Both the position numbers and the translations under genes were made by a program. Positions 1 through 49,436 of a DNA stretch of 49,436 nucleotides are shown here, one piece after another. Each line of letters begins with the position of its first letter. The first letter of the stretch is position 1. Location: assembly GCF_003172895.1 (NCBI RefSeq), contig NZ_QGKL01000007.1, positions 1 to 49,436 of the forward strand, written 5' to 3'. The notes under the pieces were generated by a model, which did no database searches, was not told the origin of the DNA, and worked only from the letters and a program-made list of their open reading frames with translations. Source of the DNA: Leucothrix arctica (lineage in GTDB: Bacteria; Pseudomonadota; Gammaproteobacteria; Thiotrichales; Thiotrichaceae).

Positions 1-230
1 TGGCAATTGACACACTAATATTAAAGACAAACACACCAGCAATAATCCCTACTGTTGGTATGACACCGGATAACAACGTTTTACGATGGGTTTTCTGAAG
101 TTGTTTGGCTAGATCTAGAACATCAATTAAGTTGATAAGCTTGTCATTCATTAAAACGATTTTTGCAGTATCTGTGGCGATCATTTCACCATTGCTTAAG
201 GATACTGAAATCTCTGCTTGTTTGAGAGCG
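1..230 (-). pseudogene. P-type ATPase C-terminal fragment, left copy
   Basis: Read on the minus strand, 229 to 2 is open and encodes the hinge and C-terminal part of a P1-type ATPase (ALKQAEISVSLSNG, then ATDTAKIVLMND). An in-frame stop at 236-238 just upstream shows the N-terminal three quarters are missing. The 3' end runs off the window. The fragment is a near copy of the gene at the right edge; of seven base differences, six are synonymous and one changes Gly to Ala. It is seen as a truncated duplicate. Whether the missing part lies elsewhere cannot be told. Confidence 0.75.
1..230. repeat. Long direct repeat, left copy
   Basis: The first 230 bases match 49207-49436 in the same orientation with 7 mismatches and no gaps (97.0%). 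The last 108 bases (123-230) are identical. After 230 the sequence becomes unrelated AT-rich DNA. The pair encloses the whole cluster. It could be a duplication made when the island inserted, two halves of a split gene family, or the reason a draft contig ends here. Confidence 0.95.
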
Positions 231-315
231 TTCGTTTATCTCGCTTTCATGAATTAACTAAATTTAATATAAAAAATACGGCTACTTTAGAAAAACTTTC
301 GTTAGTTACGCTTGA

Positions 316-337
316 TAGTATTAAATATTTAATACTA
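316..337. repeat. 22-bp perfect AT-rich palindrome
   Basis: TAGTATTAAATATTTAATACTA reads the same on both strands. It lies between the ATPase fragment and the IS630-like remnant. It may be an old operator or an insertion-sequence end; nothing else supports a role. Confidence 0.5.
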
Positions 338-395
338 AAACATTACAGTCAGTTATTAACCCAGCGCTCAAATAGACGATAGGCTATCATTGGGC

Positions 396-524
396 ATGGA
401 TAAAATTGATACCCGAAAAAAATCGACAGAATTACAGCAGAATAACCGTAATCAAGCAATCCGTTTACATCTAGATGGTCCGAGCAAAGAAGACTCTGCT
501 TACATAAAGTATTCTAATAAATAA
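396..524 (+). pseudogene. IS630-family transposase N-terminal remnant
   Basis: A 42-codon frame begins MDKIDTRKKSTELQQNNRNQ and continues AIRLHLDG. This resembles the start of IS630-type transposases (M-x-K-I-D-x-R-K-L-S, then an IRxxAIxLxxxG helix-turn-helix). The frame stops after 42 codons, whereas a full IS630 transposase is about 340 residues, so this is at best a dead 5' scrap. Assignment is by motif memory only. Confidence 0.5.
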
Positions 525-1032
525 AAAACGATACCATTGACATTATACCTTCAAACAAGGTATCCGACTTACCAGTTCAAACTTGAGCCAAATAAAAGTG
601 CAAATTTATACTTTAGGATAAGAGATACGCAAGTTCCATTAACAATGGGAGTAGCATTACAAATGCTAGTCAGCCACACTGAGAATGGTTACATCAACAT
701 ATTTTTTCCATGGTTTAGTTATTGGCTGATTATTAATAATAGCTCTTTATAATATTTTATATTACTTTAAAATAAAATATTCTGGTTTCCTTTCTCTTTC
801 TATTTTCATTCTATCGTAATTTTGGAAATACTAGCAGCTGATGACAATTTTCAGCAACCCTACAATAAGGGTGTGCCCTAGATATACGCGATATGGAGTC
901 CGTACCTTAAGTACGTCTAATGCAAATGCAAATGGCCTCAGGAGTTGTAATAACAAAAATATACATTATTAAACTATTCATCAATTAGTTTAATACCTTA
1001 GACTCAATAAAAGTCACTAAAGTCCATCAAGC
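525..1032. other. AT-rich intergenic stretch, no convincing gene
   Basis: No supported gene. A TTG-initiated 71-codon frame at 537-752 has no recognisable motif. A 9-bp inverted repeat with 9-nt spacer (ATTAAACTA at 968-976, TAGTTTAAT at 986-994) lies about 40 nt before the 1033 gene and could be an operator for the DUF2946/PepSY pair. No copy of the cluster's TGTTAAG-type box was found here. Confidence 0.5.
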
Positions 1033-1452
1033 ATGAGTCTATTCAGACGAGTACGGCGGTACTGCCAGCTCCTCTTTTTAACGCCATTTTTTCTTATTGC
1101 ATTAATTCCGCAAGGTATAATGCTGTCCCCTAACCCAAGTCATTTGGGTGACTTACTGATGCTTTGTCCAGTAAGCGGCATTCACCAGCAACAGTTTTTG
1201 AAAAGCAATCACTTTTCACACCATCAACAAGTGTCTGCTGAGCAAATTACAAACCAACAGTCTGGTGATCACTCACTAGACACAAGCTGTCCTTATTCTG
1301 TTTCGAATAGCAGTTTTATATATGTAGCTAACCAGCAAGCAGCTATTCAAAAAATCCGTGTGCAACCTAAGAGATTCACACATTATCGAAGTCAGTATAG
1401 GCTTCGTCTACATCCTACAAAGTTGCCTCGTGGCCCTCCATTAGCTATCTAA
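1033..1452 (+). CDS. DUF2946-like small membrane or exported protein
   Basis: A 139-residue protein with an N-terminal hydrophobic segment (about residues 12-30). The middle is rich in His, Gln and Ser, with a CPxSG motif near residue 45 and a second Cys around residue 86. It ends in LPRGPPLAI; the terminal RGPP is typical of DUF2946 proteins, which often accompany copper or iron uptake genes. The PepSY gene follows after 51 nt, so the two are probably co-transcribed. The exact function of DUF2946 is not known. The start is the first ATG of the frame, with no strong ribosome-binding site. Confidence 0.65.
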   Translation: MSLFRRVRRYCQLLFLTPFFLIALIPQGIMLSPNPSHLGDLLMLCPVSGIHQQQFLKSNHFSHHQQVSAEQITNQQSGDHSLDTSCPYSVSNSSFIYVANQQAAIQKIRVQPKRFTHYRSQYRLRLHPTKLPRGPPLAI

Positions 1453-1503
1453 AACCACAATTAAAACACGATAACTATTTAGATACTTTTAAAAGGATTC
1501 AAC

Positions 1504-2790
1504 ATGGCTGACACTACCTCGTCTCCGCTTTACCGTTCTGTTTGGAAATGGCATTTTCTTGCAGCACTTTACGTTCTTCCATTCATGCTTATTTTATCTG
1601 TTACAGGGGGAATTTATTTATTCAAACCGCAAATAGAAGAGTTCATCTATAGCGACCTTTTAAACGTTGAAATACAGGCCCAAAAAACCACTTTAGAAAC
1701 CCAACAAGCTGCTGTACTTGCGGCTGCTCCTGGGTCCCGTATTCGTAGTATTACCACTGAAGAAACGGAAGGACGTAGCACTGTATTTGAAATTCAAGAT
1801 TCAAACCGTACACGTTCTTATGCATGGGTTGACCCCTATAGTGCCGAAGTTATAAGGGTACAAGATCGCGAATCAACGTTGATGTACCAACTAAAGAAAA
1901 TTCATAGTGAGTTATTGCTTGGAGAAACAGGGGCCAAGTTTGTTGAGATTGCTGCTCACTGGGCAATTGTCATGTTTATTACCGGATTTTTTTTATGGTG
2001 GCCACGCGGCAAAGGCGGCATCATGAAAGCTTTTAGGCTACCAAAAGGCACAGGTCGCCCTTGGTGGAAACAAACACACTTGCTAACAGGTATTTTTGCG
2101 AGCTTACTAATCATTCCAATGCTCATTAGCGGATTACCTTGGACTGATGTCTGGGGAAGTGGTTACAGTTATGTGCAATCACAGACTGGGCAAAAATCGC
2201 CAAGTTTACGTTTCTCGGGTGGTTCAATTAAGTCGACCGCAACAGAGGGCGAAACAATTGCCTATGAAACGGTTTTAATAGCTGCTTCTGAACAAGGCTT
2301 GGTAACACCTTACGAATTGCGCCCACCAAAAAATGCTCAAGGTGCTTATTGGATTCGCTCTGCTAGCAAGAACCGCTGGGATCAAACGGAACTGATTATT
2401 GACCAATACTCTGGGAAGGTACTAACTAGTGTTAATTTTGAGGACTACCCTGTCATGGCTAAAGCATCTTCTTTGGGCGTGTCATTTCATCAAGGCGAGT
2501 TATATGGGTGGTTGAATCTTGCCCAAAATTCATTAGCTGCTTGTCTTGGAGTCATACTCGCTGTATCAGGCTTTGCTGCTTGGTGGACTCGTCGCCCTGT
2601 GGGTTCACTGGGTGTACCTGCAGCGCCTCAGCGTAATATAAAACTCGGTACTGGTATAACTGCTCTGATTGTCTTTCTAGCAATCTTTCTGCCACTGATG
2701 GGAGTGTCTTTGGTAGTTGCTATGCTGCTAGATTGGTTGATATTCAAGAGGTTAAATTGGTTTCGGTCTAAGGCTGATGTGATCGCTTAA
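1504..2790 (+). CDS. PepSY-associated transmembrane protein
   Basis: A 428-residue integral membrane protein of the PepSY_TM family, often found beside TonB-dependent siderophore receptors and thought to help with iron or metal-chelate reduction in the inner membrane. The opening YRSVWKWHFLAALYVLPFML followed by LSVTGGIYLF is the family signature. Further membrane segments lie near residues 148-170 (ending FFLWWPRGKGG), 195-215, 340-365 (ending WWTRRPVGSLG) and 385-415. An AAGGATTCAACATG ribosome site supports the start. It follows the DUF2946 gene. No receptor is present in the window, and nothing links the pair to the polyketide cluster. Confidence 0.85.
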   Translation: MADTTSSPLYRSVWKWHFLAALYVLPFMLILSVTGGIYLFKPQIEEFIYSDLLNVEIQAQKTTLETQQAAVLAAAPGSRIRSITTEETEGRSTVFEIQDSNRTRSYAWVDPYSAEVIRVQDRESTLMYQLKKIHSELLLGETGAKFVEIAAHWAIVMFITGFFLWWPRGKGGIMKAFRLPKGTGRPWWKQTHLLTGIFASLLIIPMLISGLPWTDVWGSGYSYVQSQTGQKSPSLRFSGGSIKSTATEGETIAYETVLIAASEQGLVTPYELRPPKNAQGAYWIRSASKNRWDQTELIIDQYSGKVLTSVNFEDYPVMAKASSLGVSFHQGELYGWLNLAQNSLAACLGVILAVSGFAAWWTRRPVGSLGVPAAPQRNIKLGTGITALIVFLAIFLPLMGVSLVVAMLLDWLIFKRLNWFRSKADVIA

Positions 2791-2919
2791 CTGTTATCGG
2801 TAGTAATCAATCGGCTTTTGGCACTTGCTAACCCTGAGTGCTTGTACTGCTTGGCAAAACAATGCGCGTAGCGCCATCACTCCCCTGTTTTTATACAAGG
2901 AAATAGGGGAAATTTCAAA

Positions 2920-2946
2920 ACTGGTTAAGCACCACACTTAACCAGT
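2920..2946. terminator. 10-bp stem hairpin after the PepSY gene
   Basis: ACTGGTTAAG (2920-2929) pairs perfectly with CTTAACCAGT (2937-2946) around a 7-nt loop. On the plus strand there is no T-run after the stem; on the minus strand TTTTGAAATTT follows. It may end transcription from either side weakly. Confidence 0.4.
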
Positions 2947-2956
2947 CTCTCATATC

Positions 2957-3163
2957 CTAAAAAATCACTCTGCAGTCTGAAAAACTCTTCATCATGTCCA
3001 CGGCTTTTTCAGCTTTAGAACAGGCTCTAATAAATGCTTTCGGGTCTTTCTTAAGTAACTTTATATACCCGCCTATATAAGGCGCATGCTCCTCATCAAT
3101 CTCAGCCACCAATTCTTCAAATGCATAATCCTCTTTATGCTGCGGAACAATTGGGTAAACAAC
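2957..3163 (-). pseudogene. ArdC-type zincin antirestriction protein remnant
   Basis: The minus strand encodes YAFEELVAEI, directly followed by DEEHAPYIGGYIKLLKKDPK and then AFIRACSKAEKAVDMM, then a stop. Intact ArdC/DUF1738 plasmid proteins have YAFEELVAE, about 25 further residues, then HAxYIxxWLKxLKxDKxAIxxAAxxAQKAxDFL. The N-terminal part is absent (upstream stop at 3164-3166) and an internal piece seems deleted. This marks past plasmid or conjugative-element DNA at the island's left side. The family call rests on recall. Confidence 0.55.
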
Positions 3164-3393
3164 CTAAAATTCCCGTGCATCAAGTGTATTTAGATTTATT
3201 ACCCACCAGAAACAAAGGCTCTATATTCGCCAATATTGAGCTTAAATGGCTAGTATACGGGCTATTATACGACTTAATTAGCCTGGCTTTTTTTGGATAT
3301 TAAGAAAGTAGTCAAATAATTTATTTTTAGATACAAAAAATAACAAAGTTCAGATTGTTGATGATTTTAGTACTGTGCTATTTTTTCTTATGG
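3164..3393. other. Intergenic DNA without a recognised gene
   Basis: AT-rich spacer before the promoter of the secreted protein at 3495. A 60-codon plus-strand frame (3121-3303) overlaps the ArdC remnant and has no recognisable motif, so it is not called as a gene. Confidence 0.4.
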
Positions 3394-3441
3394 TGTTAAT
3401 TATTGTTAATGCCATTTTTTTAGATGGATGGAATTTATACA
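3394..3441 (+). promoter_or_regulatory. Cluster box A and -10 for the secreted protein
   Basis: TGTTAATTATTGTTAAT at 3394-3410 is a 7-bp direct repeat with a 10-bp period. A TATACA -10 candidate starts at 3436, 25 nt after the box, and the coding start follows at 3495. It matches the boxes before the polyketide, porin, LRR, oxidase and thioesterase genes, and is in plus orientation, toward its gene. Confidence 0.65.
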
Positions 3442-3494
3442 TATAAATATCTTGTCCAAGTATATTAATGAATTACATTAGGAGTATGTAAGGA

Positions 3495-4073
3495 ATGAAT
3501 AAGTACATCAGAAAATCGTTATTGCCGGTTCTAGTTATAGGGCTTGGTTTACACACAAGTGTTAATGCAATAGACGTTGAGGGTGGCGTTACTTCACTTC
3601 CTGAGGCAGCCTGCACATTGGAAACGCTTAAAGGTAGCTATACTTGGAGTGAGGCAACTCGCACAGATTATTCTGATTTTGGTTTTTCAGAGTTTGATGC
3701 GGGTTGGGTATATGCAGTTAGTGTAGGACGAGAGGTTAATGATGGTAATGGCAACATTACTTCAGGTCATATGACCATTAATAATACCTTTGCAGATGAT
3801 GCTGATATTCCCGTCGAATTTGGTGGAACGGGCGGCGATTCGATTCTCGAAATTGCTTATACAGGAACAGTAACGGTTAACCCTGACTGCACAGGGACTT
3901 ATAGCATTACCTTATCAACAGGGGGTGATGGCGGCGGTGGTAATATCTATATTGACCCACTGACGGGTAACTTCAAAATGCTGGATATTCATAACATTGG
4001 TATTGCTAACTTTTCCCTCGATGGCTCAGGTGCTGGGTTAAGTAGCCCTTTTCCAAACGTTACTTGGCCATAA
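3495..4073 (+). CDS. Secreted protein of unknown function
   Basis: A 192-residue protein with a clear Sec signal peptide (about residues 1-25, cleavage near VNA-ID). The mature part begins with CTLETLKGSYTWSE and contains DGNGNITSGHMTINN and VNPDCTGTYSI. This layout (Cys-x2-LxGxY, NGNxxSG, then V-x-DCTGTY) occurs in small secreted beta-barrel proteins with no known activity. Two cysteines could form a disulphide. A Gly-rich stretch (GGDGGGGN) lies near residue 152. The AGGAGTATGTAAGGA leader supports the ATG. Its promoter carries cluster box A, so it may belong to the same regulon although it is 7 kb from the oxygenase promoter. Confidence 0.8.
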   Translation: MNKYIRKSLLPVLVIGLGLHTSVNAIDVEGGVTSLPEAACTLETLKGSYTWSEATRTDYSDFGFSEFDAGWVYAVSVGREVNDGNGNITSGHMTINNTFADDADIPVEFGGTGGDSILEIAYTGTVTVNPDCTGTYSITLSTGGDGGGGNIYIDPLTGNFKMLDIHNIGIANFSLDGSGAGLSSPFPNVTWP

Positions 4074-4156
4074 TATAGCTTCTTTTTATTTACAGAAAGT
4101 ACCACACTCTTCGAGTGTGGACATTCGCTAAATTCATTCAAAAAAAGGAAATATTC

Positions 4157-4984
4157 ATGTTTATCAGGAACCTAATAGGAGTCACATCGGCTTCCATCTT
4201 GCTGGTCGCCTGTCATAGTGATGATCATGTAACTGTAACTGAATCTGTTTCAATCGCAAGTGCAGCCTATCAAGGGTCTAAAGTTGCTGCGACTCAGACA
4301 AATGCAACGGCAAGCTACTTTTCAAGATCAGCCTTTGCCGCACGTGATTACTCACTGAGTGCTGCAGGTATCTCTGCATACTTACCTGCACTGGATACTT
4401 ACGGTAGCGAAACTTGTAGCAATGGCGGTAGTGCGAGCCAAGTAAAAAATATCGATGCAACAAGTTTACTTGGTAGTAAAACGATTACCTTCAATAATTG
4501 CATGATTGGTGATGTACTCACAGATGGCAATACTATCATTGAAGTCACTGGCTATGATCAAATGCTGAGTATGCCTACGGCACTCAAAACCACTTACAAT
4601 GGTTTGTCGCAAACGAAAGATGATAAAACAATCATCCTCACTGGTACTGTTGAAGCCACACAAGACCTTGATACGAAGTCTGTAGAGCTTGTATTGGACA
4701 CTCATATGCTAGCAGGTACAGGGGAAGAGGTGCTTACAGAAATGACGATAGTCGTGATCGGTAATACCGTTAAGCGCTCGGCTTCTAGTCAGTATACAGG
4801 TGATGTTTGTATTGATACGGAAGGCTGCGTGAATTTCACGACACAGGTACCTTTTTTGGTTGAGTACAATGGTTATTTGACCGCGGGTGAAATGACGTCA
4901 ACTGGCGAAAATAGTAACACGGCAAAGATTGTTGTTGATGAAAGCAACTCTGTCGCTATTAACCTAGTTGCCGAAAGCTCATAA
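4157..4984 (+). CDS. Putative lipoprotein of unknown function
   Basis: Start chosen at ATG 4157, after AAAAAAAGGAAATATTC, rather than an upstream in-frame start at 4115, because residue 1 then begins a lipoprotein signal: MFIRNLIGVTSASILLVAC with a lipobox (LVAC) at about residue 19. The 275-residue product is rich in Ser and Thr and predicted mostly beta. Two cysteine pairs are visible in the mature part (ETCSNGG with FNNCMIG, and VCIDTEGC). No domain is recognised. It sits 83 nt after the secreted protein, in the same direction, and before a strong hairpin, so the two are likely one transcript. Confidence 0.75.
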   Translation: MFIRNLIGVTSASILLVACHSDDHVTVTESVSIASAAYQGSKVAATQTNATASYFSRSAFAARDYSLSAAGISAYLPALDTYGSETCSNGGSASQVKNIDATSLLGSKTITFNNCMIGDVLTDGNTIIEVTGYDQMLSMPTALKTTYNGLSQTKDDKTIILTGTVEATQDLDTKSVELVLDTHMLAGTGEEVLTEMTIVVIGNTVKRSASSQYTGDVCIDTEGCVNFTTQVPFLVEYNGYLTAGEMTSTGENSNTAKIVVDESNSVAINLVAESS

Positions 4985-4993
4985 AGCGATGCT

Positions 4994-5035
4994 AATAAAC
5001 TATTTTTCTCTCGTATTTGAGAAAAATAGTTTATT
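4994..5035. terminator. Perfect 17-bp hairpin after the lipoprotein gene
   Basis: AATAAACTATTTTTCTC (4994-5010) is the exact reverse complement of 5019-5035, with an 8-nt loop. It begins 9 nt after the lipoprotein stop codon. The stem is AT-rich with no extra T-run beyond it, so it is probably a terminator or mRNA-end stabiliser, possibly acting for both strands. Between it and 5243 no gene is seen. Confidence 0.6.
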
Positions 5036-5243
5036 ACAATGGTTATTCAGTGCGATGAAGCTTTCCTGATCCCACTCTTTTGTTCATCCTGAAAGTTAAA
5101 ATCACAACTAGGGGCTTCGTGTCGATCTCTTAATCGAGTTTAGTATTTGACAGACTGACTAAGGCTTAATTTTTTTCAACATAGGCCACCCCAGCCTGTT
5201 GATTACGGAGAAATTCCCTGAGTCTTATTTTAAGGATTAGGTT

Positions 5244-7520
5244 TTAGCCGTTTTTTAGCTTTGCCGCTTTTCTATTTTTCATCGTCAGACTGATTAAAGG
5301 TCCAATGAACTTAAAACCGGCCTTTGTCTCTAGTGTCGTTTCAAACTTTTTAGCGACACGGGTGAAAGCCAGATAAGCCACCCAAATTCGTTCCCATTCA
5401 CGCTGCATTACATCATGTCCCTGAGTCGTCAGCACCTGATCTAGATACAAATGCACCGTCTCCATTGCAACGGCTGTATGGCCAGACGCAATATTATCGA
5501 TAGTCAGGTGTAAGGTGAAGAAATAAGAATCGACCTTCCAATAATTGAGTTCATCAATAATGGTCATATAATCCTTACCTAAGCCACTGAGCTCAATCGC
5601 CAGATTGACCCCAATTATTTCTGGCAGCATAGCTTTAGGAAACATCGAAATGGACAGTGTCAGCAAAGGTAGGTCAAATGAAAAGTCTAGCAACTCTGGT
5701 TGCATCGAAAATTCACGTGATGCCGTTGGCGGCATATGAATCCCTTCACCTTCCAGTAAGCGGCGATATACATTGGGGTGATTCATTGCAGTGTCGGCAT
5801 TACCCACTTCATCGGAATAAATTCGAAAGAGCCGTGCGGATATATCCGTGTGTGACATACCTGCTTTAGCGATATTCTGTACCCAAGACCCGTCGACCAT
5901 CGTAAAGGCGGCATATTGTTGGGTAAACCACACCATGATTTCACGTGGTACCGTTGAAGGGGCAACAAAGCGTTGGTAAGCATTCGTTTCCGACTGGTAA
6001 ATCTGTTGAATGCGCGACTCAAAGGCATCATGACTGTAAACAAAAAAGCGCTGCAGCGGTGGCAGCTTACGCTTATTCATTGCGGTGCGAGCCTCTTTAA
6101 AGTACTGCGCGGCTACCTGTTTGGCTGTCGGCATGACATCTGGATACACATCAGCATTGACGAAGTAATAATACAGATCTCGTTTTTTACTCTTCGCATA
6201 AGTGGCTAAATCTGGCGAGACTAACGCCGGCATGGGAGGGGGCAAAACGTCTGGCTTATTGAGCGCCACCGGTGGCATACGCGCTTCATTAGCAATAGCG
6301 CCGCCCTCTGACAAGCTATGTACCCATTCCTCCATAATATCCATTTCAGCATCGGTGAATATACGAAACATCGGGCCGCCAAAAGCCACACTACGTGTGA
6401 TCAGTTGACTTTTTTCAGGAGACTTTTGATTAACATACGGAGAGGCAATCAGCGCGTTTAAAAAGCCTTCGGCATCAAAAGGCTCATCAGCAAACCAGTC
6501 ATTGATATACCGTTTCCCAAAGCGTTTGTTTCGGTGCATATTGCGCGCATGTGGCGCCTTAGCAATCACCATTTCGAGCATTTTCTGGTGAGGTGTTTTC
6601 TTTTGAGGGGTATCGAGTCGAAGATGGACGATAGTCCGTAAGTTATTACTTAAACTGTCATGAGTGACTAGGCCGGACCAAATACGCTGCCAATGTGCTT
6701 GACGTACCGTATCATCCAATTGAGCAAGGTATTTCATCACAGTGGATTGAATATGTTGCACTTGCTGATCCAATGATTCTGATTCATGGTATTGCTGGAT
6801 ATATCGCGTATCAACACCCTGTGATTTCAATGCGGGTTCTTGCTGGAGTAGCACACTGTGCTGTCCACTCACTAAATGACCTAATGTATAGCCTATTAGC
6901 TCAGGTAAATAAACGCGTGGAAATAAAGATAACGCCAACTCAAACACCGGTTTTTGGAAAGCAGTACCTTGAATATCACGATGAGTTGTAAATAAACGCG
7001 TATTGATCTCTGGTAGATAGACACGACCACTTCTCAATAAGTCACGGTACAAATTCCCATAGTGATGACGAGTATTCCCATCACCAATTTTCTGTGTGTA
7101 GATGCAAAATAAGCTTGCAATGGTTTCGTCATGACAGTTCGCTGCCAATGAAATATTTTGTAACCAAGCACCGTCTAGTAAGGCCGCAGGTGCTTGCTGA
7201 CACAGGATATACTGTGACTGATCGGGTGTAAGAGTGTGTTGGAGATGAGTATGATTTTGTTCGCTTATCGTCTCCATACGCGCACTAAACGCTTCAGGTG
7301 TGTACTCGAAAGATTCTAACCATTGAGGTAATTGTTCAGAAGTATTAATCGATACTGTTGTTTGTGCCAAATAGCCTTCAACGAGGTGTTTTGCCCGAGG
7401 CAATACGCTAACGTACTCATCACTATTAATTAAATAATAGAATAATTCTCGCTCTGGTGTTTCCGCGTAACGTTGTAAGTTTATTGCTACCTGTTTACCT
7501 AATGATACTTGGATCGACAC
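5244..7520 (-). CDS. Tandem haem-oxygenase-like diiron (iron-containing redox) protein
   Basis: A 758-residue protein with a GTG start after AATAGGTAACTCTT. It has two homologous halves: residues about 15-370 and 415-745 share (D/E)L(Y/F)YY..N.D.Y..V.P.AK, then DGxWxQNI, then a helix ending YR.LL, and an SLFPRVYLPELIG / SMFPKAMLPEIIG pair. This pattern is that of iron-containing redox enzymes in the haem-oxygenase-like diiron oxidase superfamily (relatives: UndA, SznF). The C-terminal half keeps RIYSDEVGNAD and HLTIDNIASGH, with likely iron-binding Glu, His and Asp. The N-terminal half has YTQKIGDGN (Lys for Glu) and an irregular HxxxxxxDxxxxH, so it may be catalytically dead. Last gene of the minus operon, 9 nt after its neighbour. 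Substrate unknown; oxidative tailoring is inferred. Confidence 0.7.
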   Translation of the reverse strand: MSIQVSLGKQVAINLQRYAETPERELFYYLINSDEYVSVLPRAKHLVEGYLAQTTVSINTSEQLPQWLESFEYTPEAFSARMETISEQNHTHLQHTLTPDQSQYILCQQAPAALLDGAWLQNISLAANCHDETIASLFCIYTQKIGDGNTRHHYGNLYRDLLRSGRVYLPEINTRLFTTHRDIQGTAFQKPVFELALSLFPRVYLPELIGYTLGHLVSGQHSVLLQQEPALKSQGVDTRYIQQYHESESLDQQVQHIQSTVMKYLAQLDDTVRQAHWQRIWSGLVTHDSLSNNLRTIVHLRLDTPQKKTPHQKMLEMVIAKAPHARNMHRNKRFGKRYINDWFADEPFDAEGFLNALIASPYVNQKSPEKSQLITRSVAFGGPMFRIFTDAEMDIMEEWVHSLSEGGAIANEARMPPVALNKPDVLPPPMPALVSPDLATYAKSKKRDLYYYFVNADVYPDVMPTAKQVAAQYFKEARTAMNKRKLPPLQRFFVYSHDAFESRIQQIYQSETNAYQRFVAPSTVPREIMVWFTQQYAAFTMVDGSWVQNIAKAGMSHTDISARLFRIYSDEVGNADTAMNHPNVYRRLLEGEGIHMPPTASREFSMQPELLDFSFDLPLLTLSISMFPKAMLPEIIGVNLAIELSGLGKDYMTIIDELNYWKVDSYFFTLHLTIDNIASGHTAVAMETVHLYLDQVLTTQGHDVMQREWERIWVAYLAFTRVAKKFETTLETKAGFKFIGPLISLTMKNRKAAKLKNG

Positions 7521-7529
7521 AAGAGTTAC

Positions 7530-8810
7530 CTATTCCCGAATTGAGCCCGTTAATTGTGGGGCTATCTTAAATAATTGCTTTAAAAATAAAGAGCCTGGTG
7601 CTGGAGACCAGCGTTTTATAGAGAGTGCTGAAGGGGATTTTTGTAGGATCTGATCTAGTTTAACTTGCTGGGTACACACTAATTTACGCATGACTGTTTC
7701 TAACTCAAAGCAATGCACCCCAATCTCCTTCAGAGACATCACTGAAGCATTATTTTCTTCGGTTGGTAAAACGGCGATTAATGCTTGCTCAGCCCCCTCT
7801 TTTTCTACGACCTCAAGAATGGACTGAGTCATCGATACGTATTCATGTAATGCCGCGCTACCCTCTAGAGACAACTCTGGGTCGGCCTGTAGGTAATCAA
7901 TCACATCTAACGGCACCTCAGGCATTGCTACTAACATCTGCAGGTAATAGCGAAGCCCCTGCCAATGTAATAACACGGACAAATCCAAACGCGCACACAT
8001 GACACCGTAGTCAAAAGCACGTTCAATATCATCATTCAAATAAGCAAAACCCTGATCTACAGGTATATCGGAAGCAGGGTTAATCAATGCATTCAAAATC
8101 TGTCGAATCATATTGGCAGGGGCTGCACATGCTCTCGATTCGGGGGATAACAGTAATCTCTCGTCTTCTAAAAAGACTAAAAATGCTTCTACATCAAGTT
8201 CTGCGTCTTCTAATAGAGGATGAGCTTGGCTGACCATGCGGCTTGTTGCTGCATACATGCCACCAATCACTTTGAATCCCGCTGCAGACTGACGCGGGAG
8301 GTTACCGTCTGCTGTCGGATCGTCTTTTCTTCTCAGTAAAAAACTGGGAATTGAAACGCATATCGATGAAATAATGAAAAGATCTCTAGCATTCAAGGTC
8401 TTTTTCATGCCTAAGTAACGTTGGCTGTACCAGTGTCTGATCGTCGCTGCATCTAGCAACAAGTCATTCCAACAATGCCCCATTTCTTTGAATGCATCTA
8501 TATTATAGGGGTGGCCTTTACGGCTACCTGGGCCTCGAAACGGAGTCCATTTATCGTCCAGTGGAGAGGCTAACCATTCCGGTAATACATTCGCTTCGCC
8601 TAACTGCCGGCCAACTTCATCAAAACCTGCAAATGACCCTGTCCACGTTCCATACTCCCATTCCATATAAGGCGAACGATGGGGTGCTGGCACTACTTTC
8701 CTAACCACTTTAGACAATATGCGTTGTACACGATTGTGTGGTATCGGGCTTCCATCCGGAGCCAACTTATGTAGACTCTGGGTGAGTAAACTTTCGATTT
8801 TAGACGTCAT
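7530..8810 (-). CDS. Unrecognised helical protein of the oxygenase operon
   Basis: A 426-residue, soluble, predicted mostly helical protein with no signal peptide and no motif I can assign. Visible features: an aromatic-rich N-terminal patch (YMEWEYGTWTGSFAGFDEVG, about residues 48-67), a WYSQRYLG segment near residue 127, and a conserved-looking SPESRACAAPANMIRQILNA region near 225. It starts 3 nt after the DUF1579-like stop and ends 9 nt before the diiron gene, so it is translated within the same operon. It may be a partner of the diiron protein or an enzyme of unknown fold. No function is claimed. Confidence 0.75.
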   Translation of the reverse strand: MTSKIESLLTQSLHKLAPDGSPIPHNRVQRILSKVVRKVVPAPHRSPYMEWEYGTWTGSFAGFDEVGRQLGEANVLPEWLASPLDDKWTPFRGPGSRKGHPYNIDAFKEMGHCWNDLLLDAATIRHWYSQRYLGMKKTLNARDLFIISSICVSIPSFLLRRKDDPTADGNLPRQSAAGFKVIGGMYAATSRMVSQAHPLLEDAELDVEAFLVFLEDERLLLSPESRACAAPANMIRQILNALINPASDIPVDQGFAYLNDDIERAFDYGVMCARLDLSVLLHWQGLRYYLQMLVAMPEVPLDVIDYLQADPELSLEGSAALHEYVSMTQSILEVVEKEGAEQALIAVLPTEENNASVMSLKEIGVHCFELETVMRKLVCTQQVKLDQILQKSPSALSIKRWSPAPGSLFLKQLFKIAPQLTGSIRE

Positions 8811-8813
8811 TAA

Positions 8814-9302
8814 TTACGCCTTTCGAGTATGTATTGCTCGGTAGACGGCTTCCCAGCTTTCTCCACCGTCATAGGATTCATGCATTTCGTCAGTAAAACG
8901 GTCTGGAGTATTTTGGGTTGAGGTTAATCGCAAAAATGCTTTATTCCCAGACTCATCCTCCGGTGCAGTACCGGTTGTTTGATTACTAACGACAATGGTG
9001 TCTGTTCCGTCATTGAACCCACCTTCCAAAATATCGGTTAAACCATCGTGATCATCGCTGGCGACCATACGGTACACGTTGCGGTATTTGTCATAAGACC
9101 ACATGATGAAAAAGCGAACCACTTGGTCTCCTAACATCATTTTCACTTCATCTTCTTGTAGAAATGCACCGTCAAATACCGAATCAATGCGTGTTTCGGT
9201 GGGCACAGGACTACTGACCCACTCACCTGATTCATTAGGGCGAAAAGCGTCTATATTCCATTCGCCAACCATAAAATGTAATCGTTCAATACCATCTGTC
9301 AT
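8814..9302 (-). CDS. DUF1579-like protein, copy 1
   Basis: A 162-residue protein opening IERLHFMVGEWNIDAF, with MWSYDKYRNVYRM near residue 68, LEGGFNDGTDTIVV near 91 and ending YRAIHTRKA. The F-x-x-GEW start, central W-Y-D-x-Y-R and repeated strands are typical of DUF1579-like calycin-type small beta-barrels, which may bind hydrophobic ligands. Roughly 40% identical by eye to a second copy at 44115-44615, so each of the two minus-strand operons has one. It lies 26 nt after the Rieske-like gene. A role in binding an intermediate or product is inferred only from fold and context. Confidence 0.7.
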   Translation of the reverse strand: MTDGIERLHFMVGEWNIDAFRPNESGEWVSSPVPTETRIDSVFDGAFLQEDEVKMMLGDQVVRFFIMWSYDKYRNVYRMVASDDHDGLTDILEGGFNDGTDTIVVSNQTTGTAPEDESGNKAFLRLTSTQNTPDRFTDEMHESYDGGESWEAVYRAIHTRKA

Positions 9303-9328
9303 GCTGAATTCCTGTGTTGCACGTCTAT

Positions 9329-10540
9329 TTAGCTAGTCTGGTCAAGCGCATCAAGCACTCTGTTTGAAAAGGTATAATGCATGTTGTCCCAAAATGGGGC
9401 ATAAAACTGCTGCTCAAATGCGGGAGAATGTCGCGCTTTTTGCACCGCTTCGGTGATAACTCCATCCTCCATACCCGCACCTTGAAAGTCAGCCTGTAGA
9501 GCCTCACGCTCTTCTGCAACATCATGATCAATCGCTGACTCTTCATCATAAAACTGTGCCCTCAATGTTTGAGTTTTTCCCGCACTGATCGGCAGAACAA
9601 TAATCATGTGGATGAAGCAAGAAAAAGCGGCAATGTGCACATTAGGGAAGAAAGAACCAATGAACCCTTTCTCAGGCGAGCAATTTGGATCTACCCCTAA
9701 GTGGTTCAGTGGTAAGTCATCTAACTCATAGGTCTCAGCAAAATCTTCCTCTAGATAAGACAAAGCCATCAAGTCACCGTCAATATGCTCGACGTATGTT
9801 TTTTCACCATTATCATTGACACGAGGTATTTGTGAAGACTCGTGATAAACCTCATGAGTGAAGCCTTCATGTAACACATTAAGCGCCCAGTTTTCATAAT
9901 GTGTTTTCCAATTTGTCGCTAAATGTTCCTGGTCAATCAGCAAAGTGTCATCCGCTGCTAAACCGATACGCATCTCACCTGTTCGGTACCCCGTTAATAT
10001 CTTTTTCAGCGGGGAGATATGTGCTTCAAAATCATTTTTCTTTCCTGATAAATCAACAAATAAAATACCTAACTCATTACGACTAGTGACCTCGATTAAA
10101 TCGCCCTTGCGACCTTTTAAGGCGGATAAATCTGGTTGTTTAAAACCATCCCAAAAGGGAATGGAAACTAGCTTCCCTTTTAAATCATATTGCCAGCCAT
10201 GATAAGGCGTACTGATCTTATCGACCGTTGCGGCTTCAATAACGGCTAAGCAACCATCATAAGGAACAATGTTGTGAAAGACACGCAACTCATTATCGTC
10301 TCCACGAACAATCAATAAAGGCATTCCTAAAAATTCAATCGGCAGGACACTACCAAGTTCTGATAGTTGCTGAGTAAAGCAAACCGCAGACCAGTGCTGA
10401 CTAAAAATACGCTCACGTTCCAAATCAAAAAAAGACTCATCCGTGAAAGCTTTACGTGGCAACGTCATTGCCTCATCAATCGGTGCGCGAATGAGCGATT
10501 GTTGTTTGTCACTAATCCAATGTTGCAGCGCTTCAGTCAT
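9329..10540 (-). CDS. Rieske-oxygenase-like protein lacking the Rieske cluster ligands
   Basis: A 403-residue relative of ring-hydroxylating oxygenase alpha subunits. Start at ATG 10540 (AAGG 8 nt before) rather than a TTG at 10546. The N-terminal domain has the family frame (FHNIVPYDG, then STPYHGWQYDLKGKL), but the expected Cys-x-His is Val-Pro-Tyr and the second Cys is Thr. Three of four [2Fe-2S] ligands are therefore gone and only the last His remains. The catalytic domain keeps NWKTHYENWALNVLHEGFTH, giving His-x4-His for mononuclear iron, with Asn where Asp/Glu is usual. It could be an iron enzyme using another electron source, or a non-redox descendant. First gene of the minus operon, from box B. 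Confidence 0.8.
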   Translation of the reverse strand: MTEALQHWISDKQQSLIRAPIDEAMTLPRKAFTDESFFDLERERIFSQHWSAVCFTQQLSELGSVLPIEFLGMPLLIVRGDDNELRVFHNIVPYDGCLAVIEAATVDKISTPYHGWQYDLKGKLVSIPFWDGFKQPDLSALKGRKGDLIEVTSRNELGILFVDLSGKKNDFEAHISPLKKILTGYRTGEMRIGLAADDTLLIDQEHLATNWKTHYENWALNVLHEGFTHEVYHESSQIPRVNDNGEKTYVEHIDGDLMALSYLEEDFAETYELDDLPLNHLGVDPNCSPEKGFIGSFFPNVHIAAFSCFIHMIIVLPISAGKTQTLRAQFYDEESAIDHDVAEEREALQADFQGAGMEDGVITEAVQKARHSPAFEQQFYAPFWDNMHYTFSNRVLDALDQTS

Positions 10541-10605
10541 ACACAAACCTTAATTCATTCAAATGAGTCTCTCGCCACTTTCAGTCACAGCGAGTCTTTT
10601 GAGAG

Positions 10606-10654
10606 ATTATCAGTCGCGCTTTGAGCCTCAAAGTGCGTTTAACAATTCTTAACA
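10606..10654 (-). promoter_or_regulatory. Cluster box B and -10 for the oxygenase operon
   Basis: Minus strand 10654-10638 reads TGTTAAGAATTGTTAAA, a direct repeat with 10-bp period. TGATAAT follows, with the -10 hexamer at 10611-10606 and 26 nt between. The start codon of the Rieske-like gene is at 10540. The orientation is opposite to box C in the same divergent 334-bp region, which holds no gene. Confidence 0.7.
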
Positions 10655-10729
10655 TTAACGACCCTTCTGGGCGGCCTCAATGATCGCTAATTAATGGCGT
10701 AAAAAAGACCGTTAATAACGCTCTTGAAG

Positions 10730-10780
10730 TGTTAAGAAATGTAAAGTTTCATTGCTGAGAAAAACACCTTTCCCTAGACT
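10730..10780 (+). promoter_or_regulatory. Cluster box C and -10 for the polyketide operon
   Basis: TGTTAAGAAATGTAAAG at 10730-10746 has the same 10-bp-period repeat. TAGACT at 10775-10780 is the best -10 candidate, 28 nt beyond. The transcript would have a leader of about 90 nt before the hydroxylase ATG at 10875, and could cover genes to 38703. Confidence 0.65.
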
Positions 10781-10874
10781 CCTGACACCTACGGTTTGTA
10801 CCGTTGTGACAGCATGGACCTTATAAATGACACAAAGTCAACGCTCACTCTTTATTTATATATTGGTGTAAAAA

Positions 10875-11921
10875 ATGATTTCTCGGCTTCAATTAACCAC
10901 CACAGAAATTCAGCTCATCGAACAGCTGTTGGCAAACGTCTCACGACAATTCACTAGCCCTGAAGATCCTGCATTCTTACATGATGCGGTGGTTATCTCT
11001 CATGAACTGCCAATTAGGACTCGCCAGTTTTTAAACACATTTCGCTTAAGTGAACCGAGTGATGCAGTCGTGTGCGTTATTTCTGGATACCCTATTAATC
11101 ACACAAAAATTGGTCCTACACCGCTAGGTCGTGGTGAAAAGTCGGATACCGATCGCACCCTCCAAGAGCAAATGTTATTAGTGCTATTTGCCTCATTACT
11201 GGGTGACCCTGTCGCATGGTCAACGCAGCAAGCGGGACATATTATTCATGACATTTCGCCCGTTAAAGGGCAAGAAAATGACCAAACAGGCTCTAGTAGC
11301 GAAACAGAACTACTCTTCCACACGGAAGATGCCTTTCACCCTTACCGAGGTGATTACCTTGGCATGATGTGTCTGCGTAATTATAACCAAGCGTCAACCT
11401 CAATTGCCTCCAACCGTGCGCTGTCTATGTTGACAAAAGAGCAAGTTAAGAAACTCGTGCAACCGTGTGTTTTTATTAAACCGGATGCGAGCCAGTTTGA
11501 AAAACATGATTTCCCTGACATGGCTGGGTTGAGCACTGAGGTGATTTCAGAATTCATTCGTTATTCGGATGAAAAAATCAAAAAAATGGATGATTTTCCT
11601 GAAGCAGTCCCAGTGCTATTTGGAGACCCACGTTCACCTTATATTCGTGTTGATTGCCCTATCTACATGGATACATTGGATGACGAAACAGAGGATGCTA
11701 TCAAAGCGCTCAGTGATGCGTTTAAGCAAGATCAAGAAGATCTCACGATGTCGGCTGGCGAAATTTGCTTTATTGACAATCTTCGCTCAGTCCATGGTCG
11801 TAATCCTTTCACCCCCCGCTATGACGGGAATGATCGTTGGTTAAAGCGCGTCAATATCACACGGGACATCCGTAAATCGCGCGACATGCGAATTACAGAT
11901 ACATCACGCATCATATTCTAA
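10875..11921 (+). CDS. VioC-like Fe(II)/2-oxoglutarate amino-acid beta-hydroxylase
   Basis: A 348-residue member of the clavaminate-synthase-like group that includes the arginine hydroxylase VioC, OrfP and AsnO. The iron site is visible: HTEDAFHPYRGDYLG (His-x-Glu, about residues 155-157) and the distal His in FIDNLRSVHGRNPF. The 2OG-binding Arg lies in DRWLKRVNITRDIRKSR. A GSSSE loop before the HTED motif is also family-typical. Known relatives hydroxylate free Arg, Asn or similar amino acids at C3. The substrate here is unknown; a guanidino or imidazole amino acid is plausible. First gene of the long operon; the ammonia lyase starts 9 nt later. It may modify the amino acid used by the terminal PLP domain of PKS 2. 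Confidence 0.85.
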   Translation: MISRLQLTTTEIQLIEQLLANVSRQFTSPEDPAFLHDAVVISHELPIRTRQFLNTFRLSEPSDAVVCVISGYPINHTKIGPTPLGRGEKSDTDRTLQEQMLLVLFASLLGDPVAWSTQQAGHIIHDISPVKGQENDQTGSSSETELLFHTEDAFHPYRGDYLGMMCLRNYNQASTSIASNRALSMLTKEQVKKLVQPCVFIKPDASQFEKHDFPDMAGLSTEVISEFIRYSDEKIKKMDDFPEAVPVLFGDPRSPYIRVDCPIYMDTLDDETEDAIKALSDAFKQDQEDLTMSAGEICFIDNLRSVHGRNPFTPRYDGNDRWLKRVNITRDIRKSRDMRITDTSRIIF

Positions 11922-11930
11922 GGATTTACC

Positions 11931-13766
11931 ATGTTGGAACACTCGAAAATGCCCCCAGAAACAGCACGTGACACATCAACGATTCAAGTGGGTGGTGGAA
12001 AATTATCGATTAGCGATTTAGTTCGTGTTGCCCGTCACCACGCCCCCCTTGGTGAGCTTGCAGAAGAAGCATTAGCGGACGTGAAAGCCAGTGAAGCCTG
12101 GGTGGCCAAAACGGTGCAACAAATTAGCGAAGCGAAGCTAAATGATCAACAACCGACAGCCTATTACGGTATTAACACTGGCTTTGGTGCGTTAGCCGGT
12201 CGTTCGGCATTAGACAGTGTTTACTTGACCAAAGTACTTGGCCACAATTTGATATCCAGTCACTCCGTTGGGGTAGGCGACTACTTTGATGAAGAAATTG
12301 TTCGAGCCACCTTGTTGATTCGAGCTCAATCTCTGGCACAAGGTTATTCTGGTGTTCGCCCGCTGATTATCAACAAGTTAGTAGCGATGCTAAATGCGCG
12401 TATTTACCCCGCGGTTCCAGAGCAAGGCTCTTTAGGTGCGAGTGGTGATTTAGCTCCCCTTGCGCACTTACTCCTCGTTATGTGCTCAGTACCGACGCCT
12501 TCCGCAGACGATACTGATTTAAACCTAGACTGTACCGATGGAGAGGCTTTCATGCCCTACTCCGAAGTAAACCATCAGCTGAATGACGCGACTACTGAGC
12601 CGCCCTATCTGCACATTACGTATTCTGCCTCTGGCCAGCAAACCTTGTGGCAGCGAGTACCCGGTGCGCTAGCAATGGCAGCAGCAGGCGGAAAAGTTGA
12701 GCTACAGACCAAAGAGGCATTAGCCTTATGCAATGGAGCAACAGTCTCTGCTGCAATTGCTGCTTTGGTGGTTAAAGATGCAGAAAATTTACTAGCCAAT
12801 GCTGAATTAGTGACGGCGATGACACTAGAAGGAATGAGAGGCTTTCGTGACCCGTTCTACCCGCATGTTCACGAAGCACGTGGCCATGAAGCTGCCATCC
12901 AAACAGCCGCACAGATACTGCGTTATGTTGAAGGCAGTGAAATCGTTGATGAAGGTGATTTACAAACGAACCCAAGTCGAGTGCCGCCACAAGATCCATA
13001 CTCTGTACGTTGCGCCCCACAAGTGTTTGGCTCGATTAAAGACACACTTGAAATGGCAAAAAAATGGGTTGAGATGGACTTAAATGCTGCAACGGATAAT
13101 CCACTCATTTTTCTTGATATGGAAAGGGATTATAAAACGATCTCTGGCGGTAACTTCCACGGTGAGCCAATTGCAATGGCAATGGACTATTTAAGTATTG
13201 CATTGACTGAACTAGGCAGTATTTCTGATCGTAGAATGTTTAATCTAATTGATTATCACACGGCCAAAACGTATGAAGACCCTGACAAGCAAATCAACCC
13301 ACAGCATGGCTTGAGTAGTTTCTTGATTGAAGAACCAAAAGCTACAGAAGGCTTAAATGCTGGCTTGATGATGCTGCAAGCAACCTCAGCAGCATTGGTT
13401 TCTGACTGCAAGGTACTGGCTCACCCTGACACGGTGGATTCAATTCCTAGTTCAGCCAATCAAGAAGATCATGTCAGCATGAGTTTGAATGCAGCACGCC
13501 ATGCGCGTGAAATTGTGAAGAACATTGAAAACGTATTGGCATTAGAGTTTTTGTGTGCAACTCAAGCGATTGCTTTACAGGTCAAGAAAGTGGGTAATGA
13601 AAATTTAAGTGTCGGTAAAGGTAGTCAAGCTGCATTTGATTGTATTCGAGAAGCAGGTGTTGAGTTTTTAACGCAAGACCGCGTGTTGTACCCCGACATT
13701 CGTAAAGCACTGACGCTCGTTCGCAATGGAACGTTGGTTAGCGCTGCTCGTCAGGCGACGGAGTAA
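11931..13766 (+). CDS. MIO aromatic amino-acid ammonia lyase, histidine type
   Basis: A 611-residue lyase with the Ala-Ser-Gly triad that forms the MIO cofactor (GSLGASGDLAPLAH, residues 170-172). Substrate-pocket motifs are those of histidine ammonia lyase: YYGINTGFG, NLISSHSVG (Ser-His where Tyr and Phe lyases have other pairs), ALCNGAT, QDPYSVRCAPQV and NQEDHVSM. This last Glu contacts His in HAL and is Gln in plant PAL. Deamination of His to urocanate is therefore the best guess; Tyr or Phe cannot be excluded. It is about 100 residues longer than usual HAL, mainly through an insertion between the ASG region and ALCNG (about residues 185-240). No hut genes are nearby. PKS 1 starts 6 nt later and opens with an AMP-ligase, so the product is probably a polyketide starter. 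Confidence 0.85.
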   Translation: MLEHSKMPPETARDTSTIQVGGGKLSISDLVRVARHHAPLGELAEEALADVKASEAWVAKTVQQISEAKLNDQQPTAYYGINTGFGALAGRSALDSVYLTKVLGHNLISSHSVGVGDYFDEEIVRATLLIRAQSLAQGYSGVRPLIINKLVAMLNARIYPAVPEQGSLGASGDLAPLAHLLLVMCSVPTPSADDTDLNLDCTDGEAFMPYSEVNHQLNDATTEPPYLHITYSASGQQTLWQRVPGALAMAAAGGKVELQTKEALALCNGATVSAAIAALVVKDAENLLANAELVTAMTLEGMRGFRDPFYPHVHEARGHEAAIQTAAQILRYVEGSEIVDEGDLQTNPSRVPPQDPYSVRCAPQVFGSIKDTLEMAKKWVEMDLNAATDNPLIFLDMERDYKTISGGNFHGEPIAMAMDYLSIALTELGSISDRRMFNLIDYHTAKTYEDPDKQINPQHGLSSFLIEEPKATEGLNAGLMMLQATSAALVSDCKVLAHPDTVDSIPSSANQEDHVSMSLNAARHAREIVKNIENVLALEFLCATQAIALQVKKVGNENLSVGKGSQAAFDCIREAGVEFLTQDRVLYPDIRKALTLVRNGTLVSAARQATE

Positions 13767-13772
13767 GCCCTC

Positions 13773-16700
13773 ATGTTAACTCAAATGTTACAACGTGCGG
13801 CTGAAAAAAGTCCGCAACGCGCAGCCATTGTGCAGGGTGATGTACGCATTAGCTACCCAGAACTGGAATCACTGGCTGCTAAGGCAGCCTTTGGATTACG
13901 TGATTATGGTGTTCGTCAAGCTGATTGTGTCGCGGTAGTACTTCCTAATTGTCCTGAGTTTATTATCAGTTTCTTCGCCTGTGCACGGTTAAATGCCGTT
14001 ATGCTGCCGCTGAACCCTCAATACACCAAAGATGAACTAACACGTTTCATTACCGATGCTCAAGCAAAGGTCATCATTACAGACCCGTTGAGAGCGCCCT
14101 TATGCCAGTCGATTATCAATAAATCTGGGTCATCTATTCTGTTAGTCGTGACAGGTAATACAACGCCGGATATTGATCCGATTCTCTTTACGAGCTTGAC
14201 CTCTTACCCTTACTCAGTAACCGCTGAACAGGCTTTTAGTGGTCGAGCGTTATATTTATATACCTCGGGATCGACCAGTGAATACAAGCGCTTATGTTGT
14301 ACGCAAGAGAACCTTGGTTTCGAAGCGCACAATTTTGTTGAAACCGTTAGGTTAACCGCTGACGATGCTATCTTATGCACCGTGCCGTTGTACCACTCCT
14401 ACGGTTTTGGAAATGGCCTTTTGGATGCAGTGTATGCCGCGTCAACATTAGTCCTATTAGAACCCGTGATTGAAAATGGCCACATCATTGAGGTGCCATT
14501 TATTAGTCGCTCTAAGCGTGTATTGGAGTTAATCAAAACTGAGAACATCCGTTTTTTCCCCGGAGTGCCTTATCAGTTTGCCGCCTTAGCAGAATTACCT
14601 ACTGATGTGGATGCAGATTTATCGGGGTTGAAGCTGTGTATTTCATCAGGTGATGTGCTTACTGAGACTACCTATCAACAGTTTTTGAGTCGTTTTAATA
14701 TTGCTGTTCGCTCACTCTATGGTTCAACAGAAGCGGGCTCCATTTGTATTAATACTGACACTACTGAGCAGTTACAATTCGGTTCATTAGGTGCCGCGCT
14801 TAATAATGTTGAAATCACCATTAAAGATACGAACGGTAAGGTCTGCCCTACCGATGTTACTGGCGCCATTTGGGTAAAAAGTCCGGTCATCCCCCCCAGC
14901 GGTTATGACAATCGACCTGAACTTAGCCTAGCCACGTTTATTAATGGTGCTTATGACACCGGTGATATGGGTAAAAAAGACGCGCGTGGTCACCTGATTA
15001 TCACTGGTCGTAAACAGACGTTTATTGATGTTGGCGGTTATAAGGTTGATATCGGCGAGTTAGAAGAAGTGTTATGTCAGCACCCTAATATACGGGAAGC
15101 CGCAGCCCTTGGCGTTGAAATACCTAACGCCGGTGAGATGATTAAAGCCGCTATTGTGCTTGAGTCACCTTGCGATGAAGCAGATATATTACGTTTTTGC
15201 CGTGATCGTTTAGCCGCTTACAAACTACCTCGCATCATCGAGTTTCGCGATGCCTTGCCGCGTAGTCCATTGGGTAAAATACTGAAAAAAGAACTACTAT
15301 CCATCAGTGACCAAGAAAGTATCGCGTCGCTGGCTGACGAATTAAGTTATTTGGTTTCACCAACGCCTCAACAGCAGCTTGAGTTAGTCATTGATAAATT
15401 ACAGGAACAAGTTGCGATTACCTTACAACTGGATGTGTCCGCCATTAGTGTGGGGGATTCGTTTCAACAGTTAGGCTTTGATTCTATTCAAGCGGCTGAA
15501 TTACAAAGCCGTCTAAATCAACTCACCGGTTTAGCGCTTTCGATTACCCTGCTTTGGAATCACCCGACAATTAGTGAATTAGCCAACGTACTGTTAGGCA
15601 AAATATTAGCAACCCAAGCGCAAGACTCCGCATCCTCCGAAAGTGAACCATCCGAGCGTATTCAAACCGAACAGACGACCGACTCATACCAATCAAATGA
15701 GCCTATTGCCATTATTGGTATGTCGTGTCGTTTGCCGGGCGGGGCCAACTCTCCTGAAGCTTTTTGGACGCTTATGCAAAACGGCGAACATGGTATCGTC
15801 GATATTCCTGAAAGCCGTTGGGATAGCAAAAAACACTGTCACGATAACCCTGAAGCCGCCGGAAAAAGCTATTCTCGCTGGGGTGGATTTATTGATAATG
15901 TGACGGACTTTGATCCGGCATTTTTCAATATTTCACCACGCGAAGCGCAACATATGGACCCACGCCAACGTTTGTTATTGGAAACGGCTTGGGAGGCGTT
16001 GGAAGATGCGTGTGTGCCTACTAGCAGTGTTGCAGGGAGTCAAAGTAGTGTATTCATTGGTCACATGGCCGGTGACTACCATACGCTTATGTCAGAAAAC
16101 CCTGAAGTCATTGATTCTTATGTCAGTACAGGGGTGCTGGATAGTCTGTTAGCCAATCGCCTTTCCTATGCCTTGGATTTACAAGGCCCTAGTTTATCCG
16201 TTGATACTGCCTGCTCCTCAGCATTAAGTGCCTTGTATTTAGCGTGTCAAAGTTTGCGCAACCAAGAGTCCTCTTTATCACTCGTCGGTGGTATTAATTT
16301 AATGCTTACACCGGATCTGCATGTGATGGGTGCTAAAGCGGGAATTTTATCACCCACTGGCCGCTGTAGTACGTTTTCTGACGATGCAAATGGCTTCGTT
16401 CGCGGTGAAGGCTGCGGCATGCTGGTGCTCAAGCGTTTATCGGATGCAGTGAGCGATAACGACCCTATTCTTGCGGTAGTTCGAGGTGTCGCTATTAATC
16501 AGGATGGCCGCACGAATGGTATTGCTGCTCCCAATGGCCACTCTCAGCAGCGCGTTATTCAGAAGGCGCTTAACAATGCCGGTGTTGCCGCATCAGAGAT
16601 CACCTATATTGAAGCACACGGCACTGGCACCTTAGTCGGTGACCCGATTGAAGTAGAGGCACTCAATGCGGTTTATGGTCAAGCAAGCCCCAGCGGTGAC

Positions 16701-19700
16701 TGTTATCTAGGCGCTGTTAAAACGAATATTGGACACCTAGAAGGTGCCGCAGGGATCGCGAGTGTGATCAAAATGTTGCTAAGCCTAAGCAAGCAACAGA
16801 TTCCACCCAATATCAACTTTGACCGTATTAATCCCCACATTAATTTGGAGAAAACACGCTTCCAGCTACCATTGAAAGGTCAGCCATGGAATACGCCTCA
16901 TCGCTCACGCTATGGCGCAGTGAGCTCCTTTGGTATTGGCGGCACCAATGGTCATGTGATTTTTGAGCAAGCCCCCACTCGTGAGACAGACATAAGCAGT
17001 CCACGCTCACAGCAACTGATTACCTTGTCAGCGAAAAATAGTCCTGCACTGAGTCAGTTAGCCGCACGGTATCAACAGCACCTTGAAACAAGGCCTGACA
17101 CCCGACTTGAAGATATTGCGTATAGCAGCAGTATTGGACGCAGTGCTCTATCCCATCGCATCGGACTCACCGCATCATCAAGCGATGACTTACTCGCACA
17201 ACTTCGATCCTTTACGACGGATAAGCAGGCGATTGTGACAACTGACAATACGCTGGCTTACCTCTTTACAGGGCAAGGGTCTCAATATTCAGGCATGGGT
17301 CGTGAGTTGTATGACAGCCTTCCTTTATTTCGCGACACACTGAATCAATGCGATGCGTTATTGAACCAGAAGCTCGATATATCACTGTTAGATATTATGT
17401 ATTTTGGTGAAGATGATGCTGAGTTAATTCACCAAACGGCATATACCCAACCGGCCTTATTCGCACTTGAGTATGCACTGGCTAAGGTATGGCAATCGTG
17501 GGGAGTAACACCAGATTATGTCATGGGGCATAGTGTGGGTGAGTATGTTGCGGCCTGTATCGCAGGTGTCTTTAGCTTAGAAGACGGCTTAAAGCTGATT
17601 TCAGCACGCGGCCAATTGATGCAATCCTTGCCTGACACCGGTGGCATGGTGTCGATAGTCGCCACAGAAGCGCAAGTCAAACCACTGATTGAACCCTACA
17701 CTGACACGGTTTCTATTGCGGCAATTAACGGCCCTTACAGCCTAGTGATTGCGGGTGACAATAACGCATTGCAAGCGATTATATCGGTGCTGGTTGCTCA
17801 AAATATTGAGTACACACCACTGAAAGTTTCACACGCTTTTCATTCACCACTGATGGCACCGATGTTGAATGCTTTTCGTGAGGTTGCTGAAAGCATTCAC
17901 TATACAAAACCGACCATTCCATTCGTTTCAAATGTCACTGGGCAATTAGAAACTGAACTCATTACCACATCAGAATATTGGGTTCAGCATGTAATGGATG
18001 AAGTACGTTTTTCTGATGGAATTAACTGCTTGCAAGCTCAAAATTGCCATGTTTTTCTAGAAATTGGTGCACGTCCAACCCTCATTGGCATGGGCCAATT
18101 ATGCATTAATGGTGAACAACGCTGGCTTGCTAGCTTGAAGCCTAATAAGAGCGACTGGCAGCAGCTCTGTGAAAGTGTTGGCCAGATTTATCAGCAAGGT
18201 ATTTCTATTGACTGGGAAAAATTTCATCACGGTAATCACGGTCAAAAAGTTCATCTACCGACGTATCCATTCCAACGCCAGCACTTTTGGATTCAAGCCT
18301 CTGCCTCAGCATCACGAAACAATAATGCACTAAGCCCTCTCATTCATAAGATGATGCGCTCACCATTATTGAAGGAAACACTCTTTGAGTCGAGTGTGAG
18401 TTTGCAAGGCTTACCGTACTTAAAAGATCACCGTGTCTTTGATGAATACGTTGTTCCAGGGGCGACTTACCTTGCCTGTGTCGCGAGTGCCGCAAGCGTA
18501 GCGAAACAGCCAGGTTATCAGCTAACCAACGTCATGTTTCCTGCGGCGATGGTGCTAAAAACTGAGCAACAGCGGGTGGTTCAATTACTATTGACGCCGG
18601 ATGAAAAACAAAGCAAAAAGCAGCAATATGCACTTCAGCTGATTAGCTTAGATGAGATGGATAGCGAGCAAGACTCTCCACTCACGCACATGATCGGACA
18701 ACTCAACTGGGCTGAACCAGAGATTCACTCTACGGATCAACTTGATGTGATTCAGGCCCGTTGTCAGACAGTTGTTGATCCTGCTCATTTTTATGAAACC
18801 TCCCGCGAACAACAGATTGTCTTTGGTCATGACTTCCAGTGGCTCCAGTCACTGTGGCAGCAGGATAATGAAACACTAGCCTTGTTAGTATTGCCCGATT
18901 CACTCGCCGATCTAACGGGGTATAGTTTCCACCCTGCTCTAATGGATGCTTGCTTTCAAACGGCGGCTGCCTGTTTGTTAAGCCGCGAAGAAATGGATAC
19001 CTGGCTTCCTTTCCTCATCAGAGATGTTCGTGTGCATCACGTTGCCACTGGCACACAATGGTGGTGTCAAGCAGTTGAGAAAGCGGATCACCAATGGGAT
19101 ATCCAACTCTTTGATAACGATGGCCGTTTGCTATTGGAATTAATTGGGTATCAAGAGGCAAAAGTACCTAGTGAGGCATTGTTGGGCCGTCATGCGTGGG
19201 AAGATCACTTATACCATGTAGCATGGGAGTCTCAATCATTACCCAGCGAGACAACACGCAGGGATAACCGATACCTTGTGTTTGCCGATAAGCATATTGC
19301 ACCGAAATTGTTAACTGAGTTAACGCGCAACAACGCTGACGTCACGCTAGTCACGCAAGGTGATGACTTTTCTCAAATCACAGACGCACATTATCAAATA
19401 AATCCGCAGCAGCCTGAAGACTTAAATCAGTTATTAGCCGCACAAACGGATAGCTTTGACGTTGTTTATTTATGGCCACTGCTTGAATCAACGCCGACGA
19501 CTGATGACAGTGTCGCTTTCGATTTAAACACGTCCGCTGCTAGGCAATGTGGCCAGTTACTCCGCTTAACTCAGGCGCTTTCTAAGGTTTCTCAGCAATG
19601 TGATGGTTTATGGATAGTGAGCGAGCAAGCACAGATCATTCAACACGATCACAGCTGTTTAAACCTCGTGCAATCGACGCTTTGGGGAATGCACACCGTG

Positions 19701-21155
19701 CTTAATATGGAGTTGGCTTCACTCTCTCCCGTCATGATTGATCTCGACAACACCATGGATCATGGTGATGCGATGACGGCACTACTGGCACAAGAAATAT
19801 TAGCGCCGGCAGTGACCCCCCTCCCCAATGAAAGAAGACTTGCTTATCGTGATGGCATGCGCTTTGTTGCTCGTCTAAACGAATTAGCTTATCAGGACAC
19901 GCCGGAAGACCAAACATTTTCCATTGATGAAAATGCAGGGTACTTAATTAGTGGCGGCAGTGGTGGCTTAGGATTACAAGTCGCTCAGCACTTGATCGAT
20001 CAAGGTGCTAAGAAGCTATGGTTATTAGCACGCAGTCCCGCCAGCCCCACGGTGCAAGTACAACTCGATGCGCTGTGTGCTACGGGCGCTGACGTGCAAC
20101 TGGTGATGATGGATATTAGCGACCAGCAAGCACTGAATGAACTCGTTCAATCCATTGAAGCCACTACCCCTTTAAAAGGCATTATTCATGCTGCCGGTGT
20201 GTTGGATGACGGGGTATTACAGCAACAAACCGAAGCACGTTTCGAGCATGTTATGCAGCCTAAAATTCAAGGGGCATGGAATTTACATCAAGCGAGTCTA
20301 TCGCTGACGTTAGATTTCTTTGTGATGTTCTCATCACTGGCATCTGTACTCGGAGGTATAGGCCAAGGCAACTATGCAGCGGCGAATGCTTTCTTGGATT
20401 CACTTGCCCATTACCGTCAGCAAAGTGGGTTGCCTGCGTTAAGTATTAATTGGGGGGCATGGTCTGACGTCGGCATGGCAGCAAACATGTCAGAAACCGA
20501 TATTCAGCGCCTTAAAGACAATGGCGAATCCCTGATTGAGCCAACACAAGGATTAGCGATGTTTTCAGCGTTCGTCCAACAACCACACGTCCAAGTGGGC
20601 GTTTTTCCGATTCAATGGACTCGTTATTTGAGCACCCACCCACATTTGGGTGCGTTCACCCAACACATTAGCGTAGAGGTTACTGCAATGCCGGATTCTG
20701 CCGACACACAGCAAAAAAATTGGCGGGAGTCACTTGTGGAACTGCCACAAAATGAACAATACCGCCTGCTACAGGACAATATTCGCCAGTCACTGGCTAG
20801 CATTCTTAGGCTCGACTCTGCTGAGCAAATTGAAGCACGCCAAGGGCTACGTGATCTCGGTTTAGATTCTATTATGTCGGTTGAAGTCAAAGGGTTATTG
20901 GAAGTGAAGTTAGACTGCTCACTCCCTGCCACTTTGCTATTTGATTATCCCACACTAGAAACACTTACCGACTACCTTAGCCAGCAGGTATTGGGCTTTA
21001 GCAAACAAGACAACACAAGCACGGAAGCTGCCAGTCTCGAATTTGATGACGACCTTGCCAGCCTTCTATCCAATTTAGATCACATTTCAGATGCCGAAAT
21101 ACAACAACAATTAAGCGGCAACAAACAGAAACAGAAACAGGAAGAGATTGTTTAA
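13773..21155 (+). CDS. Polyketide synthase 1: AMP-ligase-ACP-KS-AT-DH-KR-ACP
   Basis: A 2460-residue modular type I synthase. AMP-ligase at 1-510 (LYTSGSTSEYK, YGSTEAGS, YDTGDMG, SPLGKILKKEL with the catalytic Lys). ACP at about 540-610 (LGFDSIQ). KS from 644, with active Cys near 813 (DTACSSA), EAHGTGT and [11 protein letters not shown] from 1161 with GHSVGE and HAFHS, the malonyl-CoA pattern. DH near 1552 (HRVFDEYVVPG) with Asp in DACFQ. KR near 2056 (GGSGGLG), catalytic Tyr in GNYAAANAF and an LDD motif suggesting B-type. Second ACP near 2362 (LGLDSIM). No ER, so this module should leave an alkene. The C-terminal tail LSNLDHISDAEIQQQL looks like a docking helix for PKS 2. An aryl-acrylate starter from the preceding lyase is inferred. 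Confidence 0.93.
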   Translation: MLTQMLQRAAEKSPQRAAIVQGDVRISYPELESLAAKAAFGLRDYGVRQADCVAVVLPNCPEFIISFFACARLNAVMLPLNPQYTKDELTRFITDAQAKVIITDPLRAPLCQSIINKSGSSILLVVTGNTTPDIDPILFTSLTSYPYSVTAEQAFSGRALYLYTSGSTSEYKRLCCTQENLGFEAHNFVETVRLTADDAILCTVPLYHSYGFGNGLLDAVYAASTLVLLEPVIENGHIIEVPFISRSKRVLELIKTENIRFFPGVPYQFAALAELPTDVDADLSGLKLCISSGDVLTETTYQQFLSRFNIAVRSLYGSTEAGSICINTDTTEQLQFGSLGAALNNVEITIKDTNGKVCPTDVTGAIWVKSPVIPPSGYDNRPELSLATFINGAYDTGDMGKKDARGHLIITGRKQTFIDVGGYKVDIGELEEVLCQHPNIREAAALGVEIPNAGEMIKAAIVLESPCDEADILRFCRDRLAAYKLPRIIEFRDALPRSPLGKILKKELLSISDQESIASLADELSYLVSPTPQQQLELVIDKLQEQVAITLQLDVSAISVGDSFQQLGFDSIQAAELQSRLNQLTGLALSITLLWNHPTISELANVLLGKILATQAQDSASSESEPSERIQTEQTTDSYQSNEPIAIIGMSCRLPGGANSPEAFWTLMQNGEHGIVDIPESRWDSKKHCHDNPEAAGKSYSRWGGFIDNVTDFDPAFFNISPREAQHMDPRQRLLLETAWEALEDACVPTSSVAGSQSSVFIGHMAGDYHTLMSENPEVIDSYVSTGVLDSLLANRLSYALDLQGPSLSVDTACSSALSALYLACQSLRNQESSLSLVGGINLMLTPDLHVMGAKAGILSPTGRCSTFSDDANGFVRGEGCGMLVLKRLSDAVSDNDPILAVVRGVAINQDGRTNGIAAPNGHSQQRVIQKALNNAGVAASEITYIEAHGTGTLVGDPIEVEALNAVYGQASPSGDCYLGAVKTNIGHLEGAAGIASVIKMLLSLSKQQIPPNINFDRINPHINLEKTRFQLPLKGQPWNTPHRSRYGAVSSFGIGGTNGHVIFEQAPTRETDISSPRSQQLITLSAKNSPALSQLAARYQQHLETRPDTRLEDIAYSSSIGRSALSHRIGLTASSSDDLLAQLRSFTTDKQAIVTTDNTLAYLFTGQGSQYSGMGRELYDSLPLFRDTLNQCDALLNQKLDISLLDIMYFGEDDAELIHQTAYTQPALFALEYALAKVWQSWGVTPDYVMGHSVGEYVAACIAGVFSLEDGLKLISARGQLMQSLPDTGGMVSIVATEAQVKPLIEPYTDTVSIAAINGPYSLVIAGDNNALQAIISVLVAQNIEYTPLKVSHAFHSPLMAPMLNAFREVAESIHYTKPTIPFVSNVTGQLETELITTSEYWVQHVMDEVRFSDGINCLQAQNCHVFLEIGARPTLIGMGQLCINGEQRWLASLKPNKSDWQQLCESVGQIYQQGISIDWEKFHHGNHGQKVHLPTYPFQRQHFWIQASASASRNNNALSPLIHKMMRSPLLKETLFESSVSLQGLPYLKDHRVFDEYVVPGATYLACVASAASVAKQPGYQLTNVMFPAAMVLKTEQQRVVQLLLTPDEKQSKKQQYALQLISLDEMDSEQDSPLTHMIGQLNWAEPEIHSTDQLDVIQARCQTVVDPAHFYETSREQQIVFGHDFQWLQSLWQQDNETLALLVLPDSLADLTGYSFHPALMDACFQTAAACLLSREEMDTWLPFLIRDVRVHHVATGTQWWCQAVEKADHQWDIQLFDNDGRLLLELIGYQEAKVPSEALLGRHAWEDHLYHVAWESQSLPSETTRRDNRYLVFADKHIAPKLLTELTRNNADVTLVTQGDDFSQITDAHYQINPQQPEDLNQLLAAQTDSFDVVYLWPLLESTPTTDDSVAFDLNTSAARQCGQLLRLTQALSKVSQQCDGLWIVSEQAQIIQHDHSCLNLVQSTLWGMHTVLNMELASLSPVMIDLDNTMDHGDAMTALLAQEILAPAVTPLPNERRLAYRDGMRFVARLNELAYQDTPEDQTFSIDENAGYLISGGSGGLGLQVAQHLIDQGAKKLWLLARSPASPTVQVQLDALCATGADVQLVMMDISDQQALNELVQSIEATTPLKGIIHAAGVLDDGVLQQQTEARFEHVMQPKIQGAWNLHQASLSLTLDFFVMFSSLASVLGGIGQGNYAAANAFLDSLAHYRQQSGLPALSINWGAWSDVGMAANMSETDIQRLKDNGESLIEPTQGLAMFSAFVQQPHVQVGVFPIQWTRYLSTHPHLGAFTQHISVEVTAMPDSADTQQKNWRESLVELPQNEQYRLLQDNIRQSLASILRLDSAEQIEARQGLRDLGLDSIMSVEVKGLLEVKLDCSLPATLLFDYPTLETLTDYLSQQVLGFSKQDNTSTEAASLEFDDDLASLLSNLDHISDAEIQQQLSGNKQKQKQEEIV

Positions 21156-21156
21156 A

Positions 21157-24100
21157 ATGAGTACTTTATCCAAGCAGATTTCTCAACTATCGCCATTGAA
21201 AATTGCCATGGCAGCACAGCAATTAGCCCCTAAAATGTCTATCGTCAATGCTGAGCCGATTGCAATTGTGGGTATGGGGTGTCGTCTACCAGGTGGTGTT
21301 GATTCTCCCGAAAAATACTGGGAACTACTCAAAGAAGGCAAAGACGCTGTCTCAGAAATGAATAGTGATCGTTGGGATTTTGATGCTCACTTTGATAAAG
21401 ACCCAACAACGCCTGGGAAAATGTCAGTCCGTCATGCAGGATTTATTGATAATGTAGATAAATTTGACGCACAATTTTTTGGTATATCACCACGTGAAGC
21501 AGCCGTTTTAGACCCACAACAGCGTTTGCTAATGGAAGTGAGCTGGGAAGCAATCGAGAATGCTGGCATTGTGCCGTCCTCGCTGCACAACAGTGCCACG
21601 GGTGTGTATATTGGTATCACAACCAGTGAATATGAAAAACTGTGTTTACAATCCAACATCACTGATAACAATCATATCGCTTACATGGGGACGGGGAATG
21701 ACACCTGTGCCGCCGCAGGTCGTCTATCCTATTCCTTGGGATTAACTGGCCCCAGTTTATCCGTCAACACGGCGTGTTCTTCGTCTTTGGTTGCTATTCA
21801 CTTAGCGTGTGACAGCTTACGTCAACGAACAAGTAATATGGCACTGGCGGGAGGGGTTAACCTTACGCTGATCCCTGACATTTATACCGTCTTCTCCAAA
21901 GCTGGCATGCTGTCCCCTGACGGTCGCTGTAAAAGCTTCGATGCCTCTGCCAATGGTTATGTACGTGGTGAAGGTTGTGGTGTATTGGTACTGAAACGAC
22001 TGTCCGATGCCGTCGCTGATGGCGACAATATACTGTCCATTATTCGTGGTTCTGCAGTTAATCAAGACGGTCGAAGCAGTGGTTTAACCGTGCCTAATGG
22101 CCCGTCTCAGCAAGCAGTTATCCGTCAAGCGTTAGATAACAGTGGTGTACTGGCTTCACAAGTAGGCTATGTCGAAGCACATGGAACAGGTACTTCATTG
22201 GGAGACCCAATTGAAGTTGGGGCACTCGGTGAAGTATTCCGTGAAGGAAGAGAAAATCCGCTATTGATTGGTTCGGCAAAAACCAATATTGGACACCTAG
22301 AGTCTGGTGCTGGCGTAGCAGGGATGATTAAAACGGTGCTGTCACTACAGCATGCTGAAATCCCCCCCAATCTGCATTTTAAAAACCCAAGCCCGCATAT
22401 TGCATGGGATGATCTGCCCATTAAGGTCGTCACCGAAAGAACACCTTGGCCAACCGAACGTCGAATTGCTGGCGTCAGTTCTTTTGGTTATAGCGGTACT
22501 AATGCTCATTTTATTCTAGAAGCTGCACCTGAAACGGTTGCACCTAAAACCAATGAAAAAGATCGCAGCACACATGTATTAACACTCAGTACTCGAACGG
22601 AAGAAGCATTAAGTGATATAGCCTCAAGCTATGCCCACTATATCGCGGCGAATCCAGAGGCTTCTTTAGCGGATATTTGTGCAAGCGCTAATACTCGACG
22701 TACCCAATTTGCTTATAGCCTTGCGGTGTCTGCTAGCACAACAGAAACACTCGCTGAACAATTGACCGCTTTTTCAAACGGCGACAATAGCAATGTCGTC
22801 ACGGGCTCGTCATTAGACAATAAGCAGGCGAAAGCAGCCTTCTTGTTTACCGGGCAAGGTTCACAATACGTGAACATGGGTCGTGAGTTATTTGACACAC
22901 AACCGACCTTCCGCAACGTTCTTGAACAGTGCGATGCATTACTTAAGCCCTACCTTGAGCATTCACTATTAGATGTGATGTACAGCGACCGTCCGAATTC
23001 AGCCCCAGAAGGCTTAATCAACGACACCGCCTATACACAACCTGCCTTGTTTGCTATTGAGTATGCTTTAGCGACACTATGGCAGTCATGGGGTGTAAAG
23101 CCTGAGGTTATGTTAGGTCATAGCGTGGGTGAATATGCTGCTGCTTGTCTAGCGGGTGTATTTAGCCTCGAAGATGCATTGAAGCTTATTGCTATGCGCG
23201 GCAAGCTAATGCAAGCCCTACCTCGTGATGGTGGCATGATGGCCATTCGTGCAAGTAGTAAGCAGGTCACCCAAGCAATTGCTAACTATACTGACACAGT
23301 GTCCATCGCCGCGATTAATGGCTCGAATAGTATTGTGATTTCTGGTGCTCAAACCGCTTTAGACAACATTGCAGACACCTTTAAATCAGAAAATATTAGT
23401 ACACGTGCGCTAACGGTTTCACATGCTTTCCATTCGCCATTAATGCAGCCTATGCTGGCTGAGTTTGCAGAGCTTGCAAATAGCATTCACTACGCGAAAC
23501 CGAGCATTAAAATTGTCTCCACTCTTACGGCTGCACTCGTTTCTGAGGAAATGGCCTCAGCAGATTATTGGGTCAAACATGTTAGCGCTGCAGTTAATTT
23601 CAAAGGGGGTATTGAAGTACTAGGTGCTCTCAATTGCACAAGCTTCATTGAAATCGGTGCGCAACCTGTTCTATTAGGTATGGCACAACACTGCATCCAG
23701 CCTGAAGGTGCTGTGTGGGCACCTAGCCTACGTAACAATAAAGACGACTGGCAACAAATCACAAGTAGTCTTGCTGAAATCAGTGTGAAGGGTATTAATG
23801 TTAACTGGCAAGGCTTTGATAAAGACTACGCCCGTAATACGTTAATCCTGCCAAACTATCCATTCCAGCGTCAACGACATTGGATACCACAAAGCGCTCA
23901 GGCAGACAGTCGTAGTAGTGATGCTTTGCGGCCAATGGTTGATCGGATGGTGCATTCCTCTTTGATCAAAGAGACTATTTTAGAAACGTCATTTAGTCTT
24001 GAAGCATTACCATTCCTCAAAGATCACACGGTATTTGAAGAGTATGTGGTGCCAGGCGCTTCTCATTTATCAGTCATCCTAAGTGGTGCTGATCTTCTGG

Positions 24101-27100
24101 GAATGCCTTCGTGTCAGTTGGAAGATGTCATTTTCCCTGGTCCTTTGGTTTTACCAGAAGATCAACCTAGATTGGTACAGGCCGTACTGTCACCAGAAGA
24201 TGACGCTACAATGTCATTTCAGTTGATTAGCACCAGCCCAACTGCACCCGAGCAAGAAGCGCAAACACATGCTACTGGTCGTTTGGCAAATGCTGATAGT
24301 GCACATGACACCGTGTCACTAAGCAGTCTACAAAGCCGTTGTCAGGAAGTATTATCACCAGAGTCTCTTTACCAGACTGCAGCCGACCAATTTATTGAAT
24401 TTGGCCCAAGCTTCCGCTGGATTACTCAATTATCAAAAGGTGATGGCGAAGCACTAGCACAGTTCACTTTACCCGAAAGCATTGGAAGCCTAGACGGTTA
24501 CCCGATACACCCTGGACTATTAGATGCTTGCTTACAAACCGCAGGTGTAACATTAGACGAAAGTGCTTCAACAGAGACTCTATTACCCTTTACCTTAAAG
24601 ACACTTAATATTGGGCCAATGCCTACTGACAACAGCTGGTGGTGTCATGTGGTTCAAGTCGGTGCAACGACATGGGATATTCAATTATTCAATGATGAAG
24701 GCGAAGTACTGCTCAGTATTGATGGCTTTGAAATGCGTAAAGCTCCTCGTGACGCGATGTTGCAACGCCAATTAGCTGACTGGTTATACGATATTGACTG
24801 GCAAGCCAAAGCAACAACACCTGAAACTTTACCGGAGCAAGCGGGTCGTTGGTTAATCTTTGCAGATAGCAATGGACTGGGTGAGCAATTAGCCGCTGAA
24901 TTACATGAACAAAATCAGGCAACTATTTTGGTCTACTCAGGTAATCATTACAGTACGACCGAGCGACCTGAATCTATTAATGAAACTCAAGTAATCACGA
25001 TTAATGCCCAAGAGTCTGCCGACTATGAGCGAATGATTGATGAGGCGTTTAAGCAATCAGGTACGGCGTGTTTAGGTAGCATTTATTTGTGGAGTACAGA
25101 GAGACATGAGTCGGTTGAAACACTACTTTCTGATGCACAATCAACCACGGTAAGTGCAACCTACGCAGTACAAGCGATCATCCGTAGCCAATTAAACGCA
25201 CCGCTTTACTTGGTGACTCAAGGCTCACAAGCCGTAAATAACGAAACAGGATACCAACTTGCATCAGCTTCAATCTGGGGCTTCGGTCGCTCCCTAGCAA
25301 TTGAGCAACCGAGCCTAACGTGTACTTGTATTGATTTAGACCAAGCGGAACAGAACGTAGCGGCGCTACTTACTGAGCTCTCTAGTACTGATCAGGAAGA
25401 TCAAGTCGCTTGGCGTGCAGGTACTCGATACGTTGCACGTTTGGCTAAACTAACCGACCATACCCAGCAGCTGTTAACAACTCCAGAAGGTCCGTTCCGT
25501 GTTCAGCTAGATGATTATGGTTCAGCAGATGAGTTACGCTTAGTACCAATCACTCGACGCGTGCCTGAAGCAGCCGAAGTAGAAATTGAAGTGGCTGCTA
25601 CTGCACTGAATTTTCGTGATGTATTGAATTCACTGGGCATGTTGAAGGACTACTATGCCGAGGTACTTGGCATTGAACGCGCACAAGATGTACCACTTGG
25701 TTTTGAGTGTGCGGGTACTGTGATTGCCGTAGGTCCAGACGTCACTGGCTTAAAAATCGGTGATCAGGTTATTGCCAATACCGAAGGTAGTTTTGCAAGC
25801 TATGTTACGGTTGACTCAGCATTGGTTGCACGTAAACCAGCTAATATTCCGTTTGAAGCTGCAGCAGGTATTCCAACGGCATTCCTTACTGCTTACTATG
25901 GTCTTAAAGAGCTAGCTCAACTAAAAGCGGGCGATAAAATCCTTATCCAGTCCGCCGCTGGTGGTGTGGGACAGGCCGCAGTGCAACTAGCACAAGCCGC
26001 TGGCGCAGAAATTTATGCCACAGCGAGTCCTGCGAAATGGAATGCACTAAAAGCTCAAGGCATTAAGCATGTCATGAACTCACGAACACTCGACTTTGCC
26101 GATGAGGTTTTACGCCTCACGGATAATCAAGGAGTGGACGTTGTACTCAATAGCCTGAATGGCGATTTCATCAATAAGAGCTTTGATGTCTTGAGAAAAG
26201 GCGGCCGCTTTGTTGAAATTGGTAAAATCGGTGTGTGGAGCCAAGAGGAAGCAACAGCTTATCGCTCAGATGCAACTTACCTTCCTTTCGACTTAGGTGA
26301 AGTCACGGGTAAAGACCTTGGTCTGATGACACGCATGTTAAGCGAGTTGGTCACACAGTTCGAAAGCGGTATCTTGCATGCTCTGCCACAAACCACATTC
26401 CCGATTGAACAAGTCGCCAATGCGTACCGTTACATGCAGCAAACTAAGCATATCGGTAAAGTGATACTGACTTATAACGCTGAACCAGCACCTGCTATTA
26501 AACCAGATGCGAACTACATCGTTACCGGTGGTTTAGGTGGATTAGGCTTACAAGTCGCCCAACAGTTAGCCGATCAAGGTGCTCGTCACCTGACGTTAAG
26601 CTCACGTAGCGGTGCTAACAGTGATGCAGCCAAGCAACTGCTGGCTGACTTGGACGATCAAGGTGTGAATGTGTCTGTGGTTAAAGCAGATGCTTCAAAT
26701 GCCGCAGATGTGGCCACACTACTAGCAACAGCACAGAAAGCAGCTCCAGTACGCGGTATTATTCATGCGGCTGGTGTGATTGATGATGCCTCAATCCTTA
26801 AGCAAACGGACGCGAGTATTGCCAAAGTAATGGGACCGAAAGTTCAAGGTGCACTGAATTTGCATACGCAAAGTCAGGCATTGCAACTTGATCACTTTAT
26901 CTGTTTCTCCTCTATTGCATCCTTGATGGGGTCACCTGGGCAAACTAACTACGCTGCAGCCAATGCAGTCATTGATAGCCTAATGCAACAGCGTCAAGCA
27001 CTTGGCTTACCTGGCATGAGTATCAACTGGGGACCGTGGGATGAAACAGGCATGGCGGCTGATATGTCGTTTGATGGCGAAGGTCTAGAAAAGATAAAAC

Positions 27101-28884
27101 CTGATCTTGGTCTACAAACGCTTAACAACCTTATGCAGTTACCGTTGCACCAAAGTCCAGCTCAAGTGGGTGTATTCCCGATGAACTGGGCTATGTTCAT
27201 GCAGCAGTTTCCAGAAGATCAACAACCACCGTTCGTTAGCTTAATGGCTAGACAATCGATGCAAGGCTCAGCGGTCAAATCTAAAGCAAAGAGCGGAACC
27301 TCCGACATTCTCGTGCAACTGAAGAGCAGCAGTGGTGATGAGCAAAAAACAATGCTTATCAACTACATTAGTGAGCAACTATTACAGGTCCTAGGTCTTG
27401 ACAGTGATCAAAGCTTACCCGCTAATCAGCCGTGGAATGAACTGGGCCTAGACTCACTCATGACGGTCGAGCTAAAAAACCGATTAGATCGTAGTTTGCG
27501 CGTCTCAGTACCGATTGAAACGATCATGCAAGAAGCAACCACGTTGCTGATTGCCGATATGATTATTGATAGCCTCGCGAATGTCAGTCTAGATACAGCA
27601 GAGAATGAAGCAACAAACGAAGGAATCAGTGCGGCACAAAAGCACATGGATGCCCTTAATAGCGATGTTGAAATGTTGGCGTTGATTCCTCAGACCTATA
27701 CGAATGTGGAAGAGCAGCGTGACCGTCAAGTACTCATCAACGGTCAATGGCGTAGTGATTTTGCCTCATGCAACTACTTGGGTATGGATCTTCACCAAGA
27801 CGTCATTGATTCTATTCCTGCCGCTTTGGATAAATGGGGTGTTCACCCTAGTTGGACACGTGCGGTTGCCTCTCCGGGTCTTTATCCAGAGCTGGAACAG
27901 GAACTTGCGGATTTGGTCGGTGCGCCGAAAACGCTAATATTCCCGTCAATTCACCTGCTACATATGGGAGTGTTACCGTTACTTGCTGGTTTTGGTGGTG
28001 TTATTTTAAAAGATAACTCAGCTCATCACTCAATCTATGAAGCATGTTTACGTTGTCAGGCTGATGGGATTGAATGGACTGAGTTCGCACATAATGATTT
28101 GGATGCGCTGGAAGAGAAGCTAAAACGCTATCGCCCAGATCAAAATAAAATTATCGCAATTGATGGTGTTTACTCAATGTCAGGCGAGTTCCCACCTCTA
28201 CCTGAGATGTCAGCATTAGCCAAAAAATACAATGCAATCATATACCTTGATGATGCTCACGGAATTGGTGTCATTGGTGAAAACCCTACCGAAGAGATGC
28301 CTTACGGCTATGGCGGTGGTGGTGTTGTGAAGTATTACGGTATGGATTACGAAGCAGACCGCATTGTTTATGTGGGTGGCCTATCAAAGTCGTTTTCTTC
28401 ATACGGTTCTTTTGTAACCTGTTTTGATCAAGCCATGAAGTCACGCTTGAGTCTGGCAGGGCCATTCGTTTTCTCTGGTCCTTCTCCCGTTGCCAGCTTA
28501 GCAAGTGCTCTGGCAGGGCTGAAAGTCAACCGCAAAGAAGGTGACCAGATGCGTGAGCGAGTCTACCAACTCACACGCAAGCTAGTGAGTGCAGCAAAAG
28601 ACATGGGCTACGAAGTTGATAATGAGCACAACTTCCCTATTGTGGGAGTGGTTATTGGGAACGTAGACGAAGTGACTGAAGCATGTGACATGATGTGGGA
28701 ACACAATATCCTAATTACGCCAGCTATTTATCCAGCGGTTGCTATGCATCGTAACCTTGTTCGTTTTTCGATCACCGCCTCAAATACTGAAGCAGAAATA
28801 GACCAAGCCATTACTGCACTGCAAGCGGTACGGAAAATGGTTCTAGCTAAACGAGATACTGCCCAACTTGAGGTCCAAGGCTAA
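21157..28884 (+). CDS. Polyketide synthase 2: KS-AT-DH-ER-KR-ACP-alpha-oxoamine synthase
   Basis: A 2575-residue synthase. ATG 21157 is preferred to a TTG at 21148; CAGGAAGAG lies upstream. The N-terminal [13 protein letters not shown] is docking-domain-like. KS from 33 (Cys in NTACSSS), AT from 561 (GHSVGE, HAFHS: malonyl), DH ([11 protein letters not shown] near 953, LLDACLQ), ER from about 1450 with NADPH loop [16 protein letters not shown] from 1786 ([15 protein letters not shown]), ACP near 2094 (LGLDSLM). Residues 2175-2570 are a PLP alpha-oxoamine synthase ([11 protein letters not shown] Lys in [11 protein letters not shown]), related to AONS, serine palmitoyltransferase and SxtA4. The module is fully reducing. 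The PLP domain should release the chain by decarboxylative condensation with an amino acid, giving an alpha-aminoketone. The stop overlaps the ATPase start. Confidence 0.93.
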
Positions 28885-31007
28885 TGATTATCAGTGGCGC
28901 AGTCGTTGCTGCGAGTGGTGTGTACCTAGGGGCCAAGGCTTTTGGCTTGCTCCCTTCTCAACACAGAGCAAGAAAAAAAGGTAAATCTTTAGTCATTGCA
29001 CCTAAAGCTGAAGAAAAATCTTTAAGTGTGGTGGAAGGGGACGAAGAGCATGATGAGGAAGTTAAAGCGCTGAATCATTATTTAACCGTCTCTTCGGGAG
29101 TATTAGCAGTGTCACTGGGAACATTAGTCGTGTTTCCAGCAGCGCACATTATTGCTATCCCTCCATTACTGTACACATTGGTACCAATGTTTATGGATGC
29201 CTATGACGGTTTGAAAGAGAAAAAGCTCAAACCGTCTCTTGTGGACAGTATTGCTGTCTGTGGTGCGCTAACGCTAGGTCTTGTTAATAACTTAAACCCA
29301 TTCTTCTTTATGGCGGGTGCAGCAGGTGTATTCTTATACTTTCTGTCCGCAAAATTAGTACTGAAAACAAAAGATCAATCCATAAAGAACCTCTCCAATT
29401 TATTTGGCGAGCAAAGCCGTTTTGCCTGGGTATTACAAGATGGAGTTGAAATTGAGGTCCCTTTTGATGAAGTAAAAGTTGGCGATATTGTCATCGTTAG
29501 TGCTGGTGAAATGATTCCAGTAGATGGCTCTATTGCCAGTGGTATTGGCTCTGTTGACCAGCGTATGCTAACGGGTGAATCTCAACCCGTTGAAAAAGGT
29601 GTCGGTGAATCTGTTTTTGCTGCCACCACATTGCTCTCTGGTCACTTGCAAATAACAGTGGAGAAAGCAGGTGCAGATGCAGTTGCTGCGCAAATTGGTG
29701 AGATTTGGAGTCGGACTGCCGATTATAAAACCGGTATCGAGACTAAAGGCGAGCAGCTTTCCAATAAGTCAGTGATTCCAACACTCGGTGCGAGTTCGTT
29801 AGCTTTAGTAACACTCGGCCCAATTGGCGCAACCGCCATTCTATTATCTAACTTTTCTGATGCCATTCAACTTTCAGCACCATTAAGTACACTGAATTTC
29901 CTCCATCTAGCAGCGAAAAGTGGAATCTTAATTAAAGATGGTCGTGCACTCGAAGGTTTGAGGGACGTCGATACGGTTGTCTTTGATAAGACGGGTACGC
30001 TGACATTAGATGAGCCCCATGTAGGCGCTATTCACCTGTCAGCGAACTGGAGTGAAGACGAACTACTTAGCTTTGCTGCCGCAACTGAAGTGAAGCAAAG
30101 TCACCCTGTTGCTAAAGCAATCGTCAAAGCTGCTAAACAACGTAACCTTGAACTACAGCCATTAAACGAAGCCAGCTATGAAGTTGGTTATGGTATCAAG
30201 GCCCAAGTTGATAACCGTTGGGTACGCGTCGGTAGTAACCGCTTTATGACGAGTGAAGGCATTGAAATACCTGAGCATATTCAGCAACAACTGACCGAAG
30301 GCCATACTCTAGGCTATACCTTAATTATGGTCGCCATTGATGATGAGTTGGGTGGAGCCATTACACTACAGCCAACTATTCGTCCTGAAGCCAAGGCCAT
30401 GATCGAAGGCTTAAAAGCACGTGATTTGTCCCTTTGCATTATTTCAGGCGACCATGAATTACCTACAAAAGCATTAGCAAATGAATTAGGTATTGAGCAA
30501 TATTTCGCAGAAACCCTCCCAGAAGACAAAGCGACGCTGATTGCACAACTACAAGATGAAGGCCGTAAGGTTTGCTTTATTGGTGATGGGATCAACGACA
30601 CGATTGCATTAAAGCAAGCTAATGTGTCAATTTCACTCAGTGGTGCTGCAAGTGCCGCAACCGATACTGCACAAATCATTATGATGGATGGCAGCTTAAA
30701 CTACCTCAATCATGTGTTTGACTTATCCAATGAATACGACAACAACCTACGTAATAGCTATCATTCGGTGTTAGGTGGAAGTCTGCTTTGTGTCGGTGGT
30801 GTGTTCTTTTTCCACTTTGGTATTTTTAGTGCGCTGAGTTTGCAGGCACTTACCCTAATGAGCAGCGTTGGTAATGCTTTCTTGCCTCTTCTGAAAGGCG
30901 CTGATGCAAAGCCAACACTTACGCCAGTCGAGCACATGACTGACGCTGAATTCGAATCAGGAGGTGAACATGTCGTATCTACAAGCAAGACACGGAATAT
31001 TACCTAA
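28884..31007 (+). CDS. P1B-like cation ATPase without CPC metal motif
   Basis: A 707-residue P-type ATPase; the start overlaps the PKS 2 stop (TAATG). Conserved motifs: TGES in the actuator domain, [11 protein letters not shown] phosphorylation site, SHPVAKAIV (the HP motif of heavy-metal ATPases) and [13 protein letters not shown] in the hinge. Membrane segments lie near residues 1-20, 70-125, 300-330 and 630-675. The transmembrane motif that is CPCALGLATP in copper, zinc and cadmium pumps is here [10 protein letters not shown], and there is no N-terminal metal-binding domain, so the usual metal site is missing. It may carry another ion or the product, or act in maturation. Its C-terminus is related to the ATPase at the window's edges. 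Confidence 0.88.
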
Positions 31008-31812
31008 AAAACCTCGACACAACTCGTGGCAAGGCAAGTGCGTCATCATTACAGGGGCTTCTAGTGGCATTGGCGAGGCGCTTGGTGCAACGCTGGTGGC
31101 TAGAGGGGCAAAGGTCGGTTTGATTGCTAGACGGCAAAAAAATCTAGAAAGTTTGTCCGCGCGTCTCAGTGATGGCACGAGTCAAGTTGCTTTCGCTGTA
31201 GCAGATGTAACCCACACTAAGGCCTTAGCTTCAGCAGTTCAAGTCTTAGAGGAATCACTTGGGCCTTGCGATATTTTAATCGCCAATGCCGGTATTTATC
31301 ATAAAACCGACATTCTTAATTTTGATGCGGCAAGAGAAAATGCCGTGATTGCGACCAATACTCAAGGAGTCATCAACAGCATTGCAGCCGTTCTCCCCGG
31401 CATGGTCTCCCGACAACAAGGCCATATTGTTGCCGTCTCTAGTATTGCCGCGATGATTGGCCTCCCTGCTGCTGCGTCTTATTCCGCTAGCAAAGCCGCA
31501 TTAGTCACTCTATTTCAAAGCTTACGTATTGACCTTCACCCTCACGGAGTGAAAGCAACCATTGCAGCACCTGGATTTGTCGATACCCCCTTAATCACTG
31601 ATGAAGAGCGAGAAACACTCAAAGATCTGATCAGTGCAGAACAAGCAGCAGACCGTATTTGCAACGCTATTGAGCGTAACTGCTCAGTGGACTGGTTCCC
31701 TTGGCAAACGTGGTTGGTCTGTCGTTTATTAAGCTTTTTACCCAGCGGACTGTACCGTCGTGCTGTCGCCAATATTCCTGATATGGAAGAACCCTCCCCC
31801 CCCAACAGATAG
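30970..31812 (+). CDS. Short-chain dehydrogenase/reductase
   Basis: A 280-residue classical SDR. ATG 30970 is chosen because AGGAGG ends 5 nt before it; a GTG at 30964 overlaps that site. NAD(P) binding: [13 protein letters not shown] (about residues 22-34). LIANAGIY is the NAG motif. The active site is SSIAAM followed by YSASK (Tyr-x3-Lys). The Arg after the first strand (LIARRQKN) suggests NADPH. The gene overlaps the ATPase end by 38 nt, showing translational coupling. It probably reduces or oxidises the aminoketone or another cluster intermediate. A short hydrophobic C-terminal segment ([17 protein letters not shown]) may attach it to the membrane. Confidence 0.9.
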
Positions 31813-31821
31813 AGAAAAAAT

Positions 31822-32697
31822 ATGCAGGATTACACAACATGTGACCTTTGTTCGTCACCTGAAACCCTATCAGCAAAAACGTTACAAGGACGTATTGCAT
31901 CAAGTGAAAGAGCCTTCGAAGATGAAAGCTTCACCGTCTGGCAATGCGACAATTGCAGATGCATTCATTCCAAAGAAGGCGTTGATCTAGCGCATTATTA
32001 TAGCATTTATGGTTTGCATGAAAATAACGAACCCGATGACATTACACGCTACTTCTTTGGCCGCAAGCTGAAATGGTTAGAAAAAGCAGGCATGCGTAAA
32101 GACCATAAGGTGCTGGATTATGGTTGTGGAGGTGGGCATTTCCTTCGCTACCTTCAAGAGCATGGTTATAAAAAAGCAGTTGGATATGACCCTTTTACTG
32201 AACAATACGCCGATGAGTCTGTACTAGAGCAACGTTATGAAGCAGTGATGTCATCAGATGTGATTGAGCATGATATTGACGTCATCAAGCACATGGAAAC
32301 CTTAATGGGGTTAACCTCAGATATTGGCTTTGTTTACATTGAAACACCGGATGCGTTAGCAATTGACCTAAATAAAATAGATGAGCACAGACAGATTCTT
32401 CAACAGCCTTTTCATCGTCACATCATGCCACATACGTGGTTGGTCAAGCGCGCTGAAGAACGCAATTGGGAAGTCGCAAAAATCGCCCACCATCCTTTCT
32501 TTCATTGCCGCATTCCATTTTTGAATGTACCTGCAATGGATCATTATTGGGACAACTATGGTGGTCTTAGCACGCTGCATGAAAAATATCAGTGGTCTGC
32601 ATTACTATCACCAAAATATTGGTTCTTAGGGCTGTTTGGATCGTTCATTTACGGCAAAGACGAAGTGCAATTAATCCTACGAGCTAAGCCTCAATAA
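31822..32697 (+). CDS. Class I SAM methyltransferase with N-terminal zinc-ribbon
   Basis: A 291-residue protein. Two Cys pairs (CDLC at about 7-10 and CDNC at about 42-45) form a likely zinc site like that of sugar C-methyltransferases. Motif I is VLDYGCGGGHFLRYL, near residue 97. The acidic motif is AVGYDPF, and SSDVIEH follows where the post-II motif is expected. The C-terminal region (PFHRHIMPHTWL) has several His. It starts 9 nt after the SDR stop and ends 18 nt before the next start. Methylation of the polyketide or amino portion is inferred; whether the acceptor is C, N or O cannot be told. Confidence 0.85.
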   Translation: MQDYTTCDLCSSPETLSAKTLQGRIASSERAFEDESFTVWQCDNCRCIHSKEGVDLAHYYSIYGLHENNEPDDITRYFFGRKLKWLEKAGMRKDHKVLDYGCGGGHFLRYLQEHGYKKAVGYDPFTEQYADESVLEQRYEAVMSSDVIEHDIDVIKHMETLMGLTSDIGFVYIETPDALAIDLNKIDEHRQILQQPFHRHIMPHTWLVKRAEERNWEVAKIAHHPFFHCRIPFLNVPAMDHYWDNYGGLSTLHEKYQWSALLSPKYWFLGLFGSFIYGKDEVQLILRAKPQ

Positions 32698-32715
32698 ACC
32701 GGTATGGAGTGTATT

Positions 32716-33948
32716 ATGACTCGGGAAATTGCATTGGATAAACAAGCACTGTTTCGCTGGTTATTAAAACGGGATGTTCATGAGTACCTTGATACGGATG
32801 GTCGTCCTATTGGTGAAGGCCGGTCGGATGTGTATGCTTCGGTAGAGACAACGTTCAAGTCTTGTCCCTACCCTGGCAGCCGACATAATCATGAGTACCC
32901 CATGAATGCCAGCGCGCTCAACAGTATTAGTAAAGAGTGGCAAAAAGTACTGTTACTACTGGGCGAGTTAAGTCAGCAGTATCAAGCGTATCAAAAGACA
33001 TCCGTTGATAGTTTTTATGACCTAGCGTTAGTCTCTGGTGCAGGAGTATTTCTATCTGACTATATGGCGTTACGCCACGCCCAACCGTTAGCAACACGTG
33101 ACTTTCCCGTGTTGCTAACGGGGTTGTATAAAGTGTGCTTAGGGTTTCAGCAGGCCACGTTCTTAGCGATGATGAATGACCAATTTAAAGACTCCGTAAG
33201 TGAGCAACAACTACCTGACTCCAAGGGTTTTTATGAACATTTAGAAACTCATGGGCTATTAATTGGAGAAGATGAGGTATGTGGTGGCTCATCCGTTATG
33301 ATACGTCGTGCATTTGACGCTATGTGTGGCAAAGATCTAAAGCCTGGAGCCATGGAAAAACTCCCTCAACTTGCTGAAATGGAAGTGGATTGGGATGCAT
33401 ATAATAGCTTTACCTCCAATGCCTCTAACTTATGGCGTAAAGCGATCTTATACGTCATTCAAATGCGTGGTTTTGTTTTTGAGATCAGCGACGGAAGTAT
33501 TCCCGAAGCCCTTAAGACAACAATCAATGCCCATCTCAAGGCACACTTGAATGACATCATAAAAGAGCAGGAAGGATTGGCGGTTGAAATCGCGACGATG
33601 ACCATCGAAGAAAGCGATCGACCTCTCTCTGACTGGGTGGGGGCTCAGTCGCATTTTCTGAAAGAAATTGATTATTCGCCTGCGCAAACGGTGATCAATA
33701 GTGAACTGGCCACGCGTGTCATTAACGAGTTAGCGCAAAAGATCGACTTTTCTTTACACCGAGATTCTGTGGTACACGCCATCGAATGGCAGGTGAGTCA
33801 CTACCAGCAATTTGAGACGGCGGTGCTTAAAGACTTTAACCAACACTTAGAAGCAATGCAAAAAGCGCTTGGGGTGGCGTTTTCTGACACTACGCTAGCG
33901 GCTAAAGACCTTTCGATGATTTATGGAAAAACAATAAGTAACTGGTAA
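32716..33948 (+). CDS. Unrecognised helical protein of the polyketide operon
   Basis: A 410-residue soluble, mostly helical protein. ATG 32716 is chosen over 32704 because GGAG lies 5 nt before it. I see no known motif. Notable features are an N-terminal FKSCPYPGSRHNHEYP patch (His and Cys rich, about residues 48-63), DYMALRHAQPLATRDFPVLL around 115-135, and a GEDEVCGGSSVMIRRAFDAM segment near 185-205. Helix content and scattered His/Glu leave a haem-oxygenase-like or other metal-binding fold open, but ligands could not be matched. Position between methyltransferase and MscS suggests a cluster-specific role. Confidence 0.7.
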   Translation: MTREIALDKQALFRWLLKRDVHEYLDTDGRPIGEGRSDVYASVETTFKSCPYPGSRHNHEYPMNASALNSISKEWQKVLLLLGELSQQYQAYQKTSVDSFYDLALVSGAGVFLSDYMALRHAQPLATRDFPVLLTGLYKVCLGFQQATFLAMMNDQFKDSVSEQQLPDSKGFYEHLETHGLLIGEDEVCGGSSVMIRRAFDAMCGKDLKPGAMEKLPQLAEMEVDWDAYNSFTSNASNLWRKAILYVIQMRGFVFEISDGSIPEALKTTINAHLKAHLNDIIKEQEGLAVEIATMTIEESDRPLSDWVGAQSHFLKEIDYSPAQTVINSELATRVINELAQKIDFSLHRDSVVHAIEWQVSHYQQFETAVLKDFNQHLEAMQKALGVAFSDTTLAAKDLSMIYGKTISNW

Positions 33949-33986
33949 CAACAATAATTTTTTTAAGATTGATGAGGGCTTTTTAA

Positions 33987-35300
33987 GTGTTAGAAAAAGT
34001 GAGCGAGGTTTTTAATTCCATACAGAACTCAGTATGGCCGTACTTAGAAAAGGCTTGGGGAGTCTTTGGTGATTATGCATATTTAAAAGTAGCATTTGTC
34101 GCCACATTAGGCTATCTAGTTGCACGTTTATTTGCAAAATATATCCCCAACTTTCTCAGTCGCATACTTAGTAATACACGTATACCGCTCAGTAAAGACA
34201 TTGCGGACTTACTGCGCTTCCCCTTATTCAATCTCATCTTTTTAAGTGGCTTATTGCTTGCACTAAAAGCATCCGGCATGAATTCTGCGGTGATGGTCGC
34301 CATGACCTCTATTCTGACATCGTTAATGATTGTCGTCGTCGGGGTGTTTGCCTATAAACTCATCAAAATTTTATTCATTCACTCAGCAAAAAATAATAAT
34401 GACAAAGGTGTTATTCAGGTAAAAACACTGCCGCTTTTTAACAATGCGGCGTTTGTTTTTGTTTTGATTGGTGCAACTCATCAAATTTTTGCCGTTTGGA
34501 ACGTGGATATGACCGCGCTGTTAGCCTCTGCCGGTATTGCTGGCATGGCGGTGGGGATGGCGGCTCAGGGTACCATTGCCGATATCATTGCCGGTATTTT
34601 GATACTGACCGATGAGCCCTTTGCGGTCGGTGATGTTATCCAGCTTGACAGTGGTGATGCTCAAATAAAGGGTGTTGTGACACGAATCGGGATACGCAGT
34701 ACACGCATTCTCAATGAGTTAAATGTTGAAGTAGTCATACCAAATGGGTTACTGGGTAATTCAAGAGTACTTAATGAGTCTTCCTCTATTGAAAAAGGAG
34801 GCGTCGTAGTGGTGAATATCACGATTGCTTCTGGTGTTGACGCAGACCGCATGCGCACTCTACTGATGGATGTTGCCAATCAGTTCCCTGACGCGGATCA
34901 CACCAAAGAAAAGGAAGTTCACATGCTTGATTTTGACTGGCGTTGTGTGAGGTTTGAACTGGTTGTGTGGTCGGCAGAAAGTGACTGGGAAGGACATGTA
35001 GCGGCAGGCTTACGCGAAGCTGTTTATAAGCGTCTATGCCATGAAAAAATACCGTTTTCTCTCCCTGAAATCGGTGAAATGGCAATTACTGAAATGGCGA
35101 ACAGCCGCCAGGAAGTGGCGATTACACAGATGGCCGATAGCCGCCAGGAGGTTCGTATTACCGAGACGCCTGAGAGCACTAGTCACGTCTACATCAAAGA
35201 AGCACCTAACTTATTTGGCTTAGGGCCGATAAAGCAACATTCAGACAAGCCACTCAGTCAACGTGCAACTGAACGCAAACCAGAGGGGTCAGTTAAATGA
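33987..35300 (+). CDS. MscS-family mechanosensitive channel
   Basis: A 437-residue membrane protein with GTG start. Membrane segments lie near residues 30-50, 75-95, 105-130 and 150-195. The last contains the pore helix ASAGIAGMAVGMAAQGTIAD, with the Gly/Ala packing of MscS TM3, followed by GILILTDEPFAVGDVIQL. A beta domain with IGIRSTRILNELNVEVVIPN and a cytoplasmic alpha-beta domain follow. The C-terminal 70 residues are extra and carry two 12-residue repeats. It overlaps the OmpA-like gene by 4 nt (ATGA). Stress release, or passage of a small product or ion across the inner membrane, is possible. Its place inside a biosynthetic operon is unusual. Confidence 0.9.
   Translation: MLEKVSEVFNSIQNSVWPYLEKAWGVFGDYAYLKVAFVATLGYLVARLFAKYIPNFLSRILSNTRIPLSKDIADLLRFPLFNLIFLSGLLLALKASGMNSAVMVAMTSILTSLMIVVVGVFAYKLIKILFIHSAKNNNDKGVIQVKTLPLFNNAAFVFVLIGATHQIFAVWNVDMTALLASAGIAGMAVGMAAQGTIADIIAGILILTDEPFAVGDVIQLDSGDAQIKGVVTRIGIRSTRILNELNVEVVIPNGLLGNSRVLNESSSIEKGGVVVVNITIASGVDADRMRTLLMDVANQFPDADHTKEKEVHMLDFDWRCVRFELVVWSAESDWEGHVAAGLREAVYKRLCHEKIPFSLPEIGEMAITEMANSRQEVAITQMADSRQEVRITETPESTSHVYIKEAPNLFGLGPIKQHSDKPLSQRATERKPEGSVK
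35085..35192 (+). repeat. 36-bp coding repeats in the MscS tail
   Basis: Three consecutive 12-codon units start at 35085, 35121 and 35157: ITEMANSRQEVA, ITQMADSRQEVR and the diverged ITETPESTSHVY. The first two share AACAGCCGCCAGGA/GATAGCCGCCAGGA at DNA level, so this is a recent in-frame duplication in the cytoplasmic tail. Confidence 0.8.
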
Positions 35301-36319
35301 GTAGCCGTTTGATTTATGGGTACCTTATTGGCGCCTTATTGTTAGCACTTTTATACTTTTTGGCCATTCCTTTTTATGAAAAAAAAATCCCGACATCATT
35401 AGTAAAAGATGTTCAAAAACAACTAGATACAAAGGGACATATCTGGGCTAAAGCCTCAGCCAGCGGACGTGATATTACACTGAATGGTAAAGCACCAACA
35501 CCCCGTGACTTTGAGGATGCACTGACTTTAACAAAGGGTGTATCGGGCGTGCGTTCCGTTGAGAATAACCTCATCCATACCCTTGTTAGACCTTACTATC
35601 TAACGGCCGAATGGGAAGACAAGCAGCTGACGATTAAAGGTTATTTACCTGACGAGGAGAGTCTCTCTAGAATCACTAAAGTGTTTGAATCTCAATATCC
35701 GAAGGGCCGAGTTAACCACCAACTCGCTGTGGCTAAGGGAGCTCCTGAAGGCTGGGCAGATTTGACCTTAACGGCACTAGAGAATACATCACCAATAGAC
35801 TTGGTGAGCCTTGATCTAATCGGCCAACATATCGATCTATCGGCTAAATCCACTCACAGTGCTGATATTAACCGTTTAATGAGTGCCTTACGTCCCTTTG
35901 AAAAGAAAGGTTTCACACTGAAGTCTAATCTCGTTGCCACCGATCAGACCACTCAACGCTGTCAAACACGTTTCAATAAATTACTCCTCCACACCCAAAT
36001 TTCTTTTAACACAGGGAAAGCCACTATTAATAAGGAAAGTATCCCACTCTTACGGAAACTGGGAGAAATAGGTCTGTTATGTTCCGAAGTAAGCATTACG
36101 ATTGCTGGATACACTGACAACAAAGGGCGTCCAAAGAAAAACTTATCGTTGAGTCAAGACCGTGCCGATACCATCGCAAGGTGGTTAAGTAATGCCGGTA
36201 TGGATGAAAAACTACTGAATCCGGTTGGCTATGGCGCTAGCGATCCCATTGCCGATAACTCAACAGAAAAAGGGCGTGCCAAAAATCGTCGTATTGAATT
36301 TATTGTTCAGGAAAAATAA
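35297..36319 (+). CDS. BON/OmpA-domain envelope protein
   Basis: A 340-residue protein with one N-terminal membrane segment (LIYGYLIGALLLALLYFLAI, residues 4-23). Two or three BON-like repeats follow (SGRDITLNGKAP, SGVRSVENNL and QLTIKGYLPDEESL, about 45-205). The C-terminal OmpA domain (about 230-340) has ISFNTGKATINKES, IAGYTDNKGRPKKNLSLSQD, RADTIARWL and a final AKNRRIEF, which bind peptidoglycan. The layout resembles ArfA/OmpATb of mycobacteria. The start overlaps the MscS stop (ATGA) and the next gene follows after 2 nt. It probably anchors an envelope assembly with the channel and coiled-coil protein. Confidence 0.88.
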   Translation: MSSRLIYGYLIGALLLALLYFLAIPFYEKKIPTSLVKDVQKQLDTKGHIWAKASASGRDITLNGKAPTPRDFEDALTLTKGVSGVRSVENNLIHTLVRPYYLTAEWEDKQLTIKGYLPDEESLSRITKVFESQYPKGRVNHQLAVAKGAPEGWADLTLTALENTSPIDLVSLDLIGQHIDLSAKSTHSADINRLMSALRPFEKKGFTLKSNLVATDQTTQRCQTRFNKLLLHTQISFNTGKATINKESIPLLRKLGEIGLLCSEVSITIAGYTDNKGRPKKNLSLSQDRADTIARWLSNAGMDEKLLNPVGYGASDPIADNSTEKGRAKNRRIEFIVQEK

Positions 36320-36321
36320 CT

Positions 36322-37251
36322 ATGTCTGATCTTGCCATCGAACTATTGCTAATCCTATTGTTAGCCACCTTTATTGGTTGGTTTCTAGGGCGCTTTTTAT
36401 CTAAAAACAAAGAACATGAAGAACGTAGTCACAATAGACAACTTAGCCAACAAATCCTGCTATTGGAAACGGAGCAAAAAAACTTACAACAAACGCTGAT
36501 CGAGTGTCACGAAAAGCTCAATGAAACAAGCAAAGTCGAAGCGGGACTCAAGCAAAGCTGCAGCAGTTTTGAAACACGCTTAGACTCCCTTCAAGAGGAA
36601 CGTAAAAGGCTCATTCATGAACATCAGGCCTTGGAAATCAGTCATGCGCGACTGGAAAGTATCAGCAATGAGTTTGAGCAGAACAAACGGCAAATGCAGT
36701 CGATGAAGTCGCTTAATACGGAGCAAGAGAACGAAATTGTATCTACCCAGTCGGCGTTAAACAGAACAAGTAAAACGCTGAGTAGTGCGCAAACCCAAGT
36801 GTCACAACAGAGACAACAACTCGATGTGATGCAACAAGAAAATAGCAAGCAAGCAGCCTATATTTTCGAATTAGAAAAAGATCGTCAGGCACTACAGTCC
36901 TTGACGATCGATCACGATGTGTCACTGTCAAAAAACACGATACTCGAAGAAGACAAAGTACGTTTTCATGAACGCTACGCAGAGCTTAAGAAAGAGCAAA
37001 TCGATTTACGCCAACAGTGCGACACGCTGCGTACTGAAAGCATGCAGTTTAACAGCCGATTCAGCACGTTGATGGAAGAAAAAGAAGATATCAGCCATGA
37101 GGCTGAGCGTTTAACCATTGAGAAGAATGACTACCTTGGTCGTCTAAGAGCAATTTCAGGAGTCATTGATGTGGTCGGTACTGAAAAGTTAGTGGATGAC
37201 AGCATGCCATCACAAGAGTTCATCCCCCGCCAAACCACTATTATTCGATAA
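36322..37251 (+). CDS. Membrane-anchored coiled-coil protein
   Basis: A 309-residue protein with one N-terminal membrane helix (LAIELLLILLLATFIGWFLG, residues 4-23). About 250 residues of Gln/Glu-rich coiled coil follow (heptads from about 35 to 275, e.g. LLLETEQKNLQQTLIECHEK), then a short tail RLRAISGVIDVVGTEKLVDD. No enzyme motif. It starts 2 nt after the OmpA-like gene and ends 6 nt before the peroxidase gene. It is likely a structural partner of the MscS and OmpA-like proteins; the side of the membrane it faces is not clear. Confidence 0.8.
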   Translation: MSDLAIELLLILLLATFIGWFLGRFLSKNKEHEERSHNRQLSQQILLLETEQKNLQQTLIECHEKLNETSKVEAGLKQSCSSFETRLDSLQEERKRLIHEHQALEISHARLESISNEFEQNKRQMQSMKSLNTEQENEIVSTQSALNRTSKTLSSAQTQVSQQRQQLDVMQQENSKQAAYIFELEKDRQALQSLTIDHDVSLSKNTILEEDKVRFHERYAELKKEQIDLRQQCDTLRTESMQFNSRFSTLMEEKEDISHEAERLTIEKNDYLGRLRAISGVIDVVGTEKLVDDSMPSQEFIPRQTTIIR

Positions 37252-37257
37252 TTAACA

Positions 37258-38703
37258 ATGCCTCTCACTATGATCAACAAAGTATCTGCGATAGCAACAT
37301 TATCCTTACTTATAACACCGATGTCCTTTTCTCAAACATTAGATGAAGCACTCCACGACATCATTCAGAATAATACGTTAACTGGCAACCCCATTAAGCA
37401 ACAACAACTGAGCGATATTGACAGCACCAAGGCACAGTTGGGGATGAAGCTTTTCTATTCACGTGCACTGAGTGGAAATCTCGACACTGCCTGCGCCAGT
37501 TGTCATCACCCAATGCTGGGAGGTGGGGATAATTTGTCACTGCCGGTTGGCGTCAAGAGTGAAAAGCCATCTGTACTCGGCCTTGGCCGCCAACGTAAAG
37601 AGGGTTTGCCACCTGATATTGCCAGAAATGCACCAACAACGTTTAACATAGCCCTATGGCAGAAGGTTATGTTTCATGATGGACGCATAGAAAGCATCGG
37701 TCCAAGCCAGTTCACCACACCCGATTTCCATTACCCACAACGTGACCCTAAAGCCGGTGAAAACTTAGTTCAGGCACAAGCACGTTTTCCTGTTACGTCT
37801 GATCGGGAAATGCTAGGAGAAAGCTTTGCCTTTCGTCGATCCACTCAAGCAAGACGGGCATCAATTGCTGCCCGGTTAGCAGGAAAATCCCCGACACTCA
37901 GCGCGTTACCGAAAACAGTGACTCATTATTGGCTCACCGCTTTTCGAACAACATTCAGTGCACCGGAAGCAACGGCATCACAATTAATAACGGAACAATC
38001 CATTAGTGAGTTACTCGCAGAGTACCAACGCTCACAGCTATTTATCGATACGCCTTGGCGTCAATATATCAACGGCAATACACTGGCAATCAGTGAAGAG
38101 GCAAAAGTGGGTGCCTTACTGTTCTATCAAGGCAGAGAAAAAGGTGGCTACGCCTGTGCTAACTGTCACAGCGGGGATTTTTTTAGTAATGAGAAATTTT
38201 ACAATATACTTATTCCGCCCATTGGCCCAGGAAAAGCCGGCAAAAATGGTGTTGCGGTACAGGGCCAAGACTTTGGACGACGTTTAGTCACTCGCCTGCC
38301 TCAAGATAATTATAAATTTCGCGTACCTAGTCTGCTTAACACAGAAGTCACTGGGCCTTGGGGACATAACGGTGCTTATACATCGTTACCCGGCATCGTC
38401 AAGCATATGATTGCACCCAAACAAATGCTTCAACAATACAACCCCAACCAATTAAAGCAGAAGAATATTCCAGTCGACAATTTGAAAACACGTGTTGATC
38501 TACTGATGAAGAGTAATCCTAATTCCTTTGTTAAAGACAAGGACTACCGGACTGAGGATGTTGAAGCACTCGTCACATTCTTGAAAACCTTGACCGACCC
38601 TTGTGTCAAGAGTAGAGCGTGTCTATCCCCTTGGATACCCAACAACGAAAGCCTCACACCTCTACAGTTACAAGGAACTGACTTAGATGGAAATAAACAT
38701 TAA
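37258..38703 (+). CDS. Di-haem cytochrome c peroxidase / MauG-family protein
   Basis: A 481-residue exported protein with signal peptide (about residues 1-26, ending SFSQ). Two c-type haem sites are visible: CASCHH in the N-terminal domain and CANCHSG in the C-terminal domain. LFYSRALSGN precedes the first site as in cytochrome c peroxidases, and GPWGHNGAYTSLPGIVKHM near the end matches the family's HNGAY segment. It is longer than the usual 330-370 residues owing to inserts between the haems. It would act in the periplasm on peroxide or, MauG-like, on a substrate. Last gene of the operon; no clear terminator follows. A link to product maturation is inferred from position. Confidence 0.88.
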   Translation: MPLTMINKVSAIATLSLLITPMSFSQTLDEALHDIIQNNTLTGNPIKQQQLSDIDSTKAQLGMKLFYSRALSGNLDTACASCHHPMLGGGDNLSLPVGVKSEKPSVLGLGRQRKEGLPPDIARNAPTTFNIALWQKVMFHDGRIESIGPSQFTTPDFHYPQRDPKAGENLVQAQARFPVTSDREMLGESFAFRRSTQARRASIAARLAGKSPTLSALPKTVTHYWLTAFRTTFSAPEATASQLITEQSISELLAEYQRSQLFIDTPWRQYINGNTLAISEEAKVGALLFYQGREKGGYACANCHSGDFFSNEKFYNILIPPIGPGKAGKNGVAVQGQDFGRRLVTRLPQDNYKFRVPSLLNTEVTGPWGHNGAYTSLPGIVKHMIAPKQMLQQYNPNQLKQKNIPVDNLKTRVDLLMKSNPNSFVKDKDYRTEDVEALVTFLKTLTDPCVKSRACLSPWIPNNESLTPLQLQGTDLDGNKH

Positions 38704-38814
38704 TCACACGGTTAAGTCGTTAGGTACTTAGCAATCGCAAAATACTAAACCTACACCCTGAGAATTTTACATCAGCTTGCTATGGAAAAACTACTCGAAT
38801 ACGTCATTAAAGGG

Positions 38815-39072
38815 TTATTTTACTAAAAAAATCCTAACAATCCTAATTTCTTTACCCCCTGAATGCCACATCGCAGGAACAACAGATACTATTGACCAGC
38901 CTTGTTTAACCAATTTGTAAATATCGAGTTGTAAGTCTTCTTTTTCGCCTGTACATTGGACTGTGCTGCTATAGCCTTCTTGCTGACAGATTAATAGTTC
39001 TTTTGAATAAGCTTGGCTGGAAATAGAGATTAGTGCGGCAGATAGAATAATAAGTGACATTAGTTTCTTCAT
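38815..39072 (-). CDS. Small secreted protein
   Basis: An 85-residue protein with a clear signal peptide (MKKLMSLIILSAALISISSQ, cleavage near AYS-KE). The mature part has two Cys (LLICQQEG and VQCTGEK) likely forming a disulphide, and IYKLVKQGWSIVSVVP, a pattern seen in small DUF4177-like proteins. The AAAGGATTCCCAAAATG leader fits the start. It is convergent with the peroxidase gene. No function known. Confidence 0.6.
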   Translation of the reverse strand: MKKLMSLIILSAALISISSQAYSKELLICQQEGYSSTVQCTGEKEDLQLDIYKLVKQGWSIVSVVPAMWHSGGKEIRIVRIFLVK

Positions 39073-39365
39073 TTTGGGAATCCTTTCGTTTACTTAAAGA
39101 TAAGTCCAGAATCACTTTTTGGTGCCTCTGACGGGTGCGATCAAGATAGTTCTTTGTTGTGATAGACCCGGTATTATGTTGTTCCACTGGGGAGTTGTGG
39201 CAGGCATGGGCGTTACATTGGCCACACTATTTGCGGGAATTGGTAATTCACTGAGGCCGCTATTACAGAAAAGGTCACTAAGGGAAAATGCCATCGCATT
39301 ACCAAATAAACAACCACTAATCAGTCACCGAACATCTGATCACTCAACAAAAAAGTGATGAAAAA
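39073..39365. other. Intergenic stretch, no convincing gene
   Basis: A 79-codon plus-strand frame (39119-39358, TTG start) contains a hydrophobic segment (LFHWGVVAGMGVTLATLFAG), and a shorter minus frame overlaps it. Neither has a ribosome site or a recognised domain. It may be a decayed membrane-protein fragment. No cluster-type box was found here. Confidence 0.4.
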
Positions 39366-39398
39366 AAGTCGTTCCCTCTGTAATACAAGGAACGACTT
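39366..39398 (-). terminator. Rho-independent terminator of the porin gene
   Basis: AAGTCGTTCC (39366-39375) pairs perfectly with GGAACGACTT (39389-39398) around a 13-nt loop. On the minus strand the stem is followed by TTTTT. It begins 15 nt after the porin stop codon. Confidence 0.85.
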
Positions 39399-39413
39399 CA
39401 AGAAAAACCGACT

Positions 39414-40109
39414 TTAAAAACCGAAATGCTTAGTCCATGTAACACTCACACGTGGATCACCTAAGCCAAAATCTTCAATATCATTATCATCCAAAGCAAA
39501 CTTAAATCCATCTTTACTGATAGACGCTTGATAATGGGTATAGCTCGCATTACTTTGAGAGTCGACATAACCGGCTGCAAAACCATATCCGATACCTCGC
39601 GCAGTCTTACCGTTATAGCTCAACAGATAATAAGCGTCGTGCTCATTGTCATCGGAGCCATCGTTATCCTTTTTATCGAGGGTATAGTCGATTTCAAAGT
39701 CAAATCCTTTGTAGCCTATCACACCATACACTTCGGAATAGTCTGTACCACTTAGGTCATCGTCAGCAGCAGGAAATGCATAGTACATATACCCCATGTC
39801 ATAGCGAATACCATTGGCTGTTTCACCCGTATAACCACCGTATACGTCGACTTCATAAGTCTGTTCAGTATATTCAGCAGGAGGTAGATGAACATTGGCA
39901 CCAAGAACACCGACGTAAAAACCACTCGCAAAATTCTTACGTAAATTACCTGTCACACTAGGGCCATCATCAGAGACGGTCACTCCACGCCCCATTTTAT
40001 TACTGGATACTTCTATTGTGGCATATGCCTGAGCCATTGCCTGTGTAGTAAATACTGCTGAACTAATTAGTACACCAGCGGTAATCATCTTTTTATATGT
40101 GTTGTTCAT
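39414..40109 (-). CDS. TorF/Gcw_chp-type putative porin
   Basis: About 231 residues with a signal peptide (ending TTQAMA-QAYATI). The rest is amphipathic strands with many aromatic and Asp residues (YEVDVYGGYTGE, RYDMGYMYYAF, YGVIGYKGFDFEIDY) and a terminal Phe (VTWTKHFGF), as for outer-membrane barrels. The pattern matches the Gcw_chp/TorF putative porin family. Two starts are possible: ATG 40109, or TTG 40118 which is 4 nt from GGAGG; ATG is listed. Box D drives it and box E drives the divergent LRR gene, so it probably belongs to the cluster's regulon. It could be an outer-membrane exit or entry route. Confidence 0.82.
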   Translation of the reverse strand: MNNTYKKMITAGVLISSAVFTTQAMAQAYATIEVSSNKMGRGVTVSDDGPSVTGNLRKNFASGFYVGVLGANVHLPPAEYTEQTYEVDVYGGYTGETANGIRYDMGYMYYAFPAADDDLSGTDYSEVYGVIGYKGFDFEIDYTLDKKDNDGSDDNEHDAYYLLSYNGKTARGIGYGFAAGYVDSQSNASYTHYQASISKDGFKFALDDNDIEDFGLGDPRVSVTWTKHFGF

Positions 40110-40151
40110 CGCTTTCAAAAAGCCTCCGATAATGAAATTACAATCCCTACA

Positions 40152-40202
40152 ATTTTAATGAAAGCGCATTTGGCAAGACACCAAAGTTAACAAAAATTTA
40201 CA
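40152..40202 (-). promoter_or_regulatory. Cluster box D and -10 for the porin
   Basis: Minus strand 40202-40186 reads TGTAAATTTTTGTTAAC, a direct repeat with 10-bp period and slightly diverged first half. A TAAAAT -10 candidate is at 40157-40152, 28 nt beyond. The porin start lies about 43-48 nt downstream. Confidence 0.55.
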
Positions 40203-40253
40203 CAAAACAAGATTCATACCCACACCTTAAGAAGTATCTAACACGGCTCCAAG

Positions 40254-40302
40254 TGTTAAGAAGTGTTAAGAAAACATTACTCTTTAACGAGAATTCAATA
40301 AT
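40254..40302 (+). promoter_or_regulatory. Cluster box E and -10 for the LRR gene
   Basis: TGTTAAGAAGTGTTAAG at 40254-40270 is the most perfect repeat (both halves GTGTTAAG with a 10-bp period). AATAAT at 40297-40302 is the -10 candidate, 26 nt beyond; the LRR start is at 40336. Confidence 0.7.
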
Positions 40303-40335
40303 CTGATTTATACATACATAACTTGGATAAACACT

Positions 40336-42474
40336 ATGCTTCTTCCCATAATGACCTTTGGCAAAAGGTTTTTTTTGCTTCTTGTTTGCTACAGCGTGCT
40401 CTCAGTTAGTCACGCAAAAAATGAAAGCGATCACGATTCTACGACAGATAAAATGATTGAACGAATCACTAGCCTCAATGGCAGCGTGGTGGTTAAACAT
40501 GAAGGAGAACATGGCTTAGGTCGTCAAATTTTGGAGGTTCATTTACCGGAGCTCAGAATCAGTGATGAGCAACTGAAAAAAATCAGTACGATTCAAAGTA
40601 TAGAGTCGATTGAAATGACGGGGGACTTATTCACTATTGGCCCTATGCCAGATGATGTGTTGGAGTGGCTACAAACTCAAACAGAATTAACCACGATTAA
40701 AGTGAATGGCTTCCCGGTTACAGACAAAGGCGTCGAAAGCTTAACCAACTTGCCCAACCTTAAATCTCTGGAGCTTCACGGCACCCGAGTAACCGACAAA
40801 AGTCTGGCAACGCTAAAAACAATGCCTCAGCTTGAAGCGCTTGGTTTCGGTCAAAGCCGTATTCAACGAGTGTATCGCCATTACTTCCGTGGAAATAAAA
40901 TTACGGATGCGGGCCTAGAGCAACTCAAAGGTTTGCCTAACTTGAGTCGCTTATCACTCTACACTACTGACATTACTGACAAAGGCATGGAGTCGCTGAA
41001 AAATTTCAAGCAATTACGTGAGTTGGAGCTTGGACATACACAAATCACCGATAAAGGCCTTGCCGTACTGGAAGCAATGCCACATTTGCAGTTATTGGGT
41101 CTGGATGGCACGTTGATCAGTGATGCAGGACTAGCCGTAGTTAAAGGGATGACTCAACTGCGTGAGCTAAGCCTTAACTACACGGCTGTGACAGATGCAG
41201 CAACGGCTCACTTTAAAGACTTAACGGCTTTACATCGCCTCAGCTTACAACGTACGCAAATCAGTGATGCAGGTCTCGACACACTATCAGGCCTAACCAA
41301 CTTAAAAGAGTTAGATTTAGGCTTTACTGCCATTACAGATAAAGGCTTAACGACGCTTAGCAACAAAATATTCCTCAAGCACCTTTTTCTTGACGGTACG
41401 CAAATTAGTGATGCAGGCCTAGCATCGTTAGCAACGTTGACCCGTCTAAGTGATTTGGACCTTAAATACACAGGGATTACCAGTGTAGGCCTAGAATCGC
41501 TTAACACTCTCACGGCACTACAGAAACTGACACTCGCCAATACTGCAGTTGATGACAAAGGGCTTGCGTTTTTAGCAGGCTTCCCTCAACTATGGGAATT
41601 AGACTTATCTGGTACCGCGATTAGTGATAAAGGGCTTGTTCACTTGAGCACCCTACCCGTACTTGGACTCAATCTTGATGGGACGAAGATCACAGATGCC
41701 GGCATGACCAGTATCGGTAAGCTGCACAACTTGCTTGAACTCACCATGGAAAGCACAGGCATTACCAGCAAAGGTTTTGAGTCATTAAAAGGCTTAACCT
41801 CATTGCGTATTCTGAAGTTTGCTGAAACAGCTGTGACTGATGAGGCCGCTAGCATTATTCAAACAATGAAGGGCTTGAATATTCTAGGTGCAAGTAATGT
41901 GACTGGCATTACGGATAAAAGTATTGAGCTTCTCCAGCACCTGCCAAAGATTCATACTATGGAGCTTCGCGGGACGTCTATCACGGATAACGCCGTTGCT
42001 ATGATGAGTAAGTTTGATCGCATGCACTGCTATGACCTAGCGGGAAGTGCCGTCACTGCTGAAGGACTTAAAAGTCTTAAAAACTATAGTAATGTTCACT
42101 CTCTCGCGCTGGATGCTGGTCAAGCAACCTCCGAAGGTTTGGCTGCGGTGAAAGAAGGACTCGCACTCTTCCAAGAGCTTTATTTCTATGGGCCACAGAT
42201 TGATGATGCCTTCATTAAAGCCAATAAGTCAGTCCTTAATGGATTGCAAGAGATGAACTTGTTTGGAACTGGTCTCACGGATGCTGGATTGAAAGACCTT
42301 GCTGAAATCACAAGCCTGACGACCATTCGCATTGCTCAAGAAGGTCTAAGTCCAGAAGCACTAGACGCCTTCCGTAAGTCCATGCCAAATGTAACGGTTG
42401 CAGCAGTCGGAGAAGCAGGTTGGAGCTTCATTAAACCATGGGGTGGCGCAACAGGCAGCAGTACAATGCCTTAA
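40336..42474 (+). CDS. Secreted leucine-rich-repeat protein
   Basis: A 712-residue exported protein with signal peptide (about residues 1-27, ending VSHA). From about residue 110 it is built of roughly 20 LRRs of about 24 residues with consensus L..L..L..L.L..T.ITD.GL, the bacterial type. One unit is interrupted near 40864-40902 by a 13-residue insert (QRVYRHYFRGNKI) rich in Arg and Tyr. Only one Cys in the mature part. Such repeats bind proteins or surfaces. It is divergent from the porin, with box E in its promoter, and ends at a strong shared terminator. A periplasmic scaffold or recognition role is inferred. Confidence 0.85.
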   Translation: MLLPIMTFGKRFFLLLVCYSVLSVSHAKNESDHDSTTDKMIERITSLNGSVVVKHEGEHGLGRQILEVHLPELRISDEQLKKISTIQSIESIEMTGDLFTIGPMPDDVLEWLQTQTELTTIKVNGFPVTDKGVESLTNLPNLKSLELHGTRVTDKSLATLKTMPQLEALGFGQSRIQRVYRHYFRGNKITDAGLEQLKGLPNLSRLSLYTTDITDKGMESLKNFKQLRELELGHTQITDKGLAVLEAMPHLQLLGLDGTLISDAGLAVVKGMTQLRELSLNYTAVTDAATAHFKDLTALHRLSLQRTQISDAGLDTLSGLTNLKELDLGFTAITDKGLTTLSNKIFLKHLFLDGTQISDAGLASLATLTRLSDLDLKYTGITSVGLESLNTLTALQKLTLANTAVDDKGLAFLAGFPQLWELDLSGTAISDKGLVHLSTLPVLGLNLDGTKITDAGMTSIGKLHNLLELTMESTGITSKGFESLKGLTSLRILKFAETAVTDEAASIIQTMKGLNILGASNVTGITDKSIELLQHLPKIHTMELRGTSITDNAVAMMSKFDRMHCYDLAGSAVTAEGLKSLKNYSNVHSLALDAGQATSEGLAAVKEGLALFQELYFYGPQIDDAFIKANKSVLNGLQEMNLFGTGLTDAGLKDLAEITSLTTIRIAQEGLSPEALDAFRKSMPNVTVAAVGEAGWSFIKPWGGATGSSTMP

Positions 42475-42497
42475 CCCAAAGTAGAGTAGATTAGTCT

Positions 42498-42539
42498 AAA
42501 AAAAAACCCGCTGAGTGTGAAAACACAGCGGGTTTTTTT
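42498..42539. terminator. Bidirectional terminator between LRR and ACT genes
   Basis: CCCGCT-GA-GTGT-GAAA-ACAC-AGCGGG forms a stem with a GA bulge and a GAAA loop (42507-42532). It is flanked by A9 on the left and T7 on the right. It therefore serves both the plus-strand LRR gene and the minus-strand ACT gene. Confidence 0.9.
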
Positions 42540-42577
42540 ATATAAAAGACACCAGCGCTAAATTGATAACGCGTTCA

Positions 42578-42985
42578 TCATTCGGTATTAATAATATGGT
42601 GACCTAGTGCTTCCAACACCTCTATTGCTTTACCCAGCTTATTTACAATCAAATAATCCGTATTATAAGTCGCTTCGGCAAAAACACTAATGCCCGCGTC
42701 AGAAAGTGGCTTCACGATCGAGACCATCACACCAGGTTCATCTAGCGCAAAGGGACCTTCTAACTTCAAGCAACGCCAATCGCGGTCGATCAAAATCGTC
42801 TCATGAGCACCTTCAGGAATGCACTGTTGCGGGCAAATAAGCGATAGCTCTTCCAATGTTTGTGTCACTGCAAAAAAACTGGCTTTTCTAGGCATTCCCC
42901 ATTGCGGAATATCCGCGTCAGCGGTTAGTTGGCAAACGGCAAAGTAATCCGGCAAGACGCTTAAATTTCTGGTTATATTCGTCAT
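42578..42985 (-). CDS. ACT-domain protein
   Basis: A 135-residue protein of the COG3603/ACT_7 type. The N-terminal half ends around CIPEGAHETILIDRDWRCLK, and the C-terminal ACT domain has GPFALDEPGVMVSIVKPLSD followed by AGISVFAEATYNTDYLIV. ACT domains bind amino acids. It starts 17 nt after the homoserine-dehydrogenase-like gene, which itself has no ACT domain, so it may be a separate regulatory partner or amino-acid sensor for that enzyme. Last gene of the minus operon, ending at the shared terminator. Confidence 0.85.
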   Translation of the reverse strand: MTNITRNLSVLPDYFAVCQLTADADIPQWGMPRKASFFAVTQTLEELSLICPQQCIPEGAHETILIDRDWRCLKLEGPFALDEPGVMVSIVKPLSDAGISVFAEATYNTDYLIVNKLGKAIEVLEALGHHIINTE

Positions 42986-43002
42986 AATTATTCAGACTCT
43001 AG

Positions 43003-44103
43003 TCAGTGAATGGATTGGCTACGAATAATGTCTAACATATCTCGCAACATAGCAGCGGCGGCTGGCTCAGGGCCTGGCTCAGAACTGGCAGCCGATAACC
43101 TATCCACATCACGTGAATAATAGACCACTCCCATTTCATCAGGTGTTAGACGTGATAATGGGTGATCTAATGGTAAAGGCGTTGGTCGTACTGATAATTG
43201 ATATGCACCGTCAACCAATACCGCTGTGGCTACAGGAACCATTCGTAAACCATTATTCGAGGCTTCTTGAAGGTCCTTCAAGGTTAGGTCACGAATACCT
43301 TGTCTATCCACATCGCTTAACTGTGTGGACTGACCCAGCACTGAATTAGCAGCAATGACTAATTTAGCTGCTGCATCCCAGCCATCCACATCTAACGATG
43401 GATCCGTTTCAGCAATGCCACGCCGTTGAGCATCTGCTAACGCACTATCATAACTTTGACCATCTTCCATCGCGCGAATAATGTATTGTGTCGTCCCATT
43501 AAACACGGCTTCCAAGCGAGTAATTTGGCAACCTGCTAAATCCCGCCAGCCTAAATTAATCGCAGGCAATGACCCAGCTACACAGGCGCTAAAACGTAAT
43601 TTTGGCCGGATCTCAGTATGAATAGCTTCCGCTAAGTCGCCGAAGTTTTTACCCCAGCCTTTACCCATATCACTGATTTCTGCCAACTCATTAAACGCCA
43701 CAGCCGCCGGCCCTTTATTCGCTAGAACAACATGAACACTCGCATTGAGCGCTGCTCGTATGTTACTCAGACTAGGCTCGGCATCTTTCAAATTAACAGG
43801 TGTCGCTTCCAATAGAAAATCGGGTTTAGCTAATGCTAATAGCTCACTCGCTTGCATACCTGGGCGGCCGATATCGGGCAATGTAGACACCTTGCTTTTA
43901 GCCGATAAAGTGTTTAGTAGTAACCCTAGATCTAAACCTTCATCATTAATGGCCCCACCACCCAACTCAGCCACACCCGTCAGCTTAAATTTCACTCCAT
44001 AACGAGTCTGTAAGCTTTCAGATTCCTGATGCAATATTGATAACAGTGATCCGCCAACATTCCCAAGACCAGCCAAAGCAATGCGATAAACAGTAGGTTC
44101 CAT
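43003..44103 (-). CDS. Homoserine-dehydrogenase-like enzyme
   Basis: A 366-residue NAD(P)-dependent enzyme. ATG follows AGGAATAGACACT. Motifs: IALAGLGNVGGSLL (Rossmann), VVLANKGPAA with the catalytic Lys, VAGSLPAINLGWRDL, VFNGTTQYIIRAM and GIAETDPSLDVDGWDAAAKL. These match the catalytic domain of homoserine dehydrogenase (aspartate semialdehyde to homoserine) without the C-terminal ACT domain. Not part of a Thr operon: no thrB or thrC nearby. In this setting it probably supplies or modifies a cluster-specific amino acid, perhaps for the PKS 2 PLP domain. It may use a related aldehyde rather than aspartate semialdehyde. Confidence 0.85.
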   Translation of the reverse strand: MEPTVYRIALAGLGNVGGSLLSILHQESESLQTRYGVKFKLTGVAELGGGAINDEGLDLGLLLNTLSAKSKVSTLPDIGRPGMQASELLALAKPDFLLEATPVNLKDAEPSLSNIRAALNASVHVVLANKGPAAVAFNELAEISDMGKGWGKNFGDLAEAIHTEIRPKLRFSACVAGSLPAINLGWRDLAGCQITRLEAVFNGTTQYIIRAMEDGQSYDSALADAQRRGIAETDPSLDVDGWDAAAKLVIAANSVLGQSTQLSDVDRQGIRDLTLKDLQEASNNGLRMVPVATAVLVDGAYQLSVRPTPLPLDHPLSRLTPDEMGVVYYSRDVDRLSAASSEPGPEPAAAAMLRDMLDIIRSQSIH

Positions 44104-44114
44104 AGTGTCTATTC

Positions 44115-44615
44115 CTAGTTATTTTTAGATAATTTCTTACGAGTGTGAACCGCTCTGAAGATAGGGTTCCATGTGTGACCCTTATCATAAGATTCCGATA
44201 GAATGTCAGTAAAGCTGTCTTCGCTGGTTTTACTGGAGGACAATTGAGAGAATGACGCTTCTCCTTCAGCTTCAACCATGGAAGTACCTGCTCTCACATC
44301 ATCAATGACGACCGTATCAGTACCTTCAATAAAGTTACCCTCAAGCACTGACATCAGACCGCTTTGATCATCACAGGATATCATTCGATATACCTGACGA
44401 TATTGATCATAAGACCAAGAAAAAAAAAGGCTCACAACCATATCACCGTAAGCAATTTTCATCGTTTCGCGGTGGGCAGTGCCTTCAAAGATAGGATAAA
44501 TAGCAGTCTCTTTGGGAATGGGGGTTGCAGCCCACTGACCATTATCCCCCATGATATGGGCTTCAACATCCCACTCACCTTGCATAAATTGGAGCCGACT
44601 CATTCCTTTTTGCAT
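44115..44615 (-). CDS. DUF1579-like protein, copy 2
   Basis: About 166 residues. ATG 44615 is chosen because the product then aligns from its first residues with copy 1 (MSRLQFMQGEWDVEA versus IERLHFMVGEWNIDAF). Longer starts at 44645 (ATG) or 44648 (TTG) are possible. Shared landmarks are SWSYDQYRQVYRM, LEGNFIEGTDTVV, SFTDILSESYDKG and FRAVHTRK. No signal peptide. The stop is 11 nt before the homoserine-dehydrogenase-like gene. A duplicated small-ligand binding role is inferred; no function is established. Confidence 0.7.
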   Translation of the reverse strand: MQKGMSRLQFMQGEWDVEAHIMGDNGQWAATPIPKETAIYPIFEGTAHRETMKIAYGDMVVSLFFSWSYDQYRQVYRMISCDDQSGLMSVLEGNFIEGTDTVVIDDVRAGTSMVEAEGEASFSQLSSSKTSEDSFTDILSESYDKGHTWNPIFRAVHTRKKLSKNN

Positions 44616-44648
44616 AGTTTTCTCTAATAAATGACTAGAATTCATCAA

Positions 44649-44688
44649 AGGTCACTACCATAGATAAGGGTATCTATGGTAGTGACCT
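44649..44688. repeat. Perfect 18-bp hairpin after the oxidase gene
   Basis: AGGTCACTACCATAGATA (44649-44666) is the exact reverse complement of 44671-44688, with loop AGGG. It lies 21 nt after the multicopper oxidase stop and just upstream of the DUF1579-like start in the same direction. There is no T-run. It may be a partial terminator, an mRNA stabiliser, or an operator; it would set the ratio of oxidase to the three downstream genes. Confidence 0.65.
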
Positions 44689-44709
44689 ACTTTGAACAAC
44701 CGAGGCTAA

Positions 44710-47124
44710 TTAGTGACTATGAGTACTATCAGTCGTACTCCCCACCAACACCTCATGTGTTGTGTCGTTTACCGCTAAGTTTACATAAGGGTTAGTTGGT
44801 CCCGTCAACTCAGTAGCCATGACAGTAAAGGACTTATTCTCCAATGCATCTTTATCGATAGTGCAGACCAAGATACCGCTATCCTCAGCTAGCGTGTCGA
44901 CAGTAATACCATCCGTCGTCCACACGCCATTACTTTCATCCCATGAATACAAAGCAACGGTGCTCGTGTCATAGTCATTACCCCGCGTAAGCGCCTGAGC
45001 ATAGTGCACGGTTACTCTAGCGACACCCTTATCGGTTAACGGCTCTGATGATTCCAAGTAAAACGAACGTTCAAGTACCGCCATACCTACGTCAACAAGC
45101 TCAACGGGCTGTAGCTCAAATTGATACTCAACCGTTGCATCTGCACTTAAACTACCCGCAGCAAACTCGATGCGCAAACGGCTTTCAGCGTCTACATCAT
45201 TCGACGTTTGTGCATTACAATTAACGGAGCCACCCACAGAAGCCACAATGCTGCTAGTAACAGGAGAACCATCGACCACTTCACACAGATGCATCATGCC
45301 TTCATCTTCATGTGCAATGACGTGGCAATGCATTGGGAATATTCCGGTGAACTTCTCAAAACGATGTCGAATCACAGCTTTACCACCATGAGGTACATCA
45401 ATAGTATCTGCCCAATAATTCGGATAATGGATATCAAACGTTGGATCGCCATTGTCATCCAAAACATGATCGCCATTCTCATCTCTGATCGGCTCATGAA
45501 CTTCTTTTAAGTGGAACCAATTAACATGAATATGGAACGGGTGATTGATTTGGTTGAACTGCAGAGGGCCGGTATGGACATTAGTAATTGTCCACTCTTC
45601 AGTATCGCCCAATAGCATTGTTTCATTAATACGAGCGGCATTAAACGGAGTGCTGTTGATGGTGAATTTTCTGTTATCAATCAGAGCGACATCACCCTCA
45701 ACTCCAGAAAAGTTAGCACTCACCTGGCCTTCAACCTTAAACTCTATGGTGCGGTTCCTAGATACATGTTCAATCGGTGGCAACCTATCTGAAGGGGGAT
45801 TCAATGACGTAGGTAATGGCATATCATTCACATCACCAGCAATATTCACTTCTAAGATGACGAGTTCAGTCGCACCAACAGAAGGGGTAGTAAATGCAGG
45901 TAACCAGAATAAGATTTCGGTAAAGTCATCATTAAAAATTGGGAATTCATTAACATTCGTTCCATTACCATCAGCACCAAATTGGTCATAAAGCATTTTC
46001 AGTTGGTAAGTGCCAGGCTCAGTTGGCGCCTTAATCAGCAAGTCTAAACGATTACCTGGGCCCGTTATTAGCTCTTCATGCTCACTAATTTCATCAGCAG
46101 TAATACCATCCCACGCAGCAACACGAAGCGGAATATGATCTTCATTGGTTGGATCATTTGCATTGACCAACTTAAATCGGTACGTCTGCAAATGACATAG
46201 CATGCCTAAACGCCACCGTTGAAGTTCACCGGGAACCATATCAATCTGTGGCGGAGTCGCCGTCCCTGAAATCGCCAATCCGTTAGCATCCCGTTCGACA
46301 CCTTCATCAACGGCTTTACCGTTTAAGGTATACTGCATATAAGCTTCTTGGGCGAATAAGCTGTATATCGGGTTACGCTCATAAGCTTCAGGCTTAGTAA
46401 AGTCAATAGGCCGAGTGAGATCAACACCGGGAGTACCTTCATTAGGAACCGTTCCATAATTACTTGCATTAATCCCAACAATAAGCTCATGAAACGCTAA
46501 CTCAACATCACGTGCAGCGGCAATTTCAGGGATCTCATTAAGGTCATCCTTTCCGCCTTCAATGATTAAGAAACCACACATTCCACTGGCCATCTGGTGC
46601 AACGCAGAACCGTGCTTATGTGGGTGATACCAGAAGGTTCCTGATGGGTGATCCTCAGGAATAGTGATTTCATGTTCGATTGTCTCACCGGGATGCACCA
46701 CATGAAGCACGTTATCTTCAATACCTCTCGGAGAAACATTTAAACCATGCGTATGCAAATTTGCGTTATTGAAGCCATGAGGAATATTGATATCCGCAGG
46801 ATGAAAATGATCCTCTGCTGACGCTTCAAGATTATTCACAAAGGTGATTTTCATCGTATCACCCGGCTTAGCGACCAGTGTTTCCGGAGGAAAATTACCA
46901 TTAAACGTACGGTAATCTAAGGGAATACCTTGAACCATTCCTGCTACTGAGTTTCTCTCAACACTCATATAATACGGTGCATTTTCATTCACATAGACAC
47001 GATTCATTTCCGGAATATTATTAGCATTCTCTGTCGCATGAACTCCGTTGTCATCATGGCACCCTATCAAGGAAACCGTTGGTACCGTTGCCCCTGTGAA
47101 CTTTAAAAAATCACGTCTTTTCAT
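44710..47124 (-). CDS. Tat-exported multicopper oxidase
   Basis: An 804-residue protein. It opens MKRRDFLKFTGATVPTVSLI: twin-Arg signal, followed by a lipobox-like LIGC, so it is exported folded and perhaps lipid-anchored. Copper-site His motifs in order: HTHGLNVSP, WYHPHKHGSALHQM, HPFHIHVNWFHL and MHCHVIAHEDEGMM (His-Cys-His, T1/T3). After the oxidase domain (about residue 610) comes a 190-residue beta-rich extension ending STDSTHSH, not usual in CueO or laccases. It could oxidise the product, a phenol, or metals in the periplasm. First gene of the minus operon, with box F upstream. Confidence 0.92.
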   Translation of the reverse strand: MKRRDFLKFTGATVPTVSLIGCHDDNGVHATENANNIPEMNRVYVNENAPYYMSVERNSVAGMVQGIPLDYRTFNGNFPPETLVAKPGDTMKITFVNNLEASAEDHFHPADINIPHGFNNANLHTHGLNVSPRGIEDNVLHVVHPGETIEHEITIPEDHPSGTFWYHPHKHGSALHQMASGMCGFLIIEGGKDDLNEIPEIAAARDVELAFHELIVGINASNYGTVPNEGTPGVDLTRPIDFTKPEAYERNPIYSLFAQEAYMQYTLNGKAVDEGVERDANGLAISGTATPPQIDMVPGELQRWRLGMLCHLQTYRFKLVNANDPTNEDHIPLRVAAWDGITADEISEHEELITGPGNRLDLLIKAPTEPGTYQLKMLYDQFGADGNGTNVNEFPIFNDDFTEILFWLPAFTTPSVGATELVILEVNIAGDVNDMPLPTSLNPPSDRLPPIEHVSRNRTIEFKVEGQVSANFSGVEGDVALIDNRKFTINSTPFNAARINETMLLGDTEEWTITNVHTGPLQFNQINHPFHIHVNWFHLKEVHEPIRDENGDHVLDDNGDPTFDIHYPNYWADTIDVPHGGKAVIRHRFEKFTGIFPMHCHVIAHEDEGMMHLCEVVDGSPVTSSIVASVGGSVNCNAQTSNDVDAESRLRIEFAAGSLSADATVEYQFELQPVELVDVGMAVLERSFYLESSEPLTDKGVARVTVHYAQALTRGNDYDTSTVALYSWDESNGVWTTDGITVDTLAEDSGILVCTIDKDALENKSFTVMATELTGPTNPYVNLAVNDTTHEVLVGSTTDSTHSH

Positions 47125-47188
47125 TTAGTGAACCCTGTCATGTTTCCTCAAAAAAATGAGGATGATATAGTGAAAAATAGCAATTAGA

Positions 47189-47237
47189 GTAATAAAGGGA
47201 GGTGCCTCGCAGCAATGAAAATTAACATTTCTTAACA
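47189..47237 (-). promoter_or_regulatory. Cluster box F and -10 for the oxidase operon
   Basis: Minus strand 47237-47221 reads TGTTAAGAAATGTTAAT. TATTAC at 47194-47189 is the -10 candidate, 26 nt beyond. The oxidase ATG is at 47124. It is divergent to box G. Confidence 0.7.
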
Positions 47238-47289
47238 TTTACCAACGACCTATCATTGCTCTATATATCGTGGGTAAATCGCAGAATTT

Positions 47290-47340
47290 TGTTAAGAAAT
47301 GTTTATTAACATATATTTATTAGCTTTATGAAATTAGGCT
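47290..47340 (+). promoter_or_regulatory. Cluster box G and -10 for the thioesterase operon
   Basis: TGTTAAGAAATGTTTAT at 47290-47306, 10-bp period, second half diverged. TAGGCT at 47335-47340 is the -10 candidate, 28 nt beyond, matching the spacing at box C. The thioesterase ATG at 47383 has no obvious ribosome site. Confidence 0.65.
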
Positions 47341-47382
47341 ATTAATCAATTTACCCCCCCTTCATAAAATAGTATTTAATCA

Positions 47383-48150
47383 ATGTCTGAAGCTAAAATC
47401 TCTTCGCCATGGTTCACTAACTATGGTCTCCCCATTAATAAGAGTGTCCGTATTTTTGCGTTCCCATTTTCTGGGGCAGGCCCCGTGGTTTACCAACGTT
47501 GGGCTAAGCAACTAGAACAACAAGGTATTGAGCTTTTAGGTGTACAACTGCCAGGAAGAGAAAGCCGCTACAAAGAAAAATTAATAATTGATTTAAAAGA
47601 TCTTATTCAAGAACTCGCGACTGAGATACAGCTATTACCAGACAAAGAGTGCGTATTTTTTGGTCACAGTTTAGGCGCCCTAATCGCTTTCGAATTATGT
47701 CGTGAATTACGCCGAAGAGGAGCACCTACACCTAAGCATCTCGTTCTTTCAGCATTTCGCTCACCGTCCATGCCCAACCCCAATGCTGAGCTTCACAATC
47801 TAGATGACAAAACGTTGATACAACGCATGAGGGAATATGGAGGAACACCTGAAGCAATCCTATCAAACCCCGAGTTTATGGCTATTTTCATACCTGTTTT
47901 ACGTGCTGATTTCAAATTATTTGAAACTTACCAGTACACACAAGAGCCCCCTTTAAACTGCCCAATTACTATGCTATGTGGTCAAGATGATCGTATCGTT
48001 AAACCAGAGTACATAGTGGGCTGGAAGGATCAAAGTACACTACCTGTTAAGACCATTTTATTCTCTGGAGGGCACTTTTTTCTGGAGCCTCACAAACAGG
48101 ATGTGCTCCGTTTACTAAAAGACATATGTCAGCAGCATAATCTACGATGA
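47383..48150 (+). CDS. Type II thioesterase
   Basis: A 255-residue alpha/beta hydrolase of the editing thioesterase family that frees stalled or mis-primed carrier proteins. Motifs: FPFSGAGPVVYQRWAKQL, VQLPGRESRYKE, GHSLGALIAFELCREL (nucleophile Ser), LCGQDDRIV (acid region) and SGGHFFLEP (catalytic His). Length is normal. It overlaps the transferase gene by 4 nt (ATGA), so the two accessory functions are made together. Since PKS 2 ends in a PLP release domain, this enzyme is not needed for product release. Confidence 0.93.
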   Translation: MSEAKISSPWFTNYGLPINKSVRIFAFPFSGAGPVVYQRWAKQLEQQGIELLGVQLPGRESRYKEKLIIDLKDLIQELATEIQLLPDKECVFFGHSLGALIAFELCRELRRRGAPTPKHLVLSAFRSPSMPNPNAELHNLDDKTLIQRMREYGGTPEAILSNPEFMAIFIPVLRADFKLFETYQYTQEPPLNCPITMLCGQDDRIVKPEYIVGWKDQSTLPVKTILFSGGHFFLEPHKQDVLRLLKDICQQHNLR

Positions 48151-48884
48151 AGAGTACGGCAGCTATTCATTGGGCCTACTCAGACTCAATTCAGCCATAC
48201 AATACCGCTATTCTTAGCCGCAAGGAGCAAATACAAGCGAATGCTTTTCGGTTTGATGAACACCGCGAGCTTTATTTAGCCGCTCATTATTTTCTTCGCA
48301 AGGTGCTTAGCTATTATGTCCCTTCCCCCTTGTCAGCATGGCGCTATGATTACAACTATTTTGGTAAGCCCTTTATTAGCAACGCTCTTTCCCAAAAAAT
48401 TTTTTTCAACCTCTCCCACACGCAAGGCATGATTGTATGCGCAGTCAGTCACACGCACGATATTGGCATTGATGTTGAACTAAAAAGACCTATTAACAAC
48501 TTCAAAGAAATGAGTCATTCTTGTTTCCATAGCATAGAAAGAAATGAAGTACTTAGGGGTATAACACACGCGGAAAAAGAAGATCTATTTTTCGTCTACT
48601 GGACATTAAAAGAGGCGGCTATCAAAGCTTGGGGGGAAGGTTTAAGTACTTCTCTTCAAAGTTTTTACCTATATAGAAAAGTATTGAACCAGTGGGGAGT
48701 AACCTTTGTTACTCCACAAACAAAGAAAGCATCTAACTTACAACTTAACTCGCTTACAGTTGACAATGATTATCAACTTGCAATCGCCATTCAAGTATCA
48801 TCAACATACTGCTCTAGCCAACCTTTAATGTTTACAATAACTGATTCAAACTCTTCCGACAGTTCTTGCTGGAACACATTATAA
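48147..48884 (+). CDS. Sfp-type 4'-phosphopantetheinyl transferase
   Basis: A 245-residue transferase that would activate the three ACP domains of the two synthases with coenzyme A. Motifs: FNLSHTQGM near residue 90, HDIGIDVELKRP (Mg-binding Asp and Glu) and FVYWTLKEAAIKAWGEGL (catalytic W-x-x-KEAxxK). Normal length. It overlaps the thioesterase stop. The last part (NSSDSSCWNTL) is low complexity. No terminator is evident before the transposase remnant. Confidence 0.93.
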   Translation: MKSTAAIHWAYSDSIQPYNTAILSRKEQIQANAFRFDEHRELYLAAHYFLRKVLSYYVPSPLSAWRYDYNYFGKPFISNALSQKIFFNLSHTQGMIVCAVSHTHDIGIDVELKRPINNFKEMSHSCFHSIERNEVLRGITHAEKEDLFFVYWTLKEAAIKAWGEGLSTSLQSFYLYRKVLNQWGVTFVTPQTKKASNLQLNSLTVDNDYQLAIAIQVSSTYCSSQPLMFTITDSNSSDSSCWNTL

Positions 48885-48937
48885 TTAGCCTCATTTAACG
48901 CACCTTCTTATACACAACTCATTCATCTGCCCATTCA

Positions 48938-49081
48938 CTACTGGCCACTGCAGTCCAGCACTCGTGAGTAGCCGATCAAGATACCTTTAGCGCCGGGCTC
49001 ACCATCGCCCTTTCGCCCCAGAAAACCACCCAGTATCGCCAGATTCCTGACCACCTGATTGAGCGTGGGTATCCCGTTCGG
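48938..49081 (-). pseudogene. IS4-family transposase C-terminal remnant
   Basis: The minus strand encodes 47 residues: PNGIPTLNQVVRNLAILGGF, then LGRKGDGEPGAKGILIGYSR and a short tail before the stop. It is bounded upstream by an in-frame stop at 49082-49084. PTLxxVVRxIAxLGGFLGRKGDGEPGxKxIW is the C-terminal hallmark of IS4/Tn5-type transposases. The catalytic part is gone. Its local base composition is richer in G+C than the neighbours, consistent with foreign origin. Confidence 0.8.
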
Positions 49082-49090
49082 CTAAACATA

Positions 49091-49436
49091 TTATCTATAT
49101 TTTTCCTTAAGTTTCTTGATAGCCTTTTTATTACGCCTTTTTTCTGTAAATAATGGTGATACAGCGTAACCTAAACTAAGACCAACACCTGACATGTAAC
49201 CAACAATGGCAATTGACACACTAATATTAAAGACAAACACACCACCAATAATTCCTACTGTTGGTATGACACCGGATAACAACGTTTTACGGTGGGTTTT
49301 CTGAAGTTGTTTAGCTAAATCTAGCACGTCAATTAAGTTGATAAGCTTGTCATTCATTAAAACGATTTTTGCAGTATCTGTGGCGATCATTTCACCATTG
49401 CTTAAGGATACTGAAATCTCTGCTTGTTTGAGAGCG
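49091..49436 (-). CDS. P-type ATPase, C-terminal part (runs off the right edge)
   Basis: The minus strand from 49435 to the stop at 49091 encodes the hinge end (ALKQAEISVSLSNGEM), ATDTAKIVLMNDKLINLIDV, two membrane helices (TLLSGVIPTVGIIGGVFVFN, then ISVSIAIVGYMSGVGLSLGY) and a basic tail ending KLKEKYR. It is a P1-type ATPase related to the one in the cluster. The N-terminal part lies outside the window. Its 3' 230 bases inside the window repeat at positions 1-230. Confidence 0.85.
   Translation of the reverse strand, partial: ALKQAEISVSLSNGEMIATDTAKIVLMNDKLINLIDVLDLAKQLQKTHRKTLLSGVIPTVGIIGGVFVFNISVSIAIVGYMSGVGLSLGYAVSPLFTEKRRNKKAIKKLKEKYR
49207..49436. repeat. Long direct repeat, right copy
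   Basis: Matches bases 1-230 with 7 mismatches, same orientation. The last matching base is the last base of the window and the first matching base of the left copy is the first, so true repeat limits cannot be judged from here. Confidence 0.95.

Follow-up and report, generated by a model that had tools for sequence, protein, structure and literature searches.

We use sequence comparison, within one genome and across its relatives, to study a stretch of 49,436 nucleotides from Leucothrix arctica (called the window throughout), in which biosynthetic and transport genes lie among tandem repeats of the half-site TGTTAAG. A preliminary description of this DNA held that seven promoters share such a box, and the seven sequences are indeed present at the positions and on the strands given there, with no mismatch to TGTTAAGNNNTGTTAAK at 40254 and 47221 (minus), one at 3394, 10638 (minus), 10730 and 47290, and three at 40186 (minus). 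They are given here with their -10 elements and genes; the offset is the distance from the start of the box to the start of the -10 hexamer.

1..230, minus strand: 3' portion of a P-type ATPase gene, with a 97% repeat at 49207-49436
230..815, plus strand: decayed copies of parts of the C45-hydrolase and hybrid-kinase genes of contig C15, 87-91% DNA identity
3394..3410, plus strand: box TGTTAATTATTGTTAAT, unsupported; matrix score at chance, no TANNNT at offsets 44-46
3495-4073, plus strand: gene for an uncharacterised 192-aa protein, behind the 3394 box
5244-7520, minus strand: Haem_oxygenas_2 protein (Pfam), in the minus-strand Rieske run
9329..10546, minus strand: Rieske oxygenase gene (Pfam), downstream of the 10638 box, first gene of a minus-strand run to 5244
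10609..10604, minus strand: -10 TAATCT of the 10638 box
10638..10654, minus strand: box TGTTAAGAATTGTTAAA, confirmed; matrix rank 2, profile E 4.4e-4 genome-wide, -10 at offset 45
10730..10746, plus strand: box TGTTAAGAAATGTAAAG, confirmed; matrix rank 4, profile E 0.0087, -10 at offset 45
10775-10780, plus strand: -10 TAGACT of the 10730 box
10875..38703, plus strand: same-strand gene run behind the 10730 box (ORFs, Pfam/NCBIfam)
39414-40118, minus strand: TorF-type porin gene, behind the 40186 box
40157..40152, minus strand: TAAAAT of the 40186 box
40186..40202, minus strand: box TGTAAATTTTTGTTAAC, doubtful, degenerate; matrix score at chance, missed by the profile, -10 at offset 45
40254..40270, plus strand: box TGTTAAGAAGTGTTAAG, confirmed; matrix rank 3, profile E 0.03, -10 at offset 45
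40299-40304, plus strand: -10 TAATCT of the 40254 box
40336..42474, plus strand: LRR protein gene (domain search), behind the 40254 box
44710..47124, minus strand: multicopper oxidase gene (domain search), behind the 47221 box
47191..47186, minus strand: -10 TACTCT of the 47221 box, offset 46
47221..47237, minus strand: box TGTTAAGAAATGTTAAT, confirmed; matrix rank 1, profile E 1.3e-4
47290..47306, plus strand: box TGTTAAGAAATGTTTAT, weaker, confirmed; matrix rank 5, profile E 2.95 genome-wide, -10 at offset 45
47335-47340, plus strand: -10 TAGGCT of the 47290 box
47383-48150, plus strand: thioesterase gene (domain search), behind the 47290 box
48147-48884, plus strand: 4'-phosphopantetheinyl transferase (PPTase) gene (domain search), behind the 47290 box

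The first part of the run behind the 10730 box encodes a GntD/VioC-type hydroxylase, a MIO aromatic lyase, two type I polyketide synthases (PKS), the second with a C-terminal aminotransferase domain, and a P-type ATPase; SDR, methyltransferase, MscS, OmpA-BON, CCP_MauG and other proteins are also encoded, and from the gene spacing the run is probably a single operon. In a related genome (G043) a two-mismatch box precedes a homologous thioesterase-PPTase pair. The decayed gene copies at 230..815 tie the window to C15, the contig of the candidate regulator discussed below. None of the 29 window proteins scanned has a DNA-binding regulator domain, in agreement with the earlier statement that the window holds no regulator gene, and the earlier observation of two divergent regions with one box per direction also holds (10638/10730 and 47221/47290, of three listed).

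The usual box is TGTTAAG-AA(A/T/G)-TGTTAAG, 17 bp long, and a class with a TTT spacer also exists. The preliminary description left the three spacer positions free, which has to be given up: among 39 boxes exactly matching TGTYAAGNNNTGTTAAG in 63 genomes of the family, the spacer is solely AAA, AAT, AAG or TTT. A -10 hexamer starts 28 nt past the box end (offset 45) at 17 of 49 distinct sites (P 4e-15). In the window, TANNNT has an offset of exactly 45 at 10638, 10730, 40186, 40254 and 47290, where the chance of at least five such sites in seven is 4e-7; at 47221 it has offset 46, and at 3394 it is missing from offsets 44-46. The 25-28 nt proposed earlier thus becomes a fixed spacing of 28 nt (29 at 47221), but fails for 3394. 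Boxes with the TTT spacer (11 of 51) use other -10 spacings, none of the 11 having a -10 at offset 45, unlike the 40186 box.

In the aligned sites, clear conservation is limited to the box and the distant -10, and the flanks are unrelated, 49 of 51 sites being kept after flanks at least 60% identical are collapsed (the 51-site set leaves out boxes too close to a fetched end). Position relative to genes was counted for the 47 of these 51 sites that lie in joined stretches: none stands well inside an ORF (random 82%) and for 31 a gene on the same strand starts within 300 nt (random 11%), while the other 16 lack such a start under crude ORF calls, and some sites point into the 3' end of the adjoining gene. 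The half-sites are thus tandem, direct, about 10 bp apart and upstream of promoters, which is the arrangement of an OmpR-type operator. Most boxes read GTTAA, with GTAAA in one half of a few; the period is that of the CpxR box and boxes adjoin CpxRA-like pairs in two other genomes (G054 and G165), so the likeness to OmpR-family and especially CpxR operators drawn earlier stands.

How far do these sites rise above chance? The loose pattern (at most three mismatches) gives 21 matches in the window, where shuffles average 12.1 and reach 19 at most, and matches so close to the shuffle maximum prove little by themselves; loose counts, in the window or in the genome at two mismatches (123 against 64 for the control), were rejected as too noisy to list a regulon. 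At one mismatch or fewer, the 4.75-Mb genome holds 14 matches against 2 for the reversed control. The window accounts for six of the 14, and three of the remaining eight are on C15, which makes up 0.65% of the genome outside the window (P 1.5e-5). We trained a weight matrix on 44 boxes from other genomes; since the pattern used to collect these was derived from the window, the ranking is partly circular as regards the box itself, and no such circularity affects the results on the -10, the spacer and C15. The matrix places 47221, 10638, 40254, 10730 and 47290, in that order, at positions 1-5 in the window (scores 29.4 down to 20.5). On shuffled windows the per-shuffle maximum has a mean of 9.1 and the largest of 100 shuffles reaches 20.7; 40186 (9.1, rank 8) and 3394 (7.1, rank 9) are at chance. 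The shuffle comparison proposed earlier therefore singles out five sites at the top of the window, but loose counts stay near the shuffle range and 47290, alone of the five, falls just inside the extreme.

Genome-wide, a profile (R1) of 44 sites from other genomes has its seven best matches in 4.75 Mb on contigs C42 (four) and C15 (three). The C42 matches are partly circular because the search pattern originated there; the three best matches outside C42 all lie on the 30.7-kb C15 (P 3e-7), which is the outcome of the genome scan suggested earlier. The next match, C16:19104 (E 0.19), precedes another P-type ATPase gene by 54 nt. A one-mismatch match at C37:349982 has profile E 3.99, and those on C4, C11 and C29, missed by the profile, were set aside. 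Other profile matches (E 0.37 to 2.4) occur on C37, C25, C11 and C44.

From the matrix, profile and -10 results, we count five of the seven claimed boxes as confirmed, 40186 as doubtful and 3394 as unsupported. Joint control had been claimed for all the listed units; a shared operator and an activator-like geometry speak for it, but regulon membership of the porin (40186 box) and of the 3495 gene (3394 box) is not established. That a shared-box regulon exists in this genome is well supported.

Which protein, then, reads the box? The preliminary description predicted a response regulator encoded outside the window, and C15 offers a candidate, RR2:

C15:5067-5801: RR1, BaeR-like regulator
C15:10766-11485: RR2, OmpR-type response regulator
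C15:14146-14517: HPt-like protein
C15:15684-18005: hybrid kinase (7TMR-DISM sensor, HisKA, receiver)

RR2 joins a receiver domain (PF00072, E 3.7e-24) to a winged-helix Trans_reg_C domain (PF00486, E 3e-19). It also has an acidic pair, Asp61, Ser89 and Lys111; these vary hardly or not at all in the alignments, and we take them to be the receiver residues needed for phosphorylation. Its NCBIfam scores are 114 bits for CpxR, 171.6 of the 331 cut-off for OmpR (NF007005) and 109 of 334 for ArcA. Among the 21 C15 proteins scanned, DNA-binding domains occur solely in RR1, RR2 and a transposase fragment, of which RR2 alone is the best match in the clusters of other genera. The genes for RR2, the HPt-like protein and the hybrid kinase are close together in six genomes; the kinase domains (HisKA, HATPase, receiver) were found in three kinases, and the HPt-like protein, for which neither Pfam nor PDB sequences gave an HPt match, has an invariant His65 in the context AHRTISS..LYGS (4 sequences). 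In G052, G061 and G050, gene runs that lead to RR2 begin behind a variant box, TGTTAAGAAATGTTGCG. Related regulators from box-less genomes have nearly the same recognition helix as RR2, at the position that we assume for it in the alignment. No overlap was found between the ends of C15 and C42. A plasmid search with one protein of the envelope/transport chassis described below returned 118 records, all below 60% identity (25-28% for the ten listed), and one with an intergenic stretch had no match.

Within the 63 genomes, an RR2-clade gene is present in 10, spanning five genera. The 39 exact boxes fall in 9 genomes (3 control matches), with at least one in 8 of the 10 genomes that have an RR2-clade gene against 1 of the 53 others (Fisher 1e-7). 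Profile matches at E <=0.02 occur in all 10 against 2 of 53, and, when the genomes that supplied training sites are left aside, in 3 of 3 with RR2 (G000, G006, G043) against 1 of 52 (P 1.5e-4). In a tree of 30 of the 41 RR2 matches (mostly one per genome, with two RR1 rows, one fragment removed and one copy added), rows from genomes with exact boxes are 10 of 12 in the clade against 1 of 18 outside, for a clade that was delimited when the box counts were already known and whose support (91/93) is below the tool's starred level. An accompanying transport-set marker is found in 9 of the 10 RR2-clade genomes and the SPFH marker of the gene set in 9 of 63. Since RR2 travels with the whole set, co-occurrence by itself cannot separate it from its neighbours. 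One genome (G007) lacks an RR2-clade gene and has two exact boxes, both on a contig of 7.5 kb. Scanning contigs with the RR2 alignment brought up, for the most part, general OmpR-family genes. The biosynthetic genes vary, PKS in this genome and NRPS elsewhere. Outside the family, box-like matches were inspected in five genomes (G177, G112, G119, G109, G165): the first three, inside ORFs, were discarded, and that of G109 adjoins a dapB-like gene (named by eye).

Boxes with a fixed -10 spacing are concentrated in one gene system and co-occur with RR2. We consider it probable, on grounds of sequence, that the box is the operator of RR2 as a cluster-dedicated OmpR/PhoB-family regulator that switches on the boxed units together, with RR2 the likely binder. 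The membrane-bound hybrid kinase would pass phosphate via the HPt-like protein to RR2. Phosphorylated RR2, bound at a box just upstream of the -35 region (its centre near -49 if transcription starts about 7 nt past the -10), would recruit RNA polymerase, giving activation rather than repression. One signal would then probably switch on a whole cell-surface and natural-product programme: biosynthetic operons, tailoring oxidases, the thioesterase-PPTase pair, the LRR protein and the P-type ATPase/envelope set.

The boxes might instead be sites of the host's general CpxR/OmpR-type envelope-stress regulator, with the cluster wired into its response. The half-site GTTAA-N5-GTTAA does share the CpxR period (as excerpted from PMC3127752). 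In G054, which has no RR2-clade gene, a box whose -10, TATACT, is at offset 45 stands ahead of a CpxRA-like pair, a CpxP-like gene being divergent. In G165, of another family and also lacking an RR2-clade gene, a CpxR-like regulator gene is followed by a CpxA-like kinase gene, with a triple repeat just past the 3' end of the latter. However, no gene in our genome reaches the cut-off of the CpxR equivalog (NF008199, 341 bits), and the best, at 228 bits, has orthologues (77-78%, E 1e-70) in the same-genus G003 and G004, which have no profile matches and pattern counts no higher than control, and none among box-rich genomes outside the genus. None of the other 62 family genomes holds a relative of the G054 regulator at E 1e-60, and the boxes in the stretches examined stand at one recurring gene system. 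We therefore think this reading unlikely: an outside regulator is retained from the preliminary description, but the host's CpxR/OmpR is not the best candidate for it.

The regulators assessed as binder were RR1, RR2 and C4:53651, of 19 OmpR-family matches in the genome; under the host-regulator reading, the binder could be one of the remaining genes. RR1 was the first considered, and a perfect box (C15:10343, without a -10 at offset 45) stands upstream of its YHYH-169aa-kinase-RR1 gene run; yet its closest relative (74%, G004) sits in a genome without a profile match and no protein in the compared clusters has it as best match, so that it was dropped on the distribution of its relatives, looks like a target, and is a very improbable binder. 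Improbable too is that boxes and RR2 merely travel in one mobile set of which another member binds the box. RR2, boxes and SPFH gene set are inherited together, and the set includes many uncharacterised proteins (DUF697, 169-aa, 192-aa), but a known DNA-binding domain occurs in just RR1, RR2 and the transposase fragment among 21 C15 and 29 window proteins, and a 10-bp tandem repeat is a usual target of an OmpR-family dimer. Repeats copied with duplicated promoter regions, with no regulatory role, would fit the duplicated genes of the system (P-type ATPases; the 230-bp terminal repeat), but the unrelated flanks and the confinement of clear conservation to box and -10 make this hardly credible.

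Returning to RR2 as the reader of the box, we suggest tentatively, with slightly more doubt than belief, that phosphorelay, operator with its fixed promoter geometry and an envelope/transport chassis (P-type ATPases that lack the CPC motif, the DUF697 and SPFH proteins, an ABC exporter and a C45 hydrolase) may be inherited in different genera as a portable unit, which unrelated PKS or NRPS cores join by gaining the box. The operator would tag every recruited gene, even distant ones such as the C16 P-type ATPase. This suggests that what these clusters conserve at their core is the control and transport machinery, not the product. For a silent biosynthetic cluster there is now a named candidate switch, together with a sequence signature for finding member genes, usable in this genome and nine relatives with an RR2-clade gene, and since deletion of one regulator is expected to silence the P-type ATPase/DUF697 set, the operator makes the function of that set testable. 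Among titles and abstract openings, we found nothing on this system under Leucothrix/Thiothrix polyketide, nonribosomal peptide and two-component topics; no paper joining DUF697 with P-type ATPases was found in the collection searched, the results listed for the bare half-site were mostly primers or unrelated, and those listed for the regulators had nothing on point.

Known systems resemble this one in part. The direct-repeat sites of ArcA have the same TGTTAA half-site; their repeats are 11 bp apart, unlike ours, and RR2 reaches only 109 of 334 bits for ArcA. The CpxR box, GTAAA-N5-GTAAA in the excerpted text of PMC3127752, likewise consists of tandem direct half-sites 10 bp apart, differs by one letter (GTTAA vs GTAAA) and has an OmpR/PhoB-family reader. 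The CpxRA regulon is further akin in that the same box type adjoins CpxRA-like genes in two relatives (G054, G165), but here the boxes stand on a biosynthesis and transport set, no gene is over the CpxR cut-off, and a hybrid 7TMR-DISM kinase is the sensor found near RR2. In Shewanella, SO2426 is an orphan CpxR-like regulator controlling a siderophore operon, and shares with our system a response regulator and a tandem motif, there of 14 bp, upstream of a biosynthetic operon (PMC3127752, in the same excerpt). Unlike SO2426, one operator and one regulator clade occur here with differing PKS/NRPS cores in five genera, and both accompany the P-type ATPase/DUF697/SPFH set.

The preliminary description placed seven copies of a 17-bp tandem TGTTAAG-type box in the window, at 3394 (plus strand), 10638 (minus), 10730 (plus), 40186 (minus), 40254 (plus), 47221 (minus) and 47290 (plus), and every one of these sequences is there. 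A loose form of the pattern matches the window 21 times against a shuffle mean of 12.1, which is weak evidence for a box, and we therefore rely on stricter, independent tests. The genome of the window (G000; 4,751,432 bases in 44 contigs, the window being all of contig C42) holds 14 occurrences at up to one mismatch against 2 for a reversed control, with 6 in the window and 3 on C15, a contig of 30.7 kb. Among 63 genomes of the family, G000 included, the exact pattern TGTYAAGNNNTGTTAAG gives 39 boxes in 9 genomes against 3 control matches. These are bunched, six inside 49 kb in genome G052 and nine inside 125 kb in genome G025, and their spacer is restricted to AAA, AAT, AAG or TTT. Judged by its sequence, the box is a real, conserved, cluster-wide operator.

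We aligned 51 boxes with up to one mismatch and full flanks (7 from G000, 44 from other genomes), and find an A-rich stretch 5' of the box and, downstream, a weak CTT at offsets 21-23 from the box start and TA...T at offset 45. Given a 17-bp spacer, the CTT would lie at the position expected for a -35 element. The -10 pattern TANNNT begins at offset 45 in 18 of the 51 sites, compared with a mean of 1.35 per offset elsewhere; with similar flanks collapsed the count is 17 of 49 (P 4e-15), or 12 of 42 without G000. Box position, period and -10 spacing are in this respect direct observations. By crude gene calls, 16 of 47 boxes have no same-strand gene start inside 300 nt. None of the 11 TTT-spacer boxes (TGTTAAGTTTTGTTAAG; for example at L108:19266, L239:15212 and L243:2631 in fetched loci) has TANNNT at offset 45, the peaks being at 49 and 54, and these may form a second promoter class. 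In four genomes (G052, G025, G061 and G030) an SPFH gene lies on one side of them and a DUF697 gene on the other; a degenerate copy lies at C15:27107.

A weight matrix from 44 sites of other genomes ranks 47221, 10638, 40254, 10730 and 47290 first to fifth in the window, then 7333 (within a gene; 12.9) and 38823 (11.4), with 40186 eighth and 3394 ninth. A sequence-only profile, R1, built from the same 44 sites and run on the whole of G000, gives 14 matches at E <=10 (the E-values are only rough), and the seven best, at E 1.3e-4 to 0.03, are in order:

C42:47221, minus strand, window box
C15:10343, minus strand, match on C15
C42:10638, minus strand, window box
C15:28317, plus strand, match on C15
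C15:14996, plus strand, match on C15
C42:10730, plus strand, window box
C42:40254, plus strand, window box

The eighth, on another contig (C16:19104; E 0.19), ends 54 nt ahead of a 703-aa P-type ATPase ORF; 47290 scores E 2.95. High matrix and R1 scores of window sites are partly built in, because the pattern of the preliminary description was used to collect those 44 sites. The independent part of the test is the location of the three best matches outside the window, all of them on C15 (P 3e-7). The matrix brings five sites to the top of the window, and we regard 47221, 10638, 40254, 10730 and 47290 as confirmed, but 3394 and 40186 are absent from the R1 matches in G000 at E <=10. For 40186, ahead of a porin gene, the sole support is a TAAAAT at exactly offset 45, while 3394 finds none from the matrix, R1 or a -10 at the expected offset.

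C15 and the window share a history, since two C15 genes, those for the C45 hydrolase and the hybrid kinase, recur in part as degraded copies at the window's left end (87-91% DNA identity), and a 230-bp direct repeat (97%) at window 1-230 and 49207-49436 comes from the 3' part of a P-type ATPase gene. This repeat is probably why the assembly broke there; the contig ends show no overlap. Pfam finds no DNA-binding regulator domain in 29 window proteins scanned, as the preliminary description had it, and C15 encodes two OmpR-type response regulators:

5067-5801, minus strand, RR1, BaeR-like (263 bits; cut-off 380)
10766-11485, plus strand, RR2, top model OmpR (171.6 bits, well under the family cut-off of 331); 114 of 341 bits with the CpxR model

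Among the OmpR-family matches of G000, we compared RR1, RR2 and the most CpxR-like gene individually with the box distribution. RR2 was searched in 193 genomes, and a tree of 30 of the 41 matches plus two RR1 rows puts it in a clade of 12 rows (support 91/93) drawn from 10 genomes of the family. Exact boxes occur in 8 of these 10 and profile matches in all 10, including the fragmented assemblies G006 and G043, sources of no training site; the family-wide run used stricter filters at the cost of weak matches. Among the other 53 family genomes, matches occur in G007, with two boxes on a contig of 7.5 kb, and in G054, with a single one. Fisher P for co-occurrence is 1e-7 with exact boxes, 5e-10 with profile matches and 1.5e-4 in genomes without training sites, and RR2 is a strong candidate regulator of the box. 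RR2-like rows outside the clade have a similar presumed recognition helix and, except for G007, no exact boxes, so this helix alone cannot account for specificity. A variant box, TGTTAAGAAATGTTGCG, was found at up to one mismatch in 8 places across 11 loci, and 6 of them have AATAAT or TTTAAT at offset 45. In G052, G061 and G050 it stands at the head of gene runs that lead to RR2, and we read this as putative autoregulation.

Besides its two exact boxes, the 7.5-kb contig of G007 (L244, G007:C8) carries a hybrid kinase and a P-type ATPase divided between two ORFs; this genome has no RR2-clade gene. One box flank is almost identical to one in G052, and these boxes are perhaps a recent transfer or a remnant.

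Near RR2 in other genera lies a run of SPFH, binding-protein, ArtJ-like, ammonium-transporter-like, ABC and C45-hydrolase genes, along with DUF697 proteins, P-type ATPases related to window 28884, OmpA-BON, MscS, PPTase and thioesterase. These are relatives of C15 and window genes, and the set is incomplete in some genomes. The SPFH gene occurs in 9 of 63 genomes, all with an RR2-clade gene, and was not found in G006 (64% complete), the remaining RR2-clade genome. Site 47290 has its counterpart in G043, where a box with two mismatches stands at the beginning of a thioesterase-PPTase pair (48% and 39% identical) near RR2, an HPt-like gene and a hybrid kinase. Such kinases carry 7TMR-DISM, HisKA, HATPase and receiver domains (three genomes tested); across four sequences the product of the small gene near RR2 keeps one His unchanged within an HPt-like context, but neither Pfam nor PDB sequences give it an HPt match. 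The biosynthetic genes differ between genomes of the system (two of the proteins scanned in G052, G025 and G015 were covered in part):

G000 window: two type I PKS, MIO lyase, GntD-type hydroxylase
G052: NRPS, one with a terminal reductase domain
G025: NRPS with a sulfotransferase domain and with a thioesterase domain
G015: adenylation-decarboxylase protein

The hydroxylase (window 10875-11921), an Fe(II)/2-oxoglutarate enzyme above the GntD (L-enduracididine beta-hydroxylase) model cut-off, adjoins the MIO lyase and both PKS, the second of which has an aminotransferase domain at its end; the combination is unusual. The box-linked P-type ATPases are:

Window 28884-31007, passes the NCBIfam heavy-metal P1B model, retains DKTGT/TGES/GDGIND
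L017 9176-11287, passes the same model, retains the same motifs
L016 8509-10221, cut short, without GDGxND

In the first two the CPC metal motif is away from what we take to be its usual place, where the window copy reads FSD in a by-eye alignment. Relatives of about 250 aa with only the actuator domain recur in several genomes.

Our best reading is that RR2~P would bind head to tail directly upstream of the -35 region and, once bound, would activate transcription; we infer the binding, the sign of regulation and the signal. Since RR2 moves together with the entire gene set, co-occurrence fits other members of that set too and cannot by itself exclude one of them as the binder in place of RR2. 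RR1, the other OmpR-type regulator on C15, is an unlikely candidate: its close relative (74%) is found in G004, a genome without profile matches, and RR1 is the best match of no protein in the other genera's clusters compared.

The outside OmpR/CpxR-type regulator predicted earlier is of the right class, but its identity is probably not the host's CpxR or OmpR: G000 has no gene above the CpxR cut-off, and the only other genomes in which its most CpxR-like gene is found at E 1e-70 are G003 and G004, which have no profile matches. What favours CpxR is the operator. In G054 (L265, G054:C13, about 10615-10645) a box with TATACT at offset 45 lies ahead of a CpxRA-like pair with a divergent CpxP-like gene; CpxA and CpxP are the best models, under cut-off, and for the regulator the PhoB and CpxR models give equal scores. 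In G165, from another family (L118, G165:C21, 8401-8427), a triple repeat lies directly past the 3' end of a CpxA-like kinase gene, which follows a regulator with CpxR as best model (201 of 341 bits). Neither genome has an RR2-clade gene, and because both carry boxes beside CpxRA-like pairs the operator type is CpxR-like and not private to RR2. The CpxR box, given as GTAAA-N5-GTAAA in PMC3127752, has the same period as the box described here. According to PMC7380067, binding to direct repeats is shared by many members of the OmpR family, with variation in the sequence and spacing of the repeats.
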